From Scenedesmus sp. ARA3 (lineage: Eukaryota; Chlorophyta; Chlorophyceae; Sphaeropleales; Scenedesmaceae): a DNA stretch of 64,000 bases. This document shows, in pieces, positions 1-64,000 of the stretch. Both the position numbers and the translations under genes were made by a program. The notes under the pieces are model-generated. The model saw only the letters and a program-made list of their open reading frames with translations, ran no database searches and had not been told where the DNA came from. Each line of letters starts with the position of its first letter. The first letter of the stretch is position 1. The stretch covers positions 1 through 64,000 of the forward strand of contig RWJK01000305.1 in assembly GCA_004335835.1 (NCBI GenBank). Direction: 5' to 3'.

Positions 1-56
<56 letters not shown>
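1..56 (+). repeat. (CAG)n microsatellite at the window edge
   Basis: An uninterrupted CAG/AGC triplet run fills the first 56 bases and probably continues to the left of the window. It reads as polyglutamine in the frame of the possible C-terminal coding fragment that follows. Confidence 0.95.
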
Positions 57-57
<1 letters not shown>

Positions 58-158
58 GGCTTTCAGCACTTATCCGAGAGGTGAGGCTGCGCAACATGCG
101 GTTGCATGACTGGAGCCAGTGGGTGCGGAGACAACTGCTGCAGCTGCTGCTGCTGTGA
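3..158 (+). CDS. Possible C-terminal coding fragment, polyQ followed by a basic tail
   Basis: The CAG-run frame continues without a stop to TGA at 156-158. After polyglutamine it encodes about 33 residues rich in Trp, Arg and Leu, including WLSALIREVRL and HDWSQWVRRQ. That composition looks more like protein than like translated repeat. I do not recognise the family. It would lie on the strand opposite the WDR18-like gene, whose 3' exons should lie to the left, so the two assignments compete unless one is nested in an intron of the other. Low confidence: there is no start, no splice site and no homology. Confidence 0.2.
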
Positions 159-385
159 AGACAATCACAGTGCTGCTGCTGCTGCAGCTGGGTGAACAGC
201 CGCACTGCAGCATCTGCAGTCAATGCGCGTCGCGCTGCCTGCCGTTGTTGTGCTGCCAAACTGTCATGCTTTTCCTGCCATAGCACCAATGCACGCACAC
301 AGCCAGCCTTGCAGAGCTCTTCACACATTAATGATTAAGCAGCAGCGGCAGGCATCACACCCGCAATGCAGCACCTCGCAGCAGG

Positions 386-1131
386 GCTCACCAAGTGTGT
401 AGTGGCTCCACGCGTGCCATGCCCACGGCTGCTGCTGCTGCTGCCGGGCCATCCCGCTGCTCATCCAGCACCTCAGCCAGCAGCCATGCAACACAACACC
501 AACAGCCATAGCACGCCTGGCTGCCTGGTGCTGCCAGAGCAACTATGCTGATCAACAGCCATAGCACGCCGGCAACCTTGCGAGCACGCGACACTGCAAC
601 CGCAACACTTCAAGTGTACAGGTGCGCAAGCAAATCAGCAATAGGCTCACCAGGTGTGCAGTGGCTCCACGCGTGCCATGCCCACTGCTGCTGCTGCTGC
701 TGCCGGGCCATCCCGCTGCTCATCCAACACCTCCGCCAGCAGCCAGGCAGCCACTAAAGTGTCCTCCCCTGCTGACACCAGCAGGCCGCCAGAGTCAGAG
801 AACGCCAGGCAGCTCACAGCCTGCACATATGGATACAGTGGCACAATGTGTGTGAGCAGACCCAAGAGCCATGCAGCCACTCAGGTGTCCTCGTCAGCTG
901 ACACAAGCAGCCCCCAGAGTCAGAGGCAGCTCACAGCCTACACAGCAGATCACAGTTGCGAGACGTGACAACAGCAAAACAGTGAAACGGATACCATGAT
1001 ATGTGTAAGTGCGTGCTGCAGCTTACCTGCAACGCAGTCTGCTCAAAGTGCGTCTGCAGTGCATCATGTTGCTAAAATGATACAAGGTCGCCAGCACCGC
1101 TTCACAGGGTTGGCAGCTGCCGCCCAGCGCA

Positions 1132-1164
<33 letters not shown>

Positions 1165-1478
1165 CCAGCAGCAGCAGCAGCAGCGGCAGCAACCAATACC
1201 TTGTAGTGTGCCGGCCAGCTGCGCAGCAGCCTTCCAGAAAACGCCTCCCAGCAGTAGAGCGTGCCGCTGGCGCCACCCCCCACCAGGTAGGCGCCGTTGG
1301 GGCTGGCTGCGAGTGCCGTGAGGGGCTCTTGAGTGAAGCAACGCTGCAGCACCTGGTCCTGCAATGCAGAAACATGTGACATATCAGATGTTTGAGTTGA
1401 AAAACTGTTGTTTACAGTTTGGCTGCCAGTGCTGTGAGGGGCTCCTGGGAGAAGCAGCGCTGCAGCACTTGGTCCTGC
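386..1478 (-). repeat. Exon-edge echoes in introns of the WDR18-like gene
   Basis: There are three partial direct copies of exon edges. Positions 386-488 repeat the 3' part of exon 651-820 with its GTGAGC donor, and the copy keeps the protein frame. Positions 873-942 repeat the 5' part of the same exon, upstream of it, with a decayed acceptor. Positions 1421-1478 repeat the 5' part of exon 1200-1358 with the CAG acceptor. Each copy lies in the intron next to its source exon and in the same orientation. Confidence 0.8.
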
Positions 1479-2086
1479 AGGATGCAGGGGTGGACTAAAT
1501 CAGTCGTACAGTTGTATGTCGTACGAAACAGCAGGCAAGACAGATCGCTGCTTACTCACAGGCCTCAACATACGCATGTGGCCAATCCAACCCCAGCACC
1601 TGCCAACTGACAATGCGTGCTGCTGCCATGTCAGCTCTTTCTCCTCTACTGCAGCACTCTCAAACCCTTTAAAGACAACCCTCAACCCTGCCACACCTTG
1701 TGCCATGTCCAGAAGTGGATCGCATCCTTGCTGTTCTGTGCTGCTGCCAGGTAGTCACTGCCCAGCCTGGTCACGCGGCCCCTGCCGCTTGCGTTGCCCT
1801 TGTACTGCGTGAGCTGCGTGGCAGTGGCCAAATCCCTGCATGAGGCAGCGCAGAGTTACGCATAGATGCGACAGGATTGAAGTACAGAGATATTGTGTCA
1901 GCATACCAGGTGTGCGAAAGTGAGCACCGTGATGATGTGAAAAAGCTCTGCCAGCCAGCTTGCAGCTTGATGCTGCTCCAGGGCATGCAGTGAGTTCGCA
2001 GCTGCTAAAACCTGCAGGATAGTGACTCACCAAGCCGTTATGTTTGACTCTGTGCTGCAGGCAAGCAGCACCGCCTGCTGCTGCAT
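651..2086 (-). CDS. WDR18/IPI3-like WD40 protein (3' end missing)
   Basis: By family, WDR18/IPI3 is a WD40 subunit of the Rix1 (PELP1-TEX10-WDR18) complex acting in pre-60S ribosome maturation in the nucleus. Exons on the minus strand are 2031-2086, 1697-1835, 1200-1358 and 651-820. All have GT donors and AG acceptors and phases that close. The first exon starts at ATG 2086 and gives a short N-terminal blade (LLACSTESNITAW). Further matches are GSDYLAAAQNSKDAIHFW, the blade LYCWEAFSGRLL ending in AHYK near residue 118, then CLAFSDSGGLLVSAGEDTLV. These fit WDR18 better than a generic WD40 protein. The last exon ends in the TGG codon split typical of this gene. I found no continuation in 1-650, so the rest should lie to the left, unless the gene is broken by the repeat expansion there. 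Confidence 0.85.
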
Positions 2087-2726
2087 CAGTGCTGCTGCTG
2101 CTACTGCTGCTGCTGCTGCTACTGCTGCTGCTGCTGCCAACGCTCTGTAGCTGAATGCTGGACCAAGCTAGTTGCTCAAAAGTGTACACGTAATGGACTC
2201 GATTGTTTTATGTGCACGAAAGGCTACCGCTGTAATAGGACCACCGCAGCCTGGATGCCGGCAAGAATCACTCCAGCAACACGGGACACACGCAGGTGCT
2301 GCCAGCACTGCTGAAGTAAAGACATAAACTAGTATGCACAGGTATTGGTTCTCGATGCTTTGCTGAGGTGTTCACGGTCAATAACCCTTGTTACACTGAG
2401 CTGTCAGTCATCAAACGGTTGCCTGCTGATACGCTGCTGCTGTGCGCCCTGCACTGTGTTTCAAAGAATCTTTGAATGCAAGGTTCTTGTCAGCACCAAC
2501 AGTCATCCTGCCATCGGCAGGACACTCAGCTGTGGACACGCTGTTGCTCAACTTGAAAGGTGCTTAGAACTGCTGCAGTTTGCTGTGAATGCTGTCCTGC
2601 GGTGAATGTTTGCTTGCGATGCTGGAGTATTAATGACCAGTCATAGTTACACAACAGCAGGCTGGAGGATGGTGCCGCACCAGTTGCAACAGCAGCGCTG
2701 CTGAGTAGCAGAAGCAGCGCAGCACC
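2087..2726. promoter_or_regulatory. Divergent intergenic region, WDR18-like (-) / transporter (+)
   Basis: About 640 bases separate the two divergent start codons. A CTG/CAG run (2089-2142) sits directly upstream of the WDR18-like ATG. No TATA box or other core element was identified. A shared promoter is inferred from geometry only. Confidence 0.4.
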
Positions 2727-3961
2727 ATGCTGGGCAGGGTGGCTGCCTTGGCAGCCCTGGGAGGTTTCCTTTTCGGGTGAGCTGCTCATCTGCTTATACG
2801 TGTGCTGCTCCATCCTGCAACCTCTTAGCAGCTGCCTAACCACCCCATCATGGCATGTAAGCTGGTCGAATGTCATGTTGCACAACCGCCAGCCAACAGT
2901 TTACTTCATAGTAGGATCCACGCACCTTTCAGATATTGACAAACACTTCACTGCGATGGCTATCAGCACATGCAAGAGTTTGTGGTTCCCCATGTCAGCC
3001 ACAGATTGCACAACACGCCTGGCAGATTCCTGCAAGCAATGGGCCTGGCATTGTCCTGCAAGCATGCTTGCATCACCTCAGCGATTGCTGCGATAATAGC
3101 AGCAATAGAAATCAGCAACCGCAAAAAGCACAACTTGCTTGATTGCACCTGTTCCCTTGCAAGCCAGATTGCCATGCTGCATGCGCTGTTATGCATATCT
3201 GGCGCGCTGATCTTGATGCAGGTGGTGGTTACCGTATGCAGGTGTGGACTTGCACTCTTGCGCCCCAGCCACCAATTGCCTGCCCGCAACCGCTTGCTCA
3301 GTGTCCTGCCTCCAATATCTCTCAAACATCTTGCCCCATTTCTGACCTACGCAGCTATGACCTGGGCCTGATCGGAGGCGCCATGCTGGGCATCTCCCAG
3401 GCTTTCAACATCACAAAAGCAAGCACCAAAGAAGCAATCGTAGGCGCAGCAAAGCTGGGGGCATGCTTCGGCGCCTTCCTGGGCGGGGCGCTCATGCTGC
3501 GCTACGGGCGGCGCAAGGCGATTGCTGCGGAGGCGGTGTTCTTTGTGGCGGGGCCGCTAGTCATGGCAGCAGCAACAGGGCCAGGGTGAGGAAGGGGGTC
3601 GAGCAATGGAGCCTTCTCTCAGTTGCAATCTTAGTACGTTCCATGCTAGCATGACTGCTGCCGAGGCCGTGTTCTTTGTGGCGCGGCAGCTGGTCATGGC
3701 AGCAGCAAGTGGGCCAGGGTGAGCTCAGTCAGGCCATCGTCTGTTTGGGCTGCCAGCAAACCAGCCGTTGTTGTATGCCAGCAGTGGAATGCAGCGTGAG
3801 TCTTGCCACACGAGCGATTGCAGCGGAGGCGGTGTTCTTTGTGTTTGGGCTGCTGGTGATGGCATCAGCGCGTGGGCCGGGGTAAGCAAGCTGCTGCTGC
3901 TGCTGTCGTTGCCTCAGTCATGCCAGGGCTGTTTGTGGCGCGTGTCTTTTCGCCTGTCTGA

Positions 3962-3994
<33 letters not shown>

Positions 3995-6764
3995 AACTGC
4001 TATGTTTGACGCAGCGGCTTGTTGGGCGCTTTGTGGTTGGCCTGGGCATTGGCGCATCAGCCATGGTGGTGCCCACTGCTTCAATTCATCCTGCCTTGTT
4101 GACCGCAACAGCTGGTTTGGTGCTGCCTGTTGGTGCTTGGCATCGCCTGGTTCTCCCTGATGCTCTTACACTGCTGCCGCGCTACTGATGCTGCTGCTGA
4201 TGACGATGATGATGCTGCTGCAGCGGCCTGGTGGTTGGGCGCTTCGTGGTTGGCTTCGGCATCGGCGCCTCAGCCGTTGTGGTGCCCATTGCTCTCCACC
4301 TTGCTTCATTCATCCTGTCTTGTTGAATGGGGCGCTTCCAGGTGGGGCTGGGCATCACTAGATCTGGCCCTTCTAACGTTGCTGCTGCTGCTGCCCCAAC
4401 TTTCATGTCTGCTGCAGCGGCCTCGTTGTGGGCCGCTTTGTGGTTGGCCTGGGCATCGGCGCGTCAGCCATTGTGGTGCCTGCCTACCTGGCGGAGATTG
4501 CGCCGGCAGCCAAGCGAGGCGCGGTGGTGCAGACGTATGAGGTGCGGGGGTGGGCGTGTGTAGGGCTGGCAGGCGATGGTGCTGGGCGTGCTGTCAGCTG
4601 GCATTGTGCACCGGCCGTTCTTAATGCGCTAATGTACACAATGCACGAGCCTCTCTCTATACATCAGCCAGCTCTGTGGTGCTGCTGCTGCTGCTGCTGT
4701 TGTATGTATGTGTTGCAGGTGATGCTGACGCTGGGCATGCTGTGTGCTGGCATGGTGGACTGGCTGCTGCACGCCACTGCAGGGCCCGGGGCGTGGCGCT
4801 GGATGGTCGGCCTGCCCGCAGCACCAGGTGAGTGCAGTGCAGCGGAGCGTTCTCAGCCTGTCATACACAAGGCTAATGGTGTGTTTCCAAGAGCGTGGGA
4901 GGTGCAAGCCAGCTGTTGTTGTTGCCTGTGTGCTGGGCTCGTGCCCTGGTGGGCAAGGCCGTGCGAACTCCATGGTGCAACGGCAGGCCCCGGGGCGTGG
5001 CGCTGGATGGTAGGCCTGCCCGCAGCACCAGGTGCGGCAGATGGGCACTGCATGTATTGCTATGATCATGATGCGCTGCGTGTGTTGCTATGAAACTGGA
5101 AGTGCTTGTGTGTTTTGTGTTGTGATCTAGAGTGTGGTTGTTCTGGCCAGTAGTTGGTGCTGCTTGCGTGCTGGTCTTGTGGGATAGATAGAGGGGTCGC
5201 ACGGTGTGTTCATGCGGCATACGCCACTACAGACACCTGGTAAAATAGGAAGCTGCAAGCAGCTCAGCTCGGGCTCTGGTCTTGTGGGCTTGTGGGCTGG
5301 CTGCTGGCCGGAGCTGCGTCTGTGTTGGCTCATGCGTTGCCAGCATGGTAGGGCCCAGGGGCGTGGCGCTGAATGGTGGGCCTGCCCGCAGCGCCAAGTG
5401 CGGCTGGGGGTTGAACATGCTGCATGGCTGTTACGGCCAAATTTGAGACCTACGGCGTAGCATACGCCGTAAAAACCTACGCCGTAGGACCTATGGACAC
5501 GGATGTCACATCCCTAGACATGCATCTGTGTTACTGTATAAGTGCGCAGAGCGTCTAGCACATCCCTGGGATGCATTCTGGTAGCCTGCGACAGTGCTGC
5601 TTTAGCCTGCTGGCTCACCACGCTGTCCACTCCTGCGACGGCTGCCTTTGCTGCATGTTCAGGTGCTCTGCTGCTGGCTTCGCTGCTGCTACTGCCTGAG
5701 TCGCCGCGCTGGCTGGTGCTGCGTGGGCAGCTTGACCTGGCCCTGGCCACACTGCACAGGATCATTGAAAGCAGCGCCAGCCATGGCAGCAGCGGCAGCA
5801 GCAGCACCGTGGCGCATGCTGCTGCTCTGGATGCAGGAGGCAGCAGCGAGCAGCAGGTGGGTGGTGTGGCCTGGTTGCTCAGCAGTTGGTTGCTTGCGCT
5901 GCCATATCTCGCATCAAATCAGCGGCAGTCGTGCAAGCAGCTTCAGCAGCACCCCTGGCGCATGTAGTCTAAGTCTGATTAATGGTCAAGCTAAATGTCA
6001 TGCTTATGCTGCTGCTGCTGCTGCATTCTGCTGCAGGCCCTGGCCAAGGCCGAGGATGAGTTGCTGCTGCTGTGGAGCAGCGTGCAGAAGGAGCAAGCAG
6101 CAGGCCTGGAGCTGCGGCAGCAGCAGCAGCAGCAACAAGTTGCTACTGCAAATGGCACAGCAGCAAATGCTGGAGGCAGGAGCAGCCCTGTGCTGCATGC
6201 TGCCAATGGCCACGGCTCACACCATCAGTACAGCAGCAGCAGCCAAACTCAGCAGCAGCAGCAGCAGCAGGATGGGCTTGAAGGGGGCGCAGCTCGTGCG
6301 GTGTTCTCCCCTGCGCCAGCTGCTGGTGAACTGTTCACTATAGGCGACGACGACAGCGAAGAGGGCTCAAAGCACAACAACAGCGGGACCGCAGTAGCAG
6401 CAGCAGCAGAGGTTCGGACAGCTGCACATGACAGTCAGGAAGCTGCAGAAGCATTGAATGCTGGTCTGCCAGCAGCTGACAGCACCAGTGCAGCCAGGCG
6501 GCAAACATACAGCTCAGCAGACGAAGAAGAGCAGCAGCAGCAGCAGCAGCAGCAGCGTTCGCCGCGCCGGAAGCAGCAGCAGCAGTGGCCGCTGGCAGAC
6601 GACAGCCAGTCTGAGCAGCTGCTGAGTAGCTACTACCAGCGCAGCACAATGGAGGGCGCAAGCATGCCTAGTGGCAGCAGCAGCAGCATAGCGCAGCAGG
6701 TGAGCAGATTTGGCAATTGGCTTCGCAGCTGGCTGCGGCCGCAGGACAGCAGCAGCAGCTTGCC

Positions 6765-6797
<33 letters not shown>

Positions 6798-8396
6798 GTG
6801 GCAGCAGTGTGAGCCGGGGCAAGAGGCGAGCTTTTGGGGCACGCTGCTGGCGATGCTTGCTGACGTCGCTGCGGTGGTGCGGGGCCCGGAGCGCGCTGCT
6901 TTTGCTATTGCTGCTGCTCTGGCTGTGTTTGACCAGGTGAGCCGGATTGCCTATTGTCAGTGTATGCATATGTGTGTGCTTTGCATTCAGGATGCAGGGT
7001 TTATGTTTGCTTTGCTTGCTGACGTGGCCGCGGTGGTGCGGGGCCCGGAGCGCGCTGCCTTTGCCGTTGCTGCTGCTCTGGCTGTGTTTGACCAGGTGAG
7101 GTGGGTTACACTTTGCAAGTGTGTTGCGTGTGTGCTGCGCCCTAAGCATGCATTGGCTTTGCCATTGCTGCTGCTCCGGCTGTGTTCGACCAACGGAGAT
7201 GAGGGACAGCTGGCAGGCCAGTTTGGAAATGTACACACGTACATCATTCTCAGCGTAACATTGAAGCTAACTTGAGCACTGATCTTGCACTGATCTTGCA
7301 CTGATCTTGCACTGATGCTTATCATCCTGTGTCCCGATGCCTGCAGGCCACTGCAAGCACTGCCATCATCAACTACGCGCCAGAGGTGCTCTCCTCAGTG
7401 CTGGGCGTCACGGAGTCTGGCGCAGCAATCTTATACCCCGCAGCCATCTCAGTCACCAAATGCGTGGGCGTGGGCACTGCTTTGCTGCTGGTAGATGCTT
7501 GGGGCCGGAAGCCGCTGCTTATTTGGGGTGGGGTGTGCTGCGGTGCATCGCTGCTGGTGACTGCAGCGGCACTTGCAGCGAGCAGCGTCCCATTGTTCCT
7601 GCTGTCGCTGTGTTTGTTTATATTTGCATTTAGTATTTCGTGGGCAGGGTTGTATTGGGTGGTGGTGAGCGAGCTGTTTTCCATGGGGGCCAAGTCTCCT
7701 GCAAGCTCAGCCGCCACGTCACTGTTATTTTTGACCGGGGCTGTCATTAACTTTGTGTTCCTGACGCTCGTGCACTGGCTGGGTGCGGCGGCGTTTGTAC
7801 TGTTTGGGGCTGTTGGGTTTGCGAGTGCATGGTATGTGCACACAGCAGTGCCAGAGACAAAGGGGAGGACACTAGCAGAGATTCAGGCCCTGCTGGCGGC
7901 TCCTGCAAATAGTAACGCTGCCGTTACTGTTACTAACGGTGACGTAACATATGGGCGCTGGAGGGGCTGGGACTGGGGCCGCAGCACTACCCCAGCCACA
8001 GCTGCAGCAGCAGCACGCAGCAGCGATGGCGGCGGCGGTGCTGCTGGTGGTGTGGAGGGCAGTCGGCTGCTGCAGGGCAACGGGCAGCAGCAGCAGCAGC
8101 GGGGTAGTGGCGGTGCACAGGCTAGTACTAGAGCTGTTGAGCAGCATGGCAGCAGCAGCAGCAGTGAGCAGTACACGTCCCTGGGTGGTGAGGATGGTGC
8201 TGCTGGCGGGCAGTTCTGGCAGCTCTGGCTGCAGCGGCAGCAGCAGCGGCAGGCAGGGGCGGCAGATGGCGGCATGGCTCTGCCTCTGGGCCTTGAGTTG
8301 ATGGCTGTTGGGGGTGGCAGCAGGCGGCAGCAGCAGCAGCAGCAGCAGTCGCCAAGAGGGGCCGAGCATGCTCGGCTTGTGGATGGGCCGCACTGA
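2727..8396 (+). CDS. Sugar-porter family MFS transporter with a giant central loop
   Basis: A 12-TM major facilitator, probably an H+/sugar or polyol symporter. Exons are 2727-2776, 3355-3585, 4418-4541, 4719-4827, 5663-5856, 6037-6936 and 7347-8396; phases close throughout, giving 885 residues. Family signatures: GGFLFGYDLGLIGGAML in TM1 across the first splice junction, RYGRR (about 66-70), GRFVVGLGIGASAIVVPAYL then LAEIAP in TM4, PESPRW (183-188) after TM6, and PETKGRTLAEIQ (about 704-715) after TM12. Helix 7 starts in the last exon (STAIINYAPEVL). Unusual points: exon 6 encodes about 300 residues, mostly poly-Q/S, between TM6 and TM7, and about 175 low-complexity residues follow the TM bundle. 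Substrate cannot be read from sequence; the QQxTG-type TM7 motif is diverged. Introns hold many exon-edge echoes. Confidence 0.9.
3654..5402 (+). repeat. Exon-edge echoes in transporter introns 2-4
   Basis: The exon 2 tail with donor recurs at 3654-3722 and 3813-3886. The exon 3 head recurs upstream of it at about 4010-4074, 4212-4288 and (short) 4327-4359; the first two keep the GRFVVGxGIGASA coding sense and the second keeps a CAG acceptor. The exon 4 tail recurs at 4977-5037 and, more decayed, at 5345-5402. In each case the complete, phase-compatible edge is the one outside the cluster, so these are duplicates rather than the used exons. Confidence 0.85.
5449..5488. repeat. Short palindromic cluster (TACGSCGTA motif)
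   Basis: Three alternating copies of a TACGGCGTA/TACGCCGTA motif lie within 40 bases, including the palindrome-like CCTACGCCGTAGG. They sit in intron 4 of the transporter gene, in sequence unlike the surrounding CTG-rich intron. It could be a small mobile-element remnant or a foldback. No function is assigned. Confidence 0.6.
6991..7194 (+). repeat. Exon 6 tail echo that forms an intact in-frame potential exon
   Basis: Positions 6991-7095 repeat the last part of exon 6 (ADVAAVVRGPERAAF and on to FDQ). The copy is preceded by TTGCATTCAG and followed by GTGAGG, is exactly 105 bases (35 codons) in phase 0, and has no stop. It could be spliced in between exons 6 and 7 without changing frame, duplicating the cytosolic segment before TM7. 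A third, decayed copy lies at about 7144-7194. Confidence 0.75.
7276..7316 (+). repeat. 12-nt tandem repeat
   Basis: About three and a half copies of GCACTGATCTTG lie in the last intron of the transporter, some 30 bases before the exon 7 acceptor. Confidence 0.85.
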
Positions 8397-9323
8397 GTTA
8401 GTGAGGCCTTGAGGTTTGAGGTGTTGGCAGGGGTTGAAGTGTGTGGGTGCTGCGCCTGCTTGGACACTGAACATATTGTTGAGTTCAGCAGCAGCAGCAG
8501 CAGTTGCCCAGAGGTGTGGAGCATGCCCGGCTGGTGGATGGTCCCGGCTGAGGCAGGGTTGCAGTGTGAATTGGCGCCTGCTTGTACATTTGGTGAGGTT
8601 GTTGCGCGACACTAGTGCAGTACTGCCCTACGCATGCGCCAGTGCCCGGGTTTACCACTTTTGTTGTAGGCTTAGTTGCGCATCATCATCATCATGTTAC
8701 TCATCAAGCCTTAGCATCAACGCCATCGGCCCCGCGCCCCAATGGAGCGGCAACTACACCCTCGTGTTTGCAAGCATTACGCACACCCCAAGCCTTTTCA
8801 AAAAAATCAGCAATGAACCTAGACACCAATAACCTAACAGAACCCCAAGCATCATCCGACACGAACCGCTTCACCTTCACCTCAGCATCTGTAATAGACA
8901 TAACTTAGTTGCGCATGCATGTCTGCCTGTTTCTAGGCAAGAACGCTGCAAATAAGACGGTGGGTGGTGTCCGGGACACCGTGTCCCTGGTAGCCAGGTG
9001 GAATGACGGCATGACGGTTGTGTCATGACATGGTATGTCAATGACATGTGATTAGCTGTGGCACCGTGGCAGAAGATATGCAGGACCTGGTGAGAGTGCC
9101 TATCTAGTTACGAGTTTGCAGCAGCGCACTTTCACATACTCAGCCTGCAAAGATCATTGCACTACGGGTGTTGCCTACAGCACTTCCAGCAAAAGGGTTG
9201 TTTTGTAACCCTCTCCCTGACCTTATGTCTGAAACGTCTCGATGATGCCATCTGTAACGATATAATCAAGACTCTGTGACGACCTCAAAGCAACAAACGT
9301 GCATCTTGCACGGCCACGCTGCC
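8397..9323. other. Intergenic, transporter to ECD
   Basis: No supported gene. A 65-codon minus-strand open frame (8704-8901) has mixed composition but no homology I recognise. An (ATC)n run is at about 8682-8695. A TGTAA at about 9203-9207 could be the transporter polyadenylation signal. Short self-complementary stretches (GGTGTCCGGGACACC near 8965-8985 and ATGACA repeats near 9005-9050) are present. Confidence 0.5.
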
Positions 9324-10993
9324 ATGGACCTGCTTGAAGTGCTCGGCATTTCACCGCCTGCAGCGGACAGCGCGCTCTGCTGCGAGATATACGATGAAAG
9401 ATATGTACAAGGTGGAACTTTAAGCATAGCTACAGCTCCCGACCCTGCTCAGCATGTCACCAGCAGCAACAGCAGCAGTAGCACTGCTACCGTAGCAGGC
9501 ACCAGAGGAGTTTGCATGGGCACATCTCAGGCTCGAATATGTTACTTGCAGGCGCAACGAACGAAGCGTTGGAAGCGCTGTGCGGGCATTGCATGCAGCT
9601 GCTGGCCCCACACATGGAGGGCTACATCTGGCAGCACGAGCCGCTCAGGCTGCAGAGCAGCAGCAGGCAGCTGCCGCCATGGCTGGCCAAGAAACGAGGT
9701 GCGGCTGTGTTCAGCAGCAATGAGAAGCTGCACAGCATGGCGCTTGAATTGACGGAGCGCAATTCAGCCACAGCAGATGCGCCTGCAGCCCCACTTTTGC
9801 GAAGCAGGTTGCAGCAGATTGGTTGATGGAGTATGTGGGGACAACAAGCGCTTTTCGAGCAGTTGTTGCAGTGCAGACCTACTGGTCATCAGCTAGGGCA
9901 GCGCCACATACCTACATTTGAACACGCAAGCACAGCACCACAGCACCCTTTGCATGTGTTGTAGGAGCAGCAGGTGGTGCAGCACTATGCTGCAGCCTTT
10001 AAGCCTGTGTGTTGTGGAGTCTGCACCCCCAACTGCCCTGCTCACCACACCTGCATGCTGCCATGCGCCCTGCTCCATGCCTCTTGCACTATGCCTCTTG
10101 CACTTGGACTCACAGGCAAGCGCTCCTCCCAGCAGCAGCAGCAGCAGCAGCAGCCATGCCTGTGGGCCGCACTGCGCTACGGGGACCATGTGGAGGACGA
10201 GTGGTGGGCAGTGTGGCTGCTGCTGGAACTGAGCAGGAGTTTGCCACACCTGTTCATACGGCTGTGGGATGATGACGGGGACTTTTTGCTGATTGAGGTG
10301 AGCAGCTAGCTGCTGCTGAGGAGCAGCAGCTGTTTTGTCTTCAGCAGCAGCTGTGATCTGGTAATGCAGCCTGCTGTTGCTTGTGGCAGCCGCCGCGTCG
10401 GGTGTGACAGCAGTACGTTGTCCCTTCACCTGAATCCACACATCAGTTCCTTTGCACCACATTCCTCCAACTCCGCTCATGTGTGCTGTGTGCTATGCAG
10501 GCAGCCTATGCGCTGCCGCGCTGGCTCAAGCCAGAGACCACCACCAACCGGGTGTGGCTGCGGGGTGGCAAGCTGCACATTATTCCGCCACCCAGCAAAG
10601 CCGCGCCGCTGCTGCCCCCTGCACCCAGCATTGCAGATGCTGTCGGCATACTGAGCTGCGGCAACTATGAGACGCACAGCCCACGGTGAGTGGTTGTGAA
10701 GCACTTGGAGAGCGCTTCTGAATACAGTTATGAGTTTCACACTTGCAAGAGCAACAGCAGCAGCAGCAGCAGCAGATGTAGAGCCACCAATCGGGTGTGG
10801 CTGCGGGGTGGCAAGCTGCACATCATCCCGCCACCCAGCAAGGCCGCACCGCTGCTGCCGCCCGTGCCCAGCATTGCGGATGCTGTCGGCATACTGAGCT
10901 GTGGCAACTATGAAACACACAGCCCACGGTGAGAGTTATGAGAGCACTCTGAGAGCGCTTCTGAATACAGTTATGAGTTTCGCACTTGCAAGA

Positions 10994-11028
<35 letters not shown>

Positions 11029-12063
11029 TGTAGAGGCACCAACCGCGTGTGGCTGCGGGGTGGCACGCTGCACATCATCCCGCCACCCAGCAAGGGGCGC
11101 CGCTGCTGCCGCCTGCACCCAGCATTGCTGATGCTGTTGGCATACTGAGCTGCGGCAACTATGAGACGCACAACACATGGTACGTGATGCAGGGTGGAGG
11201 CTGCCATGCTTGCCCGGCTGGCGGGCTACCCAGACAAGGCAGCGCAGCAGCAGCAACACACTGTAGGAACACATCCTTGTTATTACAGTCAACCACGGGT
11301 CATATGTGTGTCACATCCGCTGCTGCAGGGTGGAGGCTGCCATCCCGGCCCGGCTGGCTGGCTACCGCCACAAGGCAGCGCAGCAGCAGCAACACCTTGT
11401 AGTAACACATTGTTGTCTTTATAGTCAACCTCATGTTATGTATTTGTTATATCCCGCTGCTGCAGGGTGGAGGCTGCCATCTTGACCCGGCTGGCTGGCT
11501 ACCCTGCCAAGGCAGTGCAGCAGCAGCAGCGCGTGCTGGCCTGGCTGCCGCGCCGCGTTGGGCTGCTGCTGCAGGCAGACCCCCAGCTGGCCTCAGCAGC
11601 AGTGGAGGCCTTTGTAGGCAGGTGAGCGGGACTGTCATGCTTGTCACAGTTTGGAGGTTACACAAGTAATCTTGCCCGTTTCTGTTTGTCACTGTGCCTG
11701 TGTGCTGCCTGCTGTGCCGGATGTAACATACTGGCTGGCGGGCTTCCTAGCCCAGCTTCAATGCCACATTCCCTCAGCACCTTTTGTTTCTGTGACTTTG
11801 CCCTTGCAGGCAGCGTGAGGATGTGCAGGCGGCAGCCAAGCTGTCCAACTTCCCTCCAGCCGACATGACCACAGCCCTGGTCACACTCAACCGCTGCATG
11901 TATGCACAGCTGATGGGCGCTGACTTTGCGCCACCAAAAGCCTACCCTGCTGCCCCTGGGGGCACTTGGCTGGGCGGGAATGTAACAAAACAAGGCAAAG
12001 CACACAGCATGGGTTTGAAGCTTGCTACTGGTATGGAGATGCTGGCGCTGCGGCTGGGGCTGG

Positions 12064-12094
<31 letters not shown>

Positions 12095-12184
12095 TGATCA
12101 GGGCAGTGGCAGTACCAATCAGGCCAGCAGCTGTACAGATGCAGGGCAGGCGGAAGCTGGAGCTGCGGCAGTGCGTGGCGAGGC

Positions 12185-12217
<33 letters not shown>

Positions 12218-12445
12218 TGTGCCGCCGCTGTCAGCCAACCCTGCATGGCGGCAGTACCTGTCCAGCTTGAGCCACTCTGGATATTTTGAAGGGGAGATTG
12301 AGGGCTCCGCACGGCACCGGCAGCTGATGGCGGCAGCAGCAGCAGCCTTCACAGCCAGTCCAGCATATGAGGCCAGCTGCATAGCTGCTGCGGCGCCGGC
12401 GCGGCACCTGCAGCAGCTGCTGGCACAGATCGATGCAGAAAAGCC

Positions 12446-12479
<34 letters not shown>

Positions 12480-12554
12480 AGTTTGGCGAATGGTGCTGCT
12501 GTGGATGGCAGCACTGGCAGCAGTACTGCAGCGGATAGTTGCAGCAATGCACCA

Positions 12555-12586
<32 letters not shown>

Positions 12587-13424
12587 GTTGGATGCTGAGG
12601 GCTGTCAGGAGGATAGTGACGGCTGGCTGGCCACTGAGCCTGAGCGGGCGCAGCAGCAGCTGGCGGCTGTGGAGGCACAGATGGCTGCACACGAGGCGGC
12701 AAAGCAGCAGAAGCAGCAAGCGCGCAAGGCAGCAGCAGCAGCAGGGGGGGCAGCAGGGGCTACAGATAGTACTACTGCAGCAGCAGGAGCAGCAGCAGCA
12801 GAGATTGATGCAGAGCAGTTGTTGGCTGGGTTTAAGGGCTTTGTGCAGCACCTTGGCAGCCACGAGGGAGCAGAGGTGCCAGCAGCAGCAGCAGCAGCAG
12901 CAGCAGGGGTTGGCAGCAGACAACCAGCTGCAGCAGCAGCGGCAGCTCCCAAGCAGAAGCAGAAGCGCGGGGCTGCTGCTGCTGCTGCTGCTGCTGGGGT
13001 TGATTTCAGTGCAGATGCTTTCCTGCAAGAGCTCATGGGTGTGATGGGAGCAGCAGCAGCAGGGCCAGGTCACACCGGCAGCAGCAGCAGCAAGGTGCCA
13101 GAAGCTGATGCATTGCTTGCGCAGCTGCAGTCACTGCAGCAGCAGCTGGCACAGTGCCTCGAAGCAGATGAGTCTGGAGCTGCTGCTGCGGGTGCTGCTG
13201 CTGCCCTCCGCAGCATGCAGTCACAAGCGGGGCCAACAGCAGCAGCAGCAGCAGCATCAGGCAGTGACGATGACGATTATGACAGCAGTTCCAGCGAGGG
13301 ATCCAGCTTTTACGGCTCAGATAATGAGGATGAGGATGAGGGTTCAGGGGATGAGGATGATGTCATGTTTCAGCAGGGTTCAGGTTTTGGTCACCTTCCT
13401 GTACCGCCGCCATCATCTGGACCC

Positions 13425-13462
<38 letters not shown>

Positions 13463-13691
13463 GCAGCAGTGGCAGCTGCCGCCGTCCTTCCAGGCTGCCG
13501 CCAGCAAGCCTGCAGGCAGGAGCTTGCAGGAAAGCTGGGAGGTTGAGACAGCTACAGACAGCGATGATGATGACTCAGCGAAGGCCAGCGAAGAGGAAGA
13601 AGATGCACTGTCGCTGGGAGGGGTGGAAGGTGAGGACAGCGGCAGTCAAGATGATGATGATTATGGTGGCAGCAGCAGTGGCGATGAGGAT

Positions 13692-13723
<32 letters not shown>

Positions 13724-14141
13724 TGGGCATCATGCAGCAGGCGGTGCCGGCGGCAGCAGGAAAGTGCTCAGGAAGCCAGGGCTTAAGGCAGGGTTCTTTG
13801 ACGCCTATACCTCAGCACTGCAAGCTGAGCTGGCAGCTACTACCATGGCACAGAGCTTTGAGCGGGTGCAGCTGCAGGATGAGCAGCAGCAGCAGCAGGG
13901 TTCAAGTGTCGCTGGTGGCCAGGCTGGCGGCAGTAGCAGCAGCGCAGCTGGCGCTGCAGCAGCTGCAGCAGTAGGAGCAGGAGTGGCAGATGCCGAGCTT
14001 GCTCCGTTGGATGTCGACATGAACTTGATAAAGAGCCTTGTTGCATCATACACTGCACAAGGAGGCATGCCTGGTCCTGCTGGCAACTTGGCTGGCCTGC
14101 TGGGGCTGCAACTGCCCACAGAGATTGTTGAAGAGAAGTAG
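9324..14141 (+). CDS. ECD: Ecdysoneless (ECD/SGT1-family) homologue with a long low-complexity C-terminus
   Basis: ECD proteins link the R2TP chaperone and the spliceosome (PRPF8/U5) and support cell-cycle progression in animals and fungi; the algal role is inferred from family. Exons are 9324-9411, 9552-9698, 10116-10297, 10501-10685, 11466-11621 and 11810-14141; all phases close, giving 1029 residues. Diagnostic blocks: GYIWQHEP (54-60), RYGDHVEDEWWAVWLLLEL with IRLWDDDGDFLLIE, then LPRWLKPETTTNRVWLRGG and KLHIIPP, then LTRLAGYP, AWLPRRVGLLL and LSNFPPADMTTALVTLNRC. The last exon adds about 700 residues of poly-Q, poly-A and Ser tracts with acidic DDDY/EDEDE patches, much longer than animal ECD (about 640 residues in total). 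The acidic patches resemble the conserved C-terminal acidic region. The first ATG giving a closing phase is 9324. Confidence 0.93.
10781..11400 (+). repeat. ECD exon 4 and exon 5 echoes in one intron
   Basis: The intron between exon 4 (ends 10685) and exon 5 (starts 11466) holds two downstream copies of the exon 4 tail (10781-10929 and 11033-11180) and two upstream copies of the exon 5 head (11186-11260 and 11316-11400). The first exon 4 copy is open and ends in the same donor; the second is frameshifted near 11094. The intron sequence after the donor is also repeated (10686-10780 compared with 10930-11032, sharing GAGAGCGCTTCTGAATACAG), so the repeated unit is about 250 bases: exon tail, donor and start of intron, with junctions beside a CAG run. 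Confidence 0.9.
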
Positions 14142-14452
14142 TGGAGCGTGTTATGTATTGATGTTTGCGTCAAGTAGGCTTGTTTGATGGGGATGGGGTG
14201 CAGCTGCGTGGTGCAAATATCTTGCCAGAACCCTGGTCCTACTTCGTAGTAACCGTGCAAGAAGCGCGCAGATCACGCATGCCAACTCATGGACGTCGTT
14301 ATCTCTTGCTTTGTTTGCTGCTTTGCTGCTGTGAGCGCTTCCGCACCCGTGTGCACCGCCAGAGACGAGCCACCACTCACCTCTGCTAATCCGTCAGCAC
14401 ACTCGATCGCGCAACCACTTATACACCGTAACATAACATTTATTTAATCACC
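14142..14452. other. Intergenic, ECD to RRM gene
   Basis: About 310 bases between tandem genes. Nothing coding was recognised. It presumably holds the ECD 3' UTR and the promoter of the RRM gene; no clear signal was seen. Confidence 0.5.
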
Positions 14453-14967
14453 ATGCAGAGCTTGGCACCGCTGATAAAGGCAGGCTTGGGCATGGGCCCT
14501 GCAGCAGTAGGCCAGGCCCTGCCAGCAGCAGCAACAGCAGCCCTGCCGCTGCTGCAACGCCTCTTTTCCACCGGCACCACCAAGCGGCTGTATGTAGGCA
14601 ACCTGAACTTTCAGACGAAGGCGGAGCAGCTGGCGCAGCACTTTGGGGCGTATGGCAGCGTGCAGGATGTGGTGATTCCCCTGGACAACATGGGGCGCTC
14701 CAGGGGCTATGCCTTTGTGGAGATGGACACTGAAGGAGCAGAGTCAGGTGAGCAGCGCATGTGACAACTTGAGGGTTTTGCTGATTAGGCCAGGACAAGA
14801 TTGGATGCAGGACGCTGTGTATGGCGCGTGGCTATGCTTGGGATGTCGTGAATGAGATTGACCTTGAAGGAGCAGAGTCAGGTGAGGCAGCGCATTTGAC
14901 ATGCCAGGGTTTCTTGCTGAGTGTGGGGGTGATAAGATGCTGATGACTGTCTGGCATGGCAGAACCC

Positions 14968-15023
<56 letters not shown>

Positions 15024-15544
15024 GCAGCAGGAGCAGCAACAGCAACCAATGATGATGAGGCCGGGACGAGTAGACTGCAGGACGCCCGTGCATGGCTTGT
15101 GGCTGTGCATGTGATGTGCGTGTGTTGTTGTGCGCATGTGGTGTTGTGTGCATGCCTTCAACTGCTGGCACTGTATCATGCATGGTATTGCCCCTATACA
15201 CCGGCACAACAGGGCTGCATCACGATGTGACGCCAGCAGTGTGTTGCCTGCCAAGGCCTGTTTCATGTGCAGTGCAGCTGGTGCAGTGACTGCCCCGCCA
15301 GCGGCAGCAGGCGCATTGCTGACGTAGCGTTTATCGCTGCTACTCTGCATGCTGCTGCCTTGTGTAGCAGCGGTGGGCAGCATGGCGGCAAGTACACTGA
15401 CGACTTCGCAACCAACAACCCCTTATGCAGCGATCTCGTCCATGCATTCAGACGTGCATGCTGCTGCTGCTGCTGCTTGTCACCACAGCGTTGGGCAGCC
15501 CGAACCAGAGTGACTTCGCGGCGCGCACCATCTGACGTACCATG

Positions 15545-15587
<43 letters not shown>

Positions 15588-15782
15588 TTTCTACCTATCA
15601 CTGCAGCTGTGGGCAGCCTTAACCAGAGTGATTTCATGGGCCGCACCATCTGGGTGAACGAGGCGCGCCCAAGGGAGGAGCGTCCACCCAGGGGGGAGCG
15701 TGGCGGCTATGGTGGCGGCAGGGGCGGAGGCAGGGGCGGCTACAGGCAGCGGCAACAGCAGGATGACTGGGAGCAGCAGTGA
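14453..15782 (+). CDS. Glycine-rich RRM protein, probably mitochondrial
   Basis: Two exons, 14453-14747 and 15607-15782, joined in phase 1, give 156 residues. Residues 1-43 form an Ala/Leu-rich, Arg-containing presequence ending QRLFSTGTT, which resembles a mitochondrial targeting peptide. A single RRM follows, with RNP2 LYVGNL (46-51) and RNP1 RGYAFVEM (84-91), and LNQSDFMGRTIWVNEARP closes the fold. The C-terminus is glycine/arginine-rich (RGGYGGGRGGGRGGY). This layout matches plant mitochondrial glycine-rich RNA-binding proteins, which bind organelle transcripts and can act in RNA editing or splicing. Plastid targeting is not excluded. The intron carries echoes of both exon edges. Confidence 0.9.
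14849..15541 (+). repeat. Echoes of both RRM-gene exon edges in its intron
   Basis: Positions 14849-14886 repeat the exon 1 tail (ending GAAGGAGCAGAGTCAG) with a GTGAGG donor, and similarity continues into the intron (about 14799-14840 compared with 15070-15120). Positions 15482-15541 repeat the exon 2 head but end in an early stop. A more decayed trace may lie near 15365-15410. Confidence 0.8.
14968..15040 (+). repeat. (CAG)n microsatellite in the RRM-gene intron
   Basis: A CAG run with a few CAA and GAG interruptions, about 70 bases. It is an exception to the usual rule in this window that introns carry CTG on the sense strand. Confidence 0.9.
15545..15586 (+). repeat. (CTG)n run before a splice acceptor
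   Basis: A pure CTG run ending about 20 bases before the RRM exon 2 acceptor CACTGCAG. It probably serves as part of the polypyrimidine tract, as at many introns in this window. Confidence 0.9.
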
Positions 15783-17299
15783 GCAGCAGTGGGCAGCAGC
15801 ACCAGCAGCAGCAGCAGCAGCGCGGCGGCTGGGACCAGCAGTGAGCAGCAGCAGCAACAACTGCAGCAGCAAAGACGAAGGGACAGAGCAGACCTGGAAG
15901 CACGCCTGCAAGCAATGATTTTATGGGATGCTGCTGAGGCGCTGTTGGCCAGTGACGTGTGCTGCATGATCCGGGTCGCTGCAGCAGCAGCATCTGGGGC
16001 AGCTGCTTCAGCGTGCTTAGTGAAACAGCAGTGTGTTGTGTTGGGTGTTTGGCGTTGTGTTGTTTGCACTCCCTGCACTGGCGGGTCGTCCATCGCAGGT
16101 CATCTTGACGGCTTACTGTTCAAGCGTGCTTTTTCACGAGTTATGGCAAACACCAACAGCTGCATTGCAGAGTAGGCATGTGTGCCATGCCTGACAGTAG
16201 TATCACGTCATATGTGTGCGCGCAGTAAAGCCAGCTGTTTGTGGTGTGTCGTAGAGCGTAGGCGTGGCCTTGAGATTGTATCAGCAATCACATCCCTAAT
16301 CAAAGCAGCTGTGGCCGCCATGGTGTCTGCTCAGTTGGTTGAGGTGCGAAATCATCTGCAGGCAGTTGTTGGGTGGAATCTGGTGTCACATCTGGCTCCT
16401 AGGCCAGGCATCAGCATCAGCATCTGGCAGTGTGCAGTGATATATTGGGCATGTGCTGACGCTTTTCAGGGTTCAACGCTTCTCGGCACAACTATGTTGT
16501 AACAACACGCAGCACCCCATGCACACAGCGCTGCTGTTGTACCTGCTGCCACTGGGCAGGGGAATCAGGTCATTTTCAATGTGAGTACGCATTATGTTGC
16601 ATGCAATGATCGACCGGCATGCACGTTATAACCCTTATATACTATTTCAAGCCGCAGCCATGTCCGACAGCCAGTGTCAGTAGTTGCAGCCTCCACCCTA
16701 TGTCGCTGATGAAGCTTTCATGGCCTCATAGCAGCCGTAGCAGCGAAGCCAGCAAATCCGCAGTTACAGCTTGTACTAAGTCACGCACAAAGCCGCGCCA
16801 ACGCCGCACGTCTCCACTGACCGCCAAGCACAGTTGTACACAGTGTTCACACTCTGGACACAGACTCAACAAGGGCAGCCCACACCGCCATGCGCCAGGC
16901 TTGGCAGCTGGCCAACCAAATTGAACTGAACTGCCACAGGCTGGGCAAGCCTAGCACTGAAGCACACTCACAAGCATAGTTTGCAGCGCTTTTGAGTCAT
17001 GACAAGGTTCTAACAAAGTAGGTGATGCACGCTCTGCACGCTGCAGCAAATGTGCAAGGCAGCAGCCTACAGTCGCTGAACCCATGTGAACCCATGCGGA
17101 ACTGCGCGCCTTCATCCATCTACACGAACAGTACTTGCACCGCCATCTTGTGGCTGCTGATGCACAGACCCGTCTGTTGTGTTTGGCGTAATGTACAGCA
17201 CTACTCAAAGTACCTGACCAGTAAAACCCAAGCAGCATTGCAAGAACAGCGGCAATGCAAGCCCCAGCTGGGTTCTGCAGAACCAGCAACCACCAACTC
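15783..17299. other. Intergenic between convergent genes
   Basis: About 1.5 kb between the RRM gene (+) and the next minus-strand gene. I saw open frames but none with recognisable protein composition or splice support. A minus-strand open frame at 16951-17391 is Trp/Cys/Ala-rich and overlaps the proposed last exon of the neighbour in another frame. Confidence 0.5.
16498..16502 (+). terminator. Possible TGTAA polyadenylation signal (RRM gene)
   Basis: TGTAA is the usual green-algal polyadenylation hexamer core. This copy lies about 715 bases after the RRM stop codon, which is long but possible. Motif only. Confidence 0.3.
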
Positions 17300-17690
17300 T
17301 CAGGGCTGTTTGCAAAGCACGGCACAGCCCACCAAAGCCATGGCAGCGCCTGCAGACCCAGCCACACAGCGCAAGCACAGCGGCACAACATAAACTCCTG
17401 GCCTCAGCAGATTCAGCCGCATGTTTGAACGCTCGCAACAGCCTGCAACGCAACTCCATCGCCAGGCAGCAAGCAATGGTCGCATGTCACCACTCAAACG
17501 TGCTTACTCCAACGGGTGCCGTTGCTGCTGCTGCTGCTGCTGCTCCTGGTCCTGCTGCTGCTGCTGCTGCTGGCTGTCCTGCGCAGGGCTGTTGGCCCTG
17601 CTGCTGCTGCGCCAGTTTGGGCTGCTGCTGCTGCTGCCCAGCACACTCTCCTGGTTGTCACAAAACACGCGCTGCATCAGCACAGTGTCT

Positions 17691-17744
<54 letters not shown>

Positions 17745-18240
17745 CAGTTCAACAACAGAGGGAGCCACAACGTAAGTCAGCAGGTCAGCAGGCTGGCAGC
17801 AGGATGGCGACTAGGCAGGATGGCACTCAGCAGTGGCTCACAAGGCACAAGCTCTGCTGTGCGATTGTGTTGACTGCACCCACCTGACAGCTATCCCCTG
17901 CACCCACCTCGCTTCAGCTGGTGCCATGTGATGCCGTCATTGTTGCTGCCCTCCAATGGTACACACACCAGCTAGATACACACCACACCCATCTGCCAGC
18001 TACACCCTGCACCCAGCTTCCAGCCATACCTTGCACCCATCTGCTTCACACCACCCATCGAGTAGCATTAACGCGTAATTTGGCCAACTTGAAACTTCAA
18101 ACTTCAAAGCGCTTCATTTTGGCCTACCTCGCTTCAGCTGGTGCCACGTGATGCCATCATCGTCTCTGCTGCTGCTGCAGTGCACGTCCTGGTACTGGCC
18201 ATATGCAGACATGTCAGGAGAGGCAGCCCAGGCGCCATCA

Positions 18241-18276
<36 letters not shown>

Positions 18277-18616
18277 GCCCTGCTGTTATATTGCGGCTGA
18301 TTGTACTGCCCCTCATCATCTGAAGAAGACGAGTTGCCCATCCAGCTGCGCTGCTGCGTGGCACTGCTGCCGTTGCTGCTGCTGCCAGGGTTTGCACGGC
18401 GCGCAGGAGCAGCAGCCGAGTAGCCGTTTGCGGTTGCTGTACTACTGCTGCTGGAGTTGCCTGGCTGGCGTTGCTGCTGAAGAGCAGCAGCAGCAGCAGC
18501 AGCAGCCTCCTCTTCTTCAGTCACAGGCAGCCCCCACTCATCAACTGCCACTGAGTGCCGCCGCCGCCAGCTGCCAGCTGCTGCTGGCCCTGCTGCGCTT
18601 CCACTAAGAGGCTTGC

Positions 18617-18651
<35 letters not shown>

Positions 18652-18811
18652 GTCAGTGATGCTCGGTGTGGAGAGCTGCCCCTGCTGCTGCTGCTGCCGG
18701 CACTTGCAGGTGGCTGGCTGTCTGGGCTGCTTGCTCTTGAGGGCGAGACTGCTGCTGCGATGCTGGCCCTCAGCGCGTCACCTGCTGATGATGCAGGCCG
18801 AGACGCAGCAT

Positions 18812-18843
<32 letters not shown>

Positions 18844-20909
18844 GACTGTGCATTTTCTGGCTCATCATCATCCCCAAAGTCGTTGATGTCATAATCATCG
18901 TCACTGTCCTCATCCGCTGCAGCTGCAGCTGCAGAAGTCGCTCTACTGCTGCCGCCTGCTGCTGCTGCTGCTGCTGGCGGGCTGGCTGTGCCAGCAATGC
19001 GGCCAGGCCCTGCTGCTGCTGCTGCAGCTGCTGGCCCTGCACCCACCACAGCAGCAGTCAGCATCGCTTGCAGCGCATCATCTGCCCCTAGCATGCCATC
19101 TGCTGCTGCATTCATGCCAGCGAAAGGATCTGCTAGTGCTGCTGCATCCCGAGGATCAAGCGCTGCTGCTGCTGCTGCTGCTGCTGTGCCTGCTGATCCC
19201 GCTGTGCCAGGGCCATTAGGGTTCTCAGCAGCGCTGCCAGGTCTGCTGCTGCTCCGCATCTGCTGCTGCTCGTCCTGACGGTCCTCAGGCCGCTTGCTGC
19301 TGCTTGAGCTGAGTAAGCTGCCAGCTGGAGCCAGCAGCACTCCAATGACATTAGCAGCAGCAGACAGGTCAGCCCGCAGCCGCGTCAGCCGCTGCCGCGC
19401 GCTGCTGCTGCTGCTGTTGCTCAGCGCAAGCGCAATCGCATCACCTATGGTCGTGCCAGCAGCTCGCATACCGCTGCTGCTGCTGCTGCTGCTGCTGCCC
19501 TTCTTTGCTGCTGCAGCGTCACCAGCTGCTGCTGCTGCTGCTGCAGAAGACTCTTCATCATATGATGCCCACAGCTCAGCCAAACTTGCAGGCACCTGCA
19601 AGTTCTGCAGCGCCTTCAAATCTGCTTTCAAGCCCTCAAGCAAACTAGGACTGGCAGCCTCCGCCCTGCTGCTGCTGCCAACAGGACTAGCACTGCTGCT
19701 GTTACTGTTATTGTTATTGTTACTTCCGTCATCATCTGCCTTGCCGAGCTGCTGCTTCAGCAGGCGTGAGGGCTGCAGGATTCGTGCTGCGCTGTTGATG
19801 CTGCCTGCCAGCTCCTGGATTTCAAGTGCTGCCCCCTCCACTGCTGCCATGGTGCCGGGCACCTGGCCCATGCTGCCCTGCAGCATCTGGCTAGTGGCCT
19901 CCACCTGCAGCAGCAGCAGCAGCAGCAGCATGCGGGACGTGCAGGAGGATCGGTCTGCTGCAGATGCGGCTATGGAAACCTTCTGTAGTGGTCATGCATG
20001 TCTCAGCATCTGCGGGGTTGCGTCAGCCGGCATTGTTGCAGGCACTATTGCTTTGCATGCTGAGCCATGCACAGCTGTCCCTGCTAGCTGCCCGTGCAGT
20101 AACTATGTGCATCGCCTAAAGCATACGGCAGTTGGCGAGCAGTAATTACCACAGCAGCAGCAGCAGCAGCAGCGCACCTGCTCTGCGGCCACCTGCATGT
20201 CCCTGGCCGCCACCTCCATCTCTGCCAGTGTGATGCTCATCGCCTGCAGAAGCCACATGCAGTGCACATGGTATTGTCAACACCAGCTTAAGCTGTGCAG
20301 ATGAGTTACACAAAAGCCAAAGCTGGTATGGCACCGGCAGGTGCTGCAAGGGCATGTGCTGCCCATGCATCAATGCAGACGGTGGTAATGACGTCACCAC
20401 TGCTGCTGCTGCTGCTTCCTTGGCTGTAAAGCAGAACATGTCACACAACAGCAGCGGCCGGCTGCTGTATTGTGTACCACCACGCTGTTGCACGCCCTTG
20501 CCAGCAGGAGTGGCTTGACACACAGCTTGAGCAGCTGCTTTCTGCTGCTTTTCACCCCTGCAGCTCATTCCAGCGCTGCTGCAGGCCCCTCCTCTGCTGC
20601 TCTCACTACTTCATTGACTGATATTGCTGCTGCACGGCCCCACATGCAAGCTGAAGCTCACCTGCAGGATGGTCCTCACATACAGCATGAACAGAGAGGC
20701 TGCTGCTGCCAGCAGTGCACAGAGGTGGTGGCTGCTCTGCTGCTCGTGCTGCTGGATTCCTAATCCTGTCGGTGGGCCCCACATGCAACAAGCTCACCTG
20801 CAGGATGGGCCTAACATACAGCATAAACAGAGAGGCTGCAGCTGCCAGCAGTGCAGCAGCTGCCAGCCCTAAACCGCCCAGCAGCCATGGCCAGGTCACC
20901 GCTAAGCCC

Positions 20910-20941
<32 letters not shown>

Positions 20942-21568
20942 CAGCAGCGGGTTGCTGTACTGCTGGGAATGGCTCAAGGCCAGCTGCTGTGGTGTAGGGT
21001 TTACCAGCCGCACTGTTGTGCCATCAGCTAAGCGTACGATGGTACCGATGCTGCTGCTGGTTACTGTTGTTGGTGTGGCAGATGCGTTGGCCTCTGGCAC
21101 TGCAGAAGCTGCTGCAGCAGCAGCTGTGGTTGCTGGGCGCAGGGTATGCAGGTACCCGCTGCGTGGAGCTATTGTTGCTTTTCTGATGCTGATAATAGAG
21201 GAGCTGTCACTGCTGAGCCTGCATAGCAAGTTGGCATGGCAAGCAATTCAGGTCAGAGCGTGCACGCTTGTAAGAACGCTCACGGCATGGGCGTAGCAAG
21301 GATACTGTCAACACACACATGAGCAGCATGGAGGAGCAATTGCCGCGCAGTTCGAAAGTACCCTTTCAACAAAGCGTTTATGGGGCAGCAACCGGGCGCA
21401 ACACTGTGTGCAAAGCTGAGAAACAACGTGTTCACTTGTCAGCAGCAGTGCTTCTCATCAGCAGTTCAACACTTGTCCCACTCACCGCATGCTGCGCAGC
21501 TGCTGCCCCACGGCCGATCCTAAGGTCCTCCCGCAGCATGTGCGTCCATACATTGCGCCGCGGTGCAT
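17300..21568 (-). CDS. Unknown single-pass membrane protein, probably organelle-targeted
   Basis: I do not recognise the family. Proposed exons are 21486-21568 (ATG at 21568), 20798-21218, 20178-20243 and 18128-19904, with a tentative last exon 17300-17442; phases close, giving about 829 residues. The N-terminus (MHRGAMYGRTCCGRTLGSA and an Arg/Ser-rich stretch) looks like a plastid or mitochondrial transit peptide. One membrane segment follows a polyQ tract (WPWLLGGLGLAAAALLAAAA, then SLFMLYVRPIL). A helical region comes next (ITLAEMEVAARDMQVAAEQ, SMGQVPGTMAAVEGAALEIQ), resembling plant envelope or thylakoid proteins with amphipathic heptads. The remaining 500 or so residues are poly-A/S/Q with a DEDSDDDYDINDFGDDDE patch. 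The core exons are well supported. The terminal exon is Cys-rich and doubtful; the true 3' end may lie elsewhere. Confidence 0.6.
17691..17743 (+). repeat. (CAG)n microsatellite
   Basis: About 17 CAG units, lying in the proposed last intron of the minus-strand membrane-protein gene, where the sense strand therefore reads CTG. Confidence 0.95.
17902..17945 (-). repeat. Echo of the long-exon tail (membrane-protein gene)
   Basis: Repeats the 3' end of exon 18128-19904 with its donor. Both copies encode the HQLKR ending before a GT (GTAGGC at the exon, GTGGGT at the copy). The copy lies downstream in the same intron. Confidence 0.8.
20641..20722 (-). repeat. Echo of the TM-exon tail (membrane-protein gene)
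   Basis: Copies the end of exon 20798-21218, including the ATCCTGCAG/GTGAGC junction and about 15 bases of intron (GCATGTGGGGCC). Either donor could in principle be used. The upstream one keeps the membrane helix intact. Confidence 0.85.
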
Positions 21569-22122
21569 GCTCACTGCTTAGCACCTGAAACAACCCTCCT
21601 ACCACGCTAGTGCTGGCTGCAGGTGCCACGCATACCAAGCTTCAGCGAGACTGATTGAATGTTTGTTTCTTGAAGGATTTGCGTTTAAGAAAGGGGGCAC
21701 GTCTACTTTACAGTTTTGTTACACGCAGAGGGCGTTCGCTGAACCTGGTCAGGTCACGGGGCGTCCAACAGCATAGAATATGCTATCAACAACATTGATT
21801 GCGATACGACCTTACGTGGAGCTTGCCATTGCTTCTTCCACATGGCAGCAGCAGCAGCAGCGCTCTTCAGAGGTACTACTTTGCGTGGGTTGCCTTGCGA
21901 TGCTATTGCGTGATTATACATGCTTCTGGTATAGTGAACAACAGCTTTTATCGCTGCTCATGGGGCGGCCTGCGTGGACTCAGCCTGCCTCTCACCATGC
22001 ATGTGCTAGTGGCTTGAAATGATGATTCTGGCAGCATAGGCCAACCTGTTGCCTGCATGCTTGCAGGACGCATTACAGTTTGTCATGCTCCATCTGCTGC
22101 TTGCTTTTAACTGCGCATGCAG
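21569..22122. other. Intergenic, membrane-protein gene (-) / DUF1826 gene (+)
   Basis: Divergent interval that should contain the first exon and promoter of the DUF1826 gene. A possible plus-strand exon beginning at ATG 21780 does not give the needed phase. No convincing first exon was identified. Confidence 0.4.
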
Positions 22123-23862
22123 GGGGCTGGACCAGCAAGCAGATCAAAGCTAGTCACAGGCTAGAAGACCTGCAGTCAAGGCAGGTCAACATTGTGCATG
22201 TGCTACGGCCTGAGGCAGCAGTACAGGGTGTGCCTGCAGCACAGCTGCTGTCAAAGCAGCAGGGCAGACAGGTGGGCTGCTGGTATAGCAGCTGGGGTGC
22301 TGACTGGGATGGTGTGTTGGCGGCATTAGGCAATTGCAGCAGGGCGCCTGCACATGGACACACAATGCCTGCAGCAGCCGATGCATGCAAGCATGTGCTT
22401 AAAAACATGCTGTGAAATTTGTAAGAGCAAAAGTTGCAATGGCATGGCTGTCTGCAGGCATGCAGAATCCTCACATTGGCCTGCGGCAGTCAGGGCTGGG
22501 ACCATCGCTCAGCAATGTTGCTGGCCAACTCAAAATTGCGTGTCATACCATTTGGTTACAGTGTGACAACAGCTGCTGCACATGCTCTCAACAGATGGGC
22601 CTGTACACGCTGTATACCTCATGAACCCTCGCTACCATCGCTATGGCCGGTTGTGCCCATTTGACCTTCCTGCAGGCTGTCCTAGACCTCAGTGGAGGCC
22701 CAGATGCAGCGATAGCCTACCTACTAGAGTGCGTGCAGCAGCCGCAGCTGCAGCAGCAGCTGCACGCCGACTTGCTGCAAGCAGCGCAGTGCATCAGCAG
22801 CCTGCGGCAGGTGGACCATGTGCGGGCGAAGCTGGAGTGTGTCACAAAGCAGAGCTGCCCACAGTGGCATGCGGATACTGTGGGGGTGCGCATGCTGTGC
22901 ACGTATGCGGGGCCTGGCACGTGGTACATAGAGAATAGGTGAGTCGGGGGATTGAAGTGCGATGAGACATGACTGCATCGCCAGGTCAGCATGCTTGCCA
23001 GGCAGGCAGGGCAGTGTCAGCAGCAGCAGCAGCAGGGGTGCACGGGATGCAGCACAGGTGATCGCATGCTGTGCACGTATGCGGGGCCTGGCACGTGGTA
23101 CATAGAGAATAGGTGAGTGCAGGAGTAGTTGAGTGATGAGTGCATTGCCAGGTCAGCAGTGTTGAGTTGTAGGGTAGGCAGTGTTAGCGTGCAGCTGCAG
23201 TGCAAGGCGTGCGCTTGCACTGGCATGTATAGCTGGTGTGCTGCCAGCAGATTTGTACGCTAAGACGGCTACAGAGTGGCTGTTTGCAGCGGAATGAATG
23301 CTGCAAGGTATGTTATTATGTTGTCCAAAGTGCTGAATTGCATGCATGCATGCATCCGCTTGCAGGCACGTCACTCGCCATGTCAACCCTTGGACTGGCG
23401 CAGCCTCCATCAGCGATGTCGAAGACCATCATGCAGCGCCGGCGGGCCCAGGGGACCTGCTGTTCCTGAAAGGCAATTTGTGCCAGGGCATGGCAGGTGA
23501 GGGGGTTGGGCTGTCTATGTAATGATATTGCTGCATAGTTCTGGGCGACCTGCTGTTCCGCAAGGGCAACCTGTGCCAGGGCATGGCAGGTGAGGGCACG
23601 AGATGATGCGGTCCCCGCCGGGTTGCCCAGCAGAGGAGATTGCGGCGGTGATTTATGCGGATAGCACTGCTATTGGCCTGTTCAGCAGGCTTCTGCAGCA
23701 GCACACAGCCACCAGCACTGCACTGAATGATGTATGTATGCTGTGTGTCATGCTGTGTTCGCTGCTGCTGCTGCAGGTGCTGGTGCTGTGCACAAGTCGC
23801 CTGGCGTGGCTGGCGAGGGTGGCGCCAGGCTGCTGCTGACTGTGGATGACGCGTGCTGCTGA
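22123..23862 (+). CDS. DUF1826-family protein (5' end unresolved)
   Basis: Function unknown; DUF1826 proteins occur in bacteria and algae and resemble a 2-oxoglutarate-oxygenase-like fold without assigned activity. Firm exons are 22676-22938, 23366-23496 and 23777-23862, with closing phases. A probable upstream exon is 22123-22271 (RQVNIVHVLRPEAAV), which joins in phase 0. Key blocks are CPQWHADTVGVRMLCTYAGP then GTWYIENR; HVTRHVNPWTGAAS; GPGDLLFLKGNLCQGMAG; and AVHKSPG followed by ARLLLTVDDAC before the stop. The HxD in WHAD and the later VHKSP histidine match the conserved positions of the family. The start codon is missing: the exon at 22123 needs a preceding phase-1 exon that I could not place. 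Two exon tails are echoed downstream. Confidence 0.75.
23061..23593 (+). repeat. Exon-edge echoes in DUF1826 introns
   Basis: Positions 23061-23116 are nearly identical to the tail of exon 22676-22938 (ATGCTGTGCACGTATGCGGG and on, then GTGAGT). Positions 23541-23593 repeat the tail of exon 23366-23496 with its donor. The first copy is close enough to the source to be recent. Confidence 0.9.
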
Positions 23863-23911
23863 CTGTTGGCTCAAAAGCTGCAGGGCCTAGATGACAGCGA
23901 GATTGCAGCTC

Positions 23912-23985
23912 ACATGTAAGCAGTCTACATGTGAGCAGTTTACATGTAAGCAGTCTACATGTAAGCAGTTCACATGTAAGCAAGC
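23912..23985 (+). repeat. 15-nt tandem repeat, about five copies
   Basis: Unit ACATGTAAGCAGTCT with one to three differences per copy, just beyond the DUF1826 stop codon. Each unit contains the near-palindrome ACATGT. Confidence 0.9.
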
Positions 23986-25454
23986 AACCTTGGATGATGC
24001 CTGCTGTTGAGGCTCATGAATCAGCATGGCGGCATGCTGCTGCCGCACACGCTTATCGTCCCGCAGGACGGGCGGCAGTGCGCATCTGGACTGCAATTCG
24101 TGAACTGAGTGATTGTGTGTACAACATCAAGTGTATAAGTTTTGCTGGGCTGGTATTTCAGCTCGGCACCAAGTTCTATGAGTGGCAGTTGACATGCTGG
24201 CTGTCATGACTGCAGCCTGCAGTGAATGTTACTGCCAGTGAAGTGGCAGCTGGCAGGCTGGAGTGGATGCGAGTCACACATGGTCTTAGAGGGAAACTCT
24301 TGCTTCAGATATGCCTGGGTCCTTTCAGTGGACTGTTGATACAAACAGTATTTTTTTGTTGCTTGGATTTTCAGGCTTGCAGCCCGCGAGCCTTGCAGGC
24401 TGCCAGGCCCCAGCTGGGCTGTTGTTTTTGTGCGGCACTGCACTGCTATTGCTCAGCGACTGCCATCCAAAGTGGCTGTCAGTTCACCAACCATTATGCT
24501 GTGCAGTGGCGCATCTGCTGGTACACTTCACAGCCTTTGCAGCTGTTGCAAATCGCTGTTAAGGTGAGCATGAGCTTTGAGGAGTTGTGCTGGTTCAGGT
24601 GCAAGGCGTATGTGCTGGCCAGCCACCGTTGCAGACGTATGAAGGAAGTACAGTCCAGACTGTTTCTGCTTGGCAGAAGCAGTGGTGTCTTATCTGCGAC
24701 TGTGCAGGGCACGTTCACTGAAGCTGGCAGCTGCCTTCCTGTTTGACTGTGACATCAAGCTCACGTTGGTGCAGAGTCTGCAGCTGGTGCGGCATGCATG
24801 CGCACCGGCAGAGAGCTCAGCAACTTGCTCGAATGCTCAGTGAACGCCATGACACTTCACCATTCTTTAAAATGTTTGCAACAAGCCAAGAAGCACAACA
24901 GCCTGCATATTGCACTGTGTCTGGCCTACAGGCTGAGCCTAGCTGACACAAGTTGCGCCAGTCGAGGGTGCCAGCAACGCTCACCCCGCCTCAAAGCAAT
25001 CAGTGGGAAGCGATGCATTGCAGGCATGTGCGCGCCGCTGAAGACAGCGTGCTACCATCGCTTGTTTCACATGCTTCAGCTGGCGCCAGCTCAAGATATG
25101 CAGCAATACCATGCAATTAGGCCACTCAACATGCCGGGTTGACACAGTGGCCACGGTGCGGTGCTGGGATGCAGGACAGGCGAAATGCCATTGCACTGCA
25201 CATGCGCAGCCAGCTGATGGGTAACATGATGATGATGATGCGCAGCCAGCTCCAGCACTTCAGCACAAATGCGTGCATCCCATGACCATGACGTCTATCA
25301 CATGCACCAACCGCGTGCTTTGTGCTAGCCTATGCTAGGGCCTAACTAAGCAACATAGCACCAAACAGTGTCATGACAAACAGCATGCTGGGTGCAGCAC
25401 ACATGCACATATGCCACATCAACACGATGCGCACAGCATCCCGCTGCTACAGCT

Positions 25455-25459
25455 TTACA
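25455..25459 (-). terminator. Possible TGTAA polyadenylation signal (CDC27)
   Basis: TGTAA on the minus strand, about 320 bases after the CDC27 stop. Motif and spacing only. Confidence 0.35.
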
Positions 25460-25617
25460 CCTGTCTGCCGCCAGCGCCTGCCACAAACAAGGGACGCTGC
25501 TCTATTTGCAGCCACAGGCCCATCCCACCCCTCAACCCACTCCACCCCCTGTGCCGCTCAAAGCCGCAGACCGGCACTGCCACTTCATGCACAGCACCAG
25601 CCAACCCCCACCCCCCA

Positions 25618-25684
25618 TGCGCCTCACAGCTCCTGCTCCTGCTCCTCCTCCTCCTCCTCCTCCTTGACCTCGTCCATGCGGCAG
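25618..25684 (-). repeat. Echo of the CDC27 stop region, outside the gene
   Basis: On the minus strand this reads MDEV, then a Glu-rich run, then a leucine and TGA, followed by the same AGGCGCA as the real gene end near 25775-25830 (MDEDEEEEEL, stop). The terminal exon tail plus the start of the 3' flank has thus been copied downstream of the stop codon and has since expanded. Confidence 0.75.
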
Positions 25685-25779
25685 TCAGCTCCACGCAAAA
25701 CCGGATACGCGCGTCACATGCCCATGATGTCCATCAAGCGAGCCAAATGGCGTGCTCGGGACTATAGCCGCTGTGCGCC

Positions 25780-28194
25780 TCACAGCTCCTCCTCTTCTTC
25801 ATCCTCATCCATGCACACCTTGTCTATCGCTGCCTTGATGGCAGCGCGGTCAGCCGCGCCAGGCCGCAGGTCCAGCGCCGCGTGCAGGCAGCGCAGTGCG
25901 GCATCAGGCTGGCCCAGGCGCTTGTGCAGCCGGCCCATCAGGAACGCCACACTGGGCTCACGCGGCACGATCGCCTGCAGTGCAAGCAGAGCAGGCCACA
26001 AAACGATAAAAACATTATTGGTTCATCATGTGAGCAGATTGCAGATGGTGGCCCTAAGGAACGCCACGCTGGGCTCGCGCGGCACGATGGCCTGCAGGAG
26101 CGAAACAGCAGCATAACATGTGGAGTGTGTGTTCAGTTCAGTTGCACGATGGCCTGTGTCAGGCTCAGAAACAGCAATGCTTTCAGTAACAGTTTAGTCG
26201 TGTTGCGTCGTATGTGTGGTGCATGCTGGCCAGGCGCTCTCTGGTGCAGGCGGCCGATGAGGAAGGCCGCGCTGGGCTCGCGCGGCACGATGGCCTGCAC
26301 GGATAGAACGGCAGTGGGTACATCAGATGTGCTATATGACAAGTTGAGTCCTTTATGTCACAAGGAAGGCCGCGCTGGGCTCGCGCGGCACGATGGCCTG
26401 CAGTGCAAGCAGAGGCGGATACAGAACAGGAAGCTGGTGCCTGGGCAAGCAGCAATCTGGATGGCCGGGCTGGCCCAGGCGCTTGTGCAGGCGGCCCATC
26501 AGGGACGCCACACTGGGCTCGCGCGGAACGATGGCCTGCAGGACCACAAACAACACCTTGCGTAATGGCAGAAGCTTTTGTGTCATATACAATGCTGCAG
26601 GTTTCGTCAGGCCCCAGTGCGGGTGGCTCATGAGAAAGGCCACGCTAGGCTCACATGGCATGATTGCATGTTGTGTCGGTTGCCGGACACAAACATCGCG
26701 TCAGTTGGCAGCCCCAATCACTGAATGGTATCATACACAGTCGTGCCGCCACATTAAATAACTATTGGCAGGGGGTATCACCGTGACATAGCCTCACACC
26801 TTGCCATCCTGCTGCTGTAGCTGCTGTCAACAGCACGTCCTACGTGTGCAGCTCGACAGCCCCGGCAATGTGAACTCTCCAGCCTCACCTGCAGCGCTGT
26901 GAGCTCTGCCAGTGCCTCCTGGGGCCGCTCCAGTGCCGCCAGCACGCCAGCCGCCTCGTAGCGCGCCAGCGGGTTGCGCCCGTCAATGGCGATGGCGCAC
27001 TGCAGGCGCGCGCAAGCGATGGTAGCATTCTTAATGTGTTGATCGCAATGAAGAGATGCAAGGGGTGCCTAAAATCGGCGACGCAGCAGTGCTCCAGCAA
27101 GCAAGCTGCGCAGCAGGTGCGCACACCATGCAGCCTAGAGGCCTTGGAGCCTATGCAGGCAGGCACGGAGCAGACTACCCAGGAGTTCACTGGCTGACAC
27201 AAGGCCTTCAGCAATGCAGGATCTCGTTATGCATGGTGCTGCTTCACAACGCCCCCTGCAAATGTGGTGTGCAGTGGTTGGCTGAGGACGCCATGGATTT
27301 AATAGGCTACAGGCGGCACACTGCTTCTCAAGTGAACGTGCATGCACTGCCACCCACCTTGAGCTGCCGCAGCGCCTCAGCCAGGTGGTTCATCTTGCGC
27401 AGCGCAGCGCCGCAGCAGCAGCGCAGCACGCTGCTGCCGGGGTTGATGCGTGCGGCCGCCTGGAAGTGGCCCAGCGCCTCGGCGGGCTTTTCCTGCTTCA
27501 GCGCGATCTGGCCCAGGCCGTAACTGCTTACGTAAGATGTTACGACGCCAGTTCGGTCAACAGCAGCAGTAGCAGCAGCAGCAGCACAGGAAATGAGCTG
27601 GATTCGTTGGCTGCCCATGGATGCAGCACAGAAAACGTTTCACCCTGTGTTGCATCTACAGCATGAGTTCCAACAGCGCATGGCTAGCAGCAACTTTTAA
27701 GCGTGCGGCCGCCTGGAAATGGCCCAGCGCCTCAGCGGGCTTCTCCTGCCTCAGCAGGATCTGGCCCAAGCCATAACTGTCACATCACACGTCAACGGCA
27801 GTTTGAAAGACGAACAGCGGCAGTAAAGAAGCTGGATGTGTATTTTACACATCACAGGATCTGGCCATGCTGCAACAGACGCCAGGCTGCTTTGACTATA
27901 TGGCTGGCAGACTGACTGGCAGCGAACGCTGAGCGTACGCAGCTTTCTGGTCTCAGGGCCCTGCAGCAGCACCCCAGCCACTCACAGTGCGTTGTAGTGC
28001 CGCGGGTCGCAGCGCAGCGCGTGCTGGTACGCTGTCGCAGCTGCTGCCAGGTCCTCCCCTGCCAGGTGCTCATGGCCCAGCAGGGTGGCTGCATAGGCCA
28101 TGTGTGGCGCCAGCTGCAGCGCGCGCTGGAAGAGGCGCACCGCTGACTCGTGCTCGCGCTGCAGGCTGAAGCAGTTGCCGGCAATGCACCTGCG

Positions 28195-28230
<36 letters not shown>

Positions 28231-31200
28231 GCGGCATGCTATATATGAGCGGGAGCACAGCTATGCGGAGGCGCAAGGCGCGGCTGCTTGCATGAACACG
28301 GTGAAGCTACGTTTCGAAACGTGATCGGTTCCACTCCTTTTTGAAGCGCGCTTACACAGCGTCCCCGCTGCGCATCTAGCACGTGCTGCTGCTTCAAAGA
28401 CGCAACTTTTCCCCGCTGCAGAACGCAGTTATTACAGCAAAGCAACACGCCCCGCCTGCCCCTCACCAGGCCTCTGGCGCCATGCGGTCCACTGCCAGGG
28501 CATGCTGTGCCAGGTGTGCCAGCTCCACGTCACGCTTCAGGTGCCACAGCACCGTGCTGTACAGCTCCATGCCCTGAAGGGGCACAGGCACAAAACAAAT
28601 CAAATAACATCAAAGGTGATGTTGAGACAAGCACAGCACGGTGCTGCACAGCTCCACACCCTGCGGGGCACAGAGAGGATTCATAACACTACAACCAGTA
28701 TAAGGTGATATTGAGACGAGCACAGCAGGGTGCTGGAAAGCTCCTGGCCCTGCCCGGCATAATGCACAGTATGCATTGCTAGACAACCGCATGCACTCAT
28801 CGTTCAAGGTGGTGGTGGTGCCACTTGTTCCAAGTGCCACAGCACGGTGCTGTACAGCTCCACGCTCTGGCCGAGCGCAAGCAGCAGGAGCAGCTAAAAC
28901 ACGTAGGGCAGCAACTACTGGGTGCGAAGCATGTCATGACAAGGCAGAGCAGGCACTCAACCGAGCAGCAGGCAACAGGTTTTTCTGCAAGGTGCTATCA
29001 CAGCCCTAGCGCGCCAAGCGCAACAGCAGCAGCGCAGCACAGCCACCACCATACCTCAAGGTTGAGTGGGTCAGCAGCCCGCGCTGCCTCAAACGCCTCA
29101 GCAGCGCGCGCATAATCTACGAGCTCGTACTGGCAGCGGCCAACCAGCAGCAGCACGCCCGCACTGCCCAGCTGCGCGGGGGCCAGCTGCCCAAGTGCTG
29201 CCAGCGCTTCCCGCGCCTTGTACTGAGACAGCAGGTGCAGCGCGCGCCGCAGCGGCAGCAGCAGCGATGCCAGCTGCAAGCACAAGCGAGGGGGTGTACA
29301 CATTGCAGTTGGTTGCGTGCATTGCTGGTGCCGGTGTTGAATGTTAAAAGCGATTCAGAGCAGAACAGACAGCACACTTCTTGGTTATGTACTAGCTGTT
29401 CAGGCACCTATCCCTTGCATGTTGCTGCCCTGCAATCGACTGCGTCAGTGATCAACGTCCCGATGCACACCTGCTCCTGCTGCTGGTGCGACTTGAGCGG
29501 CGCTGCCTGCTCCTGCTGCCAGTGATGGCTGCCTTCCCCAGCAGCAGTATCAGCGGCAGCATCAACGTTGGGCGCATTCTCGCCCTCACTGTGTGCTGCG
29601 CCTCCTGCTGCTGCGCCTGCGCTGCCTGCTCGCTGCTGCCGCTGCCGTTGCCGCGGAGCTGCCGCTGCTGCCGGGCTGTGCTGCATTTGGTTGGGGTCCT
29701 GCCGCCCCAGGGGTGTGGGTGTGTTGCTGCTGCTTGAGCCAGGCGCTGCGTCCCCGTGGGATGCTGCTAGCCGCGCACTGCGCCTGTTTGCAGGACATTG
29801 TGCAGCAATACCAGTACTTTGACCATGGCAACAGCTAGCGCATGCAGATCAAGGTGGCAGATGTGTGCAGCACACCACCCCTTCCTCAGGCACGATTGCC
29901 GATGCATTGCATGCTCAATCAGGTTCCGCAGCTGCTTCACAAGTGCACTGCCAGCCTCTGCTGCTATGCCAAAACATCATGCTTGACTTCACAGTCAGAC
30001 ATGTACCTTGGCGTGCCGCCTGCGCCTGCTGCTGCTGCCTGTTCGTTTGCAAATAGCCTGCCTGCTGCCTTTGAGGTCTTGCGGCCCCTGCCGTCAGCAC
30101 CGCCTGCAGCAGCCGCTGCCGCGGCTGCACCGCCCACTGGCACTTTCTGCTTGCCCAGTTTGGGTGTGCGGCTGCCTGCTGGAGGGGAGGGGAAGCCTGG
30201 AAACAGCCCACCTGCAGCCGCAGGCAGAGACAGACAGACACAGACACACATCCAAGCAGCAGAGGCATTTGAAAGCTTGCTCCGTAACTACAAGGCAAAC
30301 AGAATGCGGCGACACCTGGTGGGGAGGGCCAGCCTGGGAACAACGCGTCTGCAACCGCAGCAGCAGGCCACAGACAGACACCCCAAACAGCACTAGTGAT
30401 CTGAAAGCCTGTTTCCGCAACTACCAGGCCAGCAAGCACGTGGCCACGGTTGTTGCACATATCAGCCATTGGTTGAAAAAATTGAAGAGCAAAAGCCAGC
30501 GCATGCACTTGCTCAGGTGGGCTCTAGGGTTGCAGCGCAGAGCTGATGTTGTGCAGTACGCCCCGCACCTTTGTGTGGCTTGGCTGGCGGCGCTGCTGGG
30601 GCTCCTGCTGGTGAGGGCGTTACAAACGTGAGCATGTGCGGCGTGTGGCCTGCTGCAAACGCCCCCGGCCCTGGAGGCGTGCAGGCAGTCCTGCAAAGAC
30701 ACAACAACATCTGGTGCTGCATTAATAATTGCTGTGCGTGGCGTAGGTGGGCATGCATGCTACAGAGCGAGATGACACGGTGGGAGCACTGTGCCAACAA
30801 AACAAACACTGGCTCCTTCAAAACAAGCAGCAGTCCTGGCGGCGGCTGGCATCAGCGCACACGTTGCAACTCCTTGCATTGCGTTGCACTTGCCTGCCGC
30901 CTGGCGGTGTCGGTGAGGCGCCCTCGGCGCCATCTATGCTCATCGCATGCAGCGCGGGCGTCCCGTTTGACACAGCTGGCGTCTGCTGCCAGTGCTGCTG
31001 CTGGTGTGGCTGCTGCTGCTGCTGCGCAGGGTGTGCCCCAGGCTGCTGCTGCTGATGTTGCTGCCCTAACTGCTCAGGCTGCTGCTCCTGCTGCTGCTGC
31101 TCTACTACTACTGGCAAGCACTTTGGTTCGCAGAACTCTGCTGTCAAGTCCGGTTGGCCTGCAGCACAACAAATCAAGCGCATAAACACAAGCGGCCTCC

Positions 31201-32371
31201 GTGCAGCGCATGTTCCCTAATATTGCGTGCAATTGCGAAAGCAGGAACACCGTCGCAGCGTAACCAATGTGCGGCCAGATGACAACAGCTTGAAGAGCAC
31301 CGACAAGGCAACAAAGCCATGTTGAGCAGCAGCAGTTTGATGTGAAGCTCTTCCACAGCGCTCACTGTACTCACCCAGCATGCACAGCTCCGCAAACGCC
31401 ACCCACAGCATCGGCTCCAGCCGCAGCGCGCGCACGTAGCACTCCGCGGCGCGCTTGCTGCTGCCTGTGAGCCGGCTGATGCGCCCCAGCAAGTACCAGC
31501 CAGCGCCGCCAGCAGGCACCTGCATGTACACGTATATGTTTTCAATGCAGCGCAGCAACCGTGGCGCGAATTGATATGAGGGTTGAAGTGCGCAGCGCTC
31601 GGGGCAGAAGGTGGTGGTGGGCACAGCTTGTACGGCATGCCTTCACCGTATGCTTGCCTAATATGTGCCTGACATGCGCATGGCGCCATGGCTGCTGTAG
31701 CAGACAGTGCTGAACGTGCGGGTCAAGATAATGGTAGCAGAGCACATGCCCTGAGGGTGTACTGATCCTGCTGCCGCAGCATAGCACGCCCGCAAGCCAC
31801 AACATCACTGCACCGCTGTTCCTGCAGCACATACTGCTGCAGCCACGTGCAGGTCCGCACCTGCGACTCCCCTTGCTGTAGCAGCAGCTGCTCTGCGTCC
31901 TTGTACTGCCGCAAGTCGAGGCAGCACAGCGCTGCTAGGTAGCGGCAGTGCTGGCTGTTGCTGCCTTGGAGCAGGTGCACTGCACGGTAGCCCTGGTTGC
32001 AGTGCCTGTAGCATGTCGCTAGTAGGTACTTGTTTTGCTGCAGGGCGGAAGCAGGCGCATACACAAGGCAGCAGCGGCACTTGCAACTGATGGCATACTT
32101 TCCTGCAAGCGCTGGCTGTGCTGCAGATGCAAGAACAGCTTGCATGGCGCAGCTGTTGCTGAATCAGGTGGATACTGCAGCTGCTCACCTCACCGTTAGT
32201 TACGCTTATCACAGCAACTTGTAAGCGCATGCTGCATGCTGGTCATAAGCACAGGCAGCTGCTCACCTCGCTGGCGCACGCTGCCACCAAGCGCTGTCCC
32301 AGGAACCTGGCATTCTCATACAAGCCCAAAGAGAGGCTGCTGCGGATGCAGCCGGCTAGATACTCCTCCAT
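25780..32371 (-). CDS. CDC27: CDC27/APC3 (HOBBIT-type) TPR subunit of the anaphase-promoting complex
   Basis: A TPR scaffold of the APC/C ubiquitin ligase, which binds the IR tails of coactivators CDC20/CDH1. Thirteen minus-strand exons: 32267-32371, 31861-32037, 31375-31519, 30894-31158, 30569-30690, 30007-30211, 29471-29783, 29055-29273, 28467-28573, 27986-28189, 27358-27523, 26889-26999 and 25780-25974. Every phase closes, giving 777 residues. The N-terminal TPR block has MEEYLAGCIRSSLSLGLYEN, KYLLATCYR and YLLGRISRLTGSSKRAAEC. A Q-rich, basic linker follows (about 145-445; GRLFANEQ, PRRSARLAA). The C-terminal array carries the diagnostic GMELYSTVLWHL, APEAWCIAGNCFSLQREHES, DPRHYNALYGLGQIALKQEK, IVPREPSVAFLMGRLHKRLG and an acidic end. 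Intron 4 appears to use a GC donor. Four introns hold exon-edge echoes. Confidence 0.95.
26053..26670 (-). repeat. Five echoes of the CDC27 last-exon head
   Basis: Between exons 12 and 13 there are copies of the exon 13 start (acceptor CTGCAG and the reading AIVPREPSVAFLM) at about 26053-26098, 26236-26296, 26364-26402, 26466-26541 and 26608-26670. The 26466 copy is the longest and also repeats LHKRLGQP. The 26608 copy is the most decayed. All are direct and lie upstream of the true exon. Confidence 0.9.
27703..30384 (-). repeat. Further CDC27 exon-head echoes
   Basis: The exon 11 head (YGLGQI, QEKPAEALGHFQAAAR) recurs at 27703-27786 with a good acceptor and an open frame. The exon 9 head (MELYSTVLWHL) recurs at about 28627-28668, 28721-28760 and 28834-28878. 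The exon 6 head recurs at about 30314-30384. All lie upstream of their source exon in the same intron. Confidence 0.85.
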
Positions 32372-32960
32372 GTATCCTCCCTGCCAGCGCCAGAAGGCCT
32401 GGCTGCACTAACACTAGCCCCTCCCTGCCTGCGCTAGCGCAGGTGCTGAAGCAGCAGTGGGTCCAGGGATGACAGGCTTGGTGTGGTTTGTCTTGGTAAA
32501 GGAGCCAGCTGTGCACAGAATCCCATGCAAACAACACCAGCAGGTATGTTCTTGTTGTCTCCTGAAATCAAGCAGGTTGAGCTGGGAACAGCAGCAGGTG
32601 GGAACACAGGCACGTTTGAAACTAGGCACGAACTTCCGTGCAGAGACCCCAAGCGCTGCTGTCTATGCAGTCAAAGATGGCTGATTGACTGGAGTTGATC
32701 GCCATCGAACGAAGGTGGAAACCAAACTCGTGTTAGCTCGACCGGACAGTGCAGCTGAGACCTGCTTGCAGCAGCGATCGACCAAGCCGTGCCCCCAATG
32801 TATGTTTGATCCAGTTCTTTGTTTCTACTGATATTGGTGCTTGAGTTGTATGCCACTGTTGTGCAACCGCTGCTTCTGTTTCGTTGCACAGCTGGTTGGT
32901 TAGGGACTGGACAGGCGCACAGCCGGCCTAGTCGGGCTCGCATTAGTCGTGATAAGCAAC
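32372..32960. promoter_or_regulatory. Divergent intergenic region, CDC27 (-) / TRAP-alpha (+)
   Basis: About 590 bases between two start codons on opposite strands; both genes must start transcription here. No TATA box or repeat was recognised. A shared promoter is inferred. Confidence 0.45.
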
Positions 32961-34616
32961 ATGGCACGTAGATCACTTGCTCTGCTGCTGGTGGCGGGCC
33001 TCGCGCTGGCTGGTAGGCAGGCCGGGCTCGGGAGCTGTGCTGCTGTTGTTTGCCGGCCAGTCTCTGGTGTACTGACCGTCTGCACATGATGGTTTTCAGG
33101 CGTGATGGGTCAGCCCAGTGAGCTGCTGAACCAGCTGAGCGCTGCTACGCCGGGCAGCCTGACCACGGCCATCTACTTCCCCGAGCACCCAACCAAGCAG
33201 TTCCCTGCCGGGGATGTGGTGAGTGGACCAACTCGCAATAAAGTTCAGTTTCATTCATACCGAACAAGCTATGCAGCAGCTGACGCGGTGGCTGTCCGCT
33301 GCTGCAACTGCAGATTACTGCCGTGATCAGTGCCCACAACGATGCAAGCAAGGCTTACAACCTGACCGCCATTGTGGCCTCTTTGAACAGCCCCATGGAC
33401 TTCAGCATGTACATCCAGAACTTCACCCACCAGGTGTGTGCAGCACTGGCCTGTTGGGAGAGCAAACAGCAAGGGGCAAACAGCAGCGCACTCAAAACAG
33501 TTGCGAGGCTGATGCCTACAAATGTCGTGCGCATGCTGGGCTGCTGGCGCCCAGAACCCGTTGCTTCAATGCTAAGTTTGGCTTGCTACATGTGCACGCT
33601 CAGACTGCAGCATGGGGGAATCAAGCAGGTTCATGTGGTGGTTGGGCGGTTGGGGCAGTACGATCTGTTACTGTAGCAGCAGGCGTCAGCACGGAGCGCT
33701 GGATAGTTGCAGCAGCTGGCTCAGAAGCTGTACATCACGGTTGTTGTTTAGCTCGCAAATAACTGCATTGCCATCTGAATCTATGTCCCGCTGCCCGCAT
33801 TCAAGCAGCTGGACATGATACTGCAGCTGTGAAGATCACTTGGGGTTACGTTGCTTACAGCCTCCCTTGCTGCTGGCTGTTTCCAATCGTCATCAACAAT
33901 CACCTCTGCTGCTGCTGCTGCTGCTGCCGCTTCCCCCAGGTGTACTTCAAGGAGCTGCCTGCTGGCCAGGAGGTGTCCCTGGAGTACAAGTTCAGGCTGG
34001 CGCCCCAGGTGCCCACACGCGACTTCAGCGTGGCTGTGCACCTGGTGTACGAGGAGATGGGCACGCCCAGCTTCTACAGCAACACCGTGTTCAACGGAAC
34101 CGTGGAGGTGGTTGAGAAGCCGCGCCTGATCGACACAGAGGGGCTGTTCATGGGCGCCATGATCATCGGCACCACCGGGCTCATCGGTGAGTGAGGCTGA
34201 CCGTTGTATTTATGCATGTCTTGTCCGTTCCCTGCTTTGAGACAGCCGCAAGTTGAGTAGTGAATGACATTCCATTGGGCTGTGCTATCAGCGGATTGCT
34301 AGTGAGTGCTGCTGGGCTGTGGCACATGAAATTAACACCACAGCCTCTCATAGGGGCCATGATATTCAACCATGGACCCGATCAGTGTCTGACCTGCTGC
34401 TGCACTCCTGCGTGTCTGCTGCTGCTGCTGCTCCTCGCAGCCTACTGGGCCTTCAGCAACGCCGGCGACAAGTTTGGCATGAAGAAGGCGGCTGGCAAGA
34501 AGAAGGTGCGTGCTGAGGCTGTGGCCTTTGATGAGGACGAGTGGGTGAAGGGCACGCCCTATGACGTGGACAAGCGCAGGAGGGCGGCAGCAGCCGGCAA
34601 GGGCGCCAAGCAGTAG
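32961..34616 (+). CDS. Translocon-associated protein subunit alpha (TRAP-alpha/SSR1)
   Basis: An ER membrane subunit of the TRAP complex beside Sec61, assisting insertion of some nascent chains. Exons are 32961-33012, 33100-33218, 33314-33433, 33940-34186 and 34441-34616; phases close, giving 237 residues. It has a signal peptide (MARRSLALLLVAGLALA, cleavage near 17-20) and a lumenal beta-sandwich with TTAIYFPEHPTKQFPAGD, ISAHNDASKAYNLTAIVASL, FSMYIQNFT and ELPAGQEVSLEYKFRLAPQ. One membrane helix follows (about 164-188; FMGAMIIGTTGLIGAYWAF), then a short cytosolic tail with lysines (KKAAGKKK) and DEDEWVKGTPYD. Length and order match plant TRAP-alpha. NFT and NGT are possible N-glycosylation sites. 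Confidence 0.93.
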
Positions 34617-34693
34617 TTCTGCTGCAGTTGCTGCATCGGGGTCTAGTGCAGCCGGTTGCTGCAGTGAGGTTGCAGTGGGGTCTGGTGCAACCG

Positions 34694-34789
34694 TTTGCAG
34701 CGGTCTTTGCGCAGCTGGAGCTGTTGTTTGCAGCGGTCTTTGCGCAGCTGGAGCTGTTGTTTGCAGCGGTGTTGCGCAGCAGGTTGCAG
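34694..34789 (+). repeat. 33-nt tandem repeat in the TRAP-alpha 3' flank
   Basis: Unit beginning TTTGCAGCGGTCTTTGCGCA, nearly three copies, starting about 80 bases after the stop codon. A looser repeat of TTGCAG/GGTC elements precedes it. Confidence 0.85.
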
Positions 34790-35661
34790 CAGTGCATGCG
34801 GAGCAGCAGGGTGGCTCGCTGCAGCGGGAAGGCGCGCAGAGCCGGGCTGCGTAGCGGACGTGAGGGGTGGGTGTTAGCAAGCTGGGTGCTGCCGGGATAG
34901 GCAGCACGGTAGGTGGGCAGGGGCTGATGGTGGTGCCATCAGTAATCAGCAGCCGAAGCACGTGCTGTGCTGTGCACAAGGCCAGTCTGGCCGTGTAGGG
35001 GCCTTGCAGCTGCAGCTGGCATTCTTTTGTTGTCACTACACCATGGCATGCTGGTGGCGCTGTGTGCTGTTGCACAGCGATGCCCGAGCATGTTGTGCAG
35101 CAGCGTGGCCTAACTTTGCTTTGCGCAGTGGTGCGCATGAAACCTCTGCCCTGTGCTGCCATAGCAATGGTGAAACAGCATCAGGGGCTTGATGTCTCTG
35201 TGCTCTAGTGTACTGGCAGGTGTAGCCTGTACTGCCGTGTATCATCTGTCAGCTGTTTGTTCGTGATTGATGACATACCAACAATGTCGCATATGTTGCC
35301 CCGGCAGCCTTTTCGCTTTGTGCTGCTTGAAGTTTTGCTCTGGTACGTCTGTTGTGTGTGGTTGGCTTCGCTGGTGGGGGTAACAAGAAGAACAAACGCA
35401 GCATTTTGTGGGTCTTATCTTCAGCTTTGCTTTGTATGGATGGCGGTGAGCGCTTAGAGAGAGCCGCGTTGCAATCTTTTGAGACACTGCAAACTTCATC
35501 ATTGAACTCTCCAAGAAAATGCAGCGCCCGTGGTGCAATTGTAACGTGCGGTTGCGCTAGCATGCAAATAAAGAAACGGGTTGGTTCAATGTTGTACAGG
35601 TGTGACCGGTAGCTGCATGACTGATCGCTTATGCATCTGTCTTAATCGTGTCGACAGAAAG

Positions 35662-35696
35662 GTATCCGTGCCACATTGCGTCATTGGCACGGATAC
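35662..35696. promoter_or_regulatory. Perfect 12-bp inverted repeat with 11-nt loop
   Basis: GTATCCGTGCCA at 35662-35673 is exactly complementary to TGGCACGGATAC at 35685-35696. It lies about 95 bases upstream of the start codon at 35790, so it could be a 5' UTR hairpin or a dimer-binding site. No known element is matched. Confidence 0.6.
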
Positions 35697-35789
35697 GCTT
35701 CGCTTGCCAGGTCAAACTAATAGGAAGCTCATCGTTACTCATCGTGTTGTATCTTTCTTGAAGTTAAAACCCACTTTCATCGCGCTGCC

Positions 35790-37544
35790 ATGAAGTTGAG
35801 CCTGCAACAACCCCGCCCAGCAGCTGGCTCTTTGGTGCCATCAGCGCCTGTTGCGGCCCAGCTGCGGCACGTGCACAATGTCTTTGCGCGGTTAAATCGG
35901 CGACATGTTGCAAGCAGACACACACGCACCGCACCAGCAGCAGCAGCAGCAGCAGTGGCCTCAACAGCAGCGACAGCATCAGTAGAGCCACAACTAGCAG
36001 CAGCACTCTGGAGCATGCCATACGCTCCCACCAGAATCCACGTGGTGTACGGCACTCCTGCAAGCATCACAGAGATCATACCACTGCAGCTGGAAGACCT
36101 GCGGCCTGCAAATTTGACCAAGCCTGCACTGCTGGAGTTCCTGCAGTCAAATTTGACCACACGCGCAGCATCGCAGAAGGGCGTACAGTGCATGGTGCTG
36201 TCCAGTTCTGCCTACCTGCCCTCGCAGCTCGACACCATCAGCAGCCTTGCACGCGGCATTGGCATCAGCGTCGCACTGTGCACCAGCGGAGTGAACAAAC
36301 ACATTCTGTTCATGCCGTCGCTTGCTGGCCTGGAAAATGATGAGTGGGGGCAGCTCGCCGCAAGCATCACACAGTCGACGTGCGAGCTACTTGCGCCAAC
36401 GTTTGGCAAGATGCAGCAGCTGTCAGAAGAGCGCCTGGCGGATGCCAGGGATGCTGAGCAGATGCTGAACCGCCAGCTGAGCCTGTGGCACGCACCAAGC
36501 TGGGGAGCCACCCTGCAGCAGGAGCTGGAGTCAAAGCGTGCATGGCGGCGCTGGATGGCAGGTGAGGCAAGCGCCAGCAGGCCCACAGGCTGTTGACTAG
36601 CCAGCCTTGCTTTGCTGCAGCAGCCTCAGACTGTCCTGACCAGGCTCACAGGCGTGCAGCCTAGCCAGCCGTGCTACAGCAGCTGCAAACGGTGACAAAC
36701 AGGCTGACGTAGTGTCTGCAGCAGAGCATGCTTGTTGTGACTCACCATGTTGAATTGTTGGGTCAGGAATTGAACTGTTAGGTCAAGCTGGCAGCGTGTG
36801 CTGGCGTACTCAGCAGGTGCTGTTCAGCAGGTGCAGCGCACCTTGGACAACCCTGGTCGTGCATGTTGCGTGTTCGTGCTGGGTGGGCTATTCTTGTGGC
36901 AGTATGTGCGTGCAGCCATGCACATGCTGCCAATATTTTGACTATTCCCCTGTGGCCAGTGCAACTTGCCACCAAGGGCCAGGGCCCTGGTACCTCAGCC
37001 TTAGTCAGCCAGCGATTGTGTGCAGCTGACTATTCTTATCTGCAATTTGAATCTCTCAACTGCCACAACTCATGCGCGCACCAAACGGCATGCTGTGTCA
37101 CCGTTTTCACTGCATCTACCGTGCATCTGCTGTGCATCTGCCCTGCATCTGTCATATGCAGTGCGCAGCCTGATGGGACCCCCAAGCCTGGCAGCTGCCC
37201 GCAAGCTGATTGAGAGGAAGGGCATGTACATGGTGGAGCTGCAGCTGCCACTTGCTGAGATGCTGCCAGCAGCTGAGCAGGCACCAGCAGCAAATGATGA
37301 TGATGATGCAGCCTCTCCCAGCCGCTGGTGGGGTGGTGGCGGCAGCAGCAGCACCGGCAGCAGGCGGCGGGCGTCTGCAAAGGCGGCAGCTGCTGCTGCT
37401 GCAGGCAGCGCAGGCGCGGGTAATGCGGCTAGGCAGGCGGAGACTGTGCTGGTGATTGCTTGCTTTCCACTTGATGAGGAGTCAGCAAAGCTGCTGCTGG
37501 CAGAGGCTAAGGGTGACTGCTTCAACGATGTGCTCTTGGCATGA
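35790..37544 (+). CDS. Unknown protein with an organelle-targeting-like N-terminus
   Basis: Two exons, 35790-36561 and 37162-37544, joined in phase 1, give 384 residues. I do not recognise the family. Residues 1-60 are rich in Arg, Ala, His and Ser (VFARLNRRHVASRHTRT), as in transit peptides. The middle has ordinary globular composition with alternating hydrophobics (ALWSMPYAPTRIHVVYGTP, VQCMVLSSSAYLPSQL, GIGISVALCTSGVNKHILFM), suggesting an alpha/beta fold. A helical stretch follows (ERLADARDAEQMLNRQLSLW). Exon 2 has a Ser/Gly/Ala linker, then LVIACFPLDEESAKLLLAEA before the end. No catalytic motif was seen. Splice sites are standard and the reading is convincing as protein. Confidence 0.75.
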
Positions 37545-38240
37545 TGACAGCAAATTTTTGAGCAAAGAGAAAAGGATATGTGTTTGTGCATGTGGTAAGA
37601 GCTGTGCGAAGTTGGATTCATGCCTTGAAAGCAGTCTTATGCAGCATCAGCTTGCGCTGTGAGTGTAGTGCTGACGGCGTATTGTTGCCCGGCTCCGCGC
37701 CTATTTTGGGGCGCCACGGTTCGCTGAACTACATGCAGCTGTAGGCAGGTTCATGACCAGCTCCACTTGTCAGCCACGGGTGCTGGTCCCAACATGGCAT
37801 AACGTTGCGTTAGGTTATGTTAAACACATGACACAATGTTCCAGGGTGACAGCAATGACACGGGCCCGTGCCTACGCTGCTGCACAAGCACAGAATAAAA
37901 GCGGGTGGTGCTTGTGACGAGTCTCATATCTGCTATATGGCAGTCAAACATGCAGCTCTGTGCATGCTGACATATGGTCTGGGTTCAATAAGTGGGTTAT
38001 ACAGTCAACTGGTGTCTGCAGCAGCCGTACAGACTGTGCATACAAGCAGCTGACAACAAATGCAACGATAAGCAGACAACTATTACAAGCAACAACGACA
38101 GCAGCTCACAATTTCGGATACAATCAACAACTCATCAGCCGGCAGCTGCCGCTTTGCAGTACAAACCGCAGTGCAGCTAATCCAACAACCAACTGGAACC
38201 ACTTCTCAATGCAACACGCGCCCAAGGTGCGCCTAAGCAG
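37545..38240. other. Intergenic between convergent genes
   Basis: About 700 bases between the unknown gene (+) and the esterase (-). Nothing coding was recognised. Confidence 0.5.
38083..38087 (-). terminator. Possible TGTAA polyadenylation signal (esterase)
   Basis: TGTAA on the minus strand about 155 bases after the esterase stop codon, a usual spacing for green algae. Confidence 0.4.
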
Positions 38241-39827
38241 CTATGCAGGGCACGCCTTGCTTCTCAACGCAGCCGCAAAGAAAGCACCCATCTCTTTTGC
38301 AGCAGCCTGGGCCTCAGGCAGTTCATTGACTGCCTGGAACACGTGCCACATGGCATCATAGGGCGAGATCAGCGCATGCCCTGGCCCTTGTGCTGCCTCC
38401 TGCATCTTGTGATACAGCAGCACTGCATCACTCAGCAAGACCTCCCGCAGCCCAACTTGAATCAGCACCGGTGGCAGCTTTCCTGCAGGAAAAATTGCTG
38501 CATAGTCAGCACGCACCGGAGATACCAGCGGGTCCGCAAACAGGGACGTATCACCGCCAACGTAACGCACACCCATATCGAATGATGAAGACTTACTGCT
38601 GTCAGGCAAACTGCCAGGTAGTATCGGATCTACGCCGGCTAGTGTAGCAGCTGTATCAAGCTGCCTGCCCAACTCAGCCCACGGCAAAAAACATGCCCAA
38701 GGCAGCAGGCAGCGCTGCGCCTTCTCTCTGCAGTGCAATAGCCACAGCTGCCACAAGGCCACCACCAGCTGAGTCCCCCAGTAGCACAATGTTAGAGCCC
38801 TTGTAGCCTTGCTGCAGCAAGTCCTTGAACACTGACAGCACATCGTTGAGGCCTGCAGGAAAGGGGTGCTCTGGTGCCAGCCTGTACTCGACGCACAGTA
38901 TGGCCAGGCCTGCTGCTGCAGCTGTTGGAGCGACAGTGCTCCACTGGCTGTGGCAGGACCCAGACACATAGCCTGCAAAGCAATGTGCAGCAGCAGAACA
39001 GCAGCAGCAGCACAGCAGCAGCAGCAGCCTATGCTGAGCAACATCGTGTCTGCAGGTGACCAGGGTGCACAGGCTCCCTAGCTTGCCCTTATCCACAGGC
39101 CTCATATAGGAACACTTGGGAATAGAATGGCTGGCTGCAGTGTTGCAGTATCAGACACCAAGAGTATTGGAAAGGTTCATCTTGCTTGCAGCTAAACAGC
39201 ATTGCCCAGGGGATGAAGCAGCAATTTCTTTCATCTGCTCGCATTGACCTGCCATACACAAGAGGTATCCCAACTTCTCAGGCCAATTTGCAAACAGCAC
39301 GCCTTGCTGCCGGCCAACCAAGCTGCACACTCACCCCCGCCATGCAGATATACCAGCAGGCGCGTGTCGCCCACGCTGCTGCTAGCATTCACGCCTTTAG
39401 GCATACCAAACACGACTGGCACGCCCGCAATGCCCTCGTTGCGGGATTCACGCAGGTGCTCCCGCTGTGCTGCAACTGATCCGTTGATGCTGAAGTTGTA
39501 CAGCAGCTGCCGCAGCACGGATATGTCGGAGTTGTTGCTGAGCCTGCCGCCAATGAAGCCGTTTTGTCCTGCTGCTGATGCATTGGACAAGAAGTGGCGA
39601 GCCTGCTGGCTGGCTGTTGATGGAACGAAGCAGAAGGGACGTGATGCATCCGATAAGGTCCTTGCAGGAGTGCAGTTGCCAGGACTGCTCTGCTTCAGCG
39701 CATCTGCAGCAGGTGAGGGTGCTGGTGCTGCAGTCAAATGCCTCACTGGAGCTGCATGGATGTGCAAGCACTGTTGGCAGCTGAGCACGAGGAGGCTGAG
39801 GAATACAGTAGGAAACAAGGCAATCAT
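38241..39827 (-). CDS. Secreted HSL-type alpha/beta-hydrolase (esterase), with an apparent frameshift
   Basis: A carboxylesterase of the hormone-sensitive-lipase family. Exon 1 is 39335-39827 and exon 2 is 38241-38972, joined in phase 1. There is an N-terminal signal sequence (MIALFPTVFLSLLVLSCQQ). The oxyanion-hole HGGG spans the splice junction (about 162-165), then YVSGS. The nucleophile Ser is in GDSAGG (about 232), preceded by VEYRLAPEHPFPAG. The Asp/His side follows in LLSDAVLLYHKM and AMWHVFQ, with DPLVSPVRAD before it. The frame breaks at an A6 run at 38686-38691 (T6 on the sense strand): upstream it reads PAALGMF, downstream LPWAELGRQL. One base fewer would restore the family pattern. 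So this is either a recent pseudogene or a sequencing error; all catalytic residues are present. Confidence 0.85.
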
Positions 39828-40878
39828 GGGTGTATCTGGTGCGTGAGAGCAGTGTTTCAGCGGGGGTGCTGTTGCGACACAAGGAGGATGGAGGACACGC
39901 AGCTGCTGTTGGCCTAGCCTTGCAGATGTTCAATCGTAGTACTAATCCTCTCGCTGCAGCATGAACTCAAGACCGTTTCCAAGAGGTGCACAACGACCAG
40001 GCTTACGAAGATGAGGATTCAACTGTCACCGCCGAATTACACCCGACGTGCCTTATACGGAGCTGCGCGCTTGCTGCATGCACATAACTCAGTCGCTTTT
40101 TCTGTTCTTGGTGGTATAAATTTCGTATCTGCTCTTATTGATGCCACGTGTACCTTGTTTGCAGGAATTATGTGAACTCATGTCAAAACTCTGGACCTCC
40201 TGCCCGCAGCTCGGCATGTAATGCGGCGGTAGCGCAATACGCATACACCTCTGTTTACACACACAATACCTCACCCGTCTGCGCTGCGTGTCTGCTAGCA
40301 GCCAGAAACTGCATGTTGGCCAGTTCATTGCCCTGGCAGTGGCCAGCTCACACCTTGATGCAGTGCAGGTGACGTTACAGGCACTACATGGCATGCACAA
40401 TGTACATTGTAAACGGTGTGCAAAAGCCTTCTCGTTTTTTGTGTTACACGACGGGAACACAGCCCGTTTTCTAGCCAATGACAGGCTCATTGGGCAACCA
40501 CTCCATCAACCATCCACTCCATTGAAGATGAAGATGATCTTTAGGAACTTCCAGCTTGCCGCACCATGACAGGAATACACAAGAGTAGTTCACACGACCC
40601 GCAGCAGCCACAGGGCTGGCACGTCCCTTTTGGTACATGCTGCTGCCACCAGCACACTACAATCCCTTGCTCGCAGCCACAAACTGTGCCAATCATGCAC
40701 ATACTAAGCAGGCATGCACAAGCTGCGACACAGCACAACTGCGGGTCAGCGCAAGAGTGACAAGAGCACCCTCTTCAAGGCTAACCATGCCGCAGCCGGC
40801 AGACGGATGACAAAATTTCAAAACAAGCTGTTGATTCTGAGCCTGACCGATACCAGACACGAAACCTGCACATACCGC
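39828..40878. other. Intergenic, esterase (start) to secreted-protein gene (end)
   Basis: About 1 kb between two minus-strand genes. No supported gene. It should hold the esterase promoter. TGTAA on the minus strand at about 40375-40379 may end the neighbouring gene. Confidence 0.45.
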
Positions 40879-41703
40879 TCAACTCGCCTGCACTTTGCCT
40901 GTTTGCTGCTGCTGCGGCTGCTGCTGCTGCTGCTGCTTGGCCGCTGCTGCCGCCGCCACCTCCTGCGCCGCCTGCAGCCTGAACATGCGCCCGTTGGCCA
41001 GCAGCTGCTGATCAAGCTCTGTAGGGGCACTACTAGCATTACTGAAGCAGTACTTGGGCGCCTGCCACAGCTTCTTTGGCAGGGCTTCATTTTCATTGAA
41101 TTCAAGCACATGGAACTCTGCGCTGCTCCACAGGAAGGTCCAGCGCACCGGCTTGGCGTTGTCCACGTCAGCATAGTAGTTGATGAAGTCTGCAGGGGCA
41201 GCGGCAGCAGCGGCACCAGCAGCAGCGGCAGCAGCAGCAGCAGCAGCAGCAGCAGGCATTGAGGCATAGTTGCATGGTTGTTGTTGCTGCCGTTTGTTGC
41301 TGAAAGAGCAGCAACATCTGCCCGAACACCTGTCCGGAGAAATCTGCCTGTAATTAGCAGCGCACAACCTCACAGGTTGCCACTGTGTATTAAACCGCCC
41401 ATTCGCCTTTACCGTCTGCTGCACTGCTGCTGCGGCAGCGACGCACTGGTGCGCTGGCTGTTTGTAGTGCAACCATTGGTCGAAAACTGCCCTGTCAAAA
41501 GCCCCAGCGCCACTCCAACATGCAGCCCGCTCCAGCTTTCTGCAGCCTCACCTGCTTTGGTCCACACGTCGCACACAAAGGTGTCTGTCTCCGTCTGCCC
41601 CAGGTGTGTGCTGTTTGCCAGCCAGTCTGGGGTGAGGATGCCCACGTCAAAGTGCAGCACCTTGCACACAGGCTCGTCACGCGAGAAGATGAAGCTGGTG
41701 CCT

Positions 41704-41747
<44 letters not shown>

Positions 41748-43239
41748 ACATTATGGACACCATCAATTGTGTATACTGAGGAGGGCAATTGGCTTGCTTG
41801 CAGGGGGCAGGGGCACAAGAGAAGATGAAGCTGGTACCAACTGCATGTAAGCGTTCGAGCCGAAGCGATCAGCCAATGATGATTCTGATTACGATACACA
41901 GGCTGCCAGAAGATGAAGGAAGTTGCTGCAGCAGCGGCCACAGACAAGCAGTCAGTCGCGTTGTTGGAGGACTGTGCATGCCCAACACACGGCAGCATGC
42001 ATCCATTCGTGGGACCCATTTGGGCAGGTGTGTGCGCATTCCGTATGCACATGGCTGTTGTTGGTGGCTGCTGCTGTTGCTGGCTAGCAAAGGCAGCAGC
42101 CACTACAGGCTGCTGCTGGTGACGGCTGGCTGCCAGCTGCTGTGGGTGCTGGCCACTGCCCGCTGTGCTGCTGGTGACCAGCTGCTGCTGCCGCTGATTG
42201 GCAGCTGCTGTGCGCGGCCGCTATTTTGAAATACTGAATGCAGCTTACCACCTAAGCCGACATTGTACGAGCGGCCCTGGCAGCAATGCTCACCGTTGTT
42301 CCACTCCAGGTCCCACACGGTGCCCGCCTTTCCCAGCTGGTTGGCGATGATGTTCAGGTTGGCGCCCAGCTTCCTGCAGGTGGCGCAGACAAGAGACAGG
42401 CCTGAACAAGAAAGCAGTACGTGACAACACAGCACTGATCAATGTATGTGCATCAGCATCCCATAGGGAGGCATAGCAAGGGCAGCTTCTGAGCAGTGCG
42501 GTTCATACTGTGAAGCCTTGAGGTGAGCCTGGGGCATGACGGCAGCCAGATGTTCACTGCAACATGAGGAGTGTCATTCATCCTGCTGATAAGCATGTGT
42601 TGGCTGCTACACCAAGTCTTCACAAGGTGGCAGCTGGATGTGTGCTTGCTCCTGCAGCAACCCAGCTCTATGCGGCAACCAGCGTGCTGGTCACCAGTTG
42701 GCTGTCATGCTGCAATCGCAACTGTGCCAATGCACATGCCGGCTGGATGCTGTGTGTGCATTGCATGTGCATTTGCTCTGCTGCAGCATCTCTACCTGCA
42801 CAAAGGTACTTGCAAAAGCCAGCAACGGTTGCAATGGTTCATCTGCTGCTGCTTGTACATAGCCACACTCAGCAAACTGGGCAGCTGCAGAGCTGTTGCT
42901 GTGCGCTGCTTGCACTCACCAGTCATAGTACAGTGTAGTGAGCGCTAGCTTGTTTGTGCGGTTTTGAAACAGAGTTGCTTTGAACTTCTCAGGCCAAATA
43001 GGCGGTGTGGCTCGCCATGGGGCGCTGCTGCCTCCACTACCACCGCTGCTGCTGCTGCCACTGCTGTCACCAACTGCCTGCTGCTGCAGGGGTTCAGTGG
43101 ACGCTAAGTATGCCTGTATCTTACTTAGGTTTGGCAGTTCTAGTGTTGTACTGCTCGGTAAGCATCCTAGAAGCAGGCATGCCACGCATGCAAGCAGTAG
43201 ACAGGTGCGCATTGTTCTGCGGTGTTCGTCAGTGAGCAT
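40879..43239 (-). CDS. Secreted plant-type protein of unknown function
   Basis: Matches, from memory, a land-plant family of secreted or ER proteins with no experimental function (sometimes loosely labelled as a glycosyl-group transferase). Exons are 42920-43239, 42294-42373, 41552-41701 and 40879-41189; phases close, giving 286 residues. ATG 43239 is the first in frame. ATG 43212 gives a cleaner signal peptide (MRTCLLLACVACLLLGC) and may be the true start. Family blocks: PPIWPEKFKATLFQNRT, LYYDW followed by NLNIIANQLG, VWDLEWNNGTSFIF, FDVGILTPDWLANSTHLG, FVCDVWTKADFINYYADVD, PVRWTFLWS, and KKLWQAPKYCF. Four cysteines in the core could form disulfides. The tail is poly-A/Q. An intron echo of exon 3 lies near 41812-41846. 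Confidence 0.85.
41704..41846 (-). repeat. CAG run at an acceptor plus a short exon-head echo
   Basis: Positions 41704-41744 are a pure triplet run (CTG on the sense strand) directly before the exon 3 acceptor. Positions 41812-41846 repeat GAGAAGATGAAGCTGGT from the head of exon 3. A fainter copy of AGAAGATGAAG is at about 41908-41918. Confidence 0.7.
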
Positions 43240-43564
43240 GTATGCAGACTCTAGATCGGCAATTTCAGAAGAACGGTTCGATGAAGTGAAGCAGAAGCTG
43301 CAAAGCGACCAGTACTCGTCACAAGGTCAAAACCTACAAAACAACAAGTTCACAACGAGCAGGTGGTCGCAGGTAATGTCGTGTCCTTTTCACAGACACC
43401 TCCCGAATTCATATATCCTCTATAACTGTATATGCTTACACTAGGAGTCTTGATCGTTCCTCAAACGAGCACAAACAGCAGCAAATCAGGGGCAGGAAGG
43501 AACCCGGTGGCAAGCTAGGCAATCGCAGGACACCATCGAATATTGTGTGCTGATAGGCACACGA
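43240..43564. promoter_or_regulatory. Compact divergent intergenic region
   Basis: Only about 325 bases separate the start codons of the secreted-protein gene (-) and the 11-mer-repeat gene (+), the shortest divergent gap in the window. No core motif was recognised. Confidence 0.45.
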
Positions 43565-46500
43565 ATGCAGCAGCGGCAGCGGCATGTGCTGCTGCTGTGG
43601 CTGTGCCTGCTTCTCCTGCTGCAAGTGCAGCTTGCACCTGTCAAATGCCACGGGCATGGCAGCAATAGCCGCAGCTGGGAGGCTGCACGTGCTGCAGCTA
43701 GGGCAGCACATGAAAGAAACCTGCAGCTTGCAGGACTGGTGGACCGTTCGGGCGTGCTTGCTGAGCACACGGCACATGGATGGCACAGGGAAGCAGCGGC
43801 ACCGGTGACGCTGCATGCAACACAGCATGCAGCCGGCACCAGTGGCAACACAGCCAGCGGCAGCCAGCAAGATGAAAGGCAGTTGCCTCCTTCAGCTGTT
43901 ACAGCAGCACAAGTCACAGACTCAGGTGAAGCGGCAGCTGTGACAGCAGAAGTTGCTGCATCAAGCTGTCCAGCGTCAACACCAGCCTGCCAAGCAAGCC
44001 CGGCCACATGGGCTGGCGACAATGCCAGGGCAGCAGCAGCGGCAGCTGCTACCTGGTCTTGGTCAGCAGCTTCTGCAGCTGCTGATGTTGCCAGATCAGC
44101 AGCAGCAGCAGCATCGACGCCTGGTGTCGCCAGGTCGGCTGCGGCCTCAACAGCTGCCATGGCCAGGTCAGCGGCTGCAGCAGCAGCTGATGTCGCCAGG
44201 TCAGCAGCAGCAGTGACACCTGGCATGGTCAGGTCAGCAGCAGCAACAACAGCTGGCGTCGCCAGGTCAGCAGCAGCAGCGGCTGCAGACGTTGCCAGGT
44301 CAGCAGCAGCAGTGACACCTGGTGTGGCCAAGTCAGCAGCGGCGGCAGCAGCGACAACAGCACAGCTTGCCAGGTCAGCGGCCACAGCAGCGGCTGATGC
44401 TGCCAGGTCAGCAGCAGCAGTGGCTGTGTCAGCAGTAGGTAAGGCATCCGCGCCTGCTGCTGCTGTGGTGCAACACCCCACTCCTGCTTTGCCTGCTAGC
44501 ACAATGGCACAAGCTGCAGACGTGGTGCTGTTGCAGCAGCAGGAAAAGGATCAGGGGCAGAAGCACAAAGATGACCGTACAGTGGCCACACGGAAAGGCA
44601 AGCCAGGACAGCAGCAGCAGGAGATGCAGCCATGGTGGTTGGTGTGCCTGGTCACTCATGTGAGCTGCTTTGTGCTGGGATGGCTGCTGAGAGGAGGGCG
44701 TGCACGGCAGCAGCCATCAACATCAGAAGCATCAGCGGCAGCGCCAACAGCTGGTTCACAAGCAAGCGACACAGCTGCAGAAGGCCTTGAGGCCTTCAGC
44801 AGCAAGGCAGCCATTGGTGTTGCTGAACGGACTGCAGCAATGCAAGCTGACAAGCAGCAGCAGCAGCAGCAGCTGTACAGGGCAGGTGGTTTCAGTGGCC
44901 GGTGCTTTGCAGCTGTGGAGGCCCCAGCTGGGGAGCAGGAGCAGCAGCAGGAGTCAGCGCCAGCAGCAGAGCCGCTGTCAACGCAATCATTGTCATCAGC
45001 AGCTGCTGCAGGGCAGGAAGAGACCTTGGCAGCAGCAGCATCGCGAGCAAGCAGTTCCAGCAGCGTTGATGAGCTGGCAGCAGCAGCAGCTGAGGCGCCC
45101 CGCAGCGCGCCCATCAGCAGGGCAGCAGTTTGCAAGAGGCTGCTGAGCAGACGCGCAGGCGTGACGCGTGCACTGCACCTTGCGCCGAAGCACGGCAGCA
45201 GCACTAGGCCCAGGGACCAGGCTGGCAGAGCAGCAGCAGCGAGCAACGCGGATCAGGTGCTGCAGCAGCACCAGCAGCAGCAGTTTGGCATGTGCCAGTT
45301 GCACAGCAGGGGCAGCTCCAGAGACGGCAGCAGTAGTGCTGGAGGTGGCAGGGGCAGCAGCAGTGCAGGTGGTGCTGCAGCTATGATGCAGCTGCAGGCT
45401 GTGCCTGGCCCAGCTGCTGCAGTGCTGGTGCAGACGTGCCAGCAGCAGCAGCAGCGGCAGCAGCAGCAGGTGCAGGTCACGTTCACGGCAGGGCCTGAGG
45501 TGGTGCATGGCGTGCTGATACCAGCAGTCAGGTGAGGGGCTGGGCGGGCAGCGCTGACTGGCATTGTCCTGTGTCATGACGTGGGTAAGTGAAATGTCTT
45601 GGGGCTTGTGAGCAGCAAGTTTCACACAGATGTTGGAGGCGGTATGCTACAACAAGCACATGTGAGATGCTGTATCAAGCGCGCAGCTGCCACATAACAA
45701 TGACTTGCTGCGCCACCCCTCACCGCTGCCACTCCGATGTCACCGGCTGCCACATGGCCACAACAGGGTACTGCAGCAGCTGGCAGTCGGCGTCTCGAGC
45801 CTCTCCCTACTCTCCTCCGCATTGATACACCAGCTGCACAGCATCACTGCTGCAGGCAGCCGCCTCATCAGCCAGCTAGATCAGCTGCTGGGCTGGGCAG
45901 GCAAGCAGGAGCGGCAGCAGCGGCTGGCGGCTCAGCAGGCGCTGGGGGAGCGCTGCGGGCAGCTGGGGCTGGGGATGCTGCTGGTGGGGCTGGCGGTGGC
46001 TGCTGTGCGCGTGGGCCGGCTGTGGGAGGTGCACGAGGTGCGGTGGGATGGCGAAACCTTGAATCTGGATCTGAATGATTGCGGAGGTGGCATGCTAGCT
46101 GTTACACTAGTGTATCGCACACAATAGTTGATCAGGAGATCCAAGAGTCAAGATTCAGGCATTTTGTCCAGCAGCTTTTGGTTCTTTACTTGCTGGTGGG
46201 TGCTGACGTGTGGGGCTGCTGCTGGTGGGGCTGGCGGTGGCTGCTGTGCGCGTGGGCCGGCTCTGGGAGGTGCACGAGGTGCGGCACGCTGTTGATACAC
46301 TGATTGGAAAGTTGGCGTGCTGCTGTAGCTCCTGTATTTGCTTGCTATGCAGCCTCTGTGGGTTGGGCTAGTTGTTGATGTATGCTGGTTTGTAGTTTTG
46401 CAGCATGCGGGCGCTGGGGGAGCGCTGCGGGCAGCTGGGGCTGGGGCTGCTGCTGGTGGGGCTGGCTGTGGCTGCTGTGCGGGTGGGACGGCTGTGGGAG

Positions 46501-47642
46501 GTGCACGAGGTGCGGCACGCTGCCCACTTGTTGAACTCAGATGTGGAATAGAGTGAAGTTGGCACGCTGTATGGCGTGTTGGCTTAGAAACTGTGGGTTC
46601 GTCGGATTCAAATGCTCTTGAAGCTTGAAGTTGACTTGCTGCTGTAGCACCTGCTTTTGTGTGCTGTGCTGCTTTCTGTGGGGTGGGCTAGTTGTTGATG
46701 CTGGTTGTAGTGTGCAACATCCAGGTGTTGAACGATGCAGATAGGTATGTCATCTGCGCTGCTGATATTGGTTGCTGTGCTGCTGCTGTATTGTACAGGT
46801 GTGCATGGCGCGCAGCCGCCCCAGCGGCTGGCACTTGCGCATGGCAGGGGTGGCAGGCCTGAGCAGTGCCTGGCAGTACACCTCCTGCTGCTCTCAACAG
46901 CTTGGTGAGTGTGAGCGGAGCAGCGGCTTGCTGTGCTAGTGGTGGGGTCAGGGTCAATCCTAGAGGTGCATTGCATTAAGTATGGTGAACACCTGCCTGT
47001 GCCTGCTTAGCAGACGGCCGCCAGCACAGCAGCCAAGGCAGCACAGACCAGCGTGGAATGGGCAGGCTGAAGTTTAGATAGCAACACTGCAACTTGTGCT
47101 GCTGATTTGCAGGACGCTTCGTGATACGACTGATTGTCCTGTAAGCCCACTTGCCTCATCAAGTCGCTTTTGTTCGCTGCGCTGCACTGAGCCTGTTGTT
47201 GTATCTGCTGCCTGCAGGCCTTTGCGCAGTGGGCCTGCTGGCGCTGTACTGGCTAGCACGGGCCAGCTGGCAAGCCCTGCTCAGCAGCGGGGCCAAGGGG
47301 GCAGCAGCAGGCCCTAGCAGAGCCTGGCAGCTGGATCTGCTGCTGTTCAGGGGCCTGGTGTGCTCCCTGGTGGGTGTGCATGTGGTGCACTGCTTGGGTG
47401 CTGCGTGGCTACCCTGGCTGCTGCTGTGGCTGCAGTGGGTGGGCTGCCAGCTGCTGCTGCAGACTGTGCAGCTGCGGCTGCTGAGCAGCATGCTGGCAGT
47501 GCTGACTGTGGGGCTGCTGCTGCCGCTGGCGATGGCTGCTGTGCCGTTTCACCCCAAAGGAGTGATGCTGCAGGGGTGGGTGCTTGATGTGGCGCCATGG
47601 GTGGGGCAGTTGCTGGTGTTGCAGCGGGTGCTGCCACTGTAG
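43565..47642 (+). CDS. Membrane protein with 11-residue repeats; C-terminus possibly CPR5-like
   Basis: Exons are 43565-45531, 45767-46037, 46799-46904 and 47218-47642; phases close, giving about 922 residues. There is an N-terminal signal or anchor (HVLLLWLCLLLLLQVQLAP). Ten consecutive units of about 11 residues, consensus VARSAAAxxxG/D, run from about 44087 to 44440. A membrane segment follows (WWLVCLVTHVSCFVLGWLL), then low-complexity sequence. Exon 2 has a helix and a TM (GLGMLLVGLAVAAVRVGRLW). Exon 4 has several TMs (GLCAVGLLALYWLARASW, LLLWLQWVGCQLLLQ, MLAVLTVGLLLPLAM). The run from WHLRMAGVAGLSSAWQ through the next TM recalls plant CPR5, a nuclear-envelope membrane protein, but this rests on weak resemblance. 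A possible 28-base microexon (47113-47140, GRFVIRLIV) would need an alternative acceptor near 47191. Two genes fused by my model remains possible. Confidence 0.6.
44087..44440 (+). repeat. Ten 33-nt (11-residue) coding repeats
   Basis: Units begin V/M/L-A-R/K-S-A-A-A and are 11 residues long with few exceptions (13 and 14 in two units). With a basic residue at position 3 and small residues elsewhere, an 11/3 amphipathic helix is expected, as in LEA or perilipin/synuclein-type lipid-binding repeats. Confidence 0.85.
46204..46524 (+). repeat. Two echoes of the exon 2 tail (11-mer-repeat gene)
   Basis: Positions 46204-46292 and 46404-46524 repeat the end of exon 2 (ERCGQLGLGLLLVGLAVAAV and on to VHEV) with the donor GTGCGG. 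Both continue into CACGCTG, so they share intron sequence with each other. The second is longer and fully open. Confidence 0.9.
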
Positions 47643-48603
47643 TCTGGACTGCAGCTGTGGGGCGTGGGTGACAAAGGTTGATGCACAGCAAAGGTACACA
47701 TTGATGATTGACTGTATTGTTGGTTGTGGATCGGTTGAGAACCTGCAGCCAGCGAGTCAGGACGGGCACGTGTCGTCGGCCCAATCACATTTTGTTAGGG
47801 GTGTTGTTTTTGATCCAAGTCATGGTAGTTGAGACGGGGCAGTTGGCAGCCCAGGAACAGCTCTTGAATTTCGTTGGGTTGGTTTACGTTGTTGATGCAA
47901 AGCCAATCACAGGGTTCTTCTGTGCTAGGCTTCTGAGGGCTTGGGTCGAATGTCACGCCTTCAGCACTGCTGAGCAGTGCCTTGATTTCGGTTGTGGGCT
48001 AGATGCCTGTCAATTTTTGGGCCTATGAATTTTAATTTTGAATATTCAAAAAGCCTCCTGGATGATTCATGGCCCATGTGCATCAGTATTTTGGGCAGCA
48101 CTGGGTAGCAACTGCTGCGGCAGCAGCAGCATGATGTCTTTGTGTTTGAACAGCTTTGACTTGTGCTTGCTTGGGCAGCCTTTTCTTTGAAGCAAGGTTG
48201 ACGTCTGTATGCACCATGCACGATAGGTGGCAACAAGCGGGAACTGTTAGCGTGCTTCAGGTGTACTGCTTTTAGGACCTGACTCGTTGTTAGGAGAAAG
48301 TTGCGTGACCTAAACTACACCTGGTGACAGGCTAGTTTGGCAACGTGTTTTCCTTTTGGCTGAACTCAACGATTGCGTTGCCGAAGGCGTGGGTGTCAGT
48401 TGCACAGTACTTCGTCGTTTCTGCTTGCGGGTGCGAAGGCACTGCTCCTGTCCTCGTCGACAACTCTTCAAACTATCGTATATAGACATATAAGTGCATA
48501 AAACGCGCTCAAGCGCTCGCTGCCTCGGCAGCAGCGAGGGGGCATGCATCATTGACTGTGGGACATCACCCTGCCACCTTGACAGCAGAGAGGAGAAGGC
48601 AAC
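47643..48603. other. Intergenic, 11-mer-repeat gene to dynamin gene
   Basis: About 960 bases between tandem plus-strand genes. More AT-rich than the surroundings near 48000-48060. No supported gene. Confidence 0.5.
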
Positions 48604-51600
48604 ATGGTTAAGCACTTCGGCTTTGGCAGCCACAAGGCTGGAGAGCTATCTGCAGAACGCTCAGAGCGTTCAGAGCCTGCTACGCCATCTAGCTCAAGTG
48701 GCAAAGCACCGCTGCCACCACAGCAGCACCTGCACGCAGCGCCCCACTCGACACACTCAGCAGGCGCCTTGCATGCAGCCATGCCCCGCTCCAATCTAGG
48801 CTCTCCGTCTGGCCCCAGGCCCAACCGTTACAGCGATGACACGGACGAGCAGGCATACATGATACCGACAGCAGTGGTTGGCAGACTGCAGCAGCAGTCC
48901 TCGCAGGCAGCAGTGTCAGCTGCATCACCTTCACCAGTGCCCATGCACGGCCACAACTACAGTCTCAGCAGCATGCCACAGCCATCACCGTCGGCACCAG
49001 CTGCAGCGCCTATCAACAACCAAAGCTACAGCAACAGCAGCATGGTGCCGCCTGACTCCAGTCAGCAGCAGTACTCGCGGCTTGCAGGAAAGATGATCAG
49101 CATGGTCAATGAGCTGCGCGCCACAGGCGCTGACGTTGCACTTGAGCTGCCTACCATTGTGGTGTGTGGACAGCAGAGTGCTGGCAAGTCGAGTGTGGTG
49201 GAGGTGAGGTGCAGCTGACAGAAATTTGCAGCAGTGCAGGCAGCTTCTTCAGGGGTAGCTGTGCTGACAGCCGCAGCAACAAGCAGTTCATGCATATTGA
49301 TACTGCATAGTGGGTGCTGCATAGTGGCTGTCCTGCAAGCTGTGCAGTAGTATAGGCACCTGTAAGCAGCATACACTCAAACTCAAGCAGCAGCCATGCC
49401 GTGACAACCAGGATGGTGAGTGAATCATCTGGTCGCTTGTTGCCTTGGCCAAACTTACTCGTCAGCCCCTGCTGCGCGTGACCTGCACCGCATGCGTCTC
49501 TGCTTGCCCTGCAGGCCATCTGCGGCATCCCATTGCCGCGCAACCAGGAGACCTGCACGCGCTGCCCCACTGAGGTGCGCCTCAGCCAGCTGCCACCCGC
49601 CAGCGGCGCAGCCTGGGAGGCAACAGTCAAGCTGCGGAGGGAGGGCGGCAGCTCGGAGCCGTCTGTGCGGGCCTCAGCAGCCTGGCAGCTGCAGCAGCAT
49701 CTGCCACAGCAGCCAGGGCAGCAGCAGCAGCAACAGGGCGGGAATGCCCAGGCACCCAGTCCTGCAAGCAGCAGGCAGCCCTCAAATGCCAGAGGCTTGC
49801 TGCCGGATGGCACAGCAGTTGGGCATGACCTGGCTGCACTGAGCACTGAGGTGCTGTTCAGGGCAGGCATCAACAACCCTCCTGACCTGCCAGGTGCCGT
49901 GGCGGCAGCGCAAGCAGCGCTTCTGACTCAGCAGGGCAGCGCTGGCAGGTGGAGTGGTGGCGGAGGCTCTGATGTGCGCCGGCAGAACAGCGGCGGCAAC
50001 GGTGACAGCAGCTTGGCTGTAGCAGGCAGCGGCGGCAGCAGCGGCACGCTCAAGTTCACGCGTGAGACAGTGGTGGTGGAGGTGCGAGGTGCCCCAGTGG
50101 ACCTCACACTGATTGACCTGCCTGGCATCATTCATTCTGTGGAGCGGCCTGAGGATGAGCACTACAAAGGGCTGGTGGCTGACCTGGCGCGCAGCTACAT
50201 GCAGCGCCCTGGCGTTGTGATCGTGGCCACAGTGACGTGCAAGGAGGACATTGATACACAGGTGAGGGCAAGCTGGTGGGGTTGCAGGATATTGCTCTCC
50301 TGCAACAGCAGAGGCTGGTAAGAAAAACCTGAGCAGGATGCATCAGCATGCGTCAGCACATCGCAGAGTCACCGTGCACCAATCCTCGCCCCCCTATCCT
50401 CGCACTGTGTGTAATAGGGCTGCGTATGCATGTTCAACTTGCTTACTTACGGCTGCTTATGCTGCTGCTGCTGCTGCTGCTTGTGCTGTCATGTTGCCAG
50501 GTCATCCTGAGCATGGCGCGTGAGGCGGACCCTGAGGGCAGCCGCACCCTGGGAGTGCTCACCAAGCCAGACCAGGTGGAGGAGGGCTGCCACGGCCAGT
50601 GGCTGCAGGTGCTGGCAGGCGAGAGGTGAGCAGGGCAGAACTGCTGGCGTGCATGGCTTCGTTTGTACGTGGGTTTGTGTGTGTTGGTGCCCACAGCACT
50701 TTTCCCCACGCCCAGGCATGCTTAGAGGGGATATGCGGATGCTGTATATGTGCTGAAAATTACGGAGTTGGTGTCCCTGGCATTATCAACTGCGTGTCTG
50801 CTGTGCGTTGCGTGCAGGTACCCGCTTGCGCTGGGCTGGTATGTGGTGCGCAACCCCAACCAGGCTGCTCTAGTGCGGGGGACCAGCAGCAGCATGGCGC
50901 GCCAGCAGGAGGACGCGTTCTTCAACAGCACACACCCTTGGAGGGGCCTACCAAGCAGCAGCAGGGGGCGGCTAGGTCAGTGCGCTGATCTCTCAAACTG
51001 CATGCAGCAGCCTGGTGCTCCTGCAGGAACATCAAACCTCTGTAGAGCATGAGACAGAACAGAACTCAAATTGCAAGCAGCTTCTGCTTCTGTGTCCACA
51101 GATGTTCTTATCATGCTTTTGCACGTTAAATGTGTACATATAATTTGAACGTTGCACATTTGCTCATGCTGTGCTGCTGATGTTCGTGCTGCTGCAGGCA
51201 CGCTGAAGCTGCGCGAGGCCATGAGCAAGCAGCTGGTGAAGATGGTGACTGTGGCACGCCCCGCACTCATGGCAGCAGCACAGGCGCAGCTGGCAGCGCT
51301 GCGGGTGGAGCTGGCGGCCATGCCCCCTGCTGCTGTGCTGGGTGACGGGCATGCGGAGATGCTGAGGCTGATCGATGATGTCAGCATGAGCATACAGGTG
51401 TGTGCAGTCTGCTGTGGGAAGCAGTGGCCAGGTGCTGCAATGGCAGCTGTTGTGCATGCTATCTCGCTCCTCTCCTGTCCTCGCTGCTGTCCACCAGCGC
51501 CAGGTGCTCACCCCAGCAACCAAAATTGTATGGCATGCTTGCATCATTGGCCGCATGCCTCCTGCTTGTCATCATCGTTGCTTGCTGTGCGTGCTTGCAG

Positions 51601-53467
51601 GAGGAGGTGCTTGCGCGCAGCCAGAGCAAGCAGTTCTACCAACACCTGCTGACCAACTTCCAGCAGCTCAAGAGCGAGCTGGCCTCCAGCAGGCCCTGCT
51701 TCCTGCTGCCACGCGGCGGCAGCGCCGGCAGCAGCAGCAGCACCACCATTGCTGCCTGCAGCAGCTTGCTGGCAGTGACGTGTGCCCTAGATGATGACCT
51801 GGCTGGGGCAGATGAGGCCAGGCAGCAGCTGCAGCTGGTGCATGGCGGGCCTGGCAGCACCAGCAGGCATGAGAGTGCACCCGCTACGCCTGCTGGCAAT
51901 GGCAAGTCGAGTGGGCCCGGGTCGTTCAACATCTTCAATACTGGCGGCAGCGGCAGCGATGCAGGTGCAGGCAAGCCAGGGCTTGGTGTTTTCATCGGTG
52001 GCGGTGGCGCTGGTGCAGCTGCAGGCACCCAGGCAGCAGTGGTGCTGGCTGCATGCCCACACCAGGTGCTGCTGCCAGCAGATGGGCCAGAAGGTGAGGC
52101 ACTTGGCAGACGTATGCTGCAGATGTGATAGTCACTGTGTCCTGACGGGGATAACATGCTTGCGTTGTATGTACCGTGCAGTCTGCACATGTCAAGATGC
52201 AGCTGCCCCAGCTGGCATGCTATGTTTGCGCAGATGCTGCTGCTGTGTGATAGATGGCTGATGTAACAACTCACTGTCGTGTGATGCACTTGCAGCGCGG
52301 CGCGGCATGACGCTGGAGGATGTGCGCCAGCTGGTGGAGCGCCACCACTCCGTGGAGCTGCCGGGCTTCAGCCCGTACAGCGCAGTGCAGGACCTTGTGG
52401 CGCGCCACCAGCGGCCCTGGCCAGCTGCGGTCACAGAGTGCGCGGCGGCAGCTCACAGGCAGCTGCTGCAGCTGGTGATGCTGCATGTGGGGCGTACGTT
52501 CGACCGCTTCCCGCGCGCAGCGGACCACATCAGGTGCGTGTGCATACGCTATGGCTGGCTCGAGAGTGATTTTGTGGCGACTAGTTGCTGCCATCTAGCA
52601 CCATCAGGCTTTGAATCACTCCAAGGCGTAATTGCTGTGTGCGGTGCCGGCTGCATGGCACACGCACAAGCCTGCAAGTTTTGTTCCAGCCCAGCAGCTA
52701 TCAATGCAGCACACATGGCCTGCATGTATGGCTTGGGCATGCCACATGCAGTGTCCTTTGCACTACTGCACAACTCACAAGCCCTTGACTCTGCTCTTGC
52801 TGCTGCTGCCGCTGCCAGGGAGCTGGCCAGTGAGCTGCTGGAGGAGCTGCACAGCGACACCACAGCAGCAGTTGACAGCCTGGTGGCCATGGAGCTGTCA
52901 GGGGCCTTTGCAGTCTGCAGGCGCGAGTTCAGCAGGGCCAGCAGCCAGCACCTGGAGGGCCTGCGCACACTCATCACCGCAGCCGGCTCCAGCCCCGCCG
53001 TGCAGGCTGGTGCAGCAGCAGAGGGCGCACCTGCTGCTGACGAGCGCGCCGCTAAAGCTGGCAGCGGCAGCATCAAGCGGCGGGGCACAAGTGAGCATGG
53101 TGCAAGTGCAATCGGCTCCCAGCAGGTGGCAGGGCTGTATGAGCCGCCAACGCTGCTGGCGCCGATCCCTGCAACAGCCACAGGCCCTGGCGAGCTGCTG
53201 TCCATGATGTCGGTTGTGCTGACGTACTTTGGCATCAGCTGCCGGCGGCTGGCCGACACCGTGAGCATGAGCATCATGCACCACCTGATCAGCAGCTTCA
53301 ACTCGAAGTTCAGGGCGCGGCTGGCTGGGCAGCTGCTGAGCCTGAGCAGCGAGGCGGTTGCGGCGTTGCTGGTAGAAGAGCCTGCCTGCGCTGCTCGCCG
53401 CGCAGCAATCAAGCAGAAGAAGGACCTGCTGGAGCAGGCCATGAAGCTGATGAGGGCGGCAGGGTGA
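48604..53467 (+). CDS. Dynamin-family GTPase (Mx/DRP4-like, no PH domain seen)
   Basis: A large membrane-remodelling GTPase. Exons are 48604-49203, 49515-50261, 50501-50625, 50818-50975, 51198-51397, 51601-52093, 52296-52533 and 52819-53467; all phases close, giving 1069 residues. A Ser/Pro-rich N-terminal extension of about 160 residues precedes the GTPase domain: G1 GQQSAGKSS (about 189-197), G2 in CTRCPTE (about 214-220), G3 DLPGI (about 401) and G4 TKPD (about 470). The spacing between G2 and G3 is enlarged by a roughly 120-residue Ser/Gln/Gly insert. The stalk follows (RYPLALGWYVVRNPNQ, QFYQHLLTNFQQLKSELA, LPGFSPYSAVQDLV) with another low-complexity insert. The C-terminal GED-like segment is ISCRRLADTVSMSIMHHLIS onward. 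No PH or proline-rich domain was recognised. The wording around G1/G2 resembles fungal and DRP4/Mx-type members more than DRP1 or ARC5. Confidence 0.92.
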
Positions 53468-54427
53468 GAGGGGGTGAGAAGCAGGGGCCGCATCATCCCT
53501 GTCTGGCGCAGCCTCACTGCTGTGCTGACTGCATATGTCCAAGAGTCGAGGCGGCATCAATGATGCTTAGCGGCTGCATTCAGCTGCGCCAACCCTTGTG
53601 CGTGACTGTCAACAACCGCAGTAACCGTCGTTGGTTCATTTGTTGGCCTGTGAATTGCTGCGTAGTAAGCAGCTGCTTGTGGCTGGGCACTTGCCTTGGG
53701 TACTGCAGCCATAACTTGCAGCTGCGTAGATGGCTTGCTTTGTTGCTAGCAATGGTGATCTTAACTGTGCAGTGCTAGGAATCTACAGGTAGATTGACGA
53801 CTTGCTGACCTTCAGCACCTGACCTGTCAGCCGGTGGTAGCAGAGTAGGCAGAGACGTGACCAGATGGCTGGCTTGTGTTGTTTGTGTCATCATGGAAAA
53901 CACCAGCCTGGCCAGTGCCGGTGCTGCACAATTCAAGATTGTGGTTATTAAGGATTCAAGCTGTTCAGCGCACTGATCAACAGCCCGTGTTGTGCATGCT
54001 AGTGCTGCACGGTTATGACTGCTCCACATGGTTGTGAGCTGACTTTCTGTGCATGTATGCTTGCCAGCAGCTACAAAGCAATGCAAGGGTTATTCGTCTG
54101 GCAGCAGCAACAGCATGGTGCACATCCAGCATAATTACTTTGAGTGGCTGTGGTAAGCTCAGCTTGCCAGCCTGCTGAACAAGCAGCTGTGGCAAGCAAC
54201 TGAAAGCGATCTGTTCACCCTCATATTGATCAGGAGTTTGGCGGCAGGTGTTTCCTCATGATGCTAACATTGTACTGGATGTTTGCCAGGGCTGTATTGC
54301 ACAGGCAGAAGTGGTTGTTTGCTGTTATTCTTATTAACCTTTTGAGCTGTGACAGCTCATCGAGCTGTTGTGGTTTCGCAGGGATTGCTGGGAGGGCTGA
54401 GGTACAGACGTGTACTCTCTGCCGTGG

Positions 54428-54610
54428 TTGGCTGATGAAAGGACAGACGGAGTTGCCTCTGCATGAATCCAGTTATGGCACAATGCAATGTACTTACCTG
54501 CCCACTTTCTCCGCATGCGGCATGCTGAGAAACTGGGTAGGTAAGTCCATTGCATTGTGTCGTAATTAGATTCATGCAGAGGCGACTCCGTCTGTCCTTG
54601 CATCAGCCAA
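54428..54610. repeat. Long near-perfect inverted repeat (foldback, MITE or hairpin RNA precursor)
   Basis: The left arm (about 54428-54517) and the reverse complement of the right arm (about 54522-54610) agree over about 89 bases with roughly ten mismatches and no obvious gaps, leaving a loop of about four bases. Arms begin TTGGCTGATG on the left and end CATCAGCCAA on the right. A transcript would fold into one long hairpin. It could be a non-autonomous foldback element or a small-RNA precursor. Confidence 0.85.
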
Positions 54611-54922
54611 TATGGGCCATGTGCGGTGCATATGGTGCAACAACCCGCAGGCCCCACGTGCATACATCCTGCTTCTGAGCAATTCATGTTGTGTGGTGGC
54701 TGTCACTGTACGCTGTAACTTCATTGCAGAGCTACTGCATCTCTGTTCTTCATTCAACATGACGTGAGGGGCCTGGCACCAGTGGAGCACTGCACATGTA
54801 CACAGCATACCACTCAGCTAGTTGCTCAGGCTGTCCTCAGCGCCGCGCCTGCAACACAGCAGGGCTATGCAGCACGCCGTCTCGTTGGTGCCGCGCCAGC
54901 GCGAGTCCTCGTTCACGGCAGG

Positions 54923-54927
54923 TTACA
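54923..54927 (-). terminator. Possible TGTAA polyadenylation signal (acidic two-part gene)
   Basis: TGTAA on the minus strand about 270 bases after the stop codon at 55196. Motif and spacing only. Confidence 0.35.
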
Positions 54928-55195
54928 TGTGCAAGCCCATCAAACAGTCATGCTGGTGAGCAACTGCGTCTTGGAACGGCATCATAACTGTGCATCTTGA
55001 GGTGATCAGATGTGCGCGCCGTAACCCTAGAAGAGTGCACACACCGGGCAGTGGCTCATGAACAAGGAAGCACAATGACATGCTTTGGTGCCTGCCCACA
55101 CTGTCATGCGGAGGCTCTGCATCTACATCACTACAGCAGTACACGCTCAACTACTCAATAATAGAACAGCCTGCTGGATCCCTTCTTCAGCTCAG

Positions 55196-57239
55196 CTACG
55201 CCTTCTCTGCTGCTGGCGCCTTGTCGGCCTTTGCAGGGCTCTTGGCCTTGGGCACCACCAGGGGCTGCAGGTACTTCTCAGCCAGCTGCTGCTGCGTCTT
55301 TGCACGCGTCTCCTGCACGCAGCAGCATGGGAATATGAGCTCATTGAGGTGCACCACAAAGTTTGCCGAATTGTGCACAGTACATGCAGGCGATACTGAA
55401 GCAAGAAAGCAACGCAGCTGCCAAAACATCTGCCAGCCTGGCACTGCTACTTTCCAGGACATGGCAACCACAGCTATCTGAAGCCAACTGCAGCACGCAT
55501 TGGCGTTGCAGTGGCATAGCATAACGAGTGCTGGCTGCAGTGTTGACCATATTGGCTGCCAGACGGCTAGCAGCAGCAGCAGTGCCTCACCTGGCAGCGG
55601 CTGTACAGCTCCGCCATGTAGCTGATGTTCTCCTGCTTGGTCACCTCCTTCACTGGCTCGTACGCCTCCCTGCCATTGTCATCATACACCAGCTTCACCG
55701 CGTGCAGCTTGGGCGGCATGTCATCGTCCTGCAAGAACGGCAACCGCCATGTCTAATTCCATCATGCATCTCTGGGATGCAACCGCATACATGCATAAGT
55801 TGCAGCGTTGAAAAGGCACATGCAGAGATGCCAGGTCCAGTATGCGGCGACAGCCTGCAGCAGTGGCAGCCCACACACCTTGTGTTTGGCCACGCACAGT
55901 CTGTCCACCATGGCTGCCATCTCATCAGGCGCCAGCTTCTTGCTCTTGTACACCACCCCGCTGGCGATGTGCCAGTCCGTCTTGTCACCCTGCGGGGCAG
56001 GTACAGCATCACATGAGCAGTAAGTACAGCAAAGCTGTGCAGCATGCAGCGCCACATGCTGCACAGCCGGCAGCTCTTGACTTGGCTGGCGAAGAACGCA
56101 CCATCTGTAAGCTTGTGGCCCAACTGTAAGGATACTGTTGAGGAGGAACATCACACTGCGTGTATGCTACACTGCGCCACGCAGCATGGGCGGTACCTGT
56201 GTCTGCTGCAGCGTCTTCAGCATGCGCATGGCTGTGGGTGTTGTTAGCCTTTCCACTGCCGTCTCCTTGTGGGGCTTGCTGCTGACCTGCGTGGAGCAAA
56301 GCAGTACAGCAGGGGAGCGGGCATCATGTGAGACCTCTGCAAGGTTTGGGTAGCTTGATGTACAGCTGTGCCAATAAAGGGTGCACATGCACAAAGGGTG
56401 CACTGTGCAGTTGGCAGCTTACTGCTGTGGTATTGCAAGCCTGTCATCACTTGTTGGTGACAGTTGCTGCTCACTAGTACTGCAGTGGGTGCTGCCGTTG
56501 CTATGCCTTGTGTCTGTCTGACAGCGGTGCTCACCATGTGCTGGGTTGGCTCAGCCTGCTCCTCCTCTGCTGCATGCTGCCTGGCTGGTGCAGGTGCTGC
56601 TGCCTCTGCCGTTGCAGTTGACTTGGGCTCAGGGCTTGCAGCTGCGTGGATGCTGCTGGCTGGCCGTGATGCCTGGCTGTGTGTGGACTGCCTAGACTGC
56701 TGCTCTGCTGGCTGGGGCTGCTTGATGGCTTCAGGCTGAGGCTCTGCTGCACCCTCAGTGCTGACAGCAGGGTTGTTGGCAACAGCTGCAGGTGCGTGCT
56801 CTACCTCTGCCTCTGTAGGCTCATGCTGCTCCTGTGCACCCTCCTCTGCTGCTGCCACTGCTGCCTCTTCTGCTGTTGCCTCTGCCTCAGCAGGGCTGGC
56901 ACTGGCAGGCTCTGCTGCTCGCACACTACTGTCGCCTTGCTGCTGCTCTTCTGCGTGGATGCCAGCTGCACTACCATCCTGTTGCTCTGCTGCGGTTGCG
57001 TCTGCATCTGTATCTGCTGCCTCTCCTGCTTGTTCTGCTGCTGCTTCACCAATGTCTGCTAATGCTGCTGCACCTGCTTCATCTGCCGCTGCTTCACCAA
57101 CATCTTCTTTTACTGCACCTTCTGGAGCAGCAACAACGCCTTCACCCTGCACTGACGTGCTGCTGACTGCTTCAACTGACTCTCCAGAGCTCTGCTCTGC
57201 GGGCAGGCCATCCATTGCAGCCTTTTCATCCCCACTCAT
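55196..57239 (-). CDS. Unknown protein: acidic Ala/Glu-rich N-terminus, compact helical C-terminus
   Basis: Exons are 56535-57239, 56197-56286, 55879-55989, 55591-55728 and 55196-55312, all phase 0, giving 386 residues. ATG 57239 is chosen because the sequence just upstream has a CAG acceptor-like site, suggesting a 5' UTR intron. Residues 1-235 are disordered and acidic (repeated EAA, AEQ, ADE) with many Ser/Pro. Residues 236-386 look folded: TAMRMLKTLQQTQ, DKTDWHIASGVVYKSKKLAP, DEMAAMVDRLCVAKHK, LHAVKLVYDDNGREAYEPVK, NISYMAELYSRCQETRAKTQ, ending in a Lys/Ala/Pro tail. I do not recognise the family; a cytoskeletal or flagellar role is possible but unsupported. All introns are standard. Confidence 0.75.
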
Positions 57240-57850
57240 CCTTCCTGCAGCAGCACAACACACCTGTCATCTTGCCTGCAAAGATGGCGTTTATATTGCT
57301 CACTTGTACCACCTACATGCTATCAGCTGTACCTGAATGAACTTTCCACGTCTTATGACCAGGCAAACTACAGAGACGGAAATGGCGGGAGGTGCACCTA
57401 CGTCACTGTTGCACAAGTTCAGCTTCTGGCGCTAGATTGGTGTAATACAACGTACAGTGTTTGTAATCCAAGCATTTCACCAAGGCAGAGCGTCAGGCAC
57501 TGTCTGGGGTTTGCATCGTTCCTGACAAGTGTCACTTGCTCCGCTGATGTTGCTCAGGCAGACGCTCAAGCCCCCAAATAGTACTTTTGGTATACTTTGC
57601 AGCTGACTGTACCGTACTGCACCAAGCAGGCGTTTGTGATAAGCTCAGGGCTACCCCTCTTACGGGGTATGCTTGCACGACACCGGCATCACAGCTATAT
57701 ACGAGCAATTCCTACTTTGACTTGCAAACATGAAGCAACATCACCAATATATTTGTTTGGCGTGGTTGCAGCACACCCGCAGCTGTGACGCATGAAGTAG
57801 ACACTCAGCAGACAGTACATTGCTCCTGTGTTACCAGCCAGTTTAGTACC
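57240..57850. promoter_or_regulatory. Divergent intergenic region, acidic protein (-) / C2-VASt protein (+)
   Basis: About 610 bases between divergent start codons. A possible 5' UTR intron boundary of the minus gene lies near 57245. No core element was recognised. Confidence 0.4.
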
Positions 57851-60800
57851 ATGCTGAGGCTACGGGCAAAACGGGGGCTGCCAGACATAGAGATAAGCAG
57901 AGATTCTTGCAGCTCGGCAGCTTCAGGGATGTCTGCTTCAGATGCAGATGCACTGTCAGAGGTGTCGGTTGGGGCAGCCGCAGGCAGTAGCGAAGAGTCA
58001 TCATTTCTTGTAATTCATGTGCACGAAGCACGAAATCTGGTGGCAAAGGATTACGAGACCAACAGCTCTCACCCGTGAGTGCACATGCTGGCGCATCAGT
58101 CAGCGATTCCAGCATTGGTGTAGTGCAGGCTGCTCTAGCACGGACGTTGATGGCAGCTGCGTTCAACCTCAGCAGATGCCACATCTGCAGGCATGGCAAA
58201 AGCATCAGCAGTGATACACGTCTGGGTCTGTGCTGGTTGAGTTTTTAAACCTTTGCTGTTCATGTGCAGGTTTGTCAAGGTGACGCTTGGCCAGTGCACT
58301 AAGAAGACACGCACCATCTTCAGGAACACGCACCCGCTCTTCGAGCAGCAGTAAGTCCAGCTTGCAGGAAAGCAGCCATGCACCTTTAAGCAGCTGAAGT
58401 CATGCGCTGTATGCTGCAGCAGCAGCAGATGCGGAGTTTCCTGCAAGGTGAAGCTGTGGCTTGAGGTGGCTTGGGTTGTTGTGTGTGCGCCACTGCTGTG
58501 TCCTGCAGGCTGGCGTTTGCGCTGGATGGCGTACCTGAGGAGGAGCCGCTGCATGTTGAGCTGCACGGCAAGCAGTTCCTGGGGCAGGTGTGTTGTAAAA
58601 CACTTGATGCAGTGCTGCTGTCCGGCTTGCAGTTGCACTACTCCAGCAGCAGCTACTGGCAAAGCAGCCTGCTAAAGAGCCAGGGGCTGGCACCTGCACC
58701 TCTGCTCAGCAACAGCATCTGCCAGCGCAACCCTGCACTTCTTCGCAAAGTATTGGAGCAACAGCGTCTGACACAGCCACTGCTGCTGCATACGGCAGGT
58801 GGTCATGACGCTGGGCAAGGCCATCAAGATTGCCAGTGATGCAGCGCTGGGGCAGAACTACTGGTTTGGGCTGTCCAAGCGCTGCTCCACCGACATTGTT
58901 GGCGGCGAGCTGTGCCTGGGCTTCAGGGTGCTGGACGCAGTCAGCTACGTGAACGTGAGCGCAGCTGGCAGCTGGCTTGCTGGTACCAGCAGTAGTCCTG
59001 GAATAGACCGTGGCAAGCATGCCTTTGTCCTGCAAGCATCGCATGACTGCTGGCTGTAGCATAACACAGGCTGCAGACCTGTAAGGTTTGAAGGAGTTTC
59101 ATGGCGCTGTACAGCGCCCACAGCAGCACCAGCAAAACAGTGCCCTTTACTGCCGCAGCTGCACATGCATGCTACATGCGCTACTGTACTTGCTGGTGCT
59201 GCTGCTTGCAACCTGCAGCTGGTGGGGGAGCTTGATGGACTGATGGACAACGACCGTATCGCTCAGGCTTTGGCCAGCAAGGCGCTTCGTGTGCAGCTGC
59301 GCGGCATCAACGGCCTGCTGGCCAGTGGCCTCATCAAGGGTGCAGCAGCAACAGCAGCAGCGGCAGCAGAGCAGCTGCAGGCGGGCGCCGGAAAGTCAGC
59401 TGCAAAGCAGCGGCCCAGCAAGGGGCTGTTGTTGTTCATCAAGTATGGGCGGCTGACGATGGAGAAGCCGTTGCCTGAGCTGCCTGATGAGTGAGTGGCC
59501 CAGCTGGCCCTGCAGGCAGCTTGCTTGACAGTCCCAACAGCTACAGGACAGCATCTTTTCACCACCTGGGATGCTTGTAGGCACCGACTGAGATGCACCA
59601 CAGTGTCTCGCTGTTCATGAAGCAGGCTTGACATATAAATGACAAGGGCATGCGTAAACCAATATGCTGTGTGCCGGTTGCTGGGGCTCATACGCTTGCT
59701 GCAGGGCGGCTGATAGCAGCCAGGGCTATGAGCTGGCGGTGCATGAGGAAGTGCTCATCCCACTGGCTGCTGCTGTGCGCGCCCCGCCCCCACTGGCACC
59801 GCGCAGCAAGGGTGAGGTGAGACAGACAGCGCTGCATGCTTGCCCGCAGAACAGCAACCTGCAGCTGGCTTGCAGCAGGCCAACAAGTCCAGACATCATG
59901 CTGCACCCACAGCGTCAGGCACTCGCATCAGGCAAAGGCATCAGGGCTCCTGCATCCTGCCAGCTGTACTCACATCTCTGTACTGCTGCTGCCCTACCCT
60001 GTGCAACAGCTGTTTGATGTCAAGCTGTACATCAAGAGCGGCAGCACTACCATTGCAAAGACACAAATCCCAGTGTGGGACATCCCTCTGTGGGACAAGC
60101 CCAGCAGCAGCGCAGGCACCCCCACAGCGCCTGCTGGCAGTGCTGCAGCAGAGGCTGTTGCGCACGCCACCCGCACCTCGATGGAAAGTGCGCCAAGCAT
60201 CCCTGGCTCGCTGCAGCTCAAGAAGGCAGCCTCTGTTGCGCTCAGCGGCCTGCAGGCCAGGAGCAGCGACAGCCTGGGCAGTGAGTCAGCACCTGGCACA
60301 CCTAGGCGGCGGCTCAGCATCGCATCAGGTGAGACCGGCAGCTGCAGCCTGCAAAAAATCGTCATGTTGGACTCCTGTAAGCAGCCGGCCGGCATGTTCG
60401 ACTAGCACGCGTATGCTAGTACACAGTGCTTCTGGCCTTGATACGTCCAATTTTGCCTTTGCAGGCGGAGTTGCGGCAGCATTGGGGCTTGCCTCCCCTA
60501 GCAGGGGTGCGCCACCAGCCTCTGCATTCAGTGCAGCAGCGCAGGCTGAAGACCTTGGCGTGATGCGCAGCAGCAAGTCGGAGGCTGTGCTCACCAGGCT
60601 GGCGCCGCAGGCTCCTGCAGGCGGCTGCGGCAGCGCAGGCTGCAGCCCGCGTGAGATGTTTGTAGAGGGCAGCCTGGCCAGCGTGACAGCCAGCAGCAGG
60701 GCAGCACACACCACCCACCACCTGGGCAGGAGGAAGGTGTGTGGCGTCCTAGTGCTAGGCAGTGCAGCCCGCTGCAGCTGCTGCAATCTGGAAAATGACA

Positions 60801-63495
60801 GTGATGGTGTATTAGAACGAATTTACACATCCTCCGAGTCCTTATGGACCGCAATGGATGCAAAACTGCGCATTCAAGCAAAGCTGAGCCAGAAGACCTC
60901 TCGTTCTAAGTCTGGTGTGCAGTGATGCAGCAGTGGCTCCAGTGGCTAGGAGCATGGTGTCACCAGACACGTCATGCATTCCTGGCTAGGCAGCAGAGGC
61001 ATAGATCCAGTTGCTGTGGCTTCTCAGTCTGCGGCAAGCACTTGTTCAATGCGGGTGCTGCAACTGCACCGCAGGTGCAAGGGCTGTCTGAGCTGCATGA
61101 CTTCAAGTCCACCATGAAGAGCATACTCACACCACCCAAGGAGGTGAGCAAGGCTGATTATCTTCGAACTTCTTTTATGGTGACCAGCTGCCACATGCGC
61201 CAGCACTACAGCACAATGAAGGCGGTCCGCTGCTTGCTGCTACACAGGGACTGTCATTGAAACATTCTTGTATCTGTGCCTGCCGTCGTTGCTGCAGGTT
61301 CACAGGATGGGCTGGGTGCCAACAGCCAAGGGTGACAGCAGCGATGGCGACGAGCCGGGACAGGTGAGCTGAAGTTGAGGCAGCCCCTTGACTGCAAGGG
61401 ACCTTAGGCAGCACATATGATGTTGTTGAGTGTCACAAGGGCGGCTGGGCCTGCGCTGCAAAGAGTGTGCTGCTGTGCAGCTCATACAGTGCTGCAGTGC
61501 ACAGAGGGCACAGCTGCAGACATCGCATATGTGGTGGGATAGTTCTTGGCAAATCAAAGTTTCAAGCACCTCTTGATGGTTATTGCGATGTGCAGGTGCC
61601 AGATGTGCGGCTCAAGGAGTACCGCCGGCTGATGGAGTCGCACGTGCCCATGTACGCGCACCTGGAGATCGGCATCGCGCTGGGCCTGGAGGCGGGCCAG
61701 CAGCAGCCAGAGGCGGCTGGCCCGGCCACAGCCGTGGATGACACCGGTGAGAGGCAGCATGTCTGTTCACAATCTGTGATATAACCATATGCCATAGAAT
61801 TTGGCGTCAAAGCCACTCGGTGCTGCAGTTGCTGCTCCAAGCCTACCTTTGGTACAGCGCCTGGGGCACTTGATGGCAATGTGCGACACGCTACCACCCT
61901 GCCTGCCTGTGTTTCGCCTTGCCTGATTCCTCCCCTCCTACTCTGCTGCATCAGGCGGCCAGGTGCTGCTGGATGACGATGCGGGCGATGGCAGTGAGGA
62001 CGTGGCCGACGCCAGCCCCATCACCCCGCCTGAGGCGTTTGACCTGGTGCTGCAGGACGTCACACTCAACATAGGTGGGGTGTGGTACAGTAGGCCCGTG
62101 CCATGTGAACCTGGTTTAGCTGCACAGCAAAGTGACGCGATCCGCAGCACAATTGCAAGTGACATGATCAACGTCAGTTCAAGTGCTGCTAATTTGACAC
62201 TCGCAAGTCCCTCACTGCCCGTCTGACCCTGCCGCAGGTGTGAGCAGCCTGTATGCGCTGCTGCTGGGCCACAACTCGGACTTCATGGCGGGCCACTACG
62301 CTGCACAGGACATGATCGGCATGGCGGTGGGCCCCTGGAAGCCAGGCATGAGTGGGTCCGGGTGCCTGCGCAGCCGCAGCGCGCAGTACACCAAGAAGCT
62401 CAACATCCCCTTTGCACCCAAGCAATGCCAGGTGAGAGTTCATTCGCTGGCCCTGCAGTTGCGCCCGTTGTAGACTTGTAGCATTGGACGCATGTGCTGT
62501 GCCCTGTGTTGCAGCGACTTGGAGTGTGTGCCTGGAAAAGTTGCCTGGCCTTGCACCAGGCGTGCATCGCCTGGTGTCTTGCGCTCATGTTCATCAGCAG
62601 CCCTGGGCTGCAGCGGCGGTGCACAGCTGCTGGCAGGCGATGCAGAGCTAGTTTTGCATCTGCTGTTGCTGTCTCTCTCGCTGCAGGTGTGGGAGGAGCA
62701 CCAGGTGCTGCTGAAGCAGGATGGCGGCTGGGTGGCGCAGCACATCTGCACCAACGACGCCCCAAAAGGCGACTGCTTCCGCGCGATGGTGCAGCTGGTG
62801 GGAGTGTACGTCAGCAGCGGCAAGAGCAGGCTCCGCGTCAGCTTGAAGGTGGGTTGTGCGTGCACGACACTGTGTTTCTGTGGTTGCTGCGGTGCTGGAG
62901 CTGCTTCGCTTGCAAAGCATTGAATAAAAACATGCATGTACCTGACATCGGTCACATTTCAACGCCGGTCCTAACCGTGTAGCCTTGCGCCTGCCTTTTC
63001 CTAAGCCTGATGGGATCATTGTGTGTGGTTGCCTTGCAGCTTGACTGGCACAAGAACACTCTTGGCAAGAGCCTTGTGCAGTCAGGAGCAGAGTCGGACT
63101 CAAAGCGGTGCTGGGCGCGGCTGGTGGCCTCCCTGCAGCAGCACATTGCCACTAAGGGCGGCCTGGCACTGCCTGGTGATGCATCTGGGGCCGCTGCAGC
63201 AACACAAAGCAGTGAAGCAGTCGGAACAGTGAATAGTCACAGCAAAAGCAGTGAAGCTGCAGCTAGAAGCAGCTGGCTTGGTGAGTCAAATGGTTTGGCG
63301 AGTGTGCTGGTTGTGTTGCTGGCGCTGCTTGTGTTGCTGCTGCTGGTGCTGGTGGCATCTGTGCGCAGCGGCTCTGCTCAAGTTGCTGGCGAGCTGCATC
63401 AGTTGACTGCTGCGCTCAAGACAATGGGTGCCACCCACACACTGCGGCAGTGTGCTGCGCCGAGTCCTGGTTTGGTTGGTTACTTAACACGTTGA
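57851..63495 (+). CDS. C2-VASt lipid-transfer protein with a C-terminal membrane anchor
   Basis: Fifteen exons: 57851-58074, 58270-58350, 58509-58587, 58799-58954, 59219-59490, 59705-59816, 60010-60328, 60465-60736, 61075-61143, 61298-61363, 61596-61746, 61955-62074, 62238-62431, 62687-62848 and 63040-63495. All phases close, giving 910 residues. A C2 domain spans about 50-180 (FLVIHVHEARNLVAKDYE, FVKVTLGQCTKKTRTIFRNT, LHVELHGKQFLG, GGELCLGFRV). The middle holds LLLFIKYGRLTME and LFDVKLYIKSGSTTIAKTQI, perhaps a second C2-like fold, plus Ser-rich linker. A VASt (StART-like) domain spans about 630-815 (PEAFDLVLQDVTLNIGVSSL, RSAQYTKKLNIPFAPKQC, GDCFRAMVQLVGVYVSS). A TM anchor is at about 846-866. 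VASt proteins (Lam/Aster/VAD1 type) move sterols at ER contact sites; that role is inferred. I saw no GRAM domain. Confidence 0.9.
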
Positions 63496-64000
63496 GCACT
63501 GCGTTGCATATGCGAATCGTGTCTGAAACATGCCGGCCTGCAAAACGCTTGCCAAGCCAGTGGCGAAGTGGTCTGCTAGCTTATGGCACGATTGATGGTT
63601 TGAATGATTGCAGCTGTTCATGCAGTGAAGGTGGCAGCATTTATGCCGCATATCACCACCACCGCCGCTGCCGCTGCGTCAACGTGTAATCTGATTCCTT
63701 TGGACAATGACCGCTGCTCAGCAAGGCAGTAGCCATGCAAGCACCTCAACAAGCTGCTGCTGTACAGCTGAAATGACCTGCCATGTGAAAATCTGTTACA
63801 AAGGGCCATGTTCCTGGGTGTACTACACGTCATTTTCAAACCATGCGCAGGACAGCAGGCGCAGTGCAAGCCAGGTCGCAAAACCTGTCACCATCTATAC
63901 AAATCTTGTCACCAAGTAACCAATGGTCCATCGCCCCACTGGCAGAGTCTGAAGATCTTCTCTAGAGGGGGCGCTGCTTCATAGCACCATCATGTCCTTC
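63496..64000. other. 3' flank of the C2-VASt gene
   Basis: No gene seen. It contains a TGTAA at 63685-63689, about 190 bases after the stop, a good candidate polyadenylation signal. Confidence 0.5.
63685..63689 (+). terminator. Possible TGTAA polyadenylation signal (C2-VASt gene)
   Basis: TGTAA about 190 bases after the stop codon, at a spacing usual for green algae. Confidence 0.4.

Follow-up and report, generated by a model that had tools for sequence, protein, structure and literature searches.

Copies of exon edges and their splice sites within introns of Scenedesmus sp. ARA3 as putative relics of short tandem duplications

Patch-mediated repair, which gives rise to duplications in rice, is a candidate source of short direct duplications. 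Tandem genomic duplication is said to have been described as an intron source by Hellsten in 2011 and, reportedly, by Gao and Lynch in 2009.

In the outline given by published sources, tandem genomic duplication is a known source of introns, a duplicated exonic AGGT yielding a new intron (PMC3443670). A potato RdRp gene is described as having gained a new intron through a tandem duplication that crosses an intron–exon boundary (PMC4974935), and novel intron positions in Drosophila are attributed to tandem duplication, with a handful of gains within reading frames (PMC2891723). Mutually exclusive exons, as summarised in PMC6071210, arise by tandem duplication of whole exons that are used one at a time, and Pol alpha-primase fill-in at breaks is reported to produce small tandem duplications (PMC8355091).

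Here we describe partial copies of exon edges, each with its splice site, in introns of the green alga Scenedesmus sp. ARA3. We examined a window (the whole 64,000-nt stretch of contig RWJK01000305.1 that was analysed) and 15 other loci. Our analysis indicates that these copies are probably relics of frequent short tandem genomic duplications that were filtered by selection and are decaying near-neutrally in introns.

Local direct repeats in the window and other loci

Gene models were self-trained on ~206 kb, without RNA input. Four settings were compared, and the highest donor cost (-11) was chosen by eye because looser settings fused genes or yielded far more introns; all later tests were run on this setting alone. 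The models merge some adjoining genes and label some copies as exons, and several genes were checked against Pfam profiles. The window had no Rfam match at gathering scores. The locus sample was non-random: contigs were chosen by number, C1411 was taken because it appeared in the whole-genome comparison of a gene region and was long, and loci L003, L004, L013–L020 and L026–L029 lay outside the sample.

Comparison of the window with itself at bits of at least 50 gave 43 direct repeats with an offset below 1 kb (42 with longer seeds), no inverted repeats below 1 kb and no direct repeats at 1–2.5 kb; the partners of the sole inverted match are more than 2.5 kb apart. Alignment of these repeats confirmed a preliminary description of direct copies of exon edges, with GT or AG, in introns. 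Shuffled sequence, which that description had raised as a possible objection, did not reproduce the pattern, as Markov versions of the window gave no such repeats in five of five trials. Across the window and the 15 other loci there were 133 direct repeats and one inverted repeat below 1 kb, no direct repeats at 1–2.5 kb and one beyond. Duplications in these 16 loci are therefore local and direct, which is a feature of the short tandem duplication class.

After removal of pairs with bits below 45 or with more than 50% simple triplet runs, the offset or unit size was 72–267 nt in 67 of 70 clusters. A third of the pairs (33/102) are full tandem units, aligned over at least 85% of the offset, and 69 of the 102 have an unaligned spacer. 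No full-tandem pair exceeds 93% identity, so no fresh event was seen. This lack of young duplications could result from short-read collapse or from a burst that has ended.

The window holds 21 clusters up to 46.7 kb (bits of at least 45) and ~30 extra copies by hand count, in agreement with an earlier figure of more than 25, and these clusters fall in eight genes (seven models, one merging two) rather than in at least nine. The region of 48–64 kb had been thought free of copies, and 46.7–67.2 kb is indeed one cluster-free gap, but the suggestion that the phenomenon is regional did not hold: clusters are present in 11 of the 15 other loci and absent from four. Clusters are clumped (15 of 40 five-kb bins empty; variance/mean 1.84), and duplication density showed no relation to coding score (rho -0.09).

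Pair identities range from 66 to 100%, and this bears on whether the copies are an artefact, created when alleles were misplaced or local sequence was falsely duplicated during assembly. Although the assembly is broken into 1567 contigs, such an origin is hardly credible given these identities, the frame-breaking gaps or stops in several copies, the one site with five extra copies, and a protein of the metagenomic relative P0052 that shows the same pattern: the relative has a case of its own in the SGT1 gene, where the acceptor edge of the exon also affected in the alga is present in two copies separated by 249 nt. Two matches came from a further protein search.

Four gene regions were also compared with the whole genome, with 40 of 207 candidates scored for one region and all candidates for the rest. 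Within this scope there was no second locus or haplotig and there were no introner-like dispersed near-identical introns, and derivation of the copies from another locus was rejected for these regions. Other genome matches of the regions were a 93-nt repeat and short matches, mostly to triplet runs. The leucine-rich edge at 46424–46486 had four genome matches of 46–59 nt (83–87%), and a weak family was seen at 47391–47584.

Splice-edge position of the copies

Exon edges and their copies with GT or AG aligned at 3520/3653/3816, 4418/4011/4224, 4773/4977/5350, 10541/10784/11037, 45970/46211/46442 and 644/385, and at 25974 with five upstream copies. On the minus strand, the WD40-gene exon at 651..820 (gene model, WD40 Pfam match, repeat pairs) is the source of both donor- and acceptor-edge copies: a 3'-edge copy with GTGAGCC at 385..490 (offset 259 nt, 94%) and, by alignment, a 5'-edge copy at 867..944 with frame-breaking gaps and a stop. 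A 5'-edge copy of exon 1200–1358 lies at 1420..1487 (minus strand, offset 116 nt). In the sugar-transporter gene (plus strand), the exon at 3355..3585, which matches Sugar_tr PF00083 in one stretch without copies, is the source of aligned donor-edge copies at 3653..3723 (with GTGAG) and 3814..3890 (with GTAAGC). The exon at 4418..4541 (gene model, Pfam) is the acceptor-edge source of aligned copies at 4001..4073, with a 4-nt deletion, and 4217..4286, and the exon at 4719..4827 (gene model, Pfam) is the donor-edge source of aligned copies at 4977..5034 (93%) and 5350..5404 (90%; one nucleotide inserted and the original frame interrupted by a stop).

Further plus-strand cases include a tandem copy of exon edge and intron at 7013..7192, derived from ~6854–6996 (repeat pairs). 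The modelled exons around this copy are doubtful, and a third partial copy lies at 7158–7192. The SGT1/ecdysoneless gene contains 2.6 tandem units of 243 nt at 10541..11181, each comprising the 3' part of an exon, the donor and intron, and 2.5 tandem units of 136 nt at 11188..11528 with the acceptor edge of exon 11466–11621. The RRM gene (RRM_1 Pfam) has a donor-edge copy at 14854..14920 from the exon ending at 14747 and, by alignment, an acceptor-edge copy of exon 15607–15782 at 15459..15534. On the minus strand, the 5' edge of a CDC27/APC3-like exon at 25907..25974 (TPR and ANAPC3 matches) is the acceptor source of five upstream copies at 26050..26541, one of them (~14 nt) found by eye only; the gene model labels parts of two copies there as exons. 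An acceptor-edge copy of CDC27 exon 27358–27523 lies at 27701..27779 (minus strand, offset 253 nt). The plus strand carries a within-exon tandem duplication at 44024..44422 (offset 105 nt, in frame) and a membrane-protein exon end at 45935..46037, the donor-edge source of aligned copies at 46211..46291 (97%) and 46407..46522 (95%). Beyond an insertion, the intron sequences that follow these two copies are 80% alike (46309/46628).

We examined 52 extra exon-derived copies, of which 49 touch a splice edge, compared with 9.8 expected from random exon places; the units thus cross existing modelled junctions in these 49, as the boundary enrichment anticipated in the preliminary description. Orientation and side also agreed with it: 19 donor-edge copies lay in the intron that follows the exon and 19 acceptor-edge copies in the one that precedes it, so that 38 are where a tandem duplication across the boundary would place them, and three were on the wrong side. 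Whole-exon copies (3/52) and exon-interior fragments (3/52) were rare. When copies modelled as junctions are set aside, GT or GC is kept in 48 of 52 copies at donors and AG in 64 of 69 at acceptors, with mean scores of 2.7 for donors (-0.6 for intronic GT) and 4.1 for acceptors (0.4 for the intronic background).

Similarity continued into the intron beyond the splice site (p≤0.01, 100 shuffles each) in 50 of 73 junction-anchored pairs. The intron extension was at most 15 nt in 33 of the 73, and 19 of these 33 had no intron similarity, eight of them with exon parts more than 90% identical. Breakpoints fixed at donor +5 to +7 were suggested by eye and rejected, as the other 14 short-extension pairs are still similar in the intron (p≤0.01). 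A preferred exon piece of 38–50 nt was likewise set aside, being probably a product of the detection limit, of which only 23 of 74 exon-piece cases are free because they are full tandem. The 19 pairs and the frequent unaligned spacers are what might be expected if exon fragments had been inserted into introns through templated repair or with RNA as their source, but the rarity of exon-interior fragments and the presence of full tandem units make this very improbable, and because the copies carry splice sites, spliced RNA is not their source.

Introns with repeats have a median length of 321.5 nt (64 introns) compared with 251 nt for those without (225 introns; p=0.11), so that the proposed lengthening of introns stands as a tendency and not as a significant difference.

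Decay of the copies

In a set of 80 partly redundant exon–copy pairs, differences by codon position were 136:117:291 over 4444 nt, none of 30 gaps was a multiple of three, and intron-to-intron substitutions (18.6%) were about twice as frequent as those at first and second codon positions (8.5%). With each exon edge represented by a single copy (a clear frame in 56 of 58), differences were 95:82:191, a third-position share of 0.52 where at most 0.47 is expected under neutrality (p 0.02–0.03). Loci off the window's contig had a share of 0.47, and on that contig it was 0.58, which exceeds the neutral maximum (p 0.004). Pairs with both copies modelled as exons had a mild third-position bias (0.53, p 0.001), and the curated window genes, a set in which an exon change is counted again for each copy and which takes in such pairs, had 134 of 206 differences at third positions (65%, nominal p 3e-7). 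Coding constraint on the copies was considered and rejected, since it shrank when one copy was used per edge and was absent off the contig; decay of the copies is near-neutral.

Many copies keep strong splice sites, and the SGT1 pair looks constrained, with 13 of 145 exon sites differing between copies 1 and 2 and 12 of these at third codon positions. The copies might accordingly serve as functional exons, either alternative or mutually exclusive, but such a role is improbable, as most copies comprise one edge only and all gaps break the frame. The Sugar_tr and SGT1 alignments to Pfam profiles also argue against it, each splitting into two stretches when the copies are left in, whereas with copies left out SGT1, and likewise the first half of the transporter, aligns in one stretch. 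The whole-protein score of SGT1 is slightly higher with the extra copy (274 bits) than without (260) because both copies match the profile, and copy 3 of the 10541..11181 array is frameshifted.

Alternatively, the copies could have been born diverged through unequal exchange between divergent haplotypes, or refreshed by gene conversion, so that synonymous exon differences and unlike introns would have been present from the outset. The third-position differences in SGT1, the mosaic intron between its copies 1 and 2 (with divergence bunched in the first 30 nt by eye), the bias in the curated genes with its repeated counting of exon changes, the share on the window's contig, and splice sites that are intact yet spelled differently in several copies are all consistent with this. 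We regard it as a doubtful account, as the overall share is near neutral when each edge contributes a single copy, loci off the contig are at the neutral value and the four gene regions, within the scoring given above, have no second locus or haplotig.

Probable origin by duplication and relation to known systems

Relics of tandem duplication would form as follows. Short stretches of genomic DNA, in units of ~90–270 nt, would frequently be duplicated in tandem, probably through repair of DNA breaks, and some units would span a donor or acceptor site. If the outer splice site is used, as we infer, the right mRNA would still be made, and the extra exon edge and splice site would thereby be trapped inside the intron, to decay under little or no coding constraint; repeated rounds would give arrays. 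Within-exon duplications would survive only in frame (full-tandem exon–exon offsets are divisible by 3 in 5/5 cases), and intron-only duplications would persist, although with drift in both copies their similarity would fade earlier. Runs of CAG/CTG lie near 26 of 99 full-unit ends (12.5 ± 3.3 expected) and, over all pairs, near 41 of 306 ends (37.5 ± 7.0 expected).

In our simulations of random duplication and neutral decay, offsets and the lengths of exons and introns were taken from the data and indel rates were invented; substitutions were uniform, and each gene received a single duplication. The simulated ratio of boundary to intron-only pairs was 1.8–2.7 compared with an observed 71:13, in classes set by a gene model that may label copies as exons; intron extensions of at most 15 nt had a frequency of 0.14–0.34 (33/73 observed) and unaligned spacers of 0.30–0.65 (69/102 observed). 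Only under the harshest large-indel setting did simulation approach observation. Random duplication with neutral decay thus does not explain everything, namely the boundary excess and the loss of intron similarity past the splice site, and the intergenic scarcity of pairs (2 compared with 11.1 expected under random placement) is beyond what decay alone explains.

Of 289 donors and as many acceptors, repeats cover 58 and 41, compared with 27.2 and 26.8 after circular shifts. This coverage, the boundary excess and the intergenic scarcity would fit duplication targeted to boundaries, with breaks or template switches favouring exon–intron junctions, for example through splicing or R-loops that expose DNA, and with edges thereby duplicated in excess of those left by selection. 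Such targeting is unlikely, and we are equally reserved about junctions of this algal lineage being hot spots for duplications of ~90–270 nt tied to splicing or transcription that copy edges with live sites into introns, perhaps with two preferred lengths near 100–140 and 220–260 nt. Against targeting, detection favours exon–intron pairs, the models may label copies as exons, and no fresh event with a sharp breakpoint occurs among the pairs. As exon–exon (12/102) and intron-only pairs (13/102) also occur, random duplication with selection explains much of the pattern, for which boundary targeting is not needed. The earlier view that duplications across boundaries multiply splice sites is retained, but not that of a mechanism confined to them.

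In the sampled loci, recognisable local duplications make up about 11% of the predicted intron sequence, so that the genome offers a natural series in which boundary duplications differ widely in age. This series would allow tests of how the spliceosome chooses between duplicated sites and of the causal DNA damage, and estimates of how often boundary duplications make new introns or exons. It is also a warning for annotation, as a plain gene finder calls some relics exons. If the hot-spot reading were true, sequence from which new splice sites and introns could form would be supplied continually.

Introners are dispersed near-identical introns and are not matched by the alga's copies in the comparison of four gene regions with the genome. 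Patch-mediated repair as in rice does not explain the range of unit sizes in the alga or the preference for genes.

The same applies to Pol alpha-primase fill-in, a candidate source in the outline available (PMC8355091). Mutually exclusive exons, as summarised in PMC6071210, are alike in being tandem exon copies within an intron but are whole, whereas the alga's copies are mostly single, decaying edges. The Drosophila cases likewise involve coding sequence that was duplicated locally together with splice motifs, but those outlined are few intron gains in reading frames, in contrast to boundary copies inside introns (PMC2891723). Intron gain by tandem duplication, in the version sketched in PMC3443670, likewise involves a short duplication made harmless by splicing, but in the alga the duplicated unit includes an existing junction, and the copy comes to lie within the intron that was there before. 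Closest is potato RdRp, where, according to the cited account, the same kind of event occurred, duplicated sequence crossing an intron–exon boundary (PMC4974935); the earlier statement that no named system of this kind was known was therefore too strong. The potato case as outlined concerns one gene with intron gain, and the alga has dozens of clusters, mostly putative decayed relics. Our literature search found single published cases of boundary duplication and no report in which they abound throughout a genome; what is unusual in this alga is how common boundary duplications are.

Local repeats and splice boundaries

The preliminary description had reported introns carrying copies of neighbouring exon edges, and comparison of the window with itself (BLAST, at least 50 bits) showed that this observation is real: 43 direct repeats lie at offsets below 1 kb, with no inverted repeats in that range, and none of five Markov-shuffled windows gave any such repeat in the same self-comparison. 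For the window together with 15 other stretches of the assembly, there were 133 direct versus one inverted repeat at less than 1 kb, no direct repeats at 1–2.5 kb, and one direct and one inverted repeat farther apart. The suggestion that the copies may be regional stands only as clumping. Repeats are present in 11 of the 15 other stretches (absent from four), 15 of 40 five-kb bins are empty while one holds seven, and several gaps are free of repeats, among them the one spanning 46.7–67.2 kb. No local duplication was detectable at 46721–64000, where intron-rich dynamin-like and C2/VASt genes lie, or in the whole 10-kb stretches L006, L008, L010 and L023; duplication density does not track coding score.

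The window covers the opening 64 kb of a contig of 73.7 kb, one of 1567 in an 87.3-Mb assembly. Sampled sequence has a GC content of ~57.5%, the nearest named relatives of the SGT1 protein are green algae, and the GC and mean intron length published for Tetradesmus obliquus (57% and 462 bp; PMC5966456) resemble those of this genome, which together suggest a scenedesmacean-like green alga. Genes were modelled with a splice-aware gene finder self-trained on ~206 kb of genomic sequence alone; under the setting adopted, it predicted 34 genes with 289 introns of median length 257 nt, whose donors resemble CAG|GTGAGT and acceptors CTGCAG|G. Pfam matches were found for nine of ten typed proteins (among them Sugar_tr, SGT1, ANAPC3/TPR, WD40, RRM_1, TRAP_alpha, Abhydrolase_3, VASt and CN_hydrolase). 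When only one copy of each cluster is read, SGT1 aligns as a single stretch and the best Sugar_tr stretch of the transporter aligns residues 5–206 with positions 1–215, the remainder forming a second stretch; with extra copies kept in, SGT1 and the first half of the transporter each split into two. SGT1 scores slightly more with the extra copy than without it (274 vs 260 bits) because both copies match the profile; the transporter proteins with and without copies are of unequal length, which rules out a comparison of their scores.

Window clusters fall in eight genes (seven models, one merging two). The proposed check for enrichment at boundaries proved favourable: 49 of 52 exon-versus-non-exon cases touch a splice edge, against 9.8 expected for random places in the same exons. 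Copies of a 3' exon edge with its donor lie in the next intron in 19 cases and in the previous one in two, and copies of a 5' edge with its acceptor lie in the previous intron in 19 and in the next in one; nine cases lie elsewhere, and three are whole-exon copies (one among the nine). Repeats cover 58 of the 289 donors and 41 of the 289 acceptors; random shifting of the repeats gives 27.2±3.9 and 26.8±4.4.

Form and decay of the copies

The non-redundant set comprises 102 pairs, grouped into 70 clusters. In 67 clusters the smallest offset is 72–267 nt (319, 631 and 781 in the remainder), and the peaks at 100–140 and 220–260 nt are only suggestive because there are just 70 clusters. In 33 of the 102 pairs the copies are plain tandem units, their alignment spanning 85% or more of the offset, and an unaligned spacer separates the copies in 69. 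On the intron side, similarity ends no more than 15 nt from the splice site in 33 of 73 junction-anchored pairs; by hand count, local alignment against shuffles retains intron similarity (p≤0.01) in 14 of these 33 and in 36 of the 40 with longer extensions. Runs of CAG/AGC/CTG (at least 12 nt) make up 7557 of 206202 sampled bases, as at 1–56 and many other places, and translate into long poly-Gln/Ala/Ser tracts in the predicted proteins; full tandem units end close to these runs at twice expectation, and the ends of all pairs pooled show no excess. A 15-nt unit, ACATGTAAGCAGTCT, forms a separate array at 23905–23982 (4.7 copies, 89% matches), unlike the 90–270 nt duplication units.

Among 80 exon-versus-nonexon pairs, a set with some redundancy, differences split 136:117:291 over the three codon positions (4444 sites) and all 30 gaps break the frame. 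Exon and copy differ by ~8.5% at first and second positions and 19.6% at third positions, and introns by about twice 8.5–9% (18.6% for intron–intron parts), which is what a freely drifting copy opposite a conserved exon should show. When each exon edge contributes a single copy, third positions hold 0.52 of the differences, where neutrality allows at most 0.47 (p 0.03); this share is 0.47 off the window's contig and 0.58 on it (p 0.004); the 0.65 of the curated window-gene set is inflated because exon changes are counted once per copy. The copies retain GT or GC in 48/52 cases and AG in 64/69, and their sites score far higher than random GT and AG within introns; by our estimate, neutral decay at 5–8% would leave about as many.

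In the SGT1 array of tandem 243-nt units (10541..11181, forward strand), 12 of 13 exon differences between units 1 and 2 (10541 and 10784) are at third positions, and the third unit is frameshifted. Units 1 and 2 may be a constrained pair or descendants of two alleles. By eye, the introns at 10686–10783 and 10929–11036 form a mosaic not expected from plain drift: most differences fall in the first 30 nt, and the rest is nearly identical except for a triplet run.

Relatives and dispersed sequences

Searches of four gene regions against the whole assembly revealed no second, donor locus for the copies; all candidates were scored for three regions, and 40 of 207 for the fourth, where a dispersed repeat fills the candidate list. 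One of 56 SGT1 relatives, the metagenome-derived P0052, reads through a doubled 5' edge of the exon starting near 10500 in the window, the copies being 83 residues (249 nt) apart and each preceded by Leu-Gln. These two residues are what an acceptor CTGCAG would encode. Since the window copies the 3' edge of this exon, P0052 most likely had its own, separate duplication event there. A second overlapping match pair, in the relative P0049, looks like a weak alignment and no repeat.

A dispersed repeat of ~93 nt lies at 5183–5275, between two exon-edge copies in a sugar-transporter intron. At least 39 further copies at 91–97% and at least two at 78–79% occur on both strands of many contigs; the seven other places examined retain GATAGATAGAGGGG at one end and AGCTCGGGCT at the other, with ~15 nt more past the AGCTCGGGCT end common to four, and the repeat may be a short mobile element. 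Within the membrane-protein gene, 47391–47584 has matches of 71–86% at 17 places spread over 16 other contigs; these could stem from a gene family, from an old repeat or from leucine-rich composition.

Origin and known systems

Random short tandem duplication with selection is the simplest account. Where a unit spans a donor or acceptor, the outer site would remain usable and the extra edge would be hidden in the intron, and within exons only in-frame units would survive; offsets are divisible by three in all five full-tandem exon–exon pairs. Break repair by fill-in is a candidate source of the duplications (PMC8355091). Forward simulations fed with the observed offsets, exon lengths and intron lengths indicated that exon–intron pairs remain detectable longer than intron–intron pairs. 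They gave a boundary to intron-only ratio of 1.8–2.7 (observed 71:13), short intron extensions in 0.14–0.34 (observed 33/73) and unaligned spacers in 0.30–0.65 (observed 69/102). The random-duplication model therefore requires either intron remodelling on a large scale, far beyond what seems likely, or a real boundary preference. Intergenic pairs are scarce (two vs 11.1 expected).

The preliminary reading of duplications across boundaries is partly right, the observation itself being confirmed and the boundary excess going beyond what simulated random duplication gives. The best-ranked open-licence literature yielded no genome with introns filled by such relics, and, judged from this genome, the copies seem to be ordinary events at an unusual density. 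Duplication of exonic AGGT has been reviewed as an intron source (PMC3443670), and mutually exclusive exons arise through whole-exon duplication (PMC6071210). The published tandem duplication in a potato gene resembles the copies described here, in that it too runs across an intron–exon boundary (PMC4974935).
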